The translations under genes and the position numbers were made by a program. 38,482 bases of DNA. It comes from a virus. Positions 1-38,482 of this stretch are shown one piece after another. How positions within the stretch are numbered: the stretch's first letter is position 1; each line of letters opens with the position of its first letter. The notes beneath the pieces were generated by a model, which saw only the letters and a list, made by a program, of their open reading frames with translations, did not search any database and was not told the origin of the DNA. The stretch is from positions 1 through 38,482 of the IMG/VR virus record IMGVR_UViG_3300032163_000050; one strand, given 5' to 3'.

Positions 1-191
1 TTTAATCTTTCCGCGAGAGCATTAACTAGCGCTTCCGGTTGTTCAGCTTCTACTGTCCACGGGATAGCGATCAAGTCAAAATCGCTTATTATGCTTCCAT
101 GCACACAAAGCGCATATCCTCTACAATGTGCCAATTCCGATAGTGCTGGGTATAGCGCAACGTAAGCAGGTGCGAATGTAGTTGTTCTCAT
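1..191 (-). CDS. Small phage-type protein, 3' end outside window (putative cassette gene)
   Basis: Begins with ATG at 191 on the minus strand, preceded by a GGAGAT ribosome site, and stays open to the window edge (63 codons visible). The visible protein starts MRTTTFAPAYVALYPALSEL and contains HGSIISDFDLIAIPW. It reminds me of small uncharacterised phage proteins with an HGS...D(F/L)DL core. The GS...DFD pattern is loosely like a nucleotidyltransferase active site, but the spacing is shorter than usual, so I assign no function. The gene begins just after the R'' box of the attC at 218-276, so it probably sits in a third gene cassette that starts at 223 and continues beyond the window. Confidence 0.65.
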   Translation of the reverse strand, partial: MRTTTFAPAYVALYPALSELAHCRGYALCVHGSIISDFDLIAIPWTVEAEQPEALVNALAERL

Positions 192-217
192 TCTTTCTAT
201 CTCCGATTAAAGTAGGG

Positions 218-276
218 GTCGAACCCAGCATTCAAGCGGGACGCGCTAAAGCGCGCCCCTTAATTTTACGTTGTGC
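218..276 (-). repeat. attC-like recombination site, left locus, site 2
   Basis: Read on the minus strand, R' is GCACAAC (270-276) and R'' is GTTCGAC (218-224). L' is ATTAAG and L'' is CTTGAAT, which pair if one G bulges out, the classic extrahelical base of integron attC sites. A GGGGCGCGCTTTAGCGCGTCC hairpin-type centre lies between them (21 nt including loop). R' is the exact complement of GTTGTGC at 482-488, the 5' start of the same cassette, as expected for a real cassette. Hairpin and boxes are seen directly; recombination activity is inferred. Confidence 0.85.
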
Positions 277-487
277 GTCATACTAAAAATTAGTGACCCC
301 GTATCTTTCGCAAGTTCTGCGAACCGGGGGGGGGTCGTTCCCTCCTGCGCTCTGTATTGAGGTTCCTTGCGACACACGCCAGTTCGAGTCGCTCATTCAC
401 GTACCGTTAATCCGGTTCCAGGCCTCTCTGTCCACAAGACTTATCCTGCTTGAGTTCAGGCGTTACATTGCAAAGTTAGACGCACAA
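224..487 (-). mobile_element. Integron-like gene cassette L2 (264 bp)
   Basis: Bounded by two G|TT crossover points on the minus strand: it starts with TTGTGC at 487 and ends at the G of GTTCGAC at 224. Its terminal attC (218-276) has R' GCACAAC, perfectly complementary to its own start GTTGTGC, so the circularised form would carry a self-consistent attC. It follows cassette L1 directly. Its only candidate gene is a 37-codon frame (283-396), so it may be a nearly empty cassette, an RNA cassette or a decayed one. A run of nine G on the plus strand lies at 326-334. Confidence 0.8.
283..396 (-). CDS. Tiny hypothetical ORF in cassette L2 (37 aa)
   Basis: An ATG-to-TAG frame on the minus strand, 37 residues, starting MSDSNWRVSQGTSIQ and ending RYGVTNF, placed just before the attC at 218-276 as cassette genes usually are. 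An in-frame TGA directly precedes the ATG, and I see no convincing Shine-Dalgarno sequence. The frame crosses a nine-base homopolymer that encodes Pro-Pro-Pro, so a single base error would change its C terminus. No family is recognised. It is listed because it is the only credible reading frame in this cassette. Confidence 0.3.
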   Translation of the reverse strand: MSDSNWRVSQGTSIQSAGGNDPPPVRRTCERYGVTNF

Positions 488-545
488 CCCTGCATTGGAG
501 CGGGACAGCCCAGAAGCGGGCTGCCCCTCAATTTGAACGTTAGGC
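482..545 (-). repeat. attC-like recombination site, left locus, site 1
   Basis: On the minus strand R' is GCCTAAC (539-545) and R'' is GTTGTGC (482-488). L' ATTGAG pairs with L'' CTCCAAT if one base is extrahelical (C here, where the other sites have G). The centre holds CAGCCC...GGGCTG as a hairpin. R' perfectly complements GTTAGGC at 744-750, the start of the cassette that this site terminates. The stop codon of the 61-residue gene (540-542) lies inside R', as is common for integron cassette genes. Confidence 0.87.
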
Positions 546-749
546 ATTTGGGTATTTTACATAAAAAGCAACTCTTCCTATCTCGTCGCATTCTTCAACA
601 AATGACCATACCTCGTCTGCAAACTTTTCCTTGCCGTAAAGATCATCTCCATATTTCAATGTTTCAAAATCCCATCGCTTATCAATGGCTCTTTTTGCAA
701 TCCGTATCATTTCTTGCTGTTCCATATTCCCTCCAGTTAAAATGCCTAA
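488..749 (-). mobile_element. Integron-like gene cassette L1 (262 bp, one gene)
   Basis: Runs on the minus strand from TTAGGC at 749 to the G of GTTGTGC at 488. It contains one gene (540-725) with its own ribosome site and a terminal attC (482-545). Its R' box GCCTAAC and its 5' start GTTAGGC are perfect complements, the signature of a genuine cassette. It directly follows the 66-residue gene that ends the recombination operon, so it would be transcribed from the phage leftward promoter and needs no promoter of its own. Confidence 0.87.
540..725 (-). CDS. Cassette L1 gene, 61-aa acidic hypothetical protein
   Basis: ATG at 725 is preceded by GGAGGG at good spacing. The 61-residue product begins MEQQEMIRIAKRAIDKRW and ends in GRVAFYVKYPNA. 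It is mostly helical, charged and rather acidic in the middle (FVEECDEIG), with no signal or membrane segment. Family unknown. The gene fills its cassette and its TAA stop is part of the attC R' box. Its size and plain composition suit a small regulator or an anti-defence factor, but nothing in the sequence decides this. Confidence 0.7.
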   Translation of the reverse strand: MEQQEMIRIAKRAIDKRWDFETLKYGDDLYGKEKFADEVWSFVEECDEIGRVAFYVKYPNA

Positions 750-762
750 CTACACGTTAGAG
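744..762 (-). repeat. Collapsed attC remnant or cassette insertion junction
   Basis: On the minus strand the stretch reads CTCTAAC (an R'-like box at 756-762), GTGTA, then GTTAGGC (744-750). Its first 12 bases, TAACGTGTAGTT, match the beginning of the intact attC at 13623, where the L' box and hairpin follow. The likely explanation is an attC that lost its centre by deletion between two short AGTT/GTT repeats. A cassette inserted at a non-attC G|TT site is the alternative. Confidence 0.5.
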
Positions 763-957
763 CGCTTGCTCACTCATCTGTCGAAGCGCCTCGGCCTTTT
801 CCGCTTCTGTTGCAAAAATCATCGGCACTATAGAGCCGAGATACTGTCCATATCCTCCTATGCCGGGGCCGTCTTTAACAATTTCGCGCAGGTAACTTAT
901 GTATGTTTCTTGCTCATTTTTATCGAGCGCTTGTAATACTTTATCAATCGTGCTCAT
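757..957 (-). CDS. Hypothetical 66-aa protein at the end of the recombination operon
   Basis: Starts at ATG 957, preceded by GGAG, only 2 bases after the stop of the exonuclease gene, so translation is probably coupled. The 66-residue protein begins MSTIDKVLQALDKNEQE and is helical, with a Gly-rich turn (GPGIGGYGQYLG) in the middle and an acidic tail. Family not recognised. An upstream in-frame start inside the exonuclease gene is possible but lacks a ribosome site. The stop codon overlaps the attC-remnant R'-like box at 756-762, which suggests that this gene too once preceded a full attC. Confidence 0.65.
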   Translation of the reverse strand: MSTIDKVLQALDKNEQETYISYLREIVKDGPGIGGYGQYLGSIVPMIFATEAEKAEALRQMSEQAL

Positions 958-959
958 TG

Positions 960-2600
960 TCAATCTCCGTTGTAAAATCCGCCCAACCCGGCGGTCAAGA
1001 GGGACTCCGCAAATACCTCGCGCATGCACTGCTCTGCTGCCGAGTAGGTCATGTTGAATTCCTTTGCCACGGCCTCGATCATCTGGATGCGGGTCGGGCG
1101 CGGCATTCCTGGAAGTGGCTCAAGTTGTGGCGTCACAGGTTCAGATTGCGTCACATGCGTGGCTGCTTCATCCTTGCGTTTTTGCTCTGCAATTACAGCT
1201 GCTTCAGCCAGTGCCGTTGCTCGTGCTTGCTGTTCAGCTGCAGCCTGTACTTTAGCAATTGCTTTTGCCTCTTCTTCAGCCTGGATGCGCGCGCGCTCTG
1301 CTTCAAGTCGCGTAGCTTCATCTGCCTTGTGCTTGTCAATGCGAGAGGCGATCAGCAGGGTAAAATCGTCCAGCGGCTTGATGATTATCTGCTGAAGATC
1401 AGGGAACAGGAACGACATGCCAGCGGCGTTATCTTTGCACCATGCCAGCTTTGCACGGATGTCTTTTGCCATGTTATCAGCGGCAAATTTTCCGTCACGC
1501 AGCACGGTATCTATAGCCTCTTGCATAGCGCTGAGTTTCTTTAGTCCCTTAATTGCTCCGGCAAAGTCAGGGCGAGTAATATTCAATTGGATAGGGCGAG
1601 TTTCTGATTCAAGACTTTCAACGTGAGCGCTAAAATCAATTCCTGCCTTGCTGATAATAGCCAGCTTCCTCGATTCTTTTTCAGACTTCACCAGCTTATC
1701 CAGCATCAGCCGCTTTGTAGCAAGCTGCGCTTTGATGTAGTCGATTGTCTTGATTGCCTCGTCAATGGTGGTTGTTTGCGCAAGGATGGCTTTTTTGGTG
1801 CCTTCCAGATCATCCTCGGCGGTCTTGCAAAACTTCACATTGGCTTCTGCATTGGAAAAATCTTCGTCCGTTACCAGCTCGGTTTTGATGTTGGCAATGA
1901 AAGTTTCAGCGGCCTTCTTGAATTCTGGCAGGTTGCTGGCGGTAATCATGCCTGTTGCTTGAATAGATACAGCAGGCAGACCCATGATTGCATCAGCCAC
2001 TGGCTTTTCTGTCACTTCTGGCGGCGTGTAGTTTTCCAAGTCCTTTGAGAACTGCACCCAACCATGCACGATACGGTCACGCATGGCCTGATCAGATTCA
2101 TACCAGATGTGAATTTCTTCAACCAGTTCATCGTTCGCGTCAAATTTTGAGGCCATGAACAGGCACTTAGTCGCGCCTGAAATCATAATCTGCTGTTCCA
2201 TTTGCGCGCAGTATTGCTCTGGTATCTGTCCGGCAGCAAAGGCTGCACGCAACGTGTCATTGAGCGACTTATGCTCAAAACAGATTGATTCATCCATGGT
2301 CAGGCCGTCAAACGATGCACTTAACTTTCCTTCAGATGCGGTGACTGGATACAACTCTTCACCGATGATCTTTTCAGCCAATGGGCGTGCAAGCGCCTCG
2401 AAGCGGTGGCCGTCAGCAAAGCGGCGCTCTGTGGCCGCATCGAATTCCTGGCTAATGCCGGTCGCCATTTCCTGCAATAGCTGGCTGCGTGTTTTGTACT
2501 GTGATACTCCAAGCATGGCCGGCGCATCGCTGGCATTGAAGTGATTGCTTCGGTGGTTGTGCCAAGCTGCTGAGCCCTGCTGTAAATTATGTTTTTGCAT
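960..2600 (-). CDS. YqaJ-type viral recombinase 5'-3' exonuclease
   Basis: A phage alkaline-exonuclease-like protein of 546 residues. It resects double-strand ends to give 3' single strands for RecT. The N-terminal half carries YqaJ signatures: QQGSAAWHNHR and ASDAPAMLG near the start, then SFDGL followed by CFEHKS (metal-binding Asp, Glu and Lys of the restriction-like fold), then QMEQQIMI. The C-terminal half is a long charged helical extension with an Ala/Glu/Arg-rich coiled coil and PQLEPLPGMPRPTR before a final helical segment, longer than a minimal YqaJ protein. ATG 2600 is chosen because GGGGG precedes it and it follows the RecT stop by 10 bases; an upstream in-frame start would overlap recT. 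Confidence 0.9.
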   Translation of the reverse strand: MQKHNLQQGSAAWHNHRSNHFNASDAPAMLGVSQYKTRSQLLQEMATGISQEFDAATERRFADGHRFEALARPLAEKIIGEELYPVTASEGKLSASFDGLTMDESICFEHKSLNDTLRAAFAAGQIPEQYCAQMEQQIMISGATKCLFMASKFDANDELVEEIHIWYESDQAMRDRIVHGWVQFSKDLENYTPPEVTEKPVADAIMGLPAVSIQATGMITASNLPEFKKAAETFIANIKTELVTDEDFSNAEANVKFCKTAEDDLEGTKKAILAQTTTIDEAIKTIDYIKAQLATKRLMLDKLVKSEKESRKLAIISKAGIDFSAHVESLESETRPIQLNITRPDFAGAIKGLKKLSAMQEAIDTVLRDGKFAADNMAKDIRAKLAWCKDNAAGMSFLFPDLQQIIIKPLDDFTLLIASRIDKHKADEATRLEAERARIQAEEEAKAIAKVQAAAEQQARATALAEAAVIAEQKRKDEAATHVTQSEPVTPQLEPLPGMPRPTRIQMIEAVAKEFNMTYSAAEQCMREVFAESLLTAGLGGFYNGD

Positions 2601-2610
2601 GATTACCCCC

Positions 2611-3546
2611 TTATTTTTCTTCGTGGCTATACGAATCAAGTGTCAATTTCTGGCTTTCTGTAAGCTTCGCACCCTTGCTTTCGATCATTGTTATCAGGTC
2701 AGAGACGGTCTGCTTTTTCTCGATGATGACCTTGCGCCAGCCTGCGGCCTTCTTGTCGAAGTCGGCTTGCTCCATCATGGTAATTTCGCCGGTATCTTGA
2801 TCAACCAATTCAGCGTTATTCCCAAACTGGTTGCCAACATCGACCACAATCCCGTTTTCAATGGTCGCGCCACGGCCAGCTTCTGAGGCATGACTAATTG
2901 CAATGGCATTGCTCATTTCGACAGAGCAGGGCATGTATTTCAGAACCTGCAACAAGGGCACCTTGCGACAGTACATTTCCCAGTCGCGGTGGCTGTAGTG
3001 CATCTTGCCGACCTTGTTATATTTGTCGCGGTGCTTCTTTATTTTGCCAACAGTCCACAACTCGATGACTGGCATGGAGGAATCTTTCACCCAGCCGATT
3101 GCATAGGCATGGGTAATGTCTTCCGGTGCATCAAGGTCTGTTTCGTTATGGATAATCAAGTCACGGCGCGCACCATCAGTGAATGTGTACAGCTGGTCTT
3201 TGAATATCACGCCGGTGAATACCGTACCGCGACCGCTGCGCGATACCAGGTCAACCAGTCCCTTCCATCCAGGAACAAAGGTGCATGTCTTGCCGTAGGG
3301 GATTAGATAACCTGCGCCGTTTACGCCCGGCTCAAGTCCAAGCTGTCCAGCGGTCATGATTGATGCCGCTATGGTCATCGGGTCGCACTCTTGCAGCTTC
3401 GGGCTGGTGCTGAATGCGGTCATTGCCAAACGCGCCATGCGGTCAGCGGTGAGGTGCTTCGGTAACGCAAGCGCAAGCTGAGGCTTCACCTTATCCATAA
3501 ATCCGCCGAACGATGCTATTGGGCTTAATGCTGTTCTGTCGTTCAT
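2611..3546 (-). CDS. recT: RecT-family single-strand annealing protein
   Basis: A 311-residue protein that anneals the 3' strands made by the exonuclease encoded just downstream, forming a RecE/RecT-type pair. RecT-family features include the N-terminal PKHLTADRMARLAMTAF, the conserved TIAASIMTAGQLGLEPG core, and YLIPYGKTCTFVPGWKGLVDL in the middle (two adjoining motifs). The C-terminal region carries DWEMYCRKVPLLQVLKY-like helices and an acidic tail. The ATG at 3546 has a strong AAGGAG. The gene lies fifth from the end of the leftward operon, transcribed from the promoter near 5100. Confidence 0.93.
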   Translation of the reverse strand: MNDRTALSPIASFGGFMDKVKPQLALALPKHLTADRMARLAMTAFSTSPKLQECDPMTIAASIMTAGQLGLEPGVNGAGYLIPYGKTCTFVPGWKGLVDLVSRSGRGTVFTGVIFKDQLYTFTDGARRDLIIHNETDLDAPEDITHAYAIGWVKDSSMPVIELWTVGKIKKHRDKYNKVGKMHYSHRDWEMYCRKVPLLQVLKYMPCSVEMSNAIAISHASEAGRGATIENGIVVDVGNQFGNNAELVDQDTGEITMMEQADFDKKAAGWRKVIIEKKQTVSDLITMIESKGAKLTESQKLTLDSYSHEEK

Positions 3547-3557
3547 TGTCCTTCTCC

Positions 3558-3731
3558 TTAAAATTTAGTATTCCGTGCGCAGAACCATGCGGCCTTGCGG
3601 GTGAAACTCTGCCGGCGCAATTGTTTGTACCGGCTGATCAAGATGGGAAGGCAGGCAATACACTTGACTACTGCGCTCACTTTTTCTTTTGCTGCCGACC
3701 ATATCCGGCCTATTAAGTCATCAATTGTCAT
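3558..3731 (-). CDS. Basic hypothetical protein, 57 aa
   Basis: A short gene in the 180 bases between recT and its upstream neighbour. ATG at 3731 overlaps the previous TGA (ATGA). The product begins MTIDDLIGRIWSAAKEKV, has a short hydrophobic, Cys-containing helix (VVKCIACLPILI) and a strongly basic end (SRYKQLRRQSFTRKAAW). This looks like a small membrane-associated or nucleic-acid-binding protein. Family unknown. The perfect overlap with its neighbour, the RecT ribosome site right after it, and its good fit to the gap support it. Confidence 0.6.
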   Translation of the reverse strand: MTIDDLIGRIWSAAKEKVSAVVKCIACLPILISRYKQLRRQSFTRKAAWFCARNTKF

Positions 3732-4000
3732 TTCATGCCTTCCACAAGTTTTATTTCCTTGATGTTGCAGGCAATGTAGGCACTGCCAATTTCAATCTGA
3801 TACCCGTTCAGGCAGGCGGCGAATGCGCTGGCCGCTTGAATCTGACTAGCATATTTCTTGGCCGCGTGGACATCTATCAAACCATCAATCAGGATTGCAG
3901 CAAGGGCAATGACAAGGACAATAATCAGCGGCCTTGTCCTGCGCTCCATTTCTTCGATGCGCTGTTCTTCGTCTATGCGTTTGGCATGGCACCCGATCAT
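3728..4000 (-). CDS. Single-pass membrane protein, 90 aa
   Basis: Start at ATG 4000, which overlaps the TGA of the 35-residue gene (ATGA). Residues about 1-21 are charged and helical (MIGCHAKRIDEEQRIEEMERR), followed by one membrane segment (PLIIVLVIALAAILIDGLID) and a C-terminal part with three cysteines. An N-in orientation is suggested by the charged N terminus. A longer in-frame start at 4114 exists but would bury the 35-residue gene and overlap the previous gene without need. Function unknown; small membrane proteins in PL-type operons often act against the host or against superinfecting phage, which is inference only. Confidence 0.6.
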   Translation of the reverse strand: MIGCHAKRIDEEQRIEEMERRTRPLIIVLVIALAAILIDGLIDVHAAKKYASQIQAASAFAACLNGYQIEIGSAYIACNIKEIKLVEGMK

Positions 4001-4104
4001 GATTGCACCCGTCCAACAATTACGAGGATCAGCGATATGATGGCGTAACATGATGCAGCCAGCAGCGCCAGCGCATCCCACTGGAATTCGTGTATGAATT
4101 TCAT
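3997..4104 (-). CDS. Membrane microprotein, 35 aa
   Basis: A 35-residue frame beginning MKFIHEFQWDALALLAA, with one hydrophobic segment (LALLAASCYAIISLILVIV) and a short basic tail (GRVQS). Both ends are joined to neighbours by ATGA overlaps: its start with the stop of the 115-residue gene, and its stop with the start of the 90-residue membrane protein. This chain of three coupled starts is strong support for such a small gene. The role is unknown; it could pair with the next membrane protein. Confidence 0.6.
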   Translation of the reverse strand: MKFIHEFQWDALALLAASCYAIISLILVIVGRVQS

Positions 4105-4448
4105 GATTGCTCATCCTCGTATTCTTCGGCTTCGTCCTGGGCTTGTTTTCTCAGGCTTGCAGTGACAAGTTTGATAATCAGGGTGCCGACTTCGGTTGCA
4201 TCGTTGTCGCGGATTGCACGGCCAACTGCAACAAGATCAGACTGCGCTAAATTATCCAGCACGTCCCGTGTGTTATACCCAGCACCGCGCTGAAACTCAC
4301 TGCCGCCCGCACGTCCGTTTGGCAAGTCCTGAAGCTTGGCCTTGTAAAGATCATCCGCCATGTTGTCGATACGCAGTGCACGGCCCTCTGCGTGCATATC
4401 CTTTTGCTTGAGTGCGAACATCTGTGATTCGTGAAAGGTTGAAAACAT
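4101..4448 (-). CDS. Hypothetical early protein, 115 aa
   Basis: ATG at 4448 follows an AGGAG site. The protein is soluble, mostly helical and rich in charged residues (MFSTFHESQMFALKQKDMH at the start, an acidic DEAEEYEDEQS tail). The central part (GYNTRDVLDNLAQSDLVAVGRAIRDND) looks like a compact helical domain. No family is recognised. It lies between the small proteins and the recombination genes of the leftward operon. Confidence 0.7.
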   Translation of the reverse strand: MFSTFHESQMFALKQKDMHAEGRALRIDNMADDLYKAKLQDLPNGRAGGSEFQRGAGYNTRDVLDNLAQSDLVAVGRAIRDNDATEVGTLIIKLVTASLRKQAQDEAEEYEDEQS

Positions 4449-4464
4449 CACATATCTCCTTGAG

Positions 4465-4596
4465 TTATTTGATGCGCTTTAACCCGGCGCGGGATGGATA
4501 TTCAGAACACCATGTCTGCCTGTATCGTTCCCTTGCTCTTGGGTTCAGGCTTCGTTTGCGCTTAATCGACTCCACGGGTCGGGCCTTGTCGCGCAA
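4465..4596 (-). CDS. Possible basic small protein, 43 aa
   Basis: The gap between the 67-residue and 115-residue genes contains a frame ending at TAA 4465. From TTG 4596 it encodes a very basic peptide with KRKRSLNPRARERYRQTW and CSEYPSRAGLKRIK. From GTG 4572 it would be shorter. No clear ribosome site precedes either start, so the call rests on the tight fit (10 bases after the previous stop) and the protein-like basic sequence. It could be an RNA- or DNA-binding peptide; this is only a suggestion. Confidence 0.35.
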   Translation of the reverse strand: MRDKARPVESIKRKRSLNPRARERYRQTWCSEYPSRAGLKRIK

Positions 4597-4606
4597 AACT
4601 TGTTAC

Positions 4607-4810
4607 TCAAGCGTGATTAAATTCCGCTTCATTCGCCAGTCTCGATAACCCGTTGTGCGGAACAAACTCGTAGAATTTATCACCCGCAATATTGCGCAAC
4701 AGATACGCATTTGGCTTGTATCGGTCTACATTCTTTTCACGCTCAAGAACAATCAGCGATAAAAATCCAACCTTTACCACTTCACCTAAATTCCAGTTTT
4801 GTGTTTTCAT
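4607..4810 (-). CDS. Hypothetical early protein, 67 aa
   Basis: ATG at 4810 is preceded by AGGAGC. The product begins MKTQNWNLGEVVKVGFLSL and has alternating beta-like stretches (VKVGFLSLIVLE, DKFYEFVPHNG). The pattern suggests a small beta-barrel or host-modulating fold; no family is recognised. It is the first protein gene after the tRNA in the leftward transcript, a position often used for immediate-early proteins. Confidence 0.65.
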   Translation of the reverse strand: MKTQNWNLGEVVKVGFLSLIVLEREKNVDRYKPNAYLLRNIAGDKFYEFVPHNGLSRLANEAEFNHA

Positions 4811-4826
4811 GACCGCTCCTATAATT

Positions 4827-4902
4827 TGGTTGCGAGGGCAGGATTTGAACCTGCAACCTTCTGGTTATGAGCCAGACGAGCTGCCAATTGCTCTACCTCG
4901 CC
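4827..4902 (-). tRNA. tRNA with CAU anticodon (tRNA-Met or Ile2)
   Basis: A full cloverleaf of 76 bases, CCA encoded. Arms on the minus strand: acceptor GGCGAGG/CCTCGCA, D stem GAGC/GCTC with GG in the loop, anticodon stem TCTGG/CCAGA around CTCATAA, and T stem GCAGG/CCTGC around TTCAAAT. Six acceptor pairs are perfect, but position 1 (G) faces position 72 (A), which is unpaired. CAU could decode Met or, if modified to lysidine, AUA Ile. It would be made from the leftward early promoter. Confidence 0.93.
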
Positions 4903-5089
4903 ACATTCTTATTACATTTGAATCCGTACAATTCCTTGCTGCTCAATGCCTGCGCGGTTGCGCTGTGTTACTCACTACTTCCGGGTTTAACAGTTCCGCC
5001 CTATCTCTCGGTACTCGCGCCCCGTCTGTTCATACTCAACATTCGCGCTTTACTGTTTATTTCATCGCTTCGGTGGTTTGTTGCGACTG
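4903..5089 (-). other. Untranslated leader of the leftward early transcript
   Basis: About 190 bases between the predicted leftward start point and the tRNA. I see no gene, only a 13-codon ATG frame on the minus strand encoding MLSMNRRGASTER, without a clear ribosome site. In lambdoid phages this region carries antitermination signals, but I do not recognise a nut-like boxA/boxB here. Confidence 0.4.
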
Positions 5090-5095
5090 GATGCA

Positions 5096-5140
5096 ATTAT
5101 CGCGAAAGCGCTAATTGATGTCAAGCGCTTTCGCGATAAT
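5096..5140 (-). promoter_or_regulatory. Leftward early promoter (PL-like) inside a perfect operator inverted repeat
   Basis: On the minus strand TTGACA (5119-5124) and GATAAT (5096-5101) are 17 bases apart, a near-consensus sigma-70 promoter. It lies in a perfect 17-base inverted repeat, ATTATCGCGAAAGCGCT and its complement (arms 5096-5112 and 5124-5140, spacer 11). The same element in variant form surrounds the rightward promoter at 6429-6470, so the Xre repressor very likely binds both. It drives the tRNA, small early genes, recT, the exonuclease and the left cassettes. Confidence 0.85.
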
Positions 5141-5165
5141 TTTTGTTATAATGCAACCCGAGGGC

Positions 5166-5190
5166 GAAAAAATACCCGCACGGGGCGGGT
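5166..5190 (-). terminator. Rho-independent terminator of the repressor operon
   Basis: On the minus strand ACCCGC, a five-base loop and GCGGGT are followed by A and six T. It lies downstream of the 5253-5498 gene and just before the leftward promoter, separating lysogenic transcription from early lytic transcription. Confidence 0.75.
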
Positions 5191-5209
5191 TTAATTAAAG
5201 AGGTGGAAG

Positions 5210-5410
5210 ATGAATAAAAATCAAATATCAGACGCTGAACTGCATTGGAAGCTTAATTCTTCGCGAGTAATCCAGCGTAAAATTGAATTCGGGCCCGAAC
5301 CTCAACGAGGTATTCTACGTCTGCTCCGCGTGGTGCGGAATTGCAATAGTTTTCAGCTTTGTTTAGGAGGTTGGCTAACACTCTCGGTCTACTGGAGGAC
5401 TCATCAATGA
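5210..5410 (+). CDS. Doubtful plus-strand ORF, 66 aa, antisense to the lysogeny gene
   Basis: An ATG with a good AGAGGTGG ribosome site 59 bases after a TATAAT box (5147-5152) opens a 66-codon frame beginning MNKNQISDAELHWKLNSSR. No good -35 box accompanies the TATAAT. From 5253 on, the frame is the complement of a more convincing minus-strand gene. Either a short regulator or antisense RNA starts here, or the ribosome site is chance. Confidence 0.25.
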   Translation: MNKNQISDAELHWKLNSSRVIQRKIEFGPEPQRGILRLLRVVRNCNSFQLCLGGWLTLSVYWRTHQ

Positions 5411-5498
5411 GCGCAAGAACTAGTATGCGCAAGAGTGTAATTTCTGCCTCATGGGCAGTGAGTTCGCCATTAATGTTGTCGATGTTAAGTTGTTTCAT
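5253..5498 (-). CDS. Hypothetical protein of the immunity operon, 81 aa
   Basis: ATG at 5498 follows CAGGTAAC. The protein begins MKQLNIDNINGELTAHEAE and is helical and soluble, with TLLRILVLALIDES as a buried-type helix and a C-terminal helix (VEYLVEVRARIQFYAG). Family unknown. It is the last gene before the terminator at 5166-5190 and would be co-transcribed with the repressor, so it should be expressed in the lysogen. Confidence 0.6.
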   Translation of the reverse strand: MKQLNIDNINGELTAHEAEITLLRILVLALIDESSSRPRVLANLLNKAENYCNSAPRGADVEYLVEVRARIQFYAGLLAKN

Positions 5499-5518
5499 CA
5501 AGTTACCTGATTAATATT

Positions 5519-5989
5519 TTACTTATATATTGTTTCGCATAATCCTGGGACGCTTAACTCGTCTTTTGCTCTGTCCATTGCTTCTGATTCCGATAGTCTA
5601 AAAAGGCGTAATAATTCAACTTCCAGCGGAAGCATTTCTTCTTTATGTCGTGATTCCATAAGGCATTTGCGCAGTTGGATAGAATTAAATTCGGTAGTGA
5701 ATATCACGCTTTTACGCTGACTTTCACTTTGCTTTTGTTCCCACTGTTGTGTATTAAAATTACGCTGATAGATATCGCTGTTATATATACTTTTACTAAA
5801 AATTAAAGCCCATATCAAAATGAATGTCGCAGCCAGCAAGATGCTACGTGCGATTGCTAATAATGAATTGGTTGCCGGTACTGGTATCTCAGGTAGAACG
5901 GAGACTAGGTTATCTTTTTCTGACTCTGAAGAGCCGAGCAAGTCAGCAGCACGAATTGCGCCTTTAGGTATTAAATCTTTGTTTTTCAT
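5519..5989 (-). CDS. Membrane-anchored protein of the immunity operon, 156 aa
   Basis: A protein with one membrane segment near residues 43-66 (SLLAIARSILLAATFILIWA), a cytoplasmic-type N terminus and a C-terminal region of about 85 residues rich in charged helices. It lies directly downstream of the repressor in the lysogenic transcript and has no relation to replication. Genes at this position are often superinfection-exclusion or defence factors. That role is inferred from context; no domain is recognised. ATG 5989 has a weak upstream purine tract. Confidence 0.65.
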   Translation of the reverse strand: MKNKDLIPKGAIRAADLLGSSESEKDNLVSVLPEIPVPATNSLLAIARSILLAATFILIWALIFSKSIYNSDIYQRNFNTQQWEQKQSESQRKSVIFTTEFNSIQLRKCLMESRHKEEMLPLEVELLRLFRLSESEAMDRAKDELSVPGLCETIYK

Positions 5990-6038
5990 ATATTGAATTT
6001 AAAAATCAAATCGCAATTGTATTTGCAAATATATCACG

Positions 6039-6404
6039 TTATTTGGTGCCATTTGTGCCTTCGGTTTTTTTGAGCAATTTAACAATCGAATCGACGTTTT
6101 TTATTGCTTCAGTCACCACGTAATCTGCAACTTCAGGATGATCTTCCAGTAATTTATTTAAAAGTGCGATTCTTGGATTCACTTCTGACATAGGTTCTTT
6201 TTTACCTTTCCCTTCGGCAAGCCACAAGGCTTCAACTCCAAGCGCTCTTGCAATTGCTGGAATATGTGAAGAATTTTTGCGATGTCCAGTCTCTAAGCTG
6301 CCAATAATGGATTGGTTTTTTAATTTAGCCTTGCCTGCTAATTCGGTTTGCGTTAATCCGGATTCTTCGCGACTGATCTTTAATCTTTCTGCAAGTGTTT
6401 TCAT
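6039..6404 (-). CDS. Xre-family prophage repressor (CI-like), short form
   Basis: 121 residues with an N-terminal helix-turn-helix at about residues 5-60 (LAERLKISREESGLTQTELA, followed by a SIIGSLETGHR recognition region). After ALGVEALWLAEGKG comes a short helical tail, presumably for dimerisation. There is no S24 LexA-type peptidase domain, so RecA-driven self-cleavage is not expected. It lies divergent from the Cro-like gene with shared operators, the classic lambdoid switch. It should block the promoters at 5096-5124 and 6442-6470 in a lysogen. Confidence 0.85.
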   Translation of the reverse strand: MKTLAERLKISREESGLTQTELAGKAKLKNQSIIGSLETGHRKNSSHIPAIARALGVEALWLAEGKGKKEPMSEVNPRIALLNKLLEDHPEVADYVVTEAIKNVDSIVKLLKKTEGTNGTK

Positions 6405-6476
6405 ATCGCTATTGTGATTAATAATAATATCGCGATGGCGCTTGACAATTCATAGCGCGTTCGCGATAATTCGCAT
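6405..6476. promoter_or_regulatory. Divergent PR/PRM promoters with repressor operators
   Basis: Plus strand: TTGACA (6442-6447), 17-base spacer, GATAAT (6465-6470). Minus strand: TTGTCA uses the same bases, with a TATTAT-like -10 about 16 bases further on, reading to the repressor. Two operator half-sites flank it, AATATCGCGATGGCGCT on the left and AGCGCGTTCGCGATAAT on the right, close variants of the perfect repeat at 5096-5140. The rightward start point falls at or within one base of the Cro-like ATG, so that mRNA is probably leaderless. Confidence 0.85.
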
Positions 6477-6671
6477 ATGAACTGGACAAAAATAATTCAA
6501 GACCTTTTAAATTCCGGACTGACTCAGACACAGATTGCAGATGCCTGCAATACAGGTCAGGGCTACATTTCTGGAATTTATAGGGGTGATCGTAAATGCC
6601 CAAATTATGATCTTGGGGAGGCAATTCTTAATTTGCACCGTGAACGCTGCGCCAAACAGGAAGCCGCTTAA
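6477..6671 (+). CDS. Cro-like helix-turn-helix regulator
   Basis: A 64-residue protein beginning MNWTKIIQDLLNSGLTQTQI, with a compact helix-turn-helix (LTQTQIADACNTGQGYISGI) and a basic tail. It is the first gene of the rightward early operon and faces the repressor, as cro does in lambda. It probably binds the same operators to shut down repressor synthesis. The -10 box ends only 6 bases before the ATG and there is no ribosome site. Confidence 0.85.
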   Translation: MNWTKIIQDLLNSGLTQTQIADACNTGQGYISGIYRGDRKCPNYDLGEAILNLHRERCAKQEAA

Positions 6672-6683
6672 CAAGGAGAGACC

Positions 6684-7403
6684 ATGAACGAACTCATAAA
6701 AATTAATCAATCTGAATTTAACGGCGAATTTGTGCAAACCGTTGAAGCGCGAATATTTTATGAATCGCTCGGCTTGAACATTGTCAACTGGTCTCGCTGG
6801 TCTCAGGCAAATATTGAGAATAGTCAGTTTGCTGTTGAGGGAGAAGATTGGCAGGGGTTCTTCATCGAGAAGAACGGTAACCAAACTACTGATTACGTGC
6901 TTACCTTGGATTTTGCAAAGCGCTTGGCAATGATGGCAAAAACAGACAAAGGCGAAGAGGTACGTAAATACTTCATCGCTTGCGAAAAGCAACTCAAGAC
7001 TGCCGAAGTCCACTTTCTTATCCCCAAAACTCTTCCCGAAGCCCTGCGCCTTGCCGCTGACCTTGCAGACAAAAACATATTGCTGGAAAAGAAAATTGAA
7101 GCCGATGCACCCAAGGTTGAATTCCACGACAAGGTATGCGAAGCCGTCAACGGGCAGACCATCCAAGAGGTCGCCAAGGTACTCGGCACTGGTCAGAACA
7201 GGATGTTTGGCTGGCTGAGACGTGAAGGCTTGCTGATGCCCAATAACCAGCCGTATCAGGAGTTCATTGACCGAGGCTACTTCCGTGTCACCCAGCGCCA
7301 ATACACCGACCAGCGCGGGGAAAGCCATACCTATACTCGCACGCTGGTCACTGGAAAAGGTTTGTCCTACGTTCAGAAGCGCTTCATGGCCGAGGCCGCA
7401 TGA
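6684..7403 (+). CDS. AntA/KilA-C phage antirepressor
   Basis: A two-domain protein of 239 residues. Residues 1-110 match the AntA/AntB antirepressor fold (ARIFYESLGLNIVNWSRWS, LTLDFAKRLAMMAKTDKGEE, VRKYFIACEKQL). Residues about 135-239 match the KilA-C/ANT DNA-binding domain (GQTIQEVAKVLGTGQNRMF, WLRREGLLMPNNQPYQEFID, TLVTGKGLSYVQKRF). GGAGAGACC precedes the ATG. Such proteins inactivate repressors or act in early regulation. With a repressor lacking a peptidase domain, it is a good candidate for the induction trigger. Confidence 0.88.
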   Translation: MNELIKINQSEFNGEFVQTVEARIFYESLGLNIVNWSRWSQANIENSQFAVEGEDWQGFFIEKNGNQTTDYVLTLDFAKRLAMMAKTDKGEEVRKYFIACEKQLKTAEVHFLIPKTLPEALRLAADLADKNILLEKKIEADAPKVEFHDKVCEAVNGQTIQEVAKVLGTGQNRMFGWLRREGLLMPNNQPYQEFIDRGYFRVTQRQYTDQRGESHTYTRTLVTGKGLSYVQKRFMAEAA

Positions 7404-7444
7404 ATACCAATTTACCCCACGTTCCTCCCCCTGGCGTGGCTTTT

Positions 7445-7470
7445 GCACGGGCATCAGTCCGTGCTTTTTT
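7445..7470 (+). terminator. Rho-independent terminator after the antirepressor
   Basis: GCACGG, an eight-base loop and CCGTGC followed by six T. It lies 40 bases after the antirepressor stop and before the next gene, so early rightward transcription may partly stop here unless antiterminated, like tR1 in lambda. Confidence 0.8.
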
Positions 7471-7497
7471 ATTCCGTAGTTTGTAGCGAGGTAACTC

Positions 7498-7725
7498 ATG
7501 TATTCCGATCCTTCAAAAATAAGAGCCAACGTAGTCAAGATTCGCCTCAATGACCAGGAAGAAGCGCTGATCAATGCGCTGGTTGGTTATACCGGCGAAC
7601 AAAAAGCCAGTTTGTTGCGCGAAATGTTGCTGGAGCAGGCGCGCATTGTTCTTGGTGCTGGAATGAATTTTCCCAGCATCGGCAATGGAAGTGAAGTCCA
7701 CCAAACAGCCACGGTAGGGCATTAA
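7498..7725 (+). CDS. Small early protein, ribbon-helix-helix-like, 75 aa
   Basis: GAGGT is at good distance from ATG 7498. Residues 10-50 (NVVKIRLNDQEEALINALVG then KASLLREMLLEQA) follow the pattern of a ribbon-helix-helix protein: a short beta strand followed by two helices, as in small plasmid and phage DNA-binding proteins. It is the first gene after the terminator at 7445-7470. The exact family is unsure; a transcriptional role is inference. Confidence 0.65.
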   Translation: MYSDPSKIRANVVKIRLNDQEEALINALVGYTGEQKASLLREMLLEQARIVLGAGMNFPSIGNGSEVHQTATVGH

Positions 7726-7727
7726 GA

Positions 7728-7931
7728 GTGCCCTCAACAGTGCCTAATGTGGGCCAAACGGTCATGCTGACTGATCCAGAACTGGATTTGGTGCGCTCGA
7801 TTGCAGAGGCCGAGGGTATTACCGAGGATGAAGCGGCGAGCAGATTGACGAGTCAGGCATTGGCACGGCGAGTCAAGCGGAATACCGGGAAGACTCCGGC
7901 GAAGGTTTATCCGATGGGGAGACGGCATTGA
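7728..7931 (+). CDS. Hypothetical early protein, 67 aa
   Basis: Starts with GTG at 7728, almost directly after the previous stop. The protein contains a helical middle (DPELDLVRSIAEAEGITEDE then AASRLTSQALARRVKRN) and a basic tail (KVYPMGRRH). It resembles small phage proteins found before DUF1376 genes, with no known function. Its TGA overlaps the TTG start of the next gene (TTGA). Confidence 0.6.
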   Translation: MPSTVPNVGQTVMLTDPELDLVRSIAEAEGITEDEAASRLTSQALARRVKRNTGKTPAKVYPMGRRH

Positions 7932-8758
7932 ACTATTACGAGCGCCACCTTGGAGATTATGCCAAGGATACCCTCGGGTTATCCATGCTTGAACATGGGG
8001 CTTATAACTTACTTATAGATCGATGTTACGCCAAGGAAGAAGGTATTCCACAAGACAAAATTTACAAGGTCGCGCTTGCCAGAACAAAGGAAGAAAGGGC
8101 TGCTGTTGATTCAGTCCTGCAAGAATTCTTTAAATTGGAAAATGGTGTATGGAATAAAAATAGAATAACAGAAGAAATTTTTGCTTATAAGTCAGGAGAG
8201 CCTGAACGAGAAGCCAAGAAGGCAAATGAAAGCAACCGTCTCAGAAGGCACAGGGATGAGCGTGCAGATTTGTTCAAAATACTCACAGATTCAGGAGATC
8301 ATGCAGCATGGAATATAGGTATTAACGAATTACGTGAAATTGTGAAACGCATTCAAGGTGCACCATGCAAGCCGTTACCTGCAACGGCACCTGCAACGCC
8401 TGCAACGGCTACCCAGACACCAGACCCAGACACCAGTATAAATACCAACCAGCCAGTCACGCACGCGAGCACCTCGCAAAAATTTTCCATGCACATCGGC
8501 TGGAAGCCATCCGAGGAATTCGCCACGTTGGCAAAAATGGCAATGGTTGCCGTGCCAGACGGGAAGCTGGGGGAATTTATTGCCCACTGGCTGACCCAGC
8601 CGATTACTCAGCGAACGCAGGCTGAGTGGGACAAGGCGCTGCTGAAATCCGCCCAGCACGACAAGCTTCGAGCGGCCTCGCCGCTACCGGCAAGGGGCAG
8701 ACCGGCACCTGACAATTTCGCAACGAAAGACTACGGCACGGGGGTAAATCCGCTATGA
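7928..8758 (+). CDS. DUF1376 (YdaU-type) replication-associated protein
   Basis: 276 residues with the typical DUF1376 start, MNYYERHLGDYAKDT and LSMLEHGAYNLLIDRCYA, and a Thr/Pro-rich linker (TPATATQTPDPD) before a C-terminal helical domain (about residues 180-250) seen in phage replication proteins. It uses a TTG start that overlaps the previous stop. Next to a DnaC-like loader it probably acts as the origin-recognition partner, as in other lambdoid phages. The role is inferred from position; the domain assignment is firm. Confidence 0.85.
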   Translation: MNYYERHLGDYAKDTLGLSMLEHGAYNLLIDRCYAKEEGIPQDKIYKVALARTKEERAAVDSVLQEFFKLENGVWNKNRITEEIFAYKSGEPEREAKKANESNRLRRHRDERADLFKILTDSGDHAAWNIGINELREIVKRIQGAPCKPLPATAPATPATATQTPDPDTSINTNQPVTHASTSQKFSMHIGWKPSEEFATLAKMAMVAVPDGKLGEFIAHWLTQPITQRTQAEWDKALLKSAQHDKLRAASPLPARGRPAPDNFATKDYGTGVNPL

Positions 8759-9531
8759 ACGACATCCAGACAACCGTATTCGGCAAGCTGATCAGTGAAC
8801 CAAAAAACGACACTTGCGACAAGCACGGCGCGTTTGAAAGCCGGAATATTTTTGGCAAGGTTTGGTCTGGTTGCCCGGCCTGCAACAGCGAACAAAAGGC
8901 AATTGCCGAGCGCGAGCAGGCCGAAAAGGATGCGCAGGAGCGGCATGCTTCTTGGGTGCGCAGGATGGGCGAAGCTGGGATACCTGAACGGTTCAGAAAC
9001 CGCACGTTGGCAAGCTACAAGGCGACCAATGCAGGGCAGAAGCGGGCGCTTGTGTTCATGACTGAGTACGCGGAGCAGTTCAGCCGAGTGAGCGAGACTG
9101 GGCGCAGCGCGATCCTTTGCGGCTTTCCTGGCACAGGCAAGACACACCTTGCTATTGGTGTGGCGCTGCATGTGATGACGATAGGCAAGGCGGCTGCATT
9201 TACCACTGTTCAGCGCATGATTCGCCGGTTAAAAGATTCGTGGCGCAAAGATTCGCTTGAGTCTGAAAGCGATGTAATAAACCTGCTGGTGTACCCAGAC
9301 CTACTGATTATTGATGAAATTGGTGTGCAATTCGGATCGGAATTTGAAAAAAATTTCATGTTTGATTTACTCAATGAGCGCTACGAAAAACGCAAGCCGA
9401 CCATCCTGCTTTCCAATCTGACAACGGCTGAAATTGAAATATTTCTGGGTGAGCGCGTTTATGACCGGCTCAAAGAGGATGGGGGGCAGTACGTGTCGTT
9501 TGATTGGGTAAGTTTTAGGGGAAAAGCATGA
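8755..9531 (+). CDS. DnaC-like AAA+ helicase loader
   Basis: 258 residues. An N-terminal zinc-binding element is formed by C21, H24, C40 and C43 (TCDKHGAF then WSGCPAC). The Walker A motif is CGFPGTGKTH (residues about 122-131) and Walker B is LLIIDEIG. An arginine-rich segment (ERYEKRKPTILLSNL, then EIFLGERVYDRL) matches sensor/arginine elements of DnaC/IstB ATPases. It should load the host DnaB helicase at the phage origin, together with the DUF1376 protein upstream (ATGA overlap). Confidence 0.9.
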   Translation: MNDIQTTVFGKLISEPKNDTCDKHGAFESRNIFGKVWSGCPACNSEQKAIAEREQAEKDAQERHASWVRRMGEAGIPERFRNRTLASYKATNAGQKRALVFMTEYAEQFSRVSETGRSAILCGFPGTGKTHLAIGVALHVMTIGKAAAFTTVQRMIRRLKDSWRKDSLESESDVINLLVYPDLLIIDEIGVQFGSEFEKNFMFDLLNERYEKRKPTILLSNLTTAEIEIFLGERVYDRLKEDGGQYVSFDWVSFRGKA

Positions 9532-9773
9532 ATGCCGACTTTGAGTCACTGGCAAAAAAATACGGAATGAACATGGCGCTTTCGTTGAATGGGACAACTT
9601 ACCACGACCATGTAACGCAAATGGCTTACGAAATGTGGCAAGCGAGACAGCCTGAGATTGATCGGCTGACACAGGAAGTCTGCGATATGACCTTTGCGGC
9701 GAAGGCGTTTAAGAGTGTGCTTGATAAACAAAAGGCCGCATTTGCCACGGTGGCACAAGGTTGGGAAGCGTGA
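9528..9773 (+). CDS. Hypothetical early protein, 81 aa
   Basis: ATG overlaps the helicase-loader stop (ATGA). The protein starts MNADFESLAKKYGMNMALS and is helical, with EMWQARQPEIDRLTQEVC in its middle and an AAKAFKSVLDKQKAAF helix. It resembles the many small proteins of phage early regions that carry a W..R...I..L pattern. Function unknown. Confidence 0.65.
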   Translation: MNADFESLAKKYGMNMALSLNGTTYHDHVTQMAYEMWQARQPEIDRLTQEVCDMTFAAKAFKSVLDKQKAAFATVAQGWEA

Positions 9774-9861
9774 GTAAGACAAACAAATTGGCGGGCTGCA
9801 AATAGAGCGCAAGTTAGTTCTTATTTATCTAAGTGGCGTAATGATAATAAGGATTTTTGAT

Positions 9862-10401
9862 ATGAGCAAAATGAATATTGTTAGGACTGGTGTCGCACTC
9901 CCAGCAGATGGGGAATTAGCGTTGGTTAGGGGGTTTTTATTTGGATGCTTTAATGGTTTTCTTGATTCGGATAAAAAATCTTGGAATGGATTTTGGCGCC
10001 GGTTAATAAATTTAGAGCCAGGTGAAATTGCCCAAGCAGAAATGTCTATTCCGAGAAATTATAAATTTCATAAAAAATTCTTTGGTTTGCTCGATGTAGG
10101 TTTCGAGGCTTGGGAGCCAAACCGCGTGCGCAAAAGCTACAAGGGCCGGGCGATGGAAAAGAACCGAGAGCAGTTCCGCGAGGACGTCACCATTTTGGCC
10201 GGATTCTACGAGCAGACATTCGACCTGAAAGGCCGGATGGTGATCAGGGCGCAGTCAATCAGTTTTGCCAAGATGGACGATGCGGAGTTTGAAGGGCTGT
10301 ACTCGGCGGTGATTGATGTGCTGCTAAGAGAGGTTTGTACGACCTATAAAGGACGTGCTGAACTAGATGCGGTTGTGGAACGGGTGATTAATTTTGCATG
10401 A
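9862..10401 (+). CDS. DUF1367 family protein (nin-region type)
   Basis: 179 residues from ATG 9862, which is preceded by AAGGAT; a start seven codons earlier has no ribosome site. Family features are RNYKFHKKFFGLLDVGFEAW, NREQFREDVTILAGFYEQTF and IRAQSISFAKMDDAEFEGLY followed by SAVIDVLLREV, which match DUF1367 proteins from lambdoid nin-like regions. The function of the family is not established. It is followed by the methyltransferase gene with a 4-base overlap. Confidence 0.8.
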   Translation: MSKMNIVRTGVALPADGELALVRGFLFGCFNGFLDSDKKSWNGFWRRLINLEPGEIAQAEMSIPRNYKFHKKFFGLLDVGFEAWEPNRVRKSYKGRAMEKNREQFREDVTILAGFYEQTFDLKGRMVIRAQSISFAKMDDAEFEGLYSAVIDVLLREVCTTYKGRAELDAVVERVINFA

Positions 10402-11120
10402 TTACGATTGGCAATGCAACTCTGCACAACATGGACTGCATAGAATACATGCGCGGTCTGCCTGACAAGATATTTGATCTGGCAATTGTCGACCCGCCGT
10501 ATGGAATCAATGCGCCAAACATAAGCATGGGGCAAAACAAAAATCGCGCTGATGGCTGGGTGCGCGGCGATAGCACAGCTGTGAAAATTAAAAAAGGCCG
10601 TCTTAATTCAGGGGGGGGTAAGTTGAAAGACAGAATGCTCAATACCTCCAGCATCGGCTGGGATGATGCCGTGCCGAGCCCTGAATATTTTGATGAATTA
10701 TTCAGGGTATCAAAAAACCAAATTATTTTTGGTGGAAATTATTTTGACCTTCCTCCGACACGGTGCGTGGTTTGTTGGGATAAGTGCCAGCCATGGGAAA
10801 ACTTCTCGCAGTGGGAAATGGCATGGACTTCATTTGACAAACCTGCAGCATTGTTCTCTTACTCAAATACTGGCAGTGCAAATTCTGAAACTAAGATCCA
10901 TCCAACACAAAAGCCAATAAAATTGTATGAGTGGTTATTGAATAAGTATGCAAAGCCTGGACAAAAGATATTGGACACGCACCTAGGCAGCGGAAGCAAT
11001 GCGATTGCCTGTAATGATATGGGGTTTGAATTAAGCGCTTGCGAAATTAACAAGGATTATTTTGATAATGCATGTAGTCGCATAGAGCGGGCAACAGCAC
11101 AGCAAAGGATGTTCGCATGA
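10398..11120 (+). CDS. DNA adenine/cytosine-N4 methyltransferase (beta-class)
   Basis: 240 residues. Catalytic motif IV DPPYG is at residues 32-36 and the AdoMet motif near residues 190-200 (ILDTHLGSGSNAIA), preceded by HPTQKP. This order (catalytic motif first, AdoMet motif last) is that of beta-class enzymes. The target-recognition part lies between. An eight-G run at 10611-10618, in the Gly-Gly-Gly stretch after NS, could slip and switch the gene off. The enzyme probably protects phage DNA from host restriction. No partner nuclease is seen. Confidence 0.88.
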   Translation: MITIGNATLHNMDCIEYMRGLPDKIFDLAIVDPPYGINAPNISMGQNKNRADGWVRGDSTAVKIKKGRLNSGGGKLKDRMLNTSSIGWDDAVPSPEYFDELFRVSKNQIIFGGNYFDLPPTRCVVCWDKCQPWENFSQWEMAWTSFDKPAALFSYSNTGSANSETKIHPTQKPIKLYEWLLNKYAKPGQKILDTHLGSGSNAIACNDMGFELSACEINKDYFDNACSRIERATAQQRMFA

Positions 11121-11257
11121 AATCCCGCTACCGACTATACGGCTATATCAAAAACGGACAGTTTCTAATCGGCTGGAAGCATCGCTATATGACAAAGCTG
11201 GTGCGGGATAGACTCTTGAACCGCTTTAGGATGCAGAAAGGCAGGGTGACTGCATGA
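11117..11257 (+). CDS. Basic small protein, 46 aa
   Basis: A 46-residue frame linked at both ends by ATGA overlaps to the methyltransferase and the HNH protein. It starts MKSRYRLYGYIKNGQFLIGW and is strongly basic, with a beta-like N-terminal half and helix MTKLVRDRLLNRFRMQKGR. The overlaps and composition support it. Function unknown, possibly nucleic-acid binding. Confidence 0.55.
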   Translation: MKSRYRLYGYIKNGQFLIGWKHRYMTKLVRDRLLNRFRMQKGRVTA

Positions 11258-11511
11258 ACCAAACCTACTCCGTCAAAGAGAAATTGCATATCCAGCGGGT
11301 AAAGGAATTGCCTTGCAGCGTATGCAACCAGCCCGGCCCCAGCGCGGCACACCATATCCGGCAGGATAATCCCTATACCTGCGTTGCCCTGTGCCAAAGT
11401 TGTCATCAAGACCCGCATAACGGCATCCACGGACGCAAGGCAATATGGGATGTGTACCGGATGGACGAATTGACCGCGCTGACGGTGACGGTTCAGAGGT
11501 TGCTGGCATGA
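11254..11511 (+). CDS. HNH/Ref-like zinc nuclease-fold protein, 85 aa
   Basis: Contains C21-x2-C24, the HH pair at 33-34 (SAAHHIRQDN), C47-x2-C50-H51 and H55/H59 (CQSCHQDPHNGIHG). This arrangement of two zinc-knuckle cysteine pairs around an H-H core is that of HNH proteins related to RecA-dependent nuclease (Ref) and DUF968 phage proteins. The likely activity is a recombination-associated endonuclease. It sits among other nin-type genes and near RusA. It has all the visible metal ligands, so it is likely active. Confidence 0.75.
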   Translation: MNQTYSVKEKLHIQRVKELPCSVCNQPGPSAAHHIRQDNPYTCVALCQSCHQDPHNGIHGRKAIWDVYRMDELTALTVTVQRLLA

Positions 11512-11690
11512 GCAAGTGCATATCCTGTGAGTTCATTGTCATGGACAAAAAGAAGGGCGGAACCGGCCTTTGCTGGAAGCAGCCCGAATCCAAGCGGGTA
11601 CTGATTGACACGATAATTGAGCGGAAATGCGACAAGTACAAGCTGGGCGCCATGCAGAATGTACGAATGAGAGATGGGTGGAAGCCATGA
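11508..11690 (+). CDS. Four-cysteine small protein, 60 aa
   Basis: ATG at 11508 overlaps the previous stop. It has cysteines at 4, 7, 22 and 41 (CISC then GLCWKQPESK and ERKCDKY), the pattern of a small zinc-binding or iron-sulphur domain. Similar CxxC...C...C proteins lie at 12198 and in the cassette at 13702. No named family. Confidence 0.65.
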   Translation: MSKCISCEFIVMDKKKGGTGLCWKQPESKRVLIDTIIERKCDKYKLGAMQNVRMRDGWKP

Positions 11691-11845
11691 GCGACAGAAA
11701 TAAATTAGAACAATTGGGCCGTGAATTATTTGCCCGGTGGATACATAAAAAAGTGACTACGGAGCCTGGTTTCGCGCGAATGATACGAAGGAATATTGCT
11801 TTTTCTAAAATTAAAAATCAGCCTTTTTATATGAATACGAAATGA
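11687..11845 (+). CDS. Basic small protein, 52 aa
   Basis: ATG overlaps the previous stop (ATGA) and the stop overlaps the RusA start. The protein begins MSDRNKLEQLGRELFARWIH and continues as a basic helix (MIRRNIAFSKIKNQP). Only context and chained overlaps support it; function unknown. Confidence 0.55.
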   Translation: MSDRNKLEQLGRELFARWIHKKVTTEPGFARMIRRNIAFSKIKNQPFYMNTK

Positions 11846-12201
11846 TAACCCTGCCATGGCCTGCGACGGCACTAAATCCTAACAGACGCACCCATTGGGC
11901 CGTAAAGGCGCGCATCACTAAGTCCACGCGCACGGCGGCGGCGTGGCTGACTAAAGCATCTGGCGAAAAAGTGACTGGCGAGGGCAAAATTGACCTGAGC
12001 ATTGTATTTTTCCCGCCGGATAAGCGGCACCGTGACCAGGATGGGATGCTCAGTAGCTGCAAGGCCCTGCTGGATGGCGTGGCCGATGGGCTGGGCGTAA
12101 ATGATAACCGTTTCCGGCTACATTTGGACATAGGCCCGCCAGTATCGGGTGGCATGGTAACGGTTGACGTGGGTGTGATTGTGGAGAGGCTGGACAGATG
12201 A
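11842..12201 (+). CDS. rusA: RusA-family Holliday junction resolvase
   Basis: 119 residues, the usual RusA length. The catalytic region HRDQDGMLSSCKALLDGVAD followed by GLGVNDNRF carries the acidic residues (D65, D67 and D88), matching the Asp set of E. coli RusA. It cuts four-way junctions created by RecT-driven recombination and replication. It begins by an ATGA overlap with the preceding gene and ends by an ATGA overlap with the next. Confidence 0.9.
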   Translation: MITLPWPATALNPNRRTHWAVKARITKSTRTAAAWLTKASGEKVTGEGKIDLSIVFFPPDKRHRDQDGMLSSCKALLDGVADGLGVNDNRFRLHLDIGPPVSGGMVTVDVGVIVERLDR

Positions 12202-12389
12202 CGCTTGAAAGCTGGAAATATCGAGACCCCATGGAAGCAGCTATCCGTGCCGAGGCCACCAGTTGTAAGGGCTGCGCCAATGAGATAACAGAGCGCATGT
12301 TCGGTGAGGTAGCGATGCTCTGCAGGAAGGACAAAAAGCACGGGGTACGGTGTAATCGTTATGTTTTGAAGGGGCGTGAAAATGTTTAA
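12198..12389 (+). CDS. Four-cysteine small protein, 63 aa
   Basis: Starts MTLESWKYRDPMEAAIR, with C23, C26, C42 and C52 (CKGCANEITE, MLCRKDKKHG, RCNRY), a plausible zinc site. Its start overlaps the RusA stop and its end overlaps the next gene by 8 bases. The spacing CxxC-x15-C-x9-C resembles the proteins at 11508 and 13702. Family unknown. Confidence 0.65.
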   Translation: MTLESWKYRDPMEAAIRAEATSCKGCANEITERMFGEVAMLCRKDKKHGVRCNRYVLKGRENV

Positions 12390-12897
12390 GAGTGCCAGGC
12401 ATGCTTTACAGTTTACGTTTCGTACTCTGGGAACCCCAATAGTCAAAATGTCCAGTATCAATAATATGCGCGGATCTGGTGGCAACGGTGATATGACCCC
12501 ACATGACCGGCACGCCCAGGCTGCGATGATTATGGCCATGGTGGAGCGGGTGGTAGATGTCAATGGGCTGGCATATCTAAAGGCCCAGTATGGCAGAGAG
12601 CTTACTGGCGGTGAAGAGGCTGATAAGATACGAGAAACATTAGTGCGCTGTGCGATGGCTGCAATGCCGACCGGAGTACACAGTAGTCGTGGAGTATCAA
12701 AGCTGATCAGTATCTATTTTGGTGGAAAAGTCAGTATGACTTCAGTCCGAACGGACTTTAGGTGCCGCAATGAACAATGCCAAGTCTATAAAACAATAGT
12801 CTCTGACATGCTGGATGTAGTCGGTAGGCGTGCAGAGGATGAGGTGTATAGGATATTGGATAAGGCTGGATTGATTGCAATGGTGATTTCAGCATGA
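12382..12897 (+). CDS. Putative late regulator (Q-like by position), 171 aa
   Basis: ATG at 12382 has GAAGGGG upstream; a GTG two codons earlier is also possible. It contains TPHDRHAQAAMIMAMVERVV in the first third, a helical middle (IRETLVRCAMAAMPTGVHSS), then a segment resembling DNA-binding helices with two cysteines (FRCRNEQCQVYKTIV). It is placed after RusA and before lysis genes, where lambdoid phages keep the antiterminator Q. I cannot confirm the family from sequence. The Q role is inference. Confidence 0.5.
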   Translation: MFKSARHALQFTFRTLGTPIVKMSSINNMRGSGGNGDMTPHDRHAQAAMIMAMVERVVDVNGLAYLKAQYGRELTGGEEADKIRETLVRCAMAAMPTGVHSSRGVSKLISIYFGGKVSMTSVRTDFRCRNEQCQVYKTIVSDMLDVVGRRAEDEVYRILDKAGLIAMVISA

Positions 12898-13067
12898 AGC
12901 AGAAATCAGTTACACAATCAGTAGAGCGAATTGTAACTTCATCATGGGATGAGGTAAAACATCTCCTGACAGAGAAAAATACCAGATTGATGGCATGGCC
13001 GTACAGAATGGATCGAACGGCAATTTACATTATTGTGAAACATAACGCAGAAATCAGGGGCGGCTGA
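12894..13067 (+). CDS. Hypothetical protein upstream of the resident attC, 57 aa
   Basis: ATG overlaps the previous stop (ATGA). The product begins MKQKSVTQSVERIVTSSWDE and has a beta-like core (RLMAWPYRMDRTAIYIIVKH). Its last ten codons lie inside the attC at 13040-13097, so its C terminus (NAEIRGG) is attC-encoded. This resembles the way cassette genes run into their attC. Function unknown. Confidence 0.65.
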   Translation: MKQKSVTQSVERIVTSSWDEVKHLLTEKNTRLMAWPYRMDRTAIYIIVKHNAEIRGG

Positions 13068-13097
13068 AAGCCGTCCCGCTGGATTGACGGGTTATGC
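13040..13097 (+). repeat. attC-like site, right locus, resident site (left half plus cassette R'')
   Basis: R' ACATAAC (13040-13046), L' AATCAG, hairpin CGGCT/AGCCG, L'' CTGGATT (pairs with L' if one G bulges out), R'' GTTATGC (13091-13097). Its R' is not the complement of the adjacent R'' but is the exact complement of GTTATGT at 13949-13955, beyond two cassettes. The original uninterrupted site was therefore split at G|TT by cassette insertion. Confidence 0.88.
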
Positions 13098-13133
13098 CAC
13101 GTTTTTAGCCTCGAAAATAATTTGATAAAAAGC

Positions 13134-13162
13134 TTGACTATTATTAGATATAAGGCTAGACT
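13134..13162 (+). promoter_or_regulatory. Promoter within cassette R1
   Basis: TTGACT (13134-13139), a 17-base spacer and TAGACT (13157-13162), in an AT-rich stretch unlike its neighbours. It lies about 48 bases before ATG 13210, leaving room for a short leader and the AGGAGA ribosome site. Confidence 0.7.
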
Positions 13163-13209
13163 GTATTCATGGTTAGCGATTGGCGCGAACCGGCTACAGG
13201 AGAAACAAA

Positions 13210-13443
13210 ATGAACATCATTGAAAAAGACTTTGCCAGCATCCTCAACAATGACCCAGATGGTGAGCGTGTATTTTTGAGCATAGCAAGCGAATTAAACG
13301 ACGATGGCGAAGAGCGGTTTTTTATTGTTACCGATAGCGAGGAAGACACTGGGCCACGCGAGAAAACAAAAGAGGCTGCAAAGGCAAATGCCGAGGCCAT
13401 GTGGGGTACGCCAAATAGCCCCTGGGATTTACAGTACTCATGA
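13210..13443 (+). CDS. Cassette R1 first gene, acidic 77-aa protein
   Basis: AGGAGA precedes ATG 13210 by seven bases. The product starts MNIIEKDFASILNNDPDGER, is strongly acidic and has an alternating core (ERFFIVTDSEEDTG). It ends in an overlap (ATGA) with the second cassette gene. An acidic protein followed by a basic DNA-binding-type protein could be a DNA-mimic/regulator pair or a toxin-antitoxin-like couple. Neither is recognised as a known family. Confidence 0.7.
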   Translation: MNIIEKDFASILNNDPDGERVFLSIASELNDDGEERFFIVTDSEEDTGPREKTKEAAKANAEAMWGTPNSPWDLQYS

Positions 13444-13628
13444 GCGGCGGCAAACGTGAGGGGGCCGGACGGCCCCCAATTGACCCACGATTGCTCAAGG
13501 TGCCGGTGGGGTACAAGCTGCCGCGCTGGCTCGTTGATTGGATACGAGAACAGGATAAACCCGCCGCGCTGCTGATCGAAGAGGCGTTAAAAAAACGGCA
13601 CAAACTGAAACCGCCCGAAGGGGCATAA
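13440..13628 (+). CDS. Cassette R1 second gene, KREGAGRP-type basic protein, 62 aa
   Basis: Begins MSGGKREGAGRPPID, a Gly-Arg-Pro DNA-contact-like start common in short phage and plasmid proteins, then LPRWLVDWIREQDKPAALLI with a helix and EEALKKRHKL. This resembles a small ribbon-helix-helix-type protein. The ATG overlaps the previous stop and its TAA (13626-13628) lies inside the attC R' box, typical for cassette genes. Likely DNA-binding; exact function unknown. Confidence 0.75.
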   Translation: MSGGKREGAGRPPIDPRLLKVPVGYKLPRWLVDWIREQDKPAALLIEEALKKRHKLKPPEGA

Positions 13629-13685
13629 CGTGTAGTTGAGGGGCGCGACGCTTTACCAGCGTCCCGTTCGAACGGAAAGTTAGGC
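13623..13685 (+). repeat. attC-like site of cassette R1
   Basis: R' GCATAAC (13623-13629), L' GTTGAG, perfect hairpin GACGCT/AGCGTC, L'' TTCGAAC with one extrahelical G, R'' GTTAGGC (13679-13685). R' complements GTTATGC at 13091 (the cassette's own start), and R'' belongs to the next cassette. It shares the GTTGAGGGGC segment with the site at 13896. Confidence 0.9.
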
Positions 13686-13949
13686 AACGAAAGGATGGGA
13701 AATGAATAACTGTTTAAATTGTAAGTATGAACCTCTATGGCACGATCCTGTTGGAAAAGAACATCCTCGACAATCAGGTGAGTGTCGTTGGGATGGGGTT
13801 ATTCCTGCTATGCCTAAAATATACAGGATCGAAAAAGGAATCATTGTTAAATATTCCGATAATTCAGGAGTTCCATCAAACTGCAAAACATGGGTGCCTA
13901 ACGTGGAGTTGAGGGGCTGCGCTTCTCAGCAGTCCGCTCGAACGTAGGG
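13680..13949 (+). mobile_element. Integron-like gene cassette R2 (270 bp, one gene)
   Basis: Runs from TTAGGC at 13680 to the G at 13949. Its own R' (GCCTAAC, 13896-13902) is the exact complement of its start GTTAGGC. It contains one gene (13702-13947). Past its end the sequence TTATGT completes the resident R'' that belongs with R' at 13040. The cassette arrived either before or after R1; both sit in tandem. Confidence 0.9.
13702..13947 (+). CDS. Cassette R2 gene, four-cysteine protein, 81 aa
   Basis: ATG at 13702 follows AAGGATGGG. Residues 1-65 hold C4, C7, C28 and C61 (NNCLNCKYEP, GECRWDG, SNCKTWVP), probably a small metal-binding domain, with IPAMPKIYRIEKGIIVKY between. From about residue 66 the reading frame is translated attC (NVELRGCASQQSART), a familiar sign of a cassette gene lacking its own stop before the attC. 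Its overall pattern resembles the four-cysteine phage proteins at 11508 and 12198. Function unknown. Confidence 0.78.
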   Translation: MNNCLNCKYEPLWHDPVGKEHPRQSGECRWDGVIPAMPKIYRIEKGIIVKYSDNSGVPSNCKTWVPNVELRGCASQQSART

Positions 13950-13955
13950 TTATGT
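13896..13955 (+). repeat. attC-like site of cassette R2, with resident R''
   Basis: R' GCCTAAC (13896-13902), L' GTTGAG, hairpin CTGC/GCAG, L'' CTCGAAC with extrahelical G, and R'' GTTATGT (13949-13955). R'' is the far half of the resident site that begins at 13040. Both L boxes are clean. Confidence 0.88.
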
Positions 13956-14202
13956 TTCACAATAGAGTAAGCATGTAAGCCCATGCGTACCAAGCCCATA
14001 AGTATCACATCTTTGCGAAAGCATAGACTATGGCGGCAAGAGTTTGGAGTTGGAAGTTGCGACCAGCACTCTGTCTTTCGTGATATTAGATAAAAGAGCT
14101 TGTTTTTTTTGGAACGATTAGGTAGAAGTTTTATCTACTCTGCGGTTTTTCTTCCCGAAAGGGTAATTTGTCGTAGAGCAAGGTTCCCCCTGAACAGAGT
14201 TT
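13956..14202. other. Non-coding interval before the lysis genes
   Basis: About 250 bases after the cassette locus without a credible gene. In lambdoid phages the late promoter and antitermination site lie here. I see several AT-rich patches but no sigma-70 promoter that I would defend. It ends at the terminator hairpin at 14203. A late promoter pR'-like signal is the best guess for its content. Confidence 0.4.
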
Positions 14203-14226
14203 GCCCGCCTATAGCGGGCTTTTTTT
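14203..14226 (+). terminator. Rho-independent terminator upstream of the endolysin
   Basis: GCCCGC, a short loop and GCGGGC followed by seven T. It lies 12 bases before the endolysin ATG, so late transcription must pass it. That fits an antiterminator-controlled late operon, as in lambda (tR'). Confidence 0.85.
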
Positions 14227-14237
14227 ATGGTGAATCC

Positions 14238-14843
14238 ATGAATATTACTACATCACAGCTGGCACGAATTTTGGAGCGCTCAGAGGCGAGCGTGACGGTC
14301 TGGCAGCCGCCGATCAATACCGCAATGGAAAGATACGGGATTGATACGCCTGTGCGCATAGCGGCATTCCTTTCGCAAATCGGGCACGAATCCGGGAGGT
14401 TGCGGTATGTGCATGAGATATGGAATCCGGTGCAGTGCCCTTGGCAGGCACGCTACGATACACATCCGGGCTTGGGCAATACCAGGCCCGAGGCAATCCG
14501 CATTGCCGCGGATCATGGTTTTAAACCGGGCGAGTGGTGGAAGGGGCACGGACTGATACAAATTACTGGCTATGACAACCATTTGGCTTGTGGCAAAGAG
14601 CTGGGGCTGGATTTTTTGAATCACCCTGAGTTGCTTGAGCAACATCTGAATGCGGCAAAGTCAGCTGCATGGTTCTGGTACGCGCATAACTGCAATAAAT
14701 ATGCGGATAGAGGCGATATTGACGGGGTGAGTGATGTGATCAATATCGGACGCAAAACGGAAAAAGTGGGTGATGCGAATGGTTATGGTGACCGGCTTTC
14801 TATTTATAGCCGGGCGAAGTTTATTTTGATGGAACAAGCATGA
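14238..14843 (+). CDS. GH19 chitinase-fold endolysin
   Basis: 201 residues from ATG 14238; a longer frame upstream runs through the terminator and is rejected. GH19 features: FLSQIGHESG with catalytic Glu51, then Glu60 (YVHEIWNP), KGHGLIQITGYDNH, and AAWFWYAHNCNKYAD near the end. It cleaves the beta-1,4 bonds of peptidoglycan in the periplasm and needs a holin for access because it has no signal peptide. It starts the lysis block, with the holin-like gene overlapping by 4 bases. Confidence 0.9.
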   Translation: MNITTSQLARILERSEASVTVWQPPINTAMERYGIDTPVRIAAFLSQIGHESGRLRYVHEIWNPVQCPWQARYDTHPGLGNTRPEAIRIAADHGFKPGEWWKGHGLIQITGYDNHLACGKELGLDFLNHPELLEQHLNAAKSAAWFWYAHNCNKYADRGDIDGVSDVINIGRKTEKVGDANGYGDRLSIYSRAKFILMEQA

Positions 14844-15199
14844 GTGATGACATAAAAAGCGTGAATATGTGGCTCAACCTATTTACTTGGGAAAACGTAG
14901 GCAACGTCATGGCAGTTCTGGTAATCGCTGGGGCGGTTATCGGGTTTGTCCATGCTGTGACCTCAGACAAGAACGAACACAGCTTGCTGGATATGTTTCT
15001 GCCCCTTGGATCAAGCAAAATGCGAATTAATGGAACATGGGTTGTGGCGATGTTTATTCTCATTTACCAAACCATCGGAAATACAGTCACCGAGGGGGTG
15101 ATTGGTTTAGTCATGGCCGCTTTTGTAACCGACCGCGTGTTTGGCAGGAAAGACGGCAAGGTGGAAGCAAAAAAGCCAGAAGCCGAGACAAAGGAATGA
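14840..15199 (+). CDS. Holin-like membrane protein, 119 aa
   Basis: Contains two clear hydrophobic segments, NVMAVLVIAGAVIGFVHAV (about residues 20-38) and WVVAMFILIYQTIG (about 67-80), with a third weaker one (GVIGLVMAAFV) and a charged C-terminal tail (KVEAKKPEAETKE). The position between endolysin and spanin, with ATGA overlaps on both sides, and the charged tail fit a phage holin. The exact holin class is not recognised. Confidence 0.78.
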   Translation: MSDDIKSVNMWLNLFTWENVGNVMAVLVIAGAVIGFVHAVTSDKNEHSLLDMFLPLGSSKMRINGTWVVAMFILIYQTIGNTVTEGVIGLVMAAFVTDRVFGRKDGKVEAKKPEAETKE

Positions 15200-15696
15200 G
15201 TATCGAGGCAAAATTACTTGCCTGGCTGGTGTCTATAGCCATGGTATTTGCGGTGCTATTCAGTGCGTATGAGTACGGGCGGCATGCCGAAGGGCAGAAG
15301 AGGGACAACGAAGCATTGACTGAGCGACTGGAATACGCAAAAGCCTTTGACAAGGCGCAGGCCGCGAACGACACACTTAAAACCGATGGAGCCGAACAAC
15401 ATGCGCAAGACATTGCAGATAACAACCGTATTCGTGATGAGTTTTCTACTTTTCGCCTGCACCTGCCCAAGCCGTCCGCCTGTACTGGTGTACCCAACCC
15501 CTCCAGCGGAAGCTTGGATGGACTTGCCGGAAGCGGGATACGCCCAGAGCCAGAGCAAGCAGCGTTTGACCGATTTACAGACGGACTTAAACAAGATTCC
15601 TACCGAATAGACTCGGCATTGGACTCATGCAGGGTGGTAGTGACCTGGGCACGCTCTCTATGCAAGCTTAACAATACTTGCATGGAGGCGAAGTGA
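15196..15696 (+). CDS. Rz-like inner-membrane spanin subunit
   Basis: 166 residues from ATG 15196, which overlaps the holin stop. It has an N-terminal signal-anchor (LLAWLVSIAMVFAVLFSAYE) followed by a long periplasmic charged helix (KRDNEALTERLEYAKAF...). An Rz1 lipoprotein is encoded inside it in another frame (15401-15610), the classic embedded arrangement. Together the pair would join inner and outer membranes and break the outer membrane in the last step of lysis. Confidence 0.87.
   Translation: MSIEAKLLAWLVSIAMVFAVLFSAYEYGRHAEGQKRDNEALTERLEYAKAFDKAQAANDTLKTDGAEQHAQDIADNNRIRDEFSTFRLHLPKPSACTGVPNPSSGSLDGLAGSGIRPEPEQAAFDRFTDGLKQDSYRIDSALDSCRVVVTWARSLCKLNNTCMEAK
15401..15610 (+). CDS. Rz1-like outer-membrane spanin lipoprotein, embedded in Rz
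   Basis: 69 residues, read in the +1 frame inside Rz. Starts MRKTLQITTVFVMSFLLFAC, a lipoprotein signal peptide with lipobox LFAC and Cys20, then a Pro-rich periplasmic part (PSRPPVLVYPTPPAEAW). This is the hallmark o-spanin. It should be acylated and sorted to the outer membrane. Confidence 0.9.
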   Translation: MRKTLQITTVFVMSFLLFACTCPSRPPVLVYPTPPAEAWMDLPEAGYAQSQSKQRLTDLQTDLNKIPTE

Positions 15697-16037
15697 TGCC
15701 CCCAGAGAATGAAATGATCGTCTTCCGCCTGACGAACCTGGAAAAGATTACCTCAGACATGGCTGTTGCCGTGAAGAGCATAGCCGAATCGCTGACGACT
15801 TTGGCGCGGCTGGAAGTGAAGCATGAAGAGACTAGGGTGGCTATTGAGCGTGCCTTTGCTGAAATCGAGCGCAACCGAATAGCACAAGAGGTTATTAACA
15901 AGGATATTGAGCATCGTTCCAGAGCTGTTGAATCAGAAATGCCAACCATGAAAATGACTCGTGGCTGGATGATTACCGGCGCAACCAGTGCGCTCGGGAT
16001 ACTTTGTGTTGCAATCATAGCGCTGGTACTCAAATGA
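15696..16037 (+). CDS. Coiled-coil protein with C-terminal membrane segment, 113 aa
   Basis: ATG overlaps the Rz stop by one base (TGATG). The N-terminal 85 residues form a long charged helix (IVFRLTNLEKITSDMAVAVK to AFAEIERNRIAQEV), then WMITGATSALGILCVAIIAL as a C-terminal membrane anchor. Short tail-anchored coiled-coil proteins of this sort occur in phage lysis blocks and may act as a second holin, antiholin or membrane-linked spacer. No family assigned. Confidence 0.72.
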   Translation: MPPENEMIVFRLTNLEKITSDMAVAVKSIAESLTTLARLEVKHEETRVAIERAFAEIERNRIAQEVINKDIEHRSRAVESEMPTMKMTRGWMITGATSALGILCVAIIALVLK

Positions 16038-16264
16038 CCTCAAAACATAAAAGTATTGCCATGACCCGCGTGAATTCCAGCCAAGTAACTCATGCTGGGT
16101 ACGATCCAGAGTCAAAGACGCTTCAAATTCAGTATAAATCGGGCGGAACGTATACCTACAAGGACGTTTCCCAAGAGAACTACGACAAACTGACAAAGGC
16201 AGAATCCTTCGGCAAGTATATGTATACGCATATTGCCGGGCAGCATTCTCACGTAAAGCTATGA
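16034..16264 (+). CDS. KTSC-domain small protein
   Basis: 76 residues; ATG overlaps the previous stop. Residues 12-70 match the KTSC domain pattern (VNSSQVTHAGYDPESKTLQI, GGTYTYKDVSQENYDKL, AESFGKYMYTHI), a small beta-sheet domain found alone in phages and sometimes with other modules. Function not established; the domain name is more certain than any role. It lies directly before the small terminase (ATGA overlap). Confidence 0.85.
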   Translation: MTSKHKSIAMTRVNSSQVTHAGYDPESKTLQIQYKSGGTYTYKDVSQENYDKLTKAESFGKYMYTHIAGQHSHVKL

Positions 16265-16905
16265 GCAATGAAAAGAAGGTAATTGACTGGGAAGCCATCG
16301 AGAAGGATTGGCGCGCTGGGATTAAGTCTGTTTTGCAGATTTCTAAGGAATATGGGTTATCACACACAGCTATAAATAAGCGATTCAAGAAGCTCGGAGT
16401 ACCAAGAGATTTGAAAGCTAAGATAAAAGCCAAAGCCGATGCTATGGTTTCAATCGCTATGGTTTCAGCTTCGGTTTCAACTGAAACCAAGTTTAACGAA
16501 GTAGAGATAATTGAAGCAAATGCCACGATTCAGGCGAATGCGTTGCTTGATCACCGTACAGATATAAAGCGTCACAGAGCATTGTCTATAAGTCTGCTGG
16601 CTGAAATAGAGGCAGAGACAAGTAACCCTGAATTATTCGAGCAGCTTGGAGAAATGCTGGCCAAACCAGATGACAAGGGCAATGACAAGCTGAATGAGCT
16701 TTATCGCAGGGTTATTTCAACACCTTCGCGCATAGACTCAATGAAGAAACTGGCTGAGACATTAAAGACTCTTGTTGCTTTGGAGCGCCAGTCTCTCGGG
16801 CTTGATGATGATAAAAAGCCAGACGACAATCCTATTGGTGAGTTTTTGAAGGCATGCAGTGGCCGAGGATTGCCAGTAGTAACAGATGACGATGAGCAAA
16901 ACTGA
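16261..16905 (+). CDS. Small terminase subunit (TerS-like)
   Basis: 214 residues with an N-terminal helix-turn-helix (DWEAIEKDWRAGIKSVLQIS then KEYGLSHTAINKRFKKLG) that would bind the packaging site, a long central helical region (ASVSTETKFNEVEIIEANAT...) for oligomerisation, and an acidic C terminus (DDKKPDDNP, VVTDDDEQN). Position directly before the large terminase and fold pattern fit TerS. The stop overlaps the next gene's start region. Confidence 0.85.
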   Translation: MSNEKKVIDWEAIEKDWRAGIKSVLQISKEYGLSHTAINKRFKKLGVPRDLKAKIKAKADAMVSIAMVSASVSTETKFNEVEIIEANATIQANALLDHRTDIKRHRALSISLLAEIEAETSNPELFEQLGEMLAKPDDKGNDKLNELYRRVISTPSRIDSMKKLAETLKTLVALERQSLGLDDDKKPDDNPIGEFLKACSGRGLPVVTDDDEQN

Positions 16906-18457
16906 TGCCGCATTTACGCGCCTGAAAGAAGAATACGGCGAAAAACTTGCTGATCCGATGTGGAGAATATGCTCGGGAGCAATTTACAAAATCATCATAA
17001 AGGGCGAAAAAGCCGATGATGAGTTGGTGATTCCGTTCATCCCAAATAAGGCGCAGATGCGCTTTTTGAAGCGAATGCACCACAGAAATTTGATTTTGAA
17101 AGCTAGGCAGCGCGGGTTCACGACACTGATAGCCATTGCGTGGCTGGACCATGCCTTGTGGGTTGGGAATAGTCGGTGCGGTATCGTGGCGCATGACCGA
17201 GAGGCCGCCGAGGTGATATTCCGCGATAAAGTGAAGTTCGCCTATGAAAATATGCCGGAACTATTGAGGCTTGCATTCCCGCTTGGGAAAGATAGCGCCA
17301 GTGAATTGCTGTTTGCTCACAATAATAGCTCTGTTCGTGTGGCTACATCTATGCGCTCAGGAACGATACACCGGCTGCATATATCTGAGTTTGGCAAGAT
17401 ATGTGCCAAATCTCCAGATAAGGCAAAGGAAGTAGTCACTGGGTCACTCCCGGCGGTTCCGACAACTGGCGTGACAGTAATTGAATCGACGGCAGAGGGT
17501 GACGAGGGCGAATTTTATGATATGACGCGCCGGGCTATGGAAATGCAAGAGCAAGGTTTGAAGCTGTCGTCGCGCGATTGGCGGTTTCACTTTTTTGCAT
17601 GGTGGGATGACAGCCCAGAGTATGAGTTGGATGCCGGAATCGTGGCTGTAACGCCACAAGACCATGATTATTTCAATGCCATTGAGATTGAAATGGAGTG
17701 CGAGCTAAGTCAAAGGCAACGTGCATGGTACGTTGCTACACGAGAAGCGGATTTTTCTGGTGTGCGCGAAAGAATGTGGCAGGAATATCCTTCCACACCA
17801 AGCGAGGCGTTTAAGAGGTCTGTTGAGGGATGCTATTACGCGCAGCAGATGGTAGCGGTTCGCACACAAGGGCGTATTTTGCGGATACCAGAGACGCAAG
17901 CCCCAGTAGATACATTCTGGGACATTGGTAATTCTGATGGTTGTGGTATTTGGTTTATGCAGCAAGTTGGGCTTGAGGATAGATTCTTGAAATATGCTGA
18001 AGGCCACGGCCTGACGCTCAAGGACTATATGAAAATACTACAAGACACGGGTTATTTGTTTGGTAAACACTTTTTGCCGCATGACGCAGGTAATAAGCCA
18101 TTAAGCGATACAAATAAGTCTGTGATAGAGCAGCTTGAGACGCTTGGGCTGAAGAATATTGTACGAGTACCGCGTATTAGTGATCTTGGCGCAGGAATTC
18201 AGCTCACCAGAGCGCATTTTCCTTCTGCATGGTTTGATCAAGATGGTTGTGAGCTCGGGATAAGAAGGCTCAATAACTACAAAAAGAAATGGGACTCAAG
18301 ACAGGGAAGATTTAATGAGTCAACCCCAGAAAAGAATGATGGGAATAGTGAGGGTGCTGATGCTTTTAGGCAGTGGGCCCAGGCTAAGGACTCCGGGTTA
18401 ATTGGACGTAAAGCAGATAAAGGATTGGACTATGGTGCAAGATCAGATTGGTTCTAA
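16892..18457 (+). CDS. Large terminase subunit (TerL), packaging motor
   Basis: 521 residues. The N-terminal ATPase has a Walker A-like loop near residues 70-78 (KARQRGFTT) and Walker B-like LHISEFG. The C-terminal nuclease domain carries its acidic residues in FWDIGNSDGCG, LPHDAG and EGADAFRQ. It powers DNA translocation into the prohead and cuts genome ends. ATG 16892 is used; 16886 is also possible (two codons longer), and neither has a strong ribosome site. The gene overlaps terS, and the portal start lies inside its end. Confidence 0.9.
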   Translation: MSKTDAAFTRLKEEYGEKLADPMWRICSGAIYKIIIKGEKADDELVIPFIPNKAQMRFLKRMHHRNLILKARQRGFTTLIAIAWLDHALWVGNSRCGIVAHDREAAEVIFRDKVKFAYENMPELLRLAFPLGKDSASELLFAHNNSSVRVATSMRSGTIHRLHISEFGKICAKSPDKAKEVVTGSLPAVPTTGVTVIESTAEGDEGEFYDMTRRAMEMQEQGLKLSSRDWRFHFFAWWDDSPEYELDAGIVAVTPQDHDYFNAIEIEMECELSQRQRAWYVATREADFSGVRERMWQEYPSTPSEAFKRSVEGCYYAQQMVAVRTQGRILRIPETQAPVDTFWDIGNSDGCGIWFMQQVGLEDRFLKYAEGHGLTLKDYMKILQDTGYLFGKHFLPHDAGNKPLSDTNKSVIEQLETLGLKNIVRVPRISDLGAGIQLTRAHFPSAWFDQDGCELGIRRLNNYKKKWDSRQGRFNESTPEKNDGNSEGADAFRQWAQAKDSGLIGRKADKGLDYGARSDWF

Positions 18458-20687
18458 TGCTGAAATAGACTCAGTATATGCACCCAAGGACGGACTGAGC
18501 CTGCAAAAGCTGGAGGAAATGCTATCTGATATTCGTTGGCAGCCCAAGTGGCGCGAAGAAGCAAGCAAGGCTGTTGATTATTACGATGGTCACCAACTGA
18601 CTCAAGAGAGGCTTGCGCGTATGGATCAGTTGGGTATTCCACCCCTGATTACGAATTTGGTCGCACCGGCAATCAATACCATGCTGGGAATGGAAGCTCG
18701 CACCCGCACTGATTGGCGCGTGACCCAGGAGAATGAAGTCCAGGAAGTCCCTGAAGAAATGATGGATGCGATGAACGCCAAGCTTAATGAGGCCGAGCGT
18801 GAATCGCGTGCTGATCGTGCTATCTCTGATGGGTATGCGTCGCAAGTTAAAAGCGGGATAGGCTGGGTTGAGGTATCAAGAGCCTCTGACATCATGGCGT
18901 ATCCGTACCGTGTGTCATCCGTGCACCGTGATGAAATATGGTGGGATTGGCGCGCAAAAAATCCTGACTTGTCTGATGCGCGCTATCTAATCCGCAAGCG
19001 CGCTTTTGATCAGGACGTACTGATGGCGATGATGCCTGAGCATGCTGACCTGCTTAAATGGGCGATTGAGGATAAATTCAGGACATGGCAGTGGGACACC
19101 AAGCAGAACATTGATACCCAGCTGGCCTATGCTGCGCATCTTGAGCGAATTACCAACATTGATGCGCTGGAATGGCGCAATGCTGATCGCAGACGTGCGA
19201 CATTGTTTGAAGTTTGGTATCGGGTATGGCGGCGCGGCATGGTGTTGAAGCTGCCAAATGGCAAGGTTATTCCATTCAAAAAAGAGGATCAGCGGCACAT
19301 TCAGGCAGTGCAGGCTGGTTTTATCAAGCCGTTTGAAGCCACTTATGCAGAGACTCGACAGGCTATTTACATGGGCTGTCACCGTTTATACGACATGATT
19401 ACACCGTATGCACATCGGCACTTCCCTTATGTGCCATTTTGGGGTTACCGGGAAGACTTGAACGGCGTGCCCTATGGTCTGATACGTTCAATGATGTCAC
19501 CGCAGGATGTGATTAATAGCTCAGACTCAAAGATGCACTGGATGCTGAATTCACGCAGGCTGCGCGCTGATTCTGATGCGATCGATCAGCGATATAACAC
19601 ATGGCAGAACGTGCGCGAAAACCTTGCCCGCGCAGATTCGATTGTATTGCTGGATCCGAGCAAGCCTCAAGCACGCTTCATTGAAGATAACGATAACGGA
19701 CTAACGTCTGAACAGTTTCAACGCCGCATGCAGGCTGCATCCGATATTAATACCGCTGGAGGTGTATACGGTGCGGGCCAAGCCCAGAATTCCGGCGTGA
19801 CTTCTGGTGTTGGATTGAATACTTTGATAGACCAAGGTAACACTGCTACCGCTGAGGTCAATGATAACTATCAGTATGCTCGTAGACAGGTTGGAGAACT
19901 GCTATTCTCATTGGTGCGCGAGGACTTGATGCACGATGAAATTCAAGTGTTGATCAAGAAGGAAGGTAAAAAGCAGCTGATTACCCTGAACCAGCGCATG
20001 CCAGATGGGAAGATTGCAAACAATGTAGCCAGCGTCCCGACAAAAGTGGTGCTGGAAGATGTGCCAAGTACGCCTGCCTTCCGTGCCCAGCAGTTAACCT
20101 TAATGACCGAACTTACCAAGTCGCTACCGCCGCAGTTCCAAGCGGCGATTATTGATATGGTTATCGGAATGACCGATGCGCCGCAGAAAGACAAGGTTGT
20201 TGAACGTCTGCGCAAGGTTGCCGGTATTGCACCGGATATGACACCGGAAGAGGAGCAACAGCAGTCAGATCAGGCCGCGCAGAAACAGCAAGCTGTTGAA
20301 GCCGCATTGATGGAGAAACAGGCTGCAGAAACAGCGCTGATCAAGGCCAAGGTCGCACAGACTGATTCCGTCACCCAGAAAACAGATGCCGATAAGCTGA
20401 TGAAGATGGTTGAGGCTATTTTTGTGGCACTGCAGGCCGGTCAGGTTGTGGCCAGCGTGCCGCAAGTCGCTGGCGTGGCTGATGAGATATTGAAGGGTGC
20501 CGGATATAAAGCCGCTGAAGGTGGAGAAAATCCGCAGATCCCGCAGGCTCAACCCGGAATTATGCCGCAGGAAGGGATGCCAGCCATGCAGGGAAATGGT
20601 GGAATGGCTCCCGAACATCCACAGCTGGCAGCAGGTGCGATGAATGGAATGGAGACAGCACGCTCAGATAGCGTGATGCAGCAGTAA
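18432..20687 (+). CDS. P22-like portal protein
   Basis: 751 residues from ATG 18432 (AAGGA upstream; a TTG ten codons earlier is less likely). It forms the dodecameric channel of the head vertex. The N-terminal DWRVTQEN, YPYRVSSVHRDEIWWDW and PYVPFWGYREDLNGVPYG (conserved P22-type region) and the long C-terminal helical barrel (EEEQQQSDQAAQKQQAV then EAALMEKQAAETALIKAKVA) are as in P22 gp1. The length is close to that of P22 gp1. The start overlaps the terminase end by 26 bases. Confidence 0.88.
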   Translation: MVQDQIGSNAEIDSVYAPKDGLSLQKLEEMLSDIRWQPKWREEASKAVDYYDGHQLTQERLARMDQLGIPPLITNLVAPAINTMLGMEARTRTDWRVTQENEVQEVPEEMMDAMNAKLNEAERESRADRAISDGYASQVKSGIGWVEVSRASDIMAYPYRVSSVHRDEIWWDWRAKNPDLSDARYLIRKRAFDQDVLMAMMPEHADLLKWAIEDKFRTWQWDTKQNIDTQLAYAAHLERITNIDALEWRNADRRRATLFEVWYRVWRRGMVLKLPNGKVIPFKKEDQRHIQAVQAGFIKPFEATYAETRQAIYMGCHRLYDMITPYAHRHFPYVPFWGYREDLNGVPYGLIRSMMSPQDVINSSDSKMHWMLNSRRLRADSDAIDQRYNTWQNVRENLARADSIVLLDPSKPQARFIEDNDNGLTSEQFQRRMQAASDINTAGGVYGAGQAQNSGVTSGVGLNTLIDQGNTATAEVNDNYQYARRQVGELLFSLVREDLMHDEIQVLIKKEGKKQLITLNQRMPDGKIANNVASVPTKVVLEDVPSTPAFRAQQLTLMTELTKSLPPQFQAAIIDMVIGMTDAPQKDKVVERLRKVAGIAPDMTPEEEQQQSDQAAQKQQAVEAALMEKQAAETALIKAKVAQTDSVTQKTDADKLMKMVEAIFVALQAGQVVASVPQVAGVADEILKGAGYKAAEGGENPQIPQAQPGIMPQEGMPAMQGNGGMAPEHPQLAAGAMNGMETARSDSVMQQ

Positions 20688-20727
20688 TACAAAATTTCCG
20701 AGTGATTGCCGTTAGCAATTAAGCATG

Positions 20728-20748
20728 CCACCGAAAGGTGGTTTTTTT
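20728..20748 (+). terminator. Rho-independent terminator after the portal gene
   Basis: CCACC, loop GAAA and GGTGG followed by seven T. It lies between the portal and scaffold genes and may lower portal relative to scaffold and capsid, if internal promoters or partial read-through exist. Confidence 0.8.
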
Positions 20749-20806
20749 ATGCCCATATTTTATGGGTCATGTCGCATCTCAGCGTAACGAGAAAATGGAG
20801 GTTGAA

Positions 20807-21772
20807 ATGGCAGTAGCGAATCAGGAAGAGTTGGCAGGCGCAAGTATCGAGCAAATCACAGAAATGGCATTGAAAAAAATCAACGAGGATGAGGGTGCGG
20901 GAGATGAAACCGACCCAATGCTTGAGGATGATACCAAAGCCAGTGAGGATATTGATGCAAGCGCAACAGAAGGCAAAAAGGATGTAGAACAGGCAGCGTC
21001 CGGCCAGCCCGAAGGAGAGGTATCCAAGAAGTCTGACAAGGAAATGAACTTTGCTGCATTACGCACCAAGGTACAGAAAACCGAAGCGGAACTTGCGGCA
21101 GCGCAGGAAGAGATTAAAAAACTCTCCGAGCGCAATACCTTTAAAGCTGAACTTCCAGAGGATCATGCGCAAAAGATGGAGTCCATAAGCAATGACCTTA
21201 TTGCGATTGGCAGATCCTTTCAGGATGGTGATCTTACTTGGGATGAATACCAACATAAGCTGAGAGAGACGACCGCAGTACGCGAAGCGCTTGTCGAAGA
21301 ATCAATATTGTCCAAGATTTCCGAGAGGATGAAGGTACAGGCCGAGGCGGACAAAGCAGCAAATGCCACGGCAAGCTGGGAAAGTACAGTCGGTAAGTTC
21401 ATAGATGCCAAGCCGGACGGCGTGGACTATAAAGGTGACGAAGCTAAGAATCGTGACTTGAATGTCTATGTCAAGGCATTAGCATCCGATACAGACAATG
21501 CTGATAAAGACTTTGACTGGTTCCTGAAAGAAGCACACGCGCTGGTAAAAGCAAAGCATCGTATTGCCGGTACTGGTGTAGCCAAACCTGAAATCAAGGA
21601 TGAAACACCATCAAGTAGCAAGCCATTTCAAACATTAAGCGATGTTCCGGGCGGAGTATTGGCCGGTAAGAGCGAATCCGAGAATCTGGAAGATATGAGC
21701 GGTGCGGCCTTGGCCAATCGCTTTATGAATGATCCAGGTGGTATCGACAAGCTTCTTGCATCGCTAGGGTAG
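20807..21772 (+). CDS. Scaffolding protein
   Basis: 321 residues from ATG 20807 with a strong GGAGGT (the upstream in-frame ATGs lie in or after the terminator hairpin). It is helical and highly charged, acidic at the start (DEGAGDETDPMLEDD), with a long coiled coil (LRTKVQKTEAELAAAQEEIK) and a C terminus (GGIDKLLASLG) like known phage scaffolds. It would fill the prohead and direct the assembly of the capsid encoded next. Confidence 0.83.
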   Translation: MAVANQEELAGASIEQITEMALKKINEDEGAGDETDPMLEDDTKASEDIDASATEGKKDVEQAASGQPEGEVSKKSDKEMNFAALRTKVQKTEAELAAAQEEIKKLSERNTFKAELPEDHAQKMESISNDLIAIGRSFQDGDLTWDEYQHKLRETTAVREALVEESILSKISERMKVQAEADKAANATASWESTVGKFIDAKPDGVDYKGDEAKNRDLNVYVKALASDTDNADKDFDWFLKEAHALVKAKHRIAGTGVAKPEIKDETPSSSKPFQTLSDVPGGVLAGKSESENLEDMSGAALANRFMNDPGGIDKLLASLG

Positions 21773-21795
21773 CACAGCAAATTAACCATTAATCG

Positions 21796-21816
21796 ACCGC
21801 CTTCTGGCGGTTTTTT
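21796..21816 (+). terminator. Rho-independent terminator between scaffold and capsid
   Basis: ACCGCC, loop TTCT and GGCGGT followed by T residues (21811-21816). The hairpin sits 20 bases before the capsid ATG and after the scaffold stop. It could separate transcript levels. Confidence 0.8.
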
Positions 21817-21835
21817 CGTTTAAGGAGAAAGAATC

Positions 21836-23113
21836 ATGGCTCAGACCACAGTACCAGCAGGAAGTCCGCTATCGCGGAAAGTGTTTGGTGCGGCACTATT
21901 TGCAAAAGTAGTCGTTGCCTCAAGCTTTATTAAAGCCCTTACGGGTGATGCACCCAAACAGTCAGACGCAGAGGCCAAGCTTAAAGGTCAAACCGTGCCT
22001 GATATGCCGGTTGTCCGCGTAACTGACTTATCCAAGTCAGCCGGTGACACCGTTTCAGTAGATGCTTTCGACACCAACAACGGTAAGCCTTTAATGGGCG
22101 ACCGTAATGCCGAAGGCCGTGGACAGAAGTTGTCCAGTTCCAGCCAGGACATCACCATCAACAACACGACTTACGTTGTGGACGTTGGCGGCAAAATGTC
22201 GCAACAGCGTACCGTGCATAGTCTGCGCGGCCTCGCCATGGCGCAATTGGCCGGTTACTTCCCACGCCTGAACTCGCAGCAAGCTATGGTTCACTTGGCT
22301 GGCGGTCGCGGTTCTCAGACTGGTAAGGACTGGATTGTGCCACTCGCAGCTGATGCAGATTTTGCCGATATTATGATCAACCCGGTCAAAGCTCCGTCAT
22401 ACAACCGTCACTTGGTTGTAAACGGCACGTCTTTCACTGAGGGCGGTCTGCAACTCGGCTCTATCGTATCGACCGACTTATGGACGCTGGCGCACGTTGA
22501 TGATTTGGCGGTTCGTCTGTCTGATCATAATATGGGCTTGCAGCCTGTGAAACTGGGTGACGATCCTGCGGCTGATGATGATCCCATCAAAGGCGTGTTG
22601 TTCTTGTCCGAGCGTCAGTGGTCACAAATCAAGACCAGTTCCTCTTATCAGACCGCTGTGCAAACAGCATGGGCACGCAAGAGCTACGGCACGAAACATC
22701 CGCTGTTCTCCGGTGAGCCTATCATGTGGAACGGTATCTTGATCCGCAAGCTGCCAAAGTTCGCAATCCGCATGGCAATCAGTGAGAACACCAACATCAT
22801 CACCGCAGCTAACCGCTACACCGGGACTGAATCTGTCCAGGCTGTAAACGGTTCTCTGTCTGCCGGTTATGCGGTTGAGCGTTCTTTGCTGTTGGGTGCT
22901 CAGGCACTGGCTTCCGTGTTCGGTCGCAATCAAAGTTCCGAGACTGGCTTTAGCTGGTTGGAGAATATGTACAACTTTGATCGAAACATGGAAGTAGCGG
23001 GCGAAGCGATGGGCGGTATGGCCAAGCTGCGCTTCAACTTCGATGATGGTGCTGGCAATCTGGAACCAACAGACCACGGCGTATTCGCTATCGACTCAGC
23101 TGTAAAATTATAA
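21836..23113 (+). CDS. Major capsid protein (DUF4043/N4 gp56-type)
   Basis: 425 residues with AAGGAG before the ATG. N-terminal GSPLSRKVFGAALFAKVVV then KLKGQTV, DTVSVDAFDTNNGKPLMGD, and DVGGKMSQQRTVHSLRGLA are features of the N4 gp56/DUF4043 family, an HK97-fold capsid. The middle and end have SYNRHLVVNG, FLSERQWSQIK and AQALASVFGRN. It lies between scaffold and cement genes as in BPP-1-type phages. Strong codon regularity suggests high expression. Confidence 0.88.
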   Translation: MAQTTVPAGSPLSRKVFGAALFAKVVVASSFIKALTGDAPKQSDAEAKLKGQTVPDMPVVRVTDLSKSAGDTVSVDAFDTNNGKPLMGDRNAEGRGQKLSSSSQDITINNTTYVVDVGGKMSQQRTVHSLRGLAMAQLAGYFPRLNSQQAMVHLAGGRGSQTGKDWIVPLAADADFADIMINPVKAPSYNRHLVVNGTSFTEGGLQLGSIVSTDLWTLAHVDDLAVRLSDHNMGLQPVKLGDDPAADDDPIKGVLFLSERQWSQIKTSSSYQTAVQTAWARKSYGTKHPLFSGEPIMWNGILIRKLPKFAIRMAISENTNIITAANRYTGTESVQAVNGSLSAGYAVERSLLLGAQALASVFGRNQSSETGFSWLENMYNFDRNMEVAGEAMGGMAKLRFNFDDGAGNLEPTDHGVFAIDSAVKL

Positions 23114-23172
23114 GGTATTGATTAGGTTGATTTATTTCAGCCTAATTCTTAACATTTTTAAGGAGAAGTAAA

Positions 23173-23604
23173 ATGGCAAACGCAATTTATCAGCCACAAT
23201 CTACTGCCCCACTGTATTCAAGCGATGATGGTAACCGCGTTGTATACAGTGACAGTGGAGTTGTTGCAGCAAACCTGGCTACAACCGACAAGCTTCGTCT
23301 CTGCAAAATTGCAGCAGGTACGAGGGTTGACCGCGTTGTAATTAAAAACCCTGACCTGGACTCTGGTGCAAACTTGGCTGTCAATATTGGCTTTTCGTAT
23401 GTAGATGGCTCAACTCTTGCTCAGTCAACTGCGGTGGCTTCGGCTGCGACAACCTGGCAAGCAGCTGCAACAACTACTTATGAAATTTTCCCTCCTTTGG
23501 TTTTGGAGAAAGATGCGTATCTGGAAGTTGTGCCTACTGTCGGCGGTGTTGGTACAGGAACTGTGTACGGCAAAGTTGAAGGTGAAATGTTGGGTGCGAA
23601 GTAA
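23173..23604 (+). CDS. Putative capsid cement (decoration) protein, 143 aa
   Basis: AAGGAG precedes the ATG. The product starts MANAIYQPQSTAPLYSSDDG and is almost all beta strand (VVYSDSGVVAANLA, RVDRVVIKNPDLDSGAN, EKDAYLEVVPTVGGVGTGTV), without cysteines apart from one. It has the size, beta-rich content and position, directly after the capsid gene, of the jelly-roll cement protein of BPP-1. Assignment by position and length, not by clear sequence identity. Confidence 0.65.
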   Translation: MANAIYQPQSTAPLYSSDDGNRVVYSDSGVVAANLATTDKLRLCKIAAGTRVDRVVIKNPDLDSGANLAVNIGFSYVDGSTLAQSTAVASAATTWQAAATTTYEIFPPLVLEKDAYLEVVPTVGGVGTGTVYGKVEGEMLGAK

Positions 23605-23625
23605 GCACAATTGATGTAGAAGTAT

Positions 23626-23649
23626 AAGCAGGCTTCGGCCTGCTTTTCT
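23626..23649 (+). terminator. Rho-independent terminator after the cement gene
   Basis: AAGCAGGC, loop TTCG and GCCTGCTT, then TTCTT. A stable eight-pair tetraloop hairpin with a weaker T tail, placed 20 bases after the stop. Confidence 0.75.
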
Positions 23650-23665
23650 TATTTGGAGAATTCCC

Positions 23666-24019
23666 ATGATCGGAATTAAATATATTGGCACGCGAGAAGT
23701 TCACGAGGATAACCTGTACGGCACCGGGCTGCGTTTCGCGCCGGATGAAGTGCATAACGTGGATGAGACGATTGCCGCAAAGATGTTGGTTCATGCCGAT
23801 GTTTACAAAGAGGCCAAGGCTATTAAAGGTGAACCGGCCGCAACAGCGAATACAAAGCCTGACAAGCTACCAATACCATTACCGAACCTCGAAGGCATGA
23901 ATAAGCAGGAACTGACTACCTTCGCCCAGCAGCACTACGGCGAAAAGATGCACCACAAGATGAGCGAGGAGAATATGCGCTCTGCCATTCTGGGTTACAT
24001 CCAGTCTCGCGGTAGATAA
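23666..24019 (+). CDS. Head-region protein with HeH/SAP-like C terminus, 117 aa
   Basis: The N-terminal half is beta-like (GIKYIGTREVHEDNLYGTG); the C-terminal half (LEGMNKQELTTFAQQHYGEK to EENMRSAILGYIQSRG) has the pattern of a small helix-extended-loop-helix domain seen in phage head proteins and in nucleic-acid-binding SAP/Rho-N modules. GGAG upstream. Probably a minor head or head-completion protein; function not proven. Confidence 0.65.
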   Translation: MIGIKYIGTREVHEDNLYGTGLRFAPDEVHNVDETIAAKMLVHADVYKEAKAIKGEPAATANTKPDKLPIPLPNLEGMNKQELTTFAQQHYGEKMHHKMSEENMRSAILGYIQSRGR

Positions 24020-24021
24020 TT

Positions 24022-24351
24022 ATGAGCTATACCCTGCAAGCTGTCGTAGACATGGGGCGTATTCCGCTGAACGATGATGACAAAGCACGCATGACCGATG
24101 CTATGGGCCTGACCTTCGCAAAGCAAGGCTTGCAAATGGTGCTATCAAAGCGGCCTGATCTATTCTTTGGGCAATATCTGGCACTGCCGGATATATCAGC
24201 ACTGGCACTTGGAAGCAGTTTCCCTGTGGATGACATCATCGCACCGGCAGTGGCTGATTACATCACGGCACGGGCGGAATCACGAAATGATGAAAGTATT
24301 ATCGAACAGCGCGCGACAATGTTCTACCAGCTATTCAAAGGACAGGTATGA
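24022..24351 (+). CDS. Putative head-tail adaptor, 109 aa
   Basis: Helical protein (LQAVVDMGRIPLNDDDKARM, LPDISALALGSSFPVD, DDIIAPAVADYITARAES) that follows the head genes. The C-terminal segment (IIEQRATMFYQLFKG) overlaps the next ATG. The pattern and position suit a small adaptor protein between portal and tail (DUF6682-type in my reading). Moderate certainty. Confidence 0.6.
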   Translation: MSYTLQAVVDMGRIPLNDDDKARMTDAMGLTFAKQGLQMVLSKRPDLFFGQYLALPDISALALGSSFPVDDIIAPAVADYITARAESRNDESIIEQRATMFYQLFKGQV

Positions 24352-25016
24352 CAACCAAGCTATTCAATACCCTGTTTGATGAGGTGCTGTCAGAGCTTGC
24401 CAGCGTGCCTCAACCGCTTGCTCTTAATGCAATCCGTAACGCGGCTATTGAATTATGCGAGCGTTCGATGATTTGGACGGCGACCGCAGCGTCGATTAAC
24501 TCTGTTGCAAATCAGGCAACCTATACTCCAATACCTGAAGCCAATACGGAAATTATCGGAGTGTTACAGGCTTGGTATAACGGGCTTGAGATTTTCCCCA
24601 AGACATTCGCACAACTGGAAGACCTCTTGTCAGATCCAGGTACAACCTACATTGCAGGTACACCGTGGACTGCACAATCAGGAATTCCAAAATACTACAC
24701 GGTTGAAAGACCTGACCAGATCATCCTTGCTCCCTATCCATTGGATGCAATTACTGCAGTTATTGTGCTGAAGGTAATTCAAAAGCCAACACGCGCAGCA
24801 ACTGGCATGGAACAGTGGATCATGGATAAGTATTTCATGGAGCTTGCAGCAGGCGCGAAATCACATCTATGCGCGATGCCAGGTAAGCCATGGTCAAGCC
24901 CTGAACTGGTTTCGTACTACGGAAACAAGTTCGAACAGGGCATTGTTGCTGCATCCGTTAAGTCTAGTGGAACATACAAACTGCCTGAAATGGTCACGGC
25001 ACCTTCTCCAATTTAA
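24348..25016 (+). CDS. Putative head-completion/tail adaptor protein, 222 aa
   Basis: ATG overlaps the previous stop. It contains RNAAIELCERSMIWTATAAS early, then YTPIPEANTEIIGVLQAWYN, GIPKYYTVERPDQIILAPYP and a helical C-terminal part (IMDKYFMELAAGAKSHLC). This combination of an N-terminal helix, beta core and helix is typical of podophage proteins that bind below the portal. The precise role is inferred from position. Confidence 0.6.
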   Translation: MTTKLFNTLFDEVLSELASVPQPLALNAIRNAAIELCERSMIWTATAASINSVANQATYTPIPEANTEIIGVLQAWYNGLEIFPKTFAQLEDLLSDPGTTYIAGTPWTAQSGIPKYYTVERPDQIILAPYPLDAITAVIVLKVIQKPTRAATGMEQWIMDKYFMELAAGAKSHLCAMPGKPWSSPELVSYYGNKFEQGIVAASVKSSGTYKLPEMVTAPSPI

Positions 25017-25028
25017 AGGAAATCAGCG

Positions 25029-26048
25029 ATGGAATTATTCTTAAATCGAGTTTGGGCGACTCTGGCATCAGGTATCAATAACTCGCAAACAAACTTGCCA
25101 TTAACTACCGGGCACGGTGCCAGATTTGGCACTATCGGTGCCGGTGACAAGGTTCGTATTGTATTTCTTGATGCAACTCTAAATGTCTCTGAGATTGTTT
25201 ATGCCACGGCAGTATCAGGAGATACGCTGACAATTACCCGTGGTCAGGACGGTACTATAGGCGCTACTCACCTTGCCGGTGACCGGATTGAATGTCGTAT
25301 CGGCAAGAGTACGATGGATATTCTTACCCAGAAAGAGCGGGCCGGGACGGATGCAATTGCAGAAATGCATATTGCAACAAGCAAGGAGACTCCGGTAGAT
25401 GCCGATGAGTTTGCAGGGGCAGATAGTGCCGCGACATTCGGATTAAAGAGATTTACTTGGGCGAATATCAAGGCGACACTGGTCACGACATGGAAAGATA
25501 CAACAGGCGGCTTTGTTGGGATGACACTGTTCAAGATCAACTTTAAGAACGCAGCGAATACATTCACCAGCTTTTTCACAAATTCGAATACAGCGGCGCG
25601 AACCTACACGTTTCAGAATCGAGACGGGACAATAGCTGATAATACTGATATTTCTGGAGCCATATCAACTGCTTCAAGTGATGCAACGACGAAAGCCAAC
25701 AATGCACAATCGGCAGCTTCTGCCGATGCAACTTCAAAGGCAAATGCCGCGCAATCAAATGCCGCCGCAGACGCAACCACAAAGGCGAACGCTGCAAATT
25801 CGTCGGCGCAAGCGTATACGCAAAACTATTTCGTTGATAACGATATTGGTGTAGAAGGTGTTGGCATGATGATATGGGCAAATGTAGCAGCGGCGTACTA
25901 TGGGACTCAGATTAGTGCGGGGCAGGCTGTGGCTGCGAGCCTTCTGCAAGATGCGAGCGGAACTGTATTGATATCGGGTACATGGAGAAGTATTAGCACG
26001 CAAACTGTAGGCTACAACACATTTGGTGTCTTCCAAAGAATATCTTAA
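25029..26048 (+). CDS. Tail fibre/appendage protein with Ala-rich coiled coil, 339 aa
   Basis: AAAGGA before the ATG. Residues 1-110 form a beta-rich attachment domain (LTITRGQDGTIGATHLAGDR is typical of fibre N-termini). A central shaft contains near-repeats (SDATTKANNAQSAASADATS, KANAAQSNAAADATTKANA) that form an Ala/Asp/Lys coiled coil. The C-terminal 90 residues (GVEGVGMMIWANVAAAYY to NTFGVFQRIS) form a beta tip probably for receptor contact. Followed by a DUF4376-type gene. Confidence 0.75.
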   Translation: MELFLNRVWATLASGINNSQTNLPLTTGHGARFGTIGAGDKVRIVFLDATLNVSEIVYATAVSGDTLTITRGQDGTIGATHLAGDRIECRIGKSTMDILTQKERAGTDAIAEMHIATSKETPVDADEFAGADSAATFGLKRFTWANIKATLVTTWKDTTGGFVGMTLFKINFKNAANTFTSFFTNSNTAARTYTFQNRDGTIADNTDISGAISTASSDATTKANNAQSAASADATSKANAAQSNAAADATTKANAANSSAQAYTQNYFVDNDIGVEGVGMMIWANVAAAYYGTQISAGQAVAASLLQDASGTVLISGTWRSISTQTVGYNTFGVFQRIS

Positions 26049-26059
26049 AGGTATAAATT

Positions 26060-26578
26060 ATGCGAATTAGAAATTTAAAAAATACAGAATCAAATTGTAT
26101 CGACATGGAGATTGAGCACCCTGACTACGGATGGGCTCCATTCTCAGCATCACCTACTGATAGCGAACCGCTTGGGCGCGATCTATATGCACAGGCAATC
26201 GCTGGAACTCTGGGCGCAATAACCCCTTACGTTAAGCCGCTGGCACAAGCTCAGACTGAACGGCTTGCAATTATTGAGGCAGCTTACATAGCAGCCAACT
26301 CCGCACCCATATCCTACATGGCAACAACATTCCAGGCTGATGCGGAAAGCCAGTCGTTAATCGCTGCCGTGCTAACTGCTTCCAGTGGGGCGCTCCCCGC
26401 AGGGTTCGTTTGGTACGATACCAATAACCTGCCAGTCACTATGACCTTCACGCAACTGCAAGGACTCGCCGGTAGCATCCTGTTGCGGGGTCAGCCATTG
26501 TTCGTAATCAAGCAAACCAAGAAAGCAGCAATCCGAGCAGCATTAACCGTTCAACAAGTGGAGGCAGTGACATGGTAG
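26060..26578 (+). CDS. DUF4376-domain fibre-associated protein, 172 aa
   Basis: AAAGGT upstream. Its N-terminal 60 residues resemble fibre assembly proteins (CIDMEIEHPDYGWAPFSASP), and the C-terminal 100 match DUF4376 (ADAESQSLIAAVLTASSGAL, VTMTFTQLQGLAGSILLRGQ, IKQTKKAAIRAALTVQQVEA). Such proteins are coded next to tail fibres and may be fibre tips or assembly chaperones. Firm domain call, open role. Confidence 0.8.
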   Translation: MRIRNLKNTESNCIDMEIEHPDYGWAPFSASPTDSEPLGRDLYAQAIAGTLGAITPYVKPLAQAQTERLAIIEAAYIAANSAPISYMATTFQADAESQSLIAAVLTASSGALPAGFVWYDTNNLPVTMTFTQLQGLAGSILLRGQPLFVIKQTKKAAIRAALTVQQVEAVTW

Positions 26579-27054
26579 ACCAACTTTTAAATTCGCTAAT
26601 TCTCGATCAGATACTTGCGCTGGCAAAAGATTACTATCTTCACTACATCGTATTCACCTTGCTGGTGTTGAATTTTACATGGGTATGGTTTACCGCAATC
26701 ATGCGCCTTCAGGAAATGAAAGAGTCAGGGCTGCTTGATGTGAAGCGCAATAAAACAATGTGGTATCTGGCATGGTTTAATTTGCTGATTGGGCTGATTA
26801 TGGACGCTCTGCTTGCAGTACTACTTTCGATTCCATTGCTTGATGTTCCAAGATGGTGGAGAGGTGAATTCCTGACTACCGCATTCCTGTCCAGACACTA
26901 CAACGAAAAACCCGCATTCGATGTATTTAAAATCTGGATGCCCCTTTATAACGCAGACCAGTGGTATTCGATGCACGTAAGAAAACCATTCGCCACATGG
27001 GCGGGAGCTGTACTGCTTGATGACATTGACCCTTCTGGAAAGCACATCAAATGA
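26572..27054 (+). CDS. Two-pass membrane protein in the tail region, 160 aa
   Basis: Overlaps the previous gene by 7 bases. Hydrophobic segments near residues 24-44 (HYIVFTLLVLNFTWVWFTAI) and 64-86 (MWYLAWFNLLIGLIMDALLA then VLLSIPLL). The C-terminal 70 residues are polar, with YNEKPAFDVFKIWMPLYN. An inner-membrane protein among structural genes is unusual. It may act on the host membrane late in infection or support the secreted nuclease-like neighbour. Confidence 0.7.
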   Translation: MVDQLLNSLILDQILALAKDYYLHYIVFTLLVLNFTWVWFTAIMRLQEMKESGLLDVKRNKTMWYLAWFNLLIGLIMDALLAVLLSIPLLDVPRWWRGEFLTTAFLSRHYNEKPAFDVFKIWMPLYNADQWYSMHVRKPFATWAGAVLLDDIDPSGKHIK

Positions 27055-27482
27055 AAATCGACAAAACAGATATAGCAGTAATCATGTGGACAATCGTTGC
27101 ATCGCTTTTTGTTTCCTGTGGTCCAGCACATGCTGTTGAATGTTCTATCTATGAGGATTGCAGATATGAAGTACAGCCGATGCGTAATTCTGCTGGAGAT
27201 TATCTGCGTCCGGTTGCAGTTTATAACGCCTTCGTAAAACTTCATCCATGCCCGTCTACGGGTTCAATTAAGTATCGTGATGGCTGTGTAGGATGGGCAA
27301 TCAATCATACCGTCCCAAGAGCTTGTGGTGGTATTCATGCAGTTTGGAATATGCAGTGGTTACCCTACGATATTAAGCATACTGTGGGAGATCATGCTGT
27401 AGATTCATTCGAGCGCAAAATATGGGCATATGATCCGCCAAAAATAGATACACCAACTTGCCGCAATAAAATCGTAAAGTAA
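27051..27482 (+). CDS. Secreted HNH-like nuclease-fold protein, 143 aa
   Basis: Overlaps the previous stop (ATGA). An N-terminal signal peptide ends with SCGPAHA before VECSIYEDC. The mature part contains CVGWAINHTVPRACGG followed by AVWNMQWLPYDIKH, the pattern of the H-N-H core of secreted HNH nucleases (N-H in place of the usual D-H), and paired cysteines that could form disulfides. Likely a periplasmic nuclease or a deactivated relative. Its role in a virion gene block is open. Confidence 0.7.
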   Translation: MKIDKTDIAVIMWTIVASLFVSCGPAHAVECSIYEDCRYEVQPMRNSAGDYLRPVAVYNAFVKLHPCPSTGSIKYRDGCVGWAINHTVPRACGGIHAVWNMQWLPYDIKHTVGDHAVDSFERKIWAYDPPKIDTPTCRNKIVK

Positions 27483-27493
27483 CCAGGGAAAAT

Positions 27494-29503
27494 ATGTCCG
27501 CGATCAAGCTAAGTACATTCTCAGGCATTGCGCCAAAAATTGAAAATCGCATGCTGCCGGAAGGTGTCGGGCAAATCTCTGATAACTGCCGTCTATTATC
27601 AGGTGGTATCCGCGCATTCTCTGACAAGCTGAAGCTGGCGACAAACCTGCTAAAAACTGGTAGTTACATCAAGACTATCTTCCGTATGACCAATGGACAA
27701 TATGACTACTGGTTAAGCTGGGTGACCGATGTTAATTGCGTGCGCGGGCAGATTGCAGGTGATACCTTGCAGCGCATTTACTGGACTGGCGAGAATGAGC
27801 CGCGCATGTCTGACTTTATCAAGGCAACCAACAATGCCGGAAGCGGTGTTATGCCTGCTGCCTGTTTTGTGTTGGGTGTCCCTGCGCCATTGGTCGCGCC
27901 AACAGTCACCCCGTCTGGGGGCACAGGTGCAGCGGCTACCCGTGCCTATGTAGAAACCTTTGTTACAGCATATGGTGAAGAGGGTTCCCCTAGTCCTGTC
28001 ATGCTGGTCACCGGCAAGATAGATACAACAACATGGGCGCTGACAGCGCTTAATGCTGCACCGATCAATACCTCTTCAATCTCAGCAGTCACGATAGCCA
28101 GTGGGATTGCGACCATCACGACCCCATCAACCAAGTATTTGCGCGTGGGTGAAGAACTCACAATATCCGGCGTGGTTGGATTAACTGACCTGAATGGCAG
28201 CAGAATCATTACTGAGGTCACCGATGCAACACATTTCAAGGTTGCGCTTACCTCTGCACAATCCTACACTAGCGGCGGCACATGGACGCGCGCGGCCCCA
28301 CACAATATCACCGGCATGAAGCGGAGAATTTACCGAACACTGAGCGGCAAGTATTATTTTGTGGCTGAGATGGATGTCGCCACTACAACATATAACGATA
28401 CACTGGCAGATACTGCGCTGGGTGAAGAAATCCCTTCAGTCGGCTGGAGTATGCCGCCGACAAATATAAAGGGCATGATCCCTCTGCCGAATGGATTTAA
28501 CGCAGCCTTTGCAGGAAATGAGATTTTCTTTTCAGAGCCGTGGTATCCGCATGCTTGGCCGGATAAGTACCGTCTGTCATGCAACTTTGATGTGGTTGCA
28601 TTGGGCGCGTTCGGTTCGAGTATTGTTGCTGGTACAAAAGGCGTGCCCTATGTAATCAATGGCGCTCACCCTGGCAGCATGTCGATGGAAAAAACAGAGG
28701 TATCGGAACCATGTACCTCAAAAAACAGCATGGTTGACATTGGTTCTGGCGTGCTTTATTCGTCACCCAACGGCATGGTGTTTATTGGGGTTGGTGGGGT
28801 AGATATTTCAACCAAAAATAATTACACCCGCGACGAATGGGCACTGCTAAAACCAGCAACATTACGCTGTAATTTTCACAACGGCATGGTATTTGGCTGG
28901 CATGATGTCAATGCAGAGTTACATACTGGTTTTACATTTAACATGCAGACTGGCGCATTTTCCTCAACCTCGCTGCCTGTTACTGCAAGCTTTGTTGATC
29001 CAGAAACAAATAGCATGTATGTCGTTAAGGATGGCGCAATCTACCAATGGGATGCACACCCCTACAATGATTTAACCTTTGACTGGAAATCCAAGGTGTT
29101 TTATCAGGGTCGCCCGATCAATTTTGGTTATGTCAAGATAGATGCGATGCTAGACGGTGTGGCAGAAATTAATGCTGCAATAGCCGCCGACAAGGCATTC
29201 AATGAAGCCGTATTGGCGGCAGGACTTACCTATGGTGAATTTGACCACAACATGCTGGATGAGTACATGCTGGATGGTAGCGTACTTGTTGGAGGTTCGG
29301 TTGCTGAATACAGTATCCAATTCTTACGCTTTATTGCTTATGCCAATGGTGTAGAAAAATTTACCAAGACCATTGACAGTAACAAGTCATTTCCCTTGCC
29401 GAGCGGGTTCAAGGCGAACAGATGGGAATTCAGGCTATCTGGAAATGTCCCTGTGTATAGCGCGACCATTGCAGAGACTGCTACTGAATTGAGGTCTACA
29501 TGA
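27494..29503 (+). CDS. Large tail structural protein, probably nozzle-like, 669 aa
   Basis: AGGGAA before the ATG. Starts with a short segment typical of podophage tail proteins (SAIKLSTFSGIAPKIENRML, GGIRAFSDKLKLA), then many beta-rich repeats (YDYWLSWVTDVNCVRG, TFVTAYGEEGSPSP, IYRTLSGKYYFVAEMD, PNGMVFIGVGGVD). The beta-propeller-like rhythm and the size fit a tail hub or nozzle protein such as P22 gp10-type. Exact homology not shown. Confidence 0.65.
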   Translation: MSAIKLSTFSGIAPKIENRMLPEGVGQISDNCRLLSGGIRAFSDKLKLATNLLKTGSYIKTIFRMTNGQYDYWLSWVTDVNCVRGQIAGDTLQRIYWTGENEPRMSDFIKATNNAGSGVMPAACFVLGVPAPLVAPTVTPSGGTGAAATRAYVETFVTAYGEEGSPSPVMLVTGKIDTTTWALTALNAAPINTSSISAVTIASGIATITTPSTKYLRVGEELTISGVVGLTDLNGSRIITEVTDATHFKVALTSAQSYTSGGTWTRAAPHNITGMKRRIYRTLSGKYYFVAEMDVATTTYNDTLADTALGEEIPSVGWSMPPTNIKGMIPLPNGFNAAFAGNEIFFSEPWYPHAWPDKYRLSCNFDVVALGAFGSSIVAGTKGVPYVINGAHPGSMSMEKTEVSEPCTSKNSMVDIGSGVLYSSPNGMVFIGVGGVDISTKNNYTRDEWALLKPATLRCNFHNGMVFGWHDVNAELHTGFTFNMQTGAFSSTSLPVTASFVDPETNSMYVVKDGAIYQWDAHPYNDLTFDWKSKVFYQGRPINFGYVKIDAMLDGVAEINAAIAADKAFNEAVLAAGLTYGEFDHNMLDEYMLDGSVLVGGSVAEYSIQFLRFIAYANGVEKFTKTIDSNKSFPLPSGFKANRWEFRLSGNVPVYSATIAETATELRST

Positions 29504-29691
29504 GGCAGATACCCTCAACTGGTGGCATACCTGCTGAAATACGCAAGGTCGTTGATGCGCTCAAGGAAAACATCGAAGAGGTGCGCGGAATGCGCGGAAA
29601 TAACATCAAGATTGAACTGTTGCAAAGCACTGCAACAAACGCTGACATCATCAACAAAATTAATGAATTATTAACCCATTTACAGGGTTGA
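29500..29691 (+). CDS. Coiled-coil small protein, 63 aa
   Basis: Overlaps the previous stop (ATGA). Helical throughout (GIPAEIRKVVDALKENIEEV, ADIINKINELLTHLQG), probably a coiled-coil accessory of the tail. Conserved small genes of this sort follow tail hub genes in this phage type; function unknown. Confidence 0.6.
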   Translation: MRQIPSTGGIPAEIRKVVDALKENIEEVRGMRGNNIKIELLQSTATNADIINKINELLTHLQG

Positions 29692-29769
29692 TTTAGCCGG
29701 TGATTCTGGTAGAAGTATTAACAGAACACTGGCTTTTTTACGCCTGTTATGGCGAGAAGGAAGGGCGAT

Positions 29770-30930
29770 ATGGGTAATGTTTTAGATAATACTATTGGCG
29801 GGATTGCTGGTCGTGCAGACGCATGGTTTGGCACGGACGCACCGCCAGAAAGCGACCCAGGGATCAAGCTTGCAGCAGATCGTGCCGGTCAAATCGGCAA
29901 AGAGCAATTCGGCTTCAACAAAGGCGAGTATGACGCAAATAAAGCGCGCCTTGCTGGAATAGACAAGACCAATCAGGGCATAGTTGATTCTCAGGTTGGC
30001 ATGAGCAAGGACTATCAAGACCGCTCAAACAGCGAGTGGGACAGATTCAAGACGCAGTATCAGCCCGTGCAGGATCGCATGGTCAACGATGCGATGAATA
30101 TCGACTCTGCTGCGAATCAAGAGAAAGCGGCGGCGGAAGCTGGTGCGCAGGTCAAGAATAGTTTTGCCAATACACAAGATCAAAAAGCAAGGCAAATGGC
30201 CAGTATGGGCATTAATCCCAACTCTGGTGCGTCGATTGATTCAATGAATACCAATGCAATGGCACAGGCCGCAGGAGAAGCGGGGGCCATGAATAATGCC
30301 CGCGATGTTGTGAAAGACAAAGGCATTGCCATGCGTTCCAATGTGGCCAACTTTGGTCAGGGCGTAGCAAATCAATCCATGGCACTAGGCAATCAGGCCG
30401 TACAAACCGGCAATTCTGCAGTAGGCGTAAACAATGTCGGCTTCGATAACTCACTCAAGAATACTGGGGTGATGAATGTTGGATTTAACGCGGATGCTTC
30501 AGGAAATAAAACTGGCGCAGATATTCTAAATCAGGACTATGCAAACAAGATGCAAGGATATGCTGCCGCGCAACAAGGCAAAGCCGGGGTTGCTGGCGGA
30601 ATTGGTGGAATTATTGGCGGTATTATTAAATCCTCCAAGAAGCTGAAGGAAGGTAAGAAGCCAGTCAATGATGCAGAAACCCTGAAGAAGCTGAAAGATA
30701 CACCAGTCGGCAACTGGAAGTACAAGAAAGGCGTAGCTGATGAAGGCCGTCATACCGGAGCTTATGCCGAGGATATGCACAAGAACTTTGGCAATGATGC
30801 GGCACCGGGCGGTAAAGCAATCGACATCATTTCGGCCATCGGTATCAGCATGTCCGCCATCAAGGGCTTGTCGAAGCAGGTTGATAAGCTGTCCATGAAG
30901 GTTGATCAGTTGGCAGGAAGGGGAGCATAA
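29770..30930 (+). CDS. Virion protein with C-terminal S74-type chaperone domain, 386 aa
   Basis: ATG 29770 has GGAAGG at proper distance; ATG 29749 has none. Residues 1-280 are helical and Gly/Ala/Asn-rich (GQIGKEQFGFNKGEYDANKA), typical of internal head or ejection proteins, and carry hydrophobic GIGGIIGGII. Residues about 287-386 match the S74 intramolecular-chaperone domain: SSKKLKEGKKPV, VGNWKYKKGVADEGRHTGAY and IDIISAIGISMSAIKGLSKQ. The Ser near 288-289 would be the self-cleavage site. Confidence 0.75.
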   Translation: MGNVLDNTIGGIAGRADAWFGTDAPPESDPGIKLAADRAGQIGKEQFGFNKGEYDANKARLAGIDKTNQGIVDSQVGMSKDYQDRSNSEWDRFKTQYQPVQDRMVNDAMNIDSAANQEKAAAEAGAQVKNSFANTQDQKARQMASMGINPNSGASIDSMNTNAMAQAAGEAGAMNNARDVVKDKGIAMRSNVANFGQGVANQSMALGNQAVQTGNSAVGVNNVGFDNSLKNTGVMNVGFNADASGNKTGADILNQDYANKMQGYAAAQQGKAGVAGGIGGIIGGIIKSSKKLKEGKKPVNDAETLKKLKDTPVGNWKYKKGVADEGRHTGAYAEDMHKNFGNDAAPGGKAIDIISAIGISMSAIKGLSKQVDKLSMKVDQLAGRGA

Positions 30931-30932
30931 AC

Positions 30933-32267
30933 ATGGGACAAGCAGCGGCATTTCTTAATGGGCTACTCAGTGGATATGAGCGCACCAGCGCGATCCAGCG
31001 CGAAAACCGCAATGATGAGCGGCAGGCAAAGCAGGATAAGGATGAAGACGAGCGCAGGGCAAAGCAGAAAGCCATGGAAACTGAAATGGCGGCCAATAAA
31101 CCTACTCAGGACATTGATGCAGATCATACGGAAGCTATGTCCTTGTATGAAAAAAACCAAGCCAGCATGGCAAAAGAAAACGAAGCACGGCGCGCGGTCA
31201 ATAATTCACAAGAGAGTGCCGTAAACCCAGCCGCTGCCAATGGAATTTCTTTCGCGTCTGCGCCTTCCCCGCAATTGCAGCAGCCGGATGGATTCTCGGC
31301 ACCAAAGCCGAATAGCCCAATAAGTAATGCTGTAAAGATGGGTATCCCATTGCAAGAAAAGCCAGCCGAGGCACCACCAGAAAAACGTCAACCCACCATG
31401 GCTGATGCGCTGAATTACCAAATGCGCAATCTGCAAATCAAGAGCAAGTACGGCCAGGACGTTGGTAAAGACTTGATAGAACTCACCGCGCAGCGCAAGA
31501 AGATGGATGATGAAGGGTTGACCCATGCTTATGCCTTATTACATCGAGGTGATTATCAGGATGCAGAAAAAGCCTTTAACAGTGTCGGTAAAAATAGAGG
31601 CTGGAAGCTGGAAGGTGCCCCAATTGAAAAAACCGTAAAGATTGACGGGCAGGAAATGCCGACAAAAATAGCGACTTTCATTCTCCCAAATGGAGAGAAG
31701 CGAGTGATCGATACTGCCCATGATATGTCTGCGATGATCAACTTCGATAATCAGATCAAGTATGGTCAGGAAGGCATGAAAGCTGAAGCGGCTATGATCA
31801 CGGCGAATGCGCATAAGACAGCATCAGAAAACAAAGAAGCTAAAGACAAAATGCCTGAGTTAAGTAAGCTGGTTGAGAATGGACTTAAAACATTAGCAGT
31901 AAAAAACAACATCAAGAAGAATGAGCTTGGACAGATTGTAAGTGGCAAGCCTGAAGATGTTGCAGCTTATACACGGGAAGCTGCAGAGCTTGAACAATAT
32001 GTCACGAAGGAAAACAAGTTGCCTCACGCAGTAAATTTAATGATTCAAGAACGTGATGAAGCAGAAACAAGGCAAAAATTTGCTAACAAAAACAGGGTTA
32101 ATTCTGCGTCAGCAGGTACAGCCACACCGCCTGCACCTCAGCCAGGTCAATTATCTATTCCTAGAGGGATGGTGGTTGGTGCGCCAACAAAGCAGGCTGA
32201 TGGGCAATACTCTGCGAAAGGGAAAACCGTAACTATAGCTGGCGGAAAAATTACTGAGATTAAATAA
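30933..32267 (+). CDS. Putative internal virion (ejection) protein, 444 aa
   Basis: Strongly charged helical N-terminal third (AIQRENRNDERQAKQDKDED), a Pro/Ala-rich linker, central helices (NYQMRNLQIKSKYGQDVGKD) and a C-terminal beta-like end (GQYSAKGKTVTIAGGKITEI). It lies between the S74 protein and the giant protein and has no enzyme motif. These features and the position suit an internal protein delivered with DNA. The stop overlaps the next start (TAATG). Confidence 0.62.
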   Translation: MGQAAAFLNGLLSGYERTSAIQRENRNDERQAKQDKDEDERRAKQKAMETEMAANKPTQDIDADHTEAMSLYEKNQASMAKENEARRAVNNSQESAVNPAAANGISFASAPSPQLQQPDGFSAPKPNSPISNAVKMGIPLQEKPAEAPPEKRQPTMADALNYQMRNLQIKSKYGQDVGKDLIELTAQRKKMDDEGLTHAYALLHRGDYQDAEKAFNSVGKNRGWKLEGAPIEKTVKIDGQEMPTKIATFILPNGEKRVIDTAHDMSAMINFDNQIKYGQEGMKAEAAMITANAHKTASENKEAKDKMPELSKLVENGLKTLAVKNNIKKNELGQIVSGKPEDVAAYTREAAELEQYVTKENKLPHAVNLMIQERDEAETRQKFANKNRVNSASAGTATPPAPQPGQLSIPRGMVVGAPTKQADGQYSAKGKTVTIAGGKITEIK

Positions 32268-35200
32268 TGGCAAAATTACCCGAACTAGATTTAAGTGAGT
32301 TTGGAGGCGCGCCAACTGGCAAGCTTCCAGAATTGGACTTGTCTGAATTTGAAACAAAAAGCGCAGGCAACTGGGACGAAGTAAAAGCCACGCCCGAATA
32401 CAAGGCTGCTGGCAGTGATGCGCGCGAGGTTATGCGCGATAACTTCTTCGTATCCAATGTCATGCCCAGTACAAAAACAGAGGACTTGCAGGCTGTCAGA
32501 AATAAGTTTGATAGTGATACCAAGCCGACAATAGCAGGGCGTGCTATCGATGCAGTGGGTAATGGCATTAAGTTTGCCAAAGAAGTCTATGATGACGCAC
32601 AGAAGCGCGAAGCTGACAGGATCAAACAGGAAGGTTACGCTCGCGCAAACAAAGTTAAGTGGGCAACAGACTCGGGGCGCATTGGTAGTGTTGACCCAAA
32701 AGAAGAACAACGCAAGATTGATTCTATAGAGGCGAGAAAGAAATATGAATCAAGCCCGGTTGAGGCTGTTTCTGAAATAGTAAAACAAGGGTACGGTGGT
32801 TTAACCATCGATGCGCCTGCAGCGGTTAATAAAGCAGGGCAGGCATTCTCACCCGATGGTAGTGCAGCCGAAGATTTCTTCAAACAAGGCGCAAATTACT
32901 GGGAAAGTAACAAGGCAGATTTCATACCGAACACACGTAACAAAGGTGTAATTACCAATGCCTTTGCCAGTGGTGCACGCGCAATACCTTTATCTGGTGC
33001 GGCTATGGCTGCAGCTGGAACGTCATTACTGACAAGCTCAGTCGCGGCACCAATTGCCACAGCCGCTGGAATTGTTGCATTGTTTGGCGGATCACAATTT
33101 ACAGATACTTATGAAAAAGGTGTCGCTGCTGGACTGCCAAAAGATCAAGCATTCAAAGCCGGATTACTCACAGGTGGAATAGAAGGACTTGGTGAAACGC
33201 TAGGGGACTTCGCTGGCGGTAAATTCCTGTCTGGACTTGGCCATGCATTTGCACAAAAACTTGGAACCAAAGAAGCTCTGACAGCTGCAACCAGCCCACG
33301 ATGGGCTGCGAAGTTTGGCAAAGATTTTCTTGAGAATATGGCTGTCCAGGCTGGCACAGAGTATGGGCAAGGCTTCGGTGAAACGGCGGTCGAGAATCGT
33401 TACGGAATATCAAACGAAAGCCCAATTGATCAGGCCAACCAAGGCGCGATGACTGCGGTAGCAATGTCATTCCTGATGGGAGGCGGTGCGATACATGGCC
33501 ATCGCCAACAAGCCGAAGTAAGAAAGTTGGCAGGTGATTTACTGGAAGATCCAGCTGCACCCATTGAACAGCGCGCCAAGGCTGCAGAATTTGTGCGCAA
33601 GGAAATGGAGCAGCATATCGGAGCGGAAGCCGCGAAGCAGTGGCACGAAGGTATGGTTGCTACCATGGGATTCGACAAGGTTCAGAACCCGACCCCAGAA
33701 AATGTACCGCAAGGTGCTATGCAAGCCAGCGACATACTGGGCACCCCGGAGCAAGCCCCCGACTTGTATCCCGATGCAAAGCCCGGATCACTATCCAGCG
33801 CAGCCAACATCGCCGCAAAAAATGGCATCACCCCAGTACAAAACACAGGCGATATAGCTGCCGCAGACTTTTTAGGCACACCCGAGGTAAACAATGCTCA
33901 ACTTCAACCAGGTACTACGAACGAGCAATCCAATAACAGCGCAGCCGGAACCAATACCAACTTACTTTTACCCGTCAATGGAATTGGCCGAGCAGATGCA
34001 GCTGCCGGAAATGGAAATACTGCTGTGGGTGGCGGGCTGGCTACCGAGCAATCGAATGAACATAGTAGCACAACGGGCATTGATGCGGGACTATCTACAG
34101 CACAGCAAGCCAATTCAGTAGGCATACCCGGACACCCTTCCGAGGTTGTGCTGCCTGACAATACTACTTTGCCGGCACAATGGCAGGTTGTCGATGCAGA
34201 TCAAGTCAAGGCCACGCTGAAAGAGGGCAAGAATCAGCCGCGTGACCGTAGTCGTGCTGCTGCCAATGTCCAGGTTCAGGGCATTGCCAATAACCCGAAT
34301 TACACCCTGTTGCGCGATTCTCCGGTAATGGATTTCGGTTCTCCTACAATCTCGCATGATGGCGCTATCGTGGGCGGCAATGGCCGTTTTGAAGGTATCA
34401 GTCGTGCTTATGATCAAGGCTCTGCCACAGATTACCGCGCAAAGTTAATGGCCGATGCTGCCAGTAAAGGGATCGATCCTGACAGTATCGCAGCCATGAA
34501 GAAGCCCGTTCTGGTGCGTCGTATCACCCAGCCTTTCGATACTCGCGCCCTGGCTGTCGCGTCCAACTCGGGCGGCAGCCTGCAATACTCGGCGCTTGAG
34601 CAAGCCAAGATTGACGGCGACCGCATGCAGGGTATCGGTGACATCGAAGTAAATGATGTGGGCGATGTATCGCTGACTGGCGATAATATGGCGAATGTAC
34701 GCCGGGCACTGGCTGGGTACACTGCTGCTGAAATGGGTTCGCTGACTGACAAGGATGGGCAGCTGTCACAGGAAGGTGTGCGCCGTATCAAGAACGCCCT
34801 GCTGTATAAAGCCTATGGCAATAGCTCTGTACTATCGCGTATCGTTGAATCGGCTGACCCGGAACTAAAGAATGTCATGGGTGCGCTGGTACGTGCCGCG
34901 AGTACCGTTGCCGGTGTCCGGGCAGATATGGCTGATGGGCACAAGCCAGCCAGCGAGGATATTGTCGCTGACCTGCTTTCCGCGGTCGAGCAGCTGGTCA
35001 AGGTTAAGGCCGAAGGGATATCGGTCGAGCAACATCAAGCACAGATGGATGTGTTTGGACAGGACCACTCCGAGGTATCGGCCTCATTCCTGCGCTTCCT
35101 GAATGACAATATCCGTTCCCAGAAACGCATGGCGACATTCATTCAATCGTATTATGATAGCTTGGCACGTGAAGATAATCATACCGGCAGCATGTTTGAC

Positions 35201-37636
35201 ACTGCGCCGACGACCAAACAGGAAAGGGTAAGCCATGCAATCCAAGAAGCCACAGCCGGCACCGAAGCAGAAAGACCCCATCAACAAGCTGCTAACGAGG
35301 TTGGACAACAACCCGAAAATGCGAGCAAGGGTCCAGAAAGCGATGGAGGCAGCACTCAAAGTCCCAGCGTAGATGAAGCGGCAAAGGCAAAGGCCGATGC
35401 CGATATCCATGAAGCACTGGGCGACCTTGGCGCAATCATGCGCGATGTTGCCGGTGTGCAACGCCTCACCCCCGAAGAAACTCAAAAACTATTACCTGTA
35501 CTGGTTCGCCTATTCGATGCCGCTTTCCGCAAGGGATATTACGATGTAAAGGACGCGATCAAGTTTGTCCGTGGCCTGCTGGCCGAGAATGATGCTACCA
35601 AGAAGTTTGCCCAGTTCATCCCCAAAGAGTTAATGGAAAGTGCGGCCGCATCTGCCGCCAAAGCCATGCCTGCTGGATTCTTTGATAATCAGGGGATGTT
35701 TGCGCAGGATGTACCGAAGGCAGAGAGTAATCAGGTAGAGCGCCGTAACGAGTCAGCCCAAGAACGGCGCACGCGCTATAACATGATGAGCCGCGAACAG
35801 CTTATTGCTGATTTGGATCGTGCTCATGAGCGTGAACGTAGGTCGCATGAGCGTGAACGCACCAGCTACTTGACCGGCTTACCAAACAGAGTCGCGTTTG
35901 ACGAATCAGCCCCTATGGCAGTAACAGCATCTGCTGATATTGACGGCATGAAAACCGTCAATGATACGCTCGGGCACGCGGCTGGCGATAGCCTGATCAA
36001 GGCCAAAGCTGACGCATTGCGCGCGGCGGTGCTTGATAACCCCGGCGTAAAGGTCTACCATCAAAGCGGCGATGAGTTCATCGCCCAGGCCAATACGGTT
36101 GAAGAGATTGACCGGGCAATGAAGCAGGCGCAAAAAATCCTGTTTGAAAAAGGATTTGAGTACAAGGACAAGGATGGCAACATCCAAACCAAGAAAGGTG
36201 TAGGGTTCAGCTATGGAACAGGATCAACATACGCGGAAGCAGACAGCCGCCTCGAAGCAGACAAGAAAGCCAGAAAGGCCGCTGGACTCCGCACAGGAGA
36301 AAGAGATACAGCAGTACGTCAAGCAGAAGGGACTGGAACGGGAAAAGGCAATGCAGGGAATGACCAAAGCCCAGCAGAAGCAGTATCTAATCACGGAACG
36401 GATGAAGCTGCCAGCGTAGCACCTGTACTTTCCAGCTATACCAATGCCGAAGTATTAAAGCGCGAAGCTGCCGCAAAGGCAGCGGAAGAAGCCGCGAACA
36501 AAGAAGAATTAACTGCCAAAGCAACGCAAGGCGCAAAGGACAAGGCTGATCTTGACGCACGCAAGAAAGCCTATGCAGAAAATCCTGATAACTTCCAGTT
36601 TGGCGAAAGCAGCAAGGATTCTGTTAAGCCGATGGGCGACTTGTTTAATCAGGGCAACAGTGCCGCACCCATCACCGTCGAGAAGCACGCCGACTTAAAA
36701 CAAGCTGAAAAGCAGGTCAATACCAACCCCACCGATGGACAGAAAGAAGCCGGGAACTATGCCAAAGGGCATATTGACTGGAACGGCCTCGACATCACCA
36801 TTGAAAACCCCGCAGGTAGCGAGCGCTCCGGCACCGATTCGGATGGCAAGAAGTGGTCCGTCACCATGCCTGCGACTTACGGTTACATCAAGCGTACCGA
36901 AGGCGCTGACGGGGATCACGTCGATGTTTATATCGGCGAGGATCATGCCAGCGATAAGGTTTATGTGATTGACCAGCAGGACATCAAGGCCGGAAAGTTT
37001 GATGAGCACAAGGTTATGCTGGGGTTCCCCCACTTGGGTGCGGCGGTAAAGGCCTATAAGGCTGGCTTCTCTGATGGCAAGGGCGCGCAGCGCATGGGCG
37101 CTATTGCCAGTATGTCGCTTGATCAGTTTAAGACATGGCTGGCTGATGGTGATACGACCAAGCCTGCCGCCAAGTACACACCTCCTGCAGCTGAGAAGCA
37201 GGGCGGCTCACTCGCTGATGCGCTGGAAAAGTACGAGGGCTCTGGCGAGATTGCAACCATTGGCAATTTAGTCAATGAAGTTCAGCGATTGATTGATGAG
37301 GATATCGCACCAGATTCTCTACAGAATGCCGTTGATACCTACCGCGATGAACTGGATTATAGCAATAGCCTCAAGGGCCGTGGCGATATGGATAGCGCAG
37401 AAGAGGCGTTAATCTCGGCAATCACGTCTGCAATAGAAGCAAAGCCAGCGGAAGCCGCCAAAATCCCGCCAGAACCCCGCCAAACTTCCGCCATCATATC
37501 GACGGCGGACATCCCCAAGTCGCTCAAGATACCCAACCCAGAAACCGGAGAAGGCCAATACAGTGCACGCGAAGCGATGGATGCAGCCGACAAACAAGTT
37601 GAAAAATTGGAAGCGCTTAAGAGGTGCATCGGATGA
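32267..37636 (+). CDS. Giant polyvalent protein with ParB/DdrB-like, GGDEF and pyrophosphatase-like domains, 1789 aa
   Basis: Domains in order: two copies of KLPELDLSEF (residues 3-12 and 19-28); a hydrophobic stretch near 237-285 (AAGTSLLTSSVAAPIATAAG); a linker; a DdrB/ParB-like domain about 620-930 (NPNYTLLRDSPVMDFGSPTI, GGNGRFEGISRAYD, PVLVRRITQPFDTRALAVAS); a helical domain about 1040-1130; a GGDEF domain about 1190-1300 with TGLPNR, metal-site Asp1224 (ADIDGMKTVNDTLGH) and SGDEF at 1267-1271; and an inorganic-pyrophosphatase-like domain about 1480-1630 (GLDITIENPAGSERSGTDSD, TYGYIKRTEGADGDHVDVYI). Such multi-enzyme phage proteins are thought to enter the host with DNA. The 3' end overlaps the next gene. 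Confidence 0.85.
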   Translation: MAKLPELDLSEFGGAPTGKLPELDLSEFETKSAGNWDEVKATPEYKAAGSDAREVMRDNFFVSNVMPSTKTEDLQAVRNKFDSDTKPTIAGRAIDAVGNGIKFAKEVYDDAQKREADRIKQEGYARANKVKWATDSGRIGSVDPKEEQRKIDSIEARKKYESSPVEAVSEIVKQGYGGLTIDAPAAVNKAGQAFSPDGSAAEDFFKQGANYWESNKADFIPNTRNKGVITNAFASGARAIPLSGAAMAAAGTSLLTSSVAAPIATAAGIVALFGGSQFTDTYEKGVAAGLPKDQAFKAGLLTGGIEGLGETLGDFAGGKFLSGLGHAFAQKLGTKEALTAATSPRWAAKFGKDFLENMAVQAGTEYGQGFGETAVENRYGISNESPIDQANQGAMTAVAMSFLMGGGAIHGHRQQAEVRKLAGDLLEDPAAPIEQRAKAAEFVRKEMEQHIGAEAAKQWHEGMVATMGFDKVQNPTPENVPQGAMQASDILGTPEQAPDLYPDAKPGSLSSAANIAAKNGITPVQNTGDIAAADFLGTPEVNNAQLQPGTTNEQSNNSAAGTNTNLLLPVNGIGRADAAAGNGNTAVGGGLATEQSNEHSSTTGIDAGLSTAQQANSVGIPGHPSEVVLPDNTTLPAQWQVVDADQVKATLKEGKNQPRDRSRAAANVQVQGIANNPNYTLLRDSPVMDFGSPTISHDGAIVGGNGRFEGISRAYDQGSATDYRAKLMADAASKGIDPDSIAAMKKPVLVRRITQPFDTRALAVASNSGGSLQYSALEQAKIDGDRMQGIGDIEVNDVGDVSLTGDNMANVRRALAGYTAAEMGSLTDKDGQLSQEGVRRIKNALLYKAYGNSSVLSRIVESADPELKNVMGALVRAASTVAGVRADMADGHKPASEDIVADLLSAVEQLVKVKAEGISVEQHQAQMDVFGQDHSEVSASFLRFLNDNIRSQKRMATFIQSYYDSLAREDNHTGSMFDTAPTTKQERVSHAIQEATAGTEAERPHQQAANEVGQQPENASKGPESDGGSTQSPSVDEAAKAKADADIHEALGDLGAIMRDVAGVQRLTPEETQKLLPVLVRLFDAAFRKGYYDVKDAIKFVRGLLAENDATKKFAQFIPKELMESAAASAAKAMPAGFFDNQGMFAQDVPKAESNQVERRNESAQERRTRYNMMSREQLIADLDRAHERERRSHERERTSYLTGLPNRVAFDESAPMAVTASADIDGMKTVNDTLGHAAGDSLIKAKADALRAAVLDNPGVKVYHQSGDEFIAQANTVEEIDRAMKQAQKILFEKGFEYKDKDGNIQTKKGVGFSYGTGSTYAEADSRLEADKKARKAAGLRTGERDTAVRQAEGTGTGKGNAGNDQSPAEAVSNHGTDEAASVAPVLSSYTNAEVLKREAAAKAAEEAANKEELTAKATQGAKDKADLDARKKAYAENPDNFQFGESSKDSVKPMGDLFNQGNSAAPITVEKHADLKQAEKQVNTNPTDGQKEAGNYAKGHIDWNGLDITIENPAGSERSGTDSDGKKWSVTMPATYGYIKRTEGADGDHVDVYIGEDHASDKVYVIDQQDIKAGKFDEHKVMLGFPHLGAAVKAYKAGFSDGKGAQRMGAIASMSLDQFKTWLADGDTTKPAAKYTPPAAEKQGGSLADALEKYEGSGEIATIGNLVNEVQRLIDEDIAPDSLQNAVDTYRDELDYSNSLKGRGDMDSAEEALISAITSAIEAKPAEAAKIPPEPRQTSAIISTADIPKSLKIPNPETGEGQYSAREAMDAADKQVEKLEALKRCIG
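33894..34121 (+). CDS. Possible nested ORF in the giant gene (+1 frame), 75 aa
   Basis: An ATG preceded by GAGGTAAACA opens a 75-codon frame in the +1 frame over a low-complexity linker of the main protein. The frame encodes a protein-like sequence (QLPEMEILLWVAGWLPSN, ALMRDYLQHSKPIQ). The +1 frame of this gene is often open by chance, so support is modest. Confidence 0.25.
   Translation: MLNFNQVLRTSNPITAQPEPIPTYFYPSMELAEQMQLPEMEILLWVAGWLPSNRMNIVAQRALMRDYLQHSKPIQ
35235..35372 (+). CDS. Possible nested ORF in the giant gene (+1 frame), 45 aa
   Basis: ATG with AAAGGG in front; the 45-residue product is MQSKKPQPAPKQKDPINK then LLTRLDNNPKMRARVQKAME and a short end. It is basic and helical and lies where the main frame encodes a Gly/Ser/Gln linker. 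Confidence 0.28.
   Translation: MQSKKPQPAPKQKDPINKLLTRLDNNPKMRARVQKAMEAALKVPA
36213..36419 (+). CDS. Possible nested ORF in the giant gene (+1 frame), 68 aa
   Basis: A 68-codon +1 frame just after the GGDEF domain encodes a highly charged helix (EKEIQQYVKQKGLEREKAMQ, GMTKAQQKQYLITERMKLPA). The ribosome site is weak. The main frame here is a Gly/Thr/Asn-rich linker. Confidence 0.25.
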   Translation: MEQDQHTRKQTAASKQTRKPERPLDSAQEKEIQQYVKQKGLEREKAMQGMTKAQQKQYLITERMKLPA

Positions 37637-37899
37637 GCCAGGTATTCAAGAAGCTGAAAGATCAAACTCCTAAGAGCGTAGGGCAGGAGGTTGGTGAAGT
37701 TTTATCAGTGAGCATGGCTGAGATTAAAGCATCCAACGAACAGATGAATGCAATGCTGGCAAAGACAATAGCTGACGCACTTGCTCGGCTTGAACCAAAA
37801 GCCGATGGCTCAACAAAAAAAGATGTTAAAACGTGGACTTTTCGAGTAGAACGGAATGATAAAGGTTTAATGACGCAGGTAATTGCAACCGCAACATAA
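37633..37899 (+). CDS. Small structural/accessory protein, 88 aa
   Basis: ATG 37633 overlaps the giant gene stop (ATGA) and has GAGG at eight bases; a GTG three codons earlier is also in frame. The N-terminal 60 residues are helical (GQEVGEVLSVSMAEIKASNE, QMNAMLAKTIADALARLEPK), then a short beta hairpin (DVKTWTFRVERNDKGLMT). Similar small proteins occur in many phage late operons; no function known. Confidence 0.65.
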   Translation: MSQVFKKLKDQTPKSVGQEVGEVLSVSMAEIKASNEQMNAMLAKTIADALARLEPKADGSTKKDVKTWTFRVERNDKGLMTQVIATAT

Positions 37900-37912
37900 A
37901 GGAAAATCACAA

Positions 37913-38254
37913 ATGAAACCAGAAAATAAAATTGTCGTCCCGCGCCGCAAAGGCGAAGCATTCAACACCATCGCCATCAACACCGCAGGTCTGCGCCCAA
38001 ACATGTGGGTGGTTAAGGATGGAGTGGTCGGTATCCTCACCGGCTGCTCGCTCGACGGCATTGCAGAAGTCACCGTGACCAAGCCGGACGGCACCAACAA
38101 AATGATGCTCGACGAGCACGACAAAGCCGTGCCTGCCACCTTCTCGGCACGTGTGGAAGACCTGCAACAAGCGACGCACGATGAGATTCCCGAAGCGCGC
38201 CGCCCGGATGAAGACGTTTCCCTTGCGCTTGGCTACATGAAAGGTGGTGTGTAA
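37913..38254 (+). CDS. Hypothetical virion-region protein, 113 aa
   Basis: AAGGAAAATC precedes ATG 37913; an earlier in-frame ATG at 37883 lies inside the previous gene. The protein is beta-rich (NKIVVPRRKGEAFNTIAINT, GLRPNMWVVKDGVVGILTGC, GIAEVTVTKPDGTNKMML) and has an acidic helical end (EIPEARRPDEDVSLALGY). It resembles small SH3-like or barrel proteins of phage structural operons; function unknown. It overlaps the next gene (TAATG). Confidence 0.65.
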   Translation: MKPENKIVVPRRKGEAFNTIAINTAGLRPNMWVVKDGVVGILTGCSLDGIAEVTVTKPDGTNKMMLDEHDKAVPATFSARVEDLQQATHDEIPEARRPDEDVSLALGYMKGGV

Positions 38255-38482
38255 TGACTATCCTCGTCCCCAATACAGGCGAAGTGATCGCCTTGTCTTA
38301 TCTGACCAATAAAGTCGCTACGCCGGAGAATCTGGTCTACAGACTTTTTGCAACTAACGTCACACCCGCCGAGACGGATACAGCTGCCAGCTACACCGAA
38401 GCCGCTGGCGGAGGGTATGTGGCTAAAACTTTGACTGGTGCAAACTGGACGGTTACGGGTGGTGCACCATCAAGTGCCGCCT
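38254..38482 (+). CDS. Phage structural protein, 5' part only
   Basis: ATG 38254 overlaps the previous stop; 76 codons are visible before the window ends. The protein starts MTILVPNTGEVIALSYLTNK and continues with ENLVYRLFATNVTPAETDTA then a Gly-rich turn and AKTLTGANWTVTGGA. Starts like this are seen in small beta-sandwich proteins near podophage tail-fibre genes. The complete length and function cannot be seen. Confidence 0.65.
   Translation, partial: MTILVPNTGEVIALSYLTNKVATPENLVYRLFATNVTPAETDTAASYTEAAGGGYVAKTLTGANWTVTGGAPSSAA

Follow-up and report, generated by a model that had tools for sequence, protein, structure and literature searches.

Two integrase-less cassette arrays with attC sites reversed against their genes in a tailed phage

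Integrons are bacterial gene-capture devices in which the choice of attC strand sets the orientation of the cassettes, with the genes facing the integron promoter. What, then, are tandem units with integron-type ends doing in a virus of bacteria? The question is raised by IMGVR_UViG_3300032163_000050, a tailed phage whose 38,482-nt stretch was analyzed in full (hereafter, the window). Profile matches identified RecE-like and RecT-like proteins, a primosomal protein, a DnaC-like loader, NinB, a DNA methylase, and TerL, and a chitinase-like endolysin is also encoded; by its TerL, RecE/RecT-like, DnaC-like loader, and NinB genes, this is a genuine phage genome. Its two early operons are divergent, and each carries one array: array A continues the leftward operon after recET, and array B continues the rightward operon after the replication and NinB genes, before the endolysin and terminase genes. 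The sign of the GC skew switches near 6 kb, but it also tracks the reversal of transcription. Neither a tyrosine recombinase (PF00589) nor an integron integrase (TIGR02249) matched anywhere in the window, and a complete integron, that is, intI with an adjoining attI, is not present since the record holds no intI. The genes ahead of array A are as follows.

960–2639, minus strand: RecE-like exonuclease (phrog_7655, E = 3e-173), the last gene of the leftward early operon, which array A continues
757–957, minus strand: 66-aa gene immediately ahead of array A, whose stop codon lies, in the sequence, within an R box

Family searches with the 66-aa gene gave no match, and the nearest RecE relative (L002) has different genes behind recE, with its cassettes elsewhere. 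Also within the leftward early region is a tRNA-Met (CAT) gene (4827–4902, minus strand). A pair of 49-nt inverted repeats (80%) lies at 5095–5143 and 6423–6471, with 1.3 kb between them and arms rich in AATTATCGCGAAAGCGC-like sequence; these are possibly promoter or operator copies.

The attC sites were located with a covariance model (R1) trained on 16 attC sites, all from other viral contigs and none from the window, in which 99% of the pairs formed and three pairs displayed compensated variation. Scanning the window with filters off returned exactly five strong sites (E = 4e-12 to 6e-16), all on the gene strand only; on the opposite strand, these five gave no R1 score at E up to 10. A degenerate attC pattern had 2 matches in the window versus none in 100 shuffles (0.00 expected), and the Rfam search returned no family matching the window attC. 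A strict R''/R' regular expression applied within single sites was dropped after missing five out of five, since each site draws its two boxes from different cassettes. Between the start and end boxes of a segment, complementarity was 7/7 in each of the four closed segments. The assignment to integron cassette arrays without an integrase (CALIN) calls for at least two nearby attC sites that have R boxes and fold into an imperfect hairpin whose one arm carries extra bases, and the window has five, in two clusters. Its arrays are therefore CALINs, in a variant form: the genes do not run towards their own attC but lie on the reverse of the canonical attC polarity, and we kept the assignment because the gene-to-attC order is typical rather than defining. 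At three loci elsewhere (L033:12253–12345, L039:3107–3197, and L047:1952–2053), an ATG apparently falls within the attC hairpin loop, as though the site contained the start of the following gene.

Array A occupies positions 1–762 on the minus strand.

744–762, minus strand: damaged attC that opens array A, with both R boxes kept and the hairpin core gone; CTCTAACGTGTA is directly followed by GTTAGGC
540–756, minus strand: unit A1, the truncated attC plus a 61-aa gene (540–725) with a GGAGG site; 11-nt matched ends
482–545, minus strand (the gene strand; the canonical polarity is plus): attC A1, R1 53.2 bits, E = 8e-12
271–539, minus strand: unit A2, the attC A1 core plus a segment without a convincing gene; 10-nt matched ends
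218–276, minus strand: attC A2, R1 54.4 bits, E = 4e-12
1–270, minus strand: unit A3, the attC A2 core plus an HGSxxxDFDLIAIPW-family gene (3–191), open at the contig end

A first-pass annotation of this region had described two complete cassettes (749–488 and 487–224) with perfectly complementary ends. The complementarity is exact for both GTTAGGC (750–744)/GCCTAAC (545–539) and GTTGTGC (488–482)/GCACAAC (276–270), and it extends to 11 and 10 exact bases in the first and second segments, respectively. Both segments exist as described, but the second has no convincing ORF: its best frame is 43 aa long with a non-ATG start, and no ORF has a ribosome-binding site (RBS). Segment A2 thus looks non-coding; a run of G/C bases lies inside it at 326–333. 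A third cassette had been proposed to begin with GTTCGAC, and this box (224–218) does open a further segment with an open frame. The labels R' and R'' given to the boxes have to be exchanged, since the attC polarity opposes the genes. The CTCTAAC box at 756–762 opens an attC, but that site is damaged and lacks its core (R1 14.6 bits, E = 0.14). Over its first 15 bases the damaged site is identical to an intact attC in L015, which is most simply explained by a deletion between two GTT; part of array A may be frozen because its first site has no core. The A3 frame (63 aa) is cut by the contig end; the contig makes up the entire record, and a search for contigs overlapping it gave none. The frame has homologues in 26 phage records; peptide patterns found no relative in the viral contigs, and none was found among 32 host-type genomes. 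The cassette proteins A1 and B1b had no match in GenBank phages.

The same annotation held that the phage carries a second, independent array, and array B (12.9–14.0 kb, plus strand) bears this out with three attC sites.

13025–13046, plus strand: left half of the inverted repeat enclosing array B (split resident attC), 22 nt
13040–13097, plus strand: attC B0, R1 65.3 bits, E = 5e-15
13046–13628, plus strand: unit B1, the attC B0 core, a promoter-like leader, and genes of 77 and 62 aa
13623–13685, plus strand: attC B1, R1 68.9 bits, E = 6e-16
13629–13901, plus strand: unit B2, the attC B1 core plus an 81-aa gene (13702–13947)
13896–13955, plus strand: attC B2, R1 55.2 bits, E = 2.5e-12
13949–13970, plus strand: right half of the enclosing inverted repeat, 22 nt

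The two halves of the enclosing repeat are 91% complementary over 22 nt, with 16 exact. When the flanks were rejoined at the recombination point, they formed one long attC hairpin (−27 versus −15 kcal/mol as is); therefore, a single docking attC seems to have been present in the phage before two cassettes entered at the cut position. For array B, a resident core at B0 was considered and dropped, as the reversed polarity points to B2, with the stem unchanged. No relative was found for the gene ahead of array B, and hence no homologous site free of cassettes. The gene of unit B2 has relatives in the array loci L028 and L023. The leader of unit B1 (13096–13215) is promoter-like and hairpin-forming (TTGACT...TAGACTGT...GGTTAGCGATTGGCGCGAACC), and leaders of this type recur in G016, G018, G058, G061, and G062, with different genes behind them where read.

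The first-pass annotation had assumed the normal order, gene then attC. In both arrays, the attC sites instead oppose the genes, so that the mobile unit is an upstream attC plus a gene; the rule of complementary outer boxes survives because it is valid in either polarity. In the reading direction of the genes, the short arm of a window site precedes the arm with the extra bases, which is clear in A1, B0, and B2; folding did not resolve which arm holds the extra bases in A2 and B1. A Sulfuriferula integron (L150), followed from intI through its first cassettes, has the long arm ahead of the short one. Seven bacterial loci combine R1 sites with an adjacent integrase that passes the curated cut-off, and in all seven the R1 strand runs against the direction leading away from intI. 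Together, these indicate that the R1 strand is the reverse of the canonical one.

We then scored polarity in cassettes with matched ends, taking the direction from the longest ATG frame. The gene was on the R1 strand in 38 of 42 scorable phage cassettes versus 8 of 85 bacterial cassettes (Fisher p = 6e-20), the other 77 of the 85 scorable bacterial cassettes having the canonical direction. Counted by contig, the R1 strand led the other strand by 12 to 0 in phages (one tie) and by 1 to 19 in bacteria, and in the same table, contigs found by the attC pattern or TerL alone, with no help from cassette genes, gave 29 to 2. In further viral contigs and the window, the longest frames and RBSs were mostly on the R1 strand; the window segments fall below the length criterion of the polarity table, and their direction was taken from RBSs and from the homologues of A3, B1b, and B2. 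MW202573, a complete GenBank phage with independent annotation, has the same reversal. Overall, within this sample of one attC family from metagenomic contigs, phage arrays are back to front: the reversal is near-universal in them, common to over a dozen phages other than the window, and rare in bacterial arrays. For the phages TJE1 and P12002L (Qi et al.), R1 finds no site, and a generic hairpin scan misses their published attC. The few believable reversed bacterial cassettes (L095:5933–6136, L095:4757–4984, and L096:474–668) encode small phage-like proteins, one of which has a relative in a phage array. A dense array in a bacterial bin (L088; Propionivibrio MAG contig JADJLB010000007) has mixed gene directions (4 to 3) and phage-like proteins; it is possibly a phage contig or prophage.

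Exchange between phages was examined through shared DNA, excluding two contig pairs that represent the same virus sampled twice. Stretches of at least 150 nt at 80% identity or more between different phage contigs lay in or adjoining cassette arrays. The block in common between G009 and L028 starts at TAA^C of the upstream site, spans the gene, and stops at CCTAA of the following site; the DNA flanking it on either side is unrelated. G014 and G061 have the upstream attC arms and the gene in common, ending at CTAAC. The boundaries of shared units thus fall at YYYAA^C (G^TTRRRY on the complementary strand); units of an upstream attC plus a gene that break at this position imply that the sites act canonically, with the genes reversed, and are the expected products of an integrase working in that polarity. 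The 62-aa protein of unit B1 is found again in 14 viral contigs, most often within attC arrays, and its gene is 85% identical over 172 nt to a cassette in G018. The phage G060 carries a cassette related (67% identity over 75 aa) to a reversed one in a Nitrosomonadales array (L095), and the phage and bacterial pools therefore touch.

Given sites with matched ends and reversed polarity, shared units with the predicted boundaries, a split resident attC, and no IntI in the window, we consider it likely that this phage recombines its two arrays with the help of a host IntI and draws on a phage cassette pool of its own. We judge it unlikely that homologous or annealing recombination of the RecET type, with attC repeats as linkers and no role for IntI in phages, accounts for the arrays. 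The window phage does encode RecE- and RecT-like proteins, the similar attC arms across cassettes offer possible homology, and one cassette pair (G018/G062) diverges within the leader, as expected of homologous exchange; however, the G009/L028 breakpoints are at YYYAA^C rather than within the conserved attC core, array B splits the long resident hairpin at the recombination position, and a linker role leaves the single strict polarity unexplained. It is less probable still that the reversed attC are retained for a role in the transcript or at the gene start (a leader hairpin, or control of translation or termination), with mobility as a relic. Matched cassette ends have no RNA-level reason, the R boxes and unequal arms are preserved as in integrase sites, and loops and leaders vary between most cassettes; these points stand against a reversed order that puts the attC ahead of the gene with which it travels, a promoter-like, hairpin-forming leader shortly behind the attC in cassettes of several phages, and a start codon seemingly in the loop of some sites.

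The second array had also been taken to suggest a habit, and such sites indeed occur in more than 20 other viral contigs, several of them with two clusters. Six phages (the window, G016, G020, G060, G061, and G064) have a pair of clusters pointing outward from a divergent early region, the second cluster of G020 being a single site; a basic ORF caller supplied the directions, of which a few are unclear (G014). The array of G001 lies between NinG and terminase, a position like that of array B, and that of G004 follows a RecT operon, like array A. Most of the 73 phage cassette proteins had no recognised function. The recognised cargo includes Lar (2), C5, N6/N4, and Dam methylases, Acb2/Tad1, RtcB, MazG, a queuine tRNA-ribosyltransferase relative, and a DHH protein; it is mostly counter-defence and was seen in relatives, not in the window's own cassettes. 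Among the 77 canonical bacterial cassettes, GFA, DUF1330, TIR, GNAT, and HNH were among the commonest families. PHROG matches alone did not separate the two groups, because bacterial cassettes match too. The median cassette length was 267 bp in phages (entered by hand) versus 489 bp in bacteria (p = 1e-8). The hosts of this attC type are mostly Gallionellaceae, Nitrosomonadales, and Methylococcales, and 11 of the 16 bacterial genomes tested with the attC type had an integrase over the curated cut-off. Chance capture of passive host-integron pieces, an origin suggested for some phage CALINs, would explain the attC types in common with these hosts and has a parallel in a Vibrio phage with a piece of its host's integron (Qi et al., PMC9892861), but the polarity opposite to that of host arrays, the shorter cassettes with different genes, and the repeated placement at early-operon ends make this very improbable and already disfavoured.

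Returning to recombination by a host IntI, the phage gene-swapping pool probably relies on the host integrase, whose action in trans we infer. In a host with an integron, IntI would recombine folded phage attC strands with cassettes that belong to other phages or to the host's own array; its presence during infection by the window phage is an assumption. Every attC in an array would keep one polarity, and with a reversed resident attC, only cassettes with reversed genes would be expressed, so that, as we propose, a separate phage cassette pool would be maintained. The folded bottom attC strand is the substrate, and its placement on the lagging-strand template raises recombination in Vibrio (PMC11023631, PMC8946536). 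With attC reversed, this recombinogenic strand coincides with the coding strand; should forks move outward along the early genes, it would serve as the lagging-strand template. Selection would then retain early-expressed counter-defence genes. A broader picture, on which our judgement is evenly divided, is that the phages of integron-bearing bacteria have a cassette economy of their own: a pool of reversed-attC cassettes rich in counter-defence genes, docked at early-operon ends, shuffled between unrelated phages by the host integrase, isolated from host cassettes by expression, with the recombinogenic strand exposed in phage replication or transcription, and occasionally taken up by host integrons.

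Phage-borne attC clusters are already known: 17 integrase-less clusters, including methylase cassettes, were reported in phages, and IntI1 was shown to recombine phage attC (Qi et al. 2023, PMC9892861). The window is like those CALINs in having integrase-less attC arrays in a tailed phage, and methyltransferase cassettes occur in both sets, but the attC types differ, and neither systematic reversal nor paired placement at early-operon ends was reported there. In the open-access literature, we found no earlier report of systematic reversal, paired placement, or a separate cassette pool. The sedentary chromosomal integrons of Gallionellaceae, Nitrosomonadales, and Methylococcales have the same attC family and matched cassette ends but differ in having intI and attI, the canonical gene direction, longer cassettes, and other cargo. 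As in the inverted superintegron of Vibrio cholerae (PMC11023631), where a recombinogenic attC strand on the lagging-strand template raises recombination, strand placement is at issue; there, however, the whole array was inverted by experiment, whereas in the phages the attC are naturally reversed against each gene. Phage morons and anti-defence islands likewise comprise small, variable accessory genes (Lar, methylases, Acb2/Tad1) at operon ends, but genes of the window type are attC-bounded units with matched ends.

If the proposed reading is true, phages exploit the integrase of their hosts, and polarity would filter the flow of cassettes between phages and bacteria; counter-defence genes, among them Lar, methylases, and Acb2/Tad1, would change hands as exchangeable units. 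It would also account for some of the reversed cassettes in chromosomal integrons and offer simple tests of strand exposure.

Follow-up and report, generated by a model that had tools for sequence, protein, structure and literature searches.

The attC sites of the phage cassette arrays described here are systematically reversed, running antisense to the genes around them, while those of bacterial arrays run in the sense direction. The window (the whole stretch of viral DNA analysed, 38,482 nucleotides of IMG/VR record IMGVR_UViG_3300032163_000050) carries two attC clusters at the ends of early operons, as a preliminary description had proposed, and all five sites are antisense to the genes. 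Orientation was calibrated on bacterial attC sites beside intI genes, 76/76 of which point away from intI. By this standard the window sites score 17.8-49.5 bits on the strand opposite the ORFs and at most 2.9 bits on the strand chosen in the preliminary description, which rules out a sense reading; the standard gene cassette, with ORF and attC in the same orientation, was found at 0/5 sites.

The reversal extends well beyond the window. Antisense attC sites in related phages, which the preliminary description had itself named as evidence against its model, are what a survey of 42 non-redundant viral records returned: 133 of 142 sites run antisense to the genes nearby (39/42 records). The bacterial control gave the opposite picture, with 232/250 sites and 43/49 loci in the sense orientation. 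A count by ORF shows 175 of the 184 in phage arrays lying opposite to attC, and a second attC type is antisense as well, in 9 metagenomic records. Two contigs (G036 and G040) resemble the window in having two arrays on opposite strands, and 12/13 sites in these three sequences are antisense to local genes. Homologues of the right-array ORF c2 were found by protein, independently of attC, in 14 loci; 8 of these have attC sites, and 28/28 are antisense. Sense-oriented exceptions are L202, L211 and G044, and the phage TJE1, whose array has been published, has a sense site (L066); the rule does not hold universally.

Several choices define these counts. G030, G051 and G043 were removed as duplicates of G038, G031 and G035. 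Two isolate records, L203 and L212/L213, are mostly sense and lie outside the 42, the record of L212 also having intI, and L058 was included in the bacterial orientation control and omitted from the bacterial attC and ORF comparison. Genes were called with whole-contig training, which removed most of the spurious sense calls that short-locus calling produced in high-GC contigs. Contamination with bacterial integrons was rejected as an explanation for the antisense orientation because bacterial arrays are sense and 15/35 viral records have a terminase match.

The sites themselves were identified by sequence match and core boxes. A first nhmmer profile, trained on a seed set of 38 bacterial attC sites, identified five sites across the 38.5-kb window, with E values of 1e-13 to 5e-6, and no further match, and a stricter profile trained solely on attC sites adjoining intI genes recovered the same five (E 3e-13 to 2e-3). 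In a joint search of 35 records, the window and 34 others, the stricter profile gave 117 matches compared to 2 in the reversed-sequence control. The R' and R'' boxes can be read directly in the window sites (in site C, R'' GTCGAAC and R' GTTGTGC), and those of sites D and F were located by a regex scan together with direct reading. Site B is identical at 61 of 64 bases, counted by eye, to an attC of a Sulfuricella chromosomal integron (L103:12409-12472). Site E has near-identical counterparts in phage contigs L010-L012, and a blastn search with it against GenBank phages gave just two weak matches, both records of Dinoroseobacter phage R5C.

Folding of the bottom strand as DNA is modest at the five sites (z -3.6 to -0.5, site D being the lowest), and the predicted R''/R' and L''/L' hairpin pairing is as expected in D, partial in B, C and F and poor in E. 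A covariance model built from 31 calibrated attC sites resulted in 0 base pairs, and an Rfam scan gave no match besides one tRNA. A further element, remnant A, keeps the outer boxes and has no stem, as though the stem had been deleted between two AAC repeats. The regex written for such remnants gave 5 matches, 3 of them inside full sites, against 3 in reversed controls; it was too narrow, missing both cases seen by eye (remnant A and one in L217).

Table 1. Features of the two arrays and their flanks in the window. E values are from the intI-calibrated nhmmer profile unless stated otherwise.
Feature	Position	Strand	Remarks
Left-array cassette ORF	3..191	-	cut by window end; phrog_35913 match (unknown function)
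attC site C, left array	218..276	+ (canonical)	antisense to phage genes; E 3e-13
attC site B, left array	482..545	+ (canonical)	E 2e-8
Left-array cassette ORF, 61 aa	540..725	-	stop TAA within R' of site B
Stem-deleted attC remnant A	743..764	+	GCCTAAC-TACAC-GTTAGAG, read from sequence
ORF between recE and remnant, 66 aa	757..957	-	stop TAA within remnant R' box
RecE-like exonuclease	960..2600	-	phrog_7655; Pfam YqaJ
RecT-like annealing protein	2611..3546	-	
attC site D, right array	13040..13097	- (canonical)	antisense to phage genes; E 1e-6
Right-array cassette ORF c1, 77 aa	13210..13443	+	
Right-array cassette ORF c2, 62 aa	13440..13628	+	relatives in 14 viral loci; stop TAA within site E R' box
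attC site E, right array	13623..13685	- (canonical)	E 2e-3; 4.6e-6 with seed model
Right-array cassette ORF c3, 81 aa	13702..13947	+	51% relative in viral record G046
attC site F, right array	13896..13955	- (canonical)	antisense to phage genes; E 8e-5
GH19-type endolysin	14238..14843	+	first lysis gene beyond right array

The two sites of the left cluster lie beyond recE and recT at the end of an early operon, and the three of the right cluster follow an early ORF (12376-12897) and precede the lysis genes, in agreement with the preliminary description (Table 1). Its statement that the cassettes follow phage transcription holds for the small ORFs of both clusters and fails for the units that attC defines. 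Read in the phage direction, a unit consists of an attC site, a ribosome-binding region of about 25 nt, at least one small phage ORF and the crossover in the next R' box. As the window is a fragment whose left end falls inside a cassette ORF, the left array is probably longer. A promoter and terminator scan gave nothing beyond chance level in either array, and the sign of the GC skew along the window switches at about 5-6 kb.

A search for intI (TIGR02249), the gene that distinguishes a complete integron, gave 0 matches in the window fragment, and in two sets of viral records it exceeded the cut-off in 1/35 and 1/27. Each cluster in this fragment combines two or more attC sites within 3 kb with the absence of intI, and both are of the CALIN type. 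The parallel drawn earlier with the attI/Pc arrangement of integrons is not supported: the window has no intI, and attC runs opposite to the genes in its two arrays and in almost every related phage. TerL matches those of Burkholderia DC1, BcepMigl and Pseudomonas F116 at 55-58%, and the portal belongs to phrog_156; a homologous TerL and a P22-like portal place the phage with the Bcep22/F116-like podoviruses. The window is a fragment of a temperate-type podovirus with intI-less cassette arrays.

Several relatives likewise have an attC array downstream of recE/recT homologues. No attC was seen in the endolysin relatives L005-L008 or the RecE relatives L231-L232, and of the nearest RecT relatives L002 gave no confident match and L003 has longer attC sites, missed by the profile and antisense by eye.

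Comparison of related contigs shows cassette ORFs swapping between phages at the attC crossover. The c2 ORFs have near-identical ends (GCATAA/C, the slash marking the break) followed by differing attC sites, and the break is the canonical crossover: in L217, L223 and L224 the 3' ends are 97%, 94% and 81% identical, and identity falls to 25%, 33% and 42% right past TAA/C. Stop codons fall in the R' box: of 69, 29 lie exactly at TAA/C and 26 past it, offset by a fixed 6 bases, and the GTT of R' is retained in 110/118 phage attC sites.

We consider it somewhat probable that these intI-less arrays are shuffled in trans by the integron integrase of the host, with the recombinogenic attC strand lying on the coding strand. 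Published work, in the text available from two papers, indicates that only the bottom strand of attC recombines and that its placement on the lagging-strand template raises excision (PMC11023631, PMC5371416), and IntI1 recombines 5/6 phage attC sites according to the accessible text of PMC9892861. The integrase of a host bacterium would act on the attC bottom strand and could move cassette units between co-infecting phages. With inversion, the bottom strand would coincide with the coding strand, the non-template strand in transcription, and this strand would also be the lagging-strand template if, as we assume, forks move outwards in both directions from the replication genes (about 8-9 kb). 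In that position it would often be single-stranded and able to fold, and the inversion may be kept because the bottom strand thereby falls on the coding strand; the orientation of the ORFs would reflect selection for being expressed from the phage operon. A wider and tentative reading is that phages of integron-bearing Proteobacteria run a cassette economy of their own, in which phage genes form units with inverted attC and the strand that recombines is the coding strand, replicated co-directionally, with shuffling by host integrase at infection and a pool set apart from bacterial cassettes by orientation.

An alternative is that attC arrived in phages already inverted, on one or a few occasions, and that the genes are shuffled by RecE/RecT homologous recombination between the repeats of about 60 bp, in which case orientation would be inherited rather than selected. 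The high similarity of phage attC sites, with near-identical E-type sites in several contigs, and the recE/recT genes adjoining the left array fit this account, as does the observation that the closest match of most phage attC sites is another phage site. However, 33/126 phage sites are nearer to a bacterial attC than to a phage attC of any other contig, which suggests repeated exchange, and the c2 breakpoints fall at TAA/C rather than being spread over the repeat; we regard the account as unlikely. It is improbable that inversion serves instead to keep phage ORFs antisense to Pc while they reside in a host integron, so that toxic genes are carried unexpressed. Such passage would explain why ORFs are inverted relative to attC, and attC lineages are indeed common to phages and bacteria, but none of the 184 phage array ORFs has a protein match in 57 bacterial loci, translated attC pieces aside, and inverted cassettes are rare in bacterial loci (18/250 sites).

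The hairpins might also be mRNA processing, attenuation or coupling elements to which recombination is irrelevant, as their position between ORFs whose stops and starts are closely spaced would allow. The retained GTT core, the crossover breakpoints and the near-identity to bacterial attC would be unexpected for an RNA element alone, and make this very improbable. The model of the preliminary description, integron-like landing pads with attC sense to transcription, is scarcely credible given five antisense sites and no intI in the window, even though the ORFs are sense to transcription at operon ends. What survives of its pair of accessory-gene landing pads is that paired cassette loci do stand at the ends of operons. 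An ordinary bacterial cassette taken up at either of them would insert antisense to the phage operon and remain unexpressed, so the expected ready expression fails for it, and the landing-pad logic applies only where the ORF of a cassette is opposed to its attC, as in the 175 phage array ORFs counted above.

These arrays can be compared with several known systems. The CALIN phage arrays of Qi et al. 2023 (PMC9892861) are likewise intI-less attC clusters in phage genomes, and DNA methyltransferase cargo is common to both; the accessible text of that paper describes usual same-direction cassettes in TJE1 and PH101 and divergent sites in P12002L, and no systematic attC inversion. Arrays of this kind are therefore already published, and their systematic inversion is apparently unreported: we found no report of inverted attC in phages in a literature search that left subscription journals and preprints mostly uncovered. 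In the experimentally inverted Vibrio cholerae integron (PMC11023631, available text) the whole array was flipped and the ORFs were still sense to attC. In the phages it is the ORF itself that is reversed against its attC, which allows it to run in the same direction as the fork while the bottom strand is still exposed. Phage arrays may serve as a natural, genome-scale test of whether attC recombination is governed by strand exposure at the fork.

The sedentary chromosomal integrons of Methylophilaceae, Sulfuricella, Iodobacter and relatives share the attC sequence type of the window and have intI in 13 of 18 genomes searched; unlike in phage arrays, their ORFs point the same way as attC, and the loci examined showed no phage cassette ORFs. 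Orientation, antisense in phages and sense in bacteria, offers a simple and testable rule for telling the cassettes apart. Mosaic phages have linker or boundary sequences, short conserved sequences at module boundaries, which these sites resemble in position, although here the boundary is an attC with core boxes and a defined crossover. For phage biology, our data suggest site-specific swapping of accessory genes, methyltransferases for example, by way of the host integrase.

How ordinary genes turn into cassettes is an open question on which one cassette family has a bearing. ORF 540-725 has homologues in 11 viral loci, two of them flanked by other attC sites; in nine phage loci the family occurs as an ordinary gene, and it lies between attC sites in the window, in L237 and, by eye, in L242.

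The attC-like repeats are visible by eye at both cassette loci of the window, and a profile built from 38 bacterial sites found five attC sites there and no other match. A second profile was built only from sites in arrays physically adjoining an integron integrase gene (intI; 67 distinct sequences, 76 hits), and all 76 of these calibration hits are directed away from intI; one weak fragment (E 0.9), seen with the first profile, pointed the other way. The second profile recovers the same five window sites. Across 35 records (the window and 34 others) it scores 117 hits, and a control search of these sequences in reversed form yields 2. Each of the five is opposite in strand to the ORFs of its array, with scores of 17.8-49.5 bits there and no more than 2.9 bits on the ORF strand. 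Comparison with bacterial sites gives the same direction: site B is identical at 61 of 64 positions to a Sulfuricella attC, which reads away from its own intI.

Features of the window, and of compared viral records (G) and viral or bacterial loci (L)
Feature	Position	Strand	Description
attC C	218-276	+	left array
attC B	482-545	+	left array
Left-array ORF	540-725	-	
Sixth site	743-764		looks like an attC with its stem deleted
tRNA-Met (CAT)	4827-4902	-	within leftward early operon
Repeat	5095-5143		looks like an operator (left)
Repressor gene	6039-6404		
Repeat	6423-6471		looks like an operator (right)
Methyltransferase gene	10398-11120		rightward early arm
Run of eight G	10611-10618		inside methyltransferase gene
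attC D	13040-13097	-	right array
TTGACT-17-TAGACT	13134-13162	+	promoter-like; directly past attC D, 5' of c1-c2
ORF c1	13210-13443	+	right array
ORF c2	13440-13628	+	right array
attC E	13623-13685	-	right array
ORF c3	13702-13947	+	right array
attC F	13896-13955	-	right array
Integron integrase (L115)	G035:C1:9339-10283		full-length, 477 bits; viral record with antisense attC sites
TJE1 site	L066:244-293		sense; found by regular expression
Gallionella MAG array	L058:2461-5790		antisense attC array
Site and ORF, record G020	L009:3960-4240		site antisense, ORF sense
Small-ORF run	L003:6500-11250		past recE

The preliminary description had placed two cassette arrays at the ends of early operons, pointing with phage transcription. 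Their position, on the early side and at operon ends, is supported; arrays recur adjoining recE/recT in G036, G040 and L206, and in G028 at a looser distance. The cassette ORFs of the window do run with phage transcription. The direction of the attC sites, however, is the reverse of that proposed: five of five are antisense, the orientation that the description had itself named as refuting its claim. It had taken ORF direction for cassette direction, yet attC sites have a direction of their own. The antisense result leads to a rule that is more surprising than the original proposal.

Viral records were found by IMG/VR pattern scans for the window-type attC and a second attC type. By nearest gene, 117 viral sites in 34 records, a set that includes duplicates and one isolate, fall into 103 that are only antisense, 8 mixed and 3 sense, with no near gene for the remaining 3; of 250 bacterial sites, 197 are only sense, 12 mixed and 8 antisense, and 33 have no gene nearby. 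A second call went by the direction of most coding bases within 1.5 kb. On this measure the 42 viral records left after removal of redundancy gave 133 antisense versus 9 sense sites (39 versus 3 records), whereas 49 bacterial loci gave 18 versus 232 (6 versus 43 loci). Fisher's test on sites yields p ~5e-72, although sites of one array are not independent and the record counts are safer. Three records, the window, G036 and G040, have arrays on each strand, and 12 of their 13 sites are antisense to local genes. Among the exceptions, G044 is an isolate record with its sites, probably a host integron, at the record end; L202 and L211 are also sense. The isolates L203 and L212, excluded from the 42 records, have mostly sense sites, and intI is present in the record of L212; TJE1, a published phage case, has a sense site. 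A bacterial exception, the antisense array on the Gallionella contig, lies beside tyrosine recombinase and transposase-like genes. The L009 site runs antisense to the phage genes around it, but a ribosome-binding site and an ORF in the sense direction come directly after it; a phage array may here have taken up a cassette of bacterial type.

Choosing contigs by attC pattern could bias the sample, and we therefore also sampled by cassette protein. Relatives of c2 in 14 viral loci (52-84% identity) indicate that the cassette ORFs are real; at a threshold of E 0.01, attC sites were detected in eight of these loci, 28 in total, every one antisense to c2. The left-array ORF has 11 related loci: immediately past the stop of its relative stands a scored antisense attC in L237 and an attC-like sequence, seen by eye, in L242, and in the other nine the relative is an ordinary gene without attC.

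The frame of c2 ends in GGGGCATAA/C in the window, L217 and L223. Its last 36 bases are 97%, 94% and 81% identical to the window in L217, L223 and L224, respectively, and the 36 bases past TAA/C are 25%, 33% and 42% identical, so that identity breaks at the canonical crossover, which reads G^TT on the opposite strand. Beyond it lies a different attC or, in L217, a remnant that has lost its stem. Contigs that otherwise differ also have whole attC-ORF units in common, beginning 10 nt or less from the crossover (for example, 575 bp in G033/G042 and 358 bp in L210/L215; HSPs of ~90 bp, mostly attC-to-attC similarity, were left out). Phage stop codons lie at the R' box, exactly at TAA/C in 29 of 69 cases and six bases further in 26 of 69. 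The R' box carries GTT in 110 of 118 phage sites, as it does in 285 of 309 bacterial ones. These breaks, common units, stop positions and GTT offer sequence evidence of site-specific exchange.

An intI above the curated cut-off is present in one of 35 viral records (G035) and one of 27 others (that of L212); the G035 integrase gene could belong to a host or be carried by a phage. The window attC type occurs in 49 stretches of chromosomal DNA, from Methylophilaceae, Sulfuricella, Gallionella, Undibacterium and others, and 13 of 18 genomes with this chromosomal type have intI above the cut-off. As 33 of 126 phage sites are nearer a bacterial site than any site in another phage contig, attC lineages are mixed. 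Phage cassette ORFs found no match in the bacterial loci, translated attC excepted. The simplest reading is of attC sites common to phages and bacteria, with separate gene pools.

According to PMC11023631 and PMC5371416, the attC bottom strand is the only one recombined. Excision rises when this strand is the lagging-strand template, whereas most chromosomal integrons keep it on the leading-strand template. In the window, the coding strand of each arm carries the attC bottom strands. Were replication to start near the primosomal and DnaC-like genes (7.9-9.5 kb) with diverging forks, the bottom strand would be the lagging-strand template in both arms. Transcription displaces the coding strand, which points the same way. 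We infer strand exposure as the mechanism of inversion. Divergent arms predict a change of sign in GC skew, and the window shows one near 5-6 kb, though gene direction alone would produce it too.

A set of 140 cassette ORFs was drawn from 180 listed by script, with three window ORFs added. DNA methyltransferases are its commonest Pfam families (N6_N4_Mtase 6, C5 methylase 4, D12 1, Mom 1). The window methyltransferase has six homologues in or beside attC arrays of other contigs (G040, G049, L206, L214, G047 and G028), all antisense to the sites.

The early region of this 38.5-kb record is lambda-like, with divergent arms: repressor, recT and recE leftward, and antirepressor, primosomal protein, DnaC-like loader, methyltransferase and RusA rightward, followed by a block of lysis, terminase and virion genes. 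TerL is 55-58% identical to those of Burkholderia phages DC1 and BcepMigl and Pseudomonas phage F116, whose genomes are ~62-65 kb, so the window is probably a fragment; its left end truncates a cassette ORF. The promoter-like match past attC D comes from a scan that was not above chance. A perfect 18-bp inverted repeat and a copy related to it lie one on either side of the repressor gene. L003 is the nearest RecT relative whose DNA continues past recE; spacers of its small-ORF run, unscored by profile, look like longer attC sites, two of them antisense by eye. The eight-G run, read from the sequence, is a possible slippage tract.

Follow-up and report, generated by a model that had tools for sequence, protein, structure and literature searches.

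Integrons have been studied as bacterial tools, above all in the context of resistance. Bacterial gene cassettes are usually promoterless, and the integron promoter can read them only when they lie parallel (PMC3607928). CALINs, clusters of attCs that lack an integrase, have also been published in phages (Qi et al. 2023, PMC9892861); of six phage attCs assayed in that study, taken from three phages other than the one analyzed here, five were recombined with attI1 by IntI1. An earlier note on the DNA analyzed here had proposed a phage that keeps a docking site for integron cassettes and had taken this to be a non-standard phage feature; that judgment was partly anticipated by the phage CALINs of PMC9892861. 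We found that systematic antiparallel polarity between the genes and their attCs is what is new here.

The window, by which we mean the whole stretch of DNA analyzed, is an IMG/VR virus record of 38,482 bases. It encodes a P22-like portal (Pfam E 8e-103), a major head protein, a GH19-type endolysin, an antirepressor and a repressor-like HTH gene, a gene content from which we concluded that the phage is temperate and P22-like. The locus DNA gave no match to GenBank phages, and the 173-aa and 57-aa genes upstream of the locus, used as queries, recovered no relatives. A search of 399 genomes from a single bacterial order recovered no close relative of the window terminase, and three terminase relatives with 54–60% identity (G019, G021 and G022) carried no attC. 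A further terminase relative, L107 (G020; 57%), had seven attC sites elsewhere in its genome, at record positions 20–4025. An Rfam scan of the window at gathering thresholds matched a tRNA alone; a tRNA-Met(cat) gene lies at 4827–4902 on the minus strand and is perhaps a portion of an attachment site.

The window was searched with a covariance model (R1) of 63 positions, made from 35 bacterial-only attCs from public bacterial genomes. R1 found exactly five attCs (E 4e-16 to 2e-11), and no match beyond these five appeared up to E 10. Three of them form one locus on the minus strand: S1 (13040–13097; 49.6 bits, E 2.4e-11), S2 (13623–13685; 60.3 bits, E 2.4e-14) and S3 (13896–13955; 55.4 bits, E 5.6e-13). 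These are the sites that the earlier note had proposed from their boxes, and the covariance-model check identified all three as genuine attCs (E 2e-11 to 2e-14). The note had listed no others and so missed the two on the plus strand, at 218–276 and 482–545. The sites have R boxes, L boxes with an extrahelical base and a conserved fold, and they match on a single strand, as integron attCs do. A strict RYYYAAC regular-expression scan missed the window attCs because several boxes deviate from the consensus.

S1, S2 and S3 were matched by R1 on the minus strand only. As a reference, the textbook aadA1 attC of plasmid R100 scored 47.5 bits on the aadA1 strand versus 5.2 bits on the other strand, indicating that the strand calls of R1 are trustworthy. 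The single orientation proposed earlier for the three sites was thus borne out, whereas their assignment to the plus strand was not. The extrahelical G of the L boxes was likewise present as described; it lies on the plus strand and makes that strand the folded, recombinogenic bottom strand, which reverses the polarity that had been assumed. With attCs on the minus strand, the strand that folds and recombines is the phage coding strand. Single-strand folding energies did not discriminate between the attC strands. Box complementarity is symmetric and would be compatible with attCs on the plus strand, a resident site at 13040 and the usual bacterial cassette polarity, and the stop codons inside boxes also resemble those of normal cassettes. 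However, R1 calls the minus strand only, the extra base of the L box is on the wrong strand for that arrangement, and cassette A (described below) has more in common with its relatives in the 5' attC than in the 3' one. We regard a plus-strand reading as scarcely credible.

The attC hairpins lie close behind each gene stop, and PMC9892861 mentions that attCs can act as weak terminators. Both points would suit hairpins that function in RNA, by terminating, processing or stabilizing the transcript behind each small gene, with their attC likeness being secondary. Against such a function, the 63-position bacterial attC model matches a single strand only, no T-run terminator was found on the gene strand at the sites, and the boxes covary by cassette and not by hairpin, which makes an RNA role very improbable as the explanation.

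The boxes of the locus, on the plus strand, are ACATAAC (13040), GTTATGC (13091), GCATAAC (13623), GTTAGGC (13679), GCCTAAC (13896) and GTTATGT (13949), and these positions and the three perfect 7-base pairs are exactly as the earlier note had given them. GTTATGC and GCATAAC (7/7) bound cassette A (13046–13628, minus strand; 583 bp), and GTTAGGC and GCCTAAC (7/7) bound cassette B (13629–13901, minus strand; 273 bp). The remaining pair joins the outermost boxes, the R'' box ACATAAC of S3 being complementary over 7/7 bases to GTTATGT of S1; the outer box of S1 (ACATAAC on the plus strand, 13040–13046) is part of the resident site. Read along the minus strand, the order is the left part of the resident site (13955–13902, bounded by ACATAAC), cassette B (13901–13629), cassette A (13628–13046) and the resident TTATGT (13045–13040). 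S2 is the site of cassette B, S1 is the site of cassette A, and S3 supplies the resident attC with its body (13902–13955) and left box, the other box of the resident being the one split at G|TT.

The whole insertion is flanked by an extended inverted repeat of two 22-nt arms, at 13025–13046 and 13949–13970 on the plus strand, that are 91% complementary to each other. Inverted complementarity continues past the outer boxes at 13 of the adjoining 15 bases; this is the best flank match of all complementary box pairs in the window (n = 84), and the second best reached 9/15. When the empty resident site was rejoined, it formed one long hairpin of -52.1 kcal/mol (RNA parameters). Nesting of two cassettes at the G|TT of one resident attC is supported by these features of the sequence. 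The earlier idea that two insertions split a resident attC at G|TT is retained, and the resident is S3 instead of the site at 13040, because placing the attCs on the minus strand swaps the resident role and the cassette role of S1 and S3. A resident phage ORF of 57 aa (12894–13067, plus strand) enters the insertion at its 3' end and has an altered C-terminus; in the empty-site frame it would end NVELRGCASQQSART, and it now ends NAEIRGG. The 22-nt arms of the resident attC are longer than those in any other phage array examined, and the left arm lies inside this ORF.

The second array lies near the 5' terminus and contains the plus-strand attCs at 218–276 (61.0 bits, E 1.5e-14) and 482–545 (66.8 bits, E 3.6e-16), the R'' box of the latter being complementary over 7/7 bases to the R' box of the former. 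A 61-aa gene (540–725, minus strand; an RBS-started ORF) is antiparallel to its attC. The array as a whole (218–1006) is decaying, with genes on the minus strand and antiparallel to the plus-strand attCs; it includes a remnant, GCCTAAC-TACAC-GTTAGAG (about 744–762), which resembles an attC that has lost its hairpin, as well as a half-site near 981–1006.

Cassette A carries two genes on the plus strand, preceded by a putative promoter (TTGACT-17-TAGACT, 13134–13162, plus strand) that matches the consensus and by a putative operator, GCGATTGGCGCGAACCG (13176–13192, plus strand), that is conserved across module copies. The promoter match taken alone is not above shuffled expectation; TTGAC-type promoter sequences also occur upstream of the operator in other module copies. 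The first gene (13210–13443, plus strand; an RBS-started ORF) encodes a 77-aa cargo protein with no relatives and no Pfam, PHROG or PADLOC match. The second (13440–13628, plus strand), whose stop codon lies inside an attC box, encodes a 62-aa partner that its homologues and an AlphaFold model mark as a probable ribbon-helix-helix repressor. The model (pLDDT 73) has helices at residues 29–37 and 42–54, as expected for this fold, and homologues are encoded in phage loci L129, L140, L135, L094 and L137 (47–82% identity) and in plasmid pLM8P2 (61% identity). The window protein itself had no significant family or fold match, Foldseek on its model returning only the Arc repressor at an insignificant E of 9.4; the partner protein of the L120 copy matches an Arc-like repressor PHROG (E 2.6e-6). 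Cassette B carries one gene on the plus strand (13702–13947; an RBS-started ORF) that reads through S3 and encodes an 81-aa protein with a Cys-rich start and no family match.

Anti-CRISPR operons with aca repressors have a promoter and an operator, a variable small first gene and a conserved DNA-binding last gene. Cassette A is probably a regulated cargo module with an accessory role, in which the 62-aa ribbon-helix-helix-like protein probably represses the cassette A promoter. Because the layout resembles that of anti-CRISPR/Aca operons, counter-defence is a reasonable guess for the cargo, one that we hold as possible and less likely than not.

The cassette A layout recurs in other phages and in two plasmids. 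Related modules were located in other phage contigs with the operator pattern, and the operator GCGATTGGCGCGAACCG is kept in L120/L146, L129, L135, L136, L137, L140 and L147 and in the plasmids L020/L021. The cargo position holds a different protein in each related module, of 67–112 aa in the cassette copies. In L129, L137, L140, L120, L136 and the window, an attC of the same type stands on the 5' side of the module genes. The inner box of this attC reads GTTATGC or GTTATGT and is complementary to the module-end box, although no such partner was found in L137. The outer box of this attC varies (ACATAAC, GCCCAAC, CCCTAAC, CTCTAAC or GGCTAAC in the sequences shown), and the 3' attC of the module is unrelated or absent in the relatives. 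Mean identity of the module attCs was 0.72 at the 5' end versus 0.62 at the 3' end, a modest difference if taken alone. The recurrence of the attC body with a changing outer box indicates that the attC in front travels with the genes, as the minus-strand reading has it. The site at 13040 cannot then be the resident attC, as had been thought: S1 is part of the larger cassette, and the S1 body accompanies this cassette in other phages.

A related unit, bounded by the boxes GTTATGC and GCATAAC, occurs in plasmids of Pseudomonas sp. LM8 and Z8. In L020 and L021, two small Pseudomonas plasmids, the unit consists of related cargo and a repressor-like gene, has retained the complementary boxes and lacks a 3' attC; a recombinase gene and an antitoxin-like gene are close by. 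At 7778–8515 of the phage contig L135, the operator is followed by a RadC-family gene, encoding a 167-aa cargo protein (Pfam E 8e-41), and by a repressor-like gene, with no attC nearby, indicating that the module exists outside cassettes too. Operator-pattern matches in L130–L134, L138, L139 and L141–L145 lacked a partner gene and were apparently due to chance, and the pattern was absent from 399 genomes of a single bacterial order. The variation in relatives that the earlier note had looked for was seen in part, in that the larger cassette occurs in other phages, and a related unit in two plasmids, beside other neighbors and with other cargo. Neither the upstream genes nor the hairpin pattern, used as queries, recovered an allele of the exact locus that was empty or carried other cassettes; a 370-kb contig, the lone match to the empty-hairpin pattern with the same arms, was discarded because R1 found no attC in it.

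Pattern scans of IMG/VR combined with model searches revealed attC arrays in about 20 phage records, with at most a dozen sites each. A terminase match was present in the window phage, in eight other IMG/VR records and in MW202573; most of the phage records are metagenomic contigs, and about half of the records had no detected terminase match. The boxes at the two cassette ends matched perfectly over 7 bases in 37 of 51 phage cassettes, whereas 20,000 shuffles averaged 8.6 such matches and never exceeded 19, and a perfect match inside a single attC site was seen in 6 of 63 phage sites. Homologous cassettes were shared by different phages, including L099 and L100 (81%), where the homology ends at the box itself, and L097 and L098 (84%), where it ends at or just inside the attC; S2 is near-identical to sites in L097, L098 and L101. 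The units of the locus show two properties of integron gene cassettes, namely complementary end boxes and occurrence in varied neighborhoods with homology ending at the boxes.

The near-identity of same-subtype attCs between phages means that they could act as short homologies, and the window has RecT-like and exonuclease-like genes, named from reading of the sequences. It is conceivable that the hairpins are now mere homology and that phage recombinases shuffle attC-flanked genes without an integron integrase, an enzyme that none of the phage records encodes. Repeat-based homologous recombination, however, would not preserve the complementarity of both unit ends, which covary 7/7 far above shuffles while differing from cassette to cassette, nor would it alter the outer box of S1 yet retain the S1 body. 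We consider this explanation unlikely, and favor movement of the cassettes by an integron integrase; homologous recombination could also spread existing attC-flanked units.

Integron integrases were searched with the profile TIGR02249, counting matches above the cut-off. None of the 21 phage records, the window included, had such a match, whereas among the sampled bacterial genomes that carry this attC family 13 of 18 encoded IntI, and none of 14 controls did. No IntI match was found in the record of 38,482 bases, possibly itself incomplete, and what it shows is not a complete integron; with three attCs within 0.92 kb and no TIGR02249 match, it agrees with the definition of a CALIN. The earlier note was right that the window lacks an integrase and that cassette movement would need IntI in trans. 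Given phage records without IntI and a majority of the sampled bacterial genomes of this attC family with it, a host integrase acting in trans is the simplest reading.

We compared the strand of cassette genes with that of their attCs, taking for each cassette the longest ORF that starts behind a Shine-Dalgarno-like motif. In the phage cassettes of this attC family, from about 20 IMG/VR records, 57 of 58 genes were antiparallel to the attC, whereas in bacterial cassettes of the same family under the same rules 9 were antiparallel and 37 parallel (n = 46; Fisher p 2e-18 for 57:1 versus 9:37). A looser ORF test gave antiparallel-to-parallel ratios of 53:11 in phages and 18:123 in bacteria; choosing the longest ORF regardless of its start was noisy and was superseded by RBS-started ORFs. 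The genes of cassettes A and B are antiparallel to their attCs and co-directional with the phage operon, and in neither window array do genes run parallel to the attCs, as is usual and not strictly required of cassettes. L120 (G004) carries one array on each strand, at 8483–9741 and 15404–17508, and in both the genes run against their attCs. As both G004 and the window have arrays on opposite strands that are each antiparallel, the polarity tracks the genes and not a fixed genome strand. The depositors' gene calls for MW202573 show the antiparallel polarity as well; the virulent phage TJE1 has parallel polarity by R1, and the antiparallel rule is therefore not universal in phages. No report of inverted cassette polarity was found in the open-licence papers searched. 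The antiparallel layout in about 20 other phages suggests, at the level of sequence, a pool traded mainly between phages.

Taken together, we consider it highly probable that the locus is a CALIN in which two cassettes entered the resident attC of a temperate P22-like phage at its G|TT, that the folded strand of the attC would be recombined in trans by a host integron integrase, that the cassettes come from a phage-traded pool and that cassette A is regulated. Cassette A would be a unit with its own promoter, operator and variable small gene, and its ribbon-helix-helix-like gene would repress the promoter. Insertion by attC x attC recombination fixes the cassette orientation, and with the orientation fixed and the resident attC antiparallel to the operon, only cassettes with antiparallel genes would be readable with the operon. 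Such a polarity would partition the phage pool from bacterial cassettes. A founder effect is another possible cause, and easier folding of the coding strand while it is being transcribed may be a further alternative. Going further, we tentatively suggest, at somewhat less than an even chance, that environmental Beta/Gammaproteobacteria host a private phage cassette economy, kept apart by a polarity lock despite the shared host IntI and trading switchable counter-defence modules. If the polarity lock is true, inverted-gene cassettes would be silent behind a host integron promoter. A large set of oppositely polarized phage cassettes would mean that phages run a gene market of their own on the recombination machinery of the host, which would explain the exact-unit swapping of small phage accessory genes. 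Comparing the attC strand with the gene strand offers a simple handle for finding many candidate phage accessory or anti-defence genes.

The locus can be placed among the known systems as follows. Cassette A is like anti-CRISPR/Aca operons in its conserved layout and operator, variable cargo and putative DNA-binding last gene; it differs in that the last gene product is ribbon-helix-helix-like and of no known Aca family, in being packaged as an integron cassette and in that anti-CRISPR activity is putative. Chromosomal integrons of Gallionellaceae, Nitrosomonadales, Thiobacillus, Acidithiobacillus and Methylobacter have the same attC family, boxes and cassette logic as the window, but in integrons of environmental Beta/Gammaproteobacteria the genes are mostly parallel (37:9) and the genome usually encodes IntI. 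Insertions at attG (Loot et al. 2024, via PMC12901181) likewise consist of cassettes inserted by IntI outside an integron platform; they are reported to use a non-classical site, whereas in the window the cassettes entered a complete attC whose arms are extended. The phage CALINs of PMC9892861 share with the window at least two attCs in a phage genome and no integron integrase, and one of the phages of that study, MW202573, carries the attC family of the window. Antiparallel polarity, which we found in the window, is not mentioned in the text consulted from that study, and to phage CALINs the window further adds a resident hairpin with 22-nt arms and a cassette that combines cargo and repressor.

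Follow-up and report, generated by a model that had tools for sequence, protein, structure and literature searches.

A Conserved GGDEF Domain Lacking the RxxD Site in a Giant Polyvalent Phage Protein

Introduction

Could a giant phage protein carry a working diguanylate cyclase into the cell that the phage infects? The question is raised by a gene near the end of the window, by which we mean the whole stretch of 38,482 nucleotides analysed here. The gene (32267..37636; like all features below, on the + strand) encodes a protein of 1789 aa (P0001) with PHROG matches to large phage proteins. Pfam detects three domains of unrelated activities within these 1789 aa, namely ddrB-ParB, GGDEF and InPase, which places it among the polyvalent proteins. 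The DdrB-like ParB domain occupies residues 631–753 (34157..34525; PF18763, E = 3.5e-28). The inorganic pyrophosphatase domain covers residues 1486–1639 (36722..37183; PF18823, E = 1.8e-54; extent by local profile) and contains a DGDHVD motif (36908–36925). The original prediction was that the GGDEF-like segment between them could raise c-di-GMP in the new host if it were ejected with the DNA.

Results and Discussion

The GGDEF Domain Is Genuine

The GGDEF domain in the giant ORF is real. Pfam PF00990 matched it with an E value of 3.2e-10 (40.5 bits; curated cut-off, 23.8), by which a chance motif match was rejected, and with 2.6e-13 when the profile was run against its own record. The same profile matched 72/72 members of our phage alignment at E ≤ 0.01. 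The motifs that had first suggested the domain all lie in one open frame and in the right order: LTGLPNR (residues 1202–1208, 35870–35890), the metal/substrate motif DIDGMK (1224–1229, 35936..35953), GHAAGD (1236–1241, 35972–35989) and the SGDEF signature (1267–1271, 36065..36079). They are followed by the C-terminal lysine motif ADxxLxxxKxxR (ADSRLEADKKAR in the giant ORF, 36239..36274). The domain had been placed at 35816–36210; the location was correct but the extent was slightly too short, because Pfam, a family profile, and the model with its fold search put it at residues 1199–1346 (35861..36304).

Structure prediction against known GGDEF domains, which had been proposed as a check, agreed on the fold. 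The AlphaFold monomer model of the segment had a pLDDT of 95.2 and a pTM of 0.86, and a PDB fold search with it returned diguanylate cyclases at the top of the list. The best superposition was with 3ign (Z = 17.6, 137 residues, 1.7 Å). DgcR (6zxb) superposed over 161 residues at 2.5 Å, including the stalk, which corresponds to a predicted helix preceding the GGDEF core (residues 1176–1197, 35792..35857; helix 12–33 of the modelled segment). The window domain thus shares its fold and predicted active-site layout with the cellular diguanylate cyclases PleD, DgcR, DgcB, SadC and SiaD. However, it differs from them in having no Pfam-detected sensor or receiver domain and no RxxD, and in its S and L/M motif variants.

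Active-Site Residues Are Conserved across Phages

We found 79 viral GGDEF loci, 72 of which sit within ORFs of at least 637 aa. The phage alignment contained 72 rows after omission of L162, a fragment, and conservation was counted over 71 distinct sequences, exact duplicates being omitted. Mean identity in the alignment was 36%, and all seven invariant columns fell within active-site motifs. The metal Asp (the first Asp of DIDGMK), the guanine-site Asn with the following Asp, and the G, D and E of GDEF were invariant (71/71), while the Lys of DxDxxK was kept in 68/71 rows, the Asp of GHxxGD in 65/71 and the C-terminal Lys in 69/71, although these counts are biased by the patterns used to find the loci (DxDxxK and GDEF). 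Of the loci detected with just one of the two patterns, the 25 that came from DxDxxK all retain GDE[FY], and the 25 that came from GDEF all retain both the metal Asp and the Asn. A degenerate GGDEF was rejected on the invariance of GDE.

In the window domain, the metal Asp, the guanine-site Asn and Asp, the acid pair of G[DE]EF and the C-terminal Lys are all present. Serine replaces the first G of GGDEF, and Gly-Met replaces the aromatic pair. We take the canonical phosphate-binding Arg to sit four residues past the C-terminal Lys, as in PleD. At this position (+4) Glu is found in 51/71 rows and Arg occurs at +3 in 63/71; the window has Arg at +3 and Lys at +4. Judged by its sequence, the window domain appears to have the active-site residues predicted for an active diguanylate cyclase. 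Loss of the GTP-binding pocket had been named as one result that would speak against the prediction, and here the Pfam match, the 71-row conservation, the model and the PDB superposition all point to a GGDEF fold in which the predicted GTP/metal site is intact.

The Inhibitory Site Is Missing

An RxxD I-site was not found upstream of the SGDEF in the window, as had been noticed at the outset, and the observation extends to the whole family: the site is present in 1/72 phage sequences and in 31/73 cellular sequences among the matches listed. The segment from NR to DxD is also shorter, with a median of 19 residues in phages against 23.5 in the cellular sequences among the matches listed. In an unrooted tree built with a quick method, 74 phage domains and 76 cellular domains (again among the matches listed) fell on opposite sides of one branch, with an SH-aLRT support of 85. 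This tree leaves out L180 and L212, which lack the motif, as well as two cellular rows that are short; L153 forms one very long branch on the phage side, and its placement is unsure. The cellular rows were selected by the same DxD[SG]LKx[VI]ND pattern among the matches listed, which makes them a biased sample of GGDEFs as a whole. From the split on one branch, with L153 unsure, a phage-only GGDEF lineage is likely.

Gene Context and Delivery

The giant ORF lies downstream of head and ejection-type genes. These encode a portal protein (18402..20687; phrog_156, E = 6e-143), a major head protein (21836..23113; phrog_334, E = 2.7e-95), an internal virion protein with Bcep22-like relatives (27494..29503; phrog_511, E = 1.7e-140) and a virion structural protein (29749..30930; phrog_8003, E = 5.7e-82). 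A gene without a family match (30933..32267) follows, and the last base of its stop is the first base of the giant ORF. The late half of the window had no near-DNA match to known phages, and the gene order is that of BcepIL02, a Bcep22-like phage. In other GGDEF giants, the upstream ORFs match endolysin, DNA ejection, internal virion and virion structural families. The PHROG matches and the BcepIL02-like order are in keeping with the suggestion of a putative injected protein.

The giants BcepIL02 gp70 and JC1 gp69, which are DarB-like, occupy the same late-operon place. They are likened to the window protein by synteny; however, they are much larger (4515 aa for JC1 gp69) and of the antirestriction methylase-helicase type. 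According to the available text, JC1 gp69 is virion-associated, with 51 unique peptides (PMC9144972), and phage P1 has DdrB in its heads and carries DarB at about 40 copies in each virion (PMC9024508). By analogy, the giant protein of the window is probably also a virion protein that is injected.

An active cyclase could also do its work in the cell or lysogen that produces it, through late expression or host conversion and without virion delivery. YuA gp44 and its relatives in the Mesyanzhinovviridae (MP1412 and the Bordetella phages CN1, CN2, FP1 and MW2) belong to the same domain set, are about 35% identical to the window domain and share its motifs (SGDEF/AGDEF and GFSxGTG...ADxxLxxDKxxR); the aligned CN2 and YuA proteins, of 152 and 156 aa, are about 20 residues shorter ahead of the last strand. 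Unlike the window giant, the YuA-type relatives are stand-alone genes of 153–157 aa that lie mid-genome, distant from head genes and not adjoining ejection genes. The YuA record annotates a 'putative role in host cell conversion', and lysogens of Bordetella phage LK3 overproduce biofilm, which its authors suggest is linked to the GGDEF gene (PMC8471281, available text). However, the window domain forms part of a giant ORF downstream of internal virion genes, 72/79 loci are alike in lying in giants, and the syntenic JC1 gp69 occurs in virions. Use in the producing cell is therefore unlikely for the window protein, although it has the best claim among the alternatives.

Product of the Predicted Cyclase

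The enzyme might instead make another product, such as cGAMP, c-di-AMP or a linear dinucleotide, as an antagonist or decoy of cyclic-nucleotide defence. The surroundings of the pocket differ from those of cellular GGDEFs (L/M for F, H for R). We take N335 and D344 of PleD to be the guanine-reading residues of canonical cyclases; the corresponding residues are kept in 71/71 (Asn) and 65/71 (Asp) rows, and GTP and c-di-GMP are therefore favoured. Kinship with mCpol or CRISPR polymerase was rejected: PF18182 had no match to the window and any match in just 1/72 members (E = 0.0091). Defences do sense cyclic dinucleotides, which hold off Panoptes (PMC12657218), and Iyer et al. named interference with host nucleotide responses (PMC5512222), both in the text available. 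On balance we regard a different product as rather improbable.

GGDEF domains that have degenerated often serve as sensors. A non-catalytic GTP- or c-di-GMP-binding domain, either sensor or structural module, would fit the non-canonical SGDEF and the displaced Arg, but it is the least probable reading because degenerate GGDEFs usually lose the signature, whereas GDE is invariant in 71/71 rows at 36% mean identity, and because the I-site, used by product-sensing GGDEFs, is missing in 71/72.

The Neighbouring Pyrophosphatase

Pyrophosphatase was the commonest Pfam family flanking the GGDEF domain (12/125 flanks). After L100, a near-copy, was dropped, it lay within 200 aa of GGDEF in 13 of the 16 proteins with both domains, and both orders occur. 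Given the usual positions of the two domains, this excess is modest (7.9 or 8.7 expected; P = 0.004 or 0.016, respectively). Pyrophosphatase was not significantly commoner with GGDEF (17/73) than in ART proteins (3/27; Fisher P = 0.26, one duplicate removed). GGDEF was absent from the other pyrophosphatase polyvalent ORFs (0/76) and from ART polyvalent ORFs (0/27). As a regular part of pyrophosphatase polyvalent proteins GGDEF was rejected, since L003–L082 (80 records) gave one match, in the record of L032, where it lies in a 719-aa frame of its own; the search otherwise matched L002's own record.

Proposed Explanation

We propose that the giant protein carries a diguanylate cyclase that is catalytically competent, free of feedback and of a lineage specific to phages, and that the protein is delivered with the DNA, with a probability of about 0.55. 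The proposal builds on the computed fold, active-site conservation, I-site loss, domain neighbours and gene context; from these we infer catalysis, a c-di-GMP product, dimerisation, pyrophosphatase coupling, packaging, delivery and effect. The protein would be packed in the head and enter a new cell alongside the DNA. There the GGDEF domain would join two GTP into c-di-GMP. No protein was found with two GGDEF copies, so a dimer would be required, in which two domains may meet via the stalk helix. The cyclase would run unchecked by its product, the inhibition site having presumably been lost in the phage lineage, and the adjoining pyrophosphatase could drive the reaction by removing the pyrophosphate that is released. 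A pulse of c-di-GMP made in this way may alter the host state in the first minutes, ahead of phage gene expression. A wider claim, that many unrelated-looking phages inject such a cyclase of a phage-only lineage together with a pyrophosphatase and so hit host signalling or cyclic-nucleotide immunity before expression, is tentative and less likely than not, and a link of the domain to CBASS is speculation.

Phages remove or sponge cyclic nucleotides. If the proposal is true, injection of an enzyme that makes them would be the opposite strategy, acting at entry. The messenger pool is of the order of a thousand or so molecules, and tens of uninhibited enzyme copies per particle could plausibly shift it within minutes, as an order-of-magnitude estimate. 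c-di-GMP governs motility and biofilm, and for this reason the proposal would be relevant to phage therapy and ecology. Well-defined residues to test directly can be read from the 72-row alignment, and sharp predictions follow from the I-site loss and the closeness of the pyrophosphatase.

Relation to Known Systems

Iyer et al. (2017) proposed cyclic-nucleotide signalling by GGDEF domains in injected polyvalent proteins, with an Acetonema longum prophage as an example (PMC5512222). Their proteins, like that of the window, are giant, multidomain and predicted to be injected; the domains come from the DdrB-ParB, InPase, ART and GGDEF types. GGDEF in injected polyvalent proteins is thus a kind already known, because this role was predicted in 2017. 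However, they rated GGDEF 'not very widespread', whereas here 72/79 viral loci are GGDEF giants. What is new here is the large phage set to which the domain belongs, with its conservation, I-site loss and nearness to pyrophosphatase; conservation, I-site and neighbour statistics were not found in the available text of PMC5512222. The literature covered, which takes in few subscription journals, contained no paper that measured the activity of an injected phage cyclase.

N-Terminal Repeats

The available text of PMC5512222 made no mention of N-terminal repeats. At the N-terminus of the giant protein, KLPELDLSEF occurs twice (32273..32302 and 32321..32350), with p = 0.005 in a self-repeat test, the floor for 200 shuffles. 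A short duplicated motif opens many GGDEF giant proteins and is a candidate packaging signal.

A GGDEF Domain in the Giant Protein

The window is a virus record of 38,482 bases. Its late half encodes terminase, portal, major head, tail fibre and internal virion proteins and then a giant ORF (32267-37636, + strand, 1789 aa). Pfam assigned three domains to this ORF, namely ddrB-ParB (residues 631-753), GGDEF (residues 1202-1336) and inorganic pyrophosphatase (residues 1491-1625). At 33-43% identity, the portal and internal virion proteins resemble their counterparts in Bcep22-like, F116-like and related phages, and the gene order from TerL to the giant gp70 of BcepIL02 is the same as in the window. 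Genes for a RecE-like exonuclease, a RecT-like annealing protein and a DNA methyltransferase are located at 960-3546 (- strand) and 10398-11120.

The original prediction had listed a set of GGDEF motifs, and all of them were found in the giant protein with the correct spacing. We modelled the domain using 72 phage sequences as input (pLDDT 95.2, pTM 0.86). Foldseek returned 94 PDB matches at E ≤ 0.001; the 50 matches listed were all GGDEF proteins, and nearly all were diguanylate cyclases. With VIA-align, the model was superposed on 3ign (Z 17.6, 137 residues, 1.7 A) and on DgcR 6zxb (Z 17.1, model residues 1-178, 2.5 A). The latter superposition takes in the helix preceding the GGDEF core, which may serve as a dimer stalk. 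We regard the GGDEF fold as virtually certain.

According to Iyer et al. (2017), GGDEF domains are "not very widespread" among polyvalent proteins; these authors proposed that the domains disturb host nucleotide responses or work against rivals (PMC5512222). The window protein therefore belongs to an already predicted kind. For phages, the passages of a 2023 review name only the YuA protein and one riboswitch (PMC10333796). Our analysis adds the size of the family, its invariant site, an I-site lost from almost all members, and pyrophosphatase as the most frequent neighbour.

Active-Site Conservation and I-Site Loss

Scanning viral contigs with four seed sequences yielded 79 loci. The domain lay within an ORF of at least 637 aa in 72 of them, some of these ORFs ending at the locus edge, and it stood alone (156-260 aa) in the other 7. 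In 71 distinct aligned rows, the window among them, the first Asp of DxD, both residues of the ND pair, the Gly of GHxxGD, and the G, D and E of GDEF were invariant. Because the scan patterns overlap two of the conserved regions, the rows were divided by matching pattern. GDE[FY] was kept in all 25 rows matching the first pattern alone, and the metal Asp and Asn in all 25 matching the second alone (K was missing in 4). Thus, the search does not by itself create the conservation. The domain is probably nucleotide-binding and catalytic, and c-di-GMP would be the likely product if it is active.

The RxxD inhibitory site occurred in 1 of 72 phage sequences, against 31 of 73 cellular sequences (80 were fetched, and the motif was readable in 73). 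In an unrooted quick tree, one branch with support 85 divided phage from cellular rows; the cellular rows were chosen by the pattern DxD[SG]LKx[VI]ND and are no fair sample of all GGDEFs, and the placement of one locus, L153, is unsure.

Two stand-alone members of this GGDEF set, in Bordetella CN2 (locus L083, 11938-12396) and Pseudomonas YuA (locus L084, 11926-12396), lie mid-genome in Mesyanzhinovviridae, away from virion genes. Lysogens of Bordetella LK3 are reported to overproduce biofilm, and the authors suggested the GGDEF gene as a candidate (PMC8471281).

Pyrophosphatase Beside GGDEF

The window pyrophosphatase (36722-37183) begins 140 aa past the GGDEF domain and has the acidic motif DGDHVD, which we take to be consistent with the family I signature. 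Two pyrophosphates are released per c-di-GMP made by a cyclase, so cyclase-pyrophosphatase coupling is chemically sensible, and the two neighbouring domains may be coupled in this way.

Pyrophosphatase was the commonest Pfam neighbour of GGDEF (12 of 125 flanking segments), followed by ART (5). A local profile detected it in 17 of the 73 GGDEF giants, compared with 3 of the 27 polyvalent ORFs of ART type; these frequencies did not differ significantly (Fisher P 0.26, one duplicate removed). Among 16 distinct proteins having both domains, 13 had them within 200 aa (median gap 69), and the pyrophosphatase was upstream in 8 and downstream in 8. Uniform placement predicts 3.2 such close pairs (P 0.0001), and nulls preserving the usual domain positions predict 7.9 (P 0.004) or 8.7 (P 0.016). 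The closeness is real, yet because of the latter expectations it only modestly exceeds position preference.

Probable Virion Packaging and Delivery

In JC1, whose late gene order is the same as the window's, the giant gp69 was reported from purified virions on the basis of 51 unique peptides (PMC9144972). P1 heads are reported to contain DdrB and DarB, the latter at ~40 copies (PMC9024508).

We surveyed 92 ORFs 5' of GGDEF giants, picked out of 159 by size and number limits (such as L139 988-3234 and L121 4414-6003, directly 5'). Matches included endolysin (phrog_10475 and phrog_1044, 7 each), virion structural protein (4), DNA ejection protein (4) and internal virion protein (3). The recurring endolysin-family gene is perhaps a virion lysozyme.

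By analogy, the JC1, P1 and upstream-gene evidence supports packaging of the window protein, which we consider probable; that it acts mainly in the newly infected cell is somewhat favoured. There it might alter motility, surface state, superinfection or immunity of the host. For fold, catalysis, c-di-GMP product, packaging and new-cell role jointly, we estimate a probability of about 0.55, with dependence between the steps allowed for.

N-Terminal Repeats

The window protein carries two copies of KLPELDLSEF within its first 60 residues (32273-32350). We compared self-similarity with shuffles (cut-off p ≤ 0.01), and 21 of 61 distinct GGDEF-giant N-termini were positive. Control segments of the same proteins at offsets 120, 200, 300 and 400 gave 0, 2, 1 and 1 positives of 66. 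Repeats were also detected in 11 of 69 pyrophosphatase polyvalents and in 4 of 260 other ORFs of at least 300 aa from the same loci, spurious frames counted. Two or three near-copies of a short motif occur in the first 60 residues at loci L088, L090, L092, L093, L107, L111, L116, L130, L133, L134, L135 and others. Although its sequence varies between phages, the motif is mostly acidic, along with residues that are aromatic or large and hydrophobic. In P1, the N-terminal 30 residues of DarB are reported to send a reporter to the capsid (PMC9024508); by comparison with that N-terminus, the repeat is a candidate duplicated capsid-targeting motif.

At the other end of the giant gene, a small ORF lying 3' of it (37883-38254) had a below-threshold match to AnmK (E 0.00053, 19.6 bits against a cut-off of 24), which is probably due to chance.
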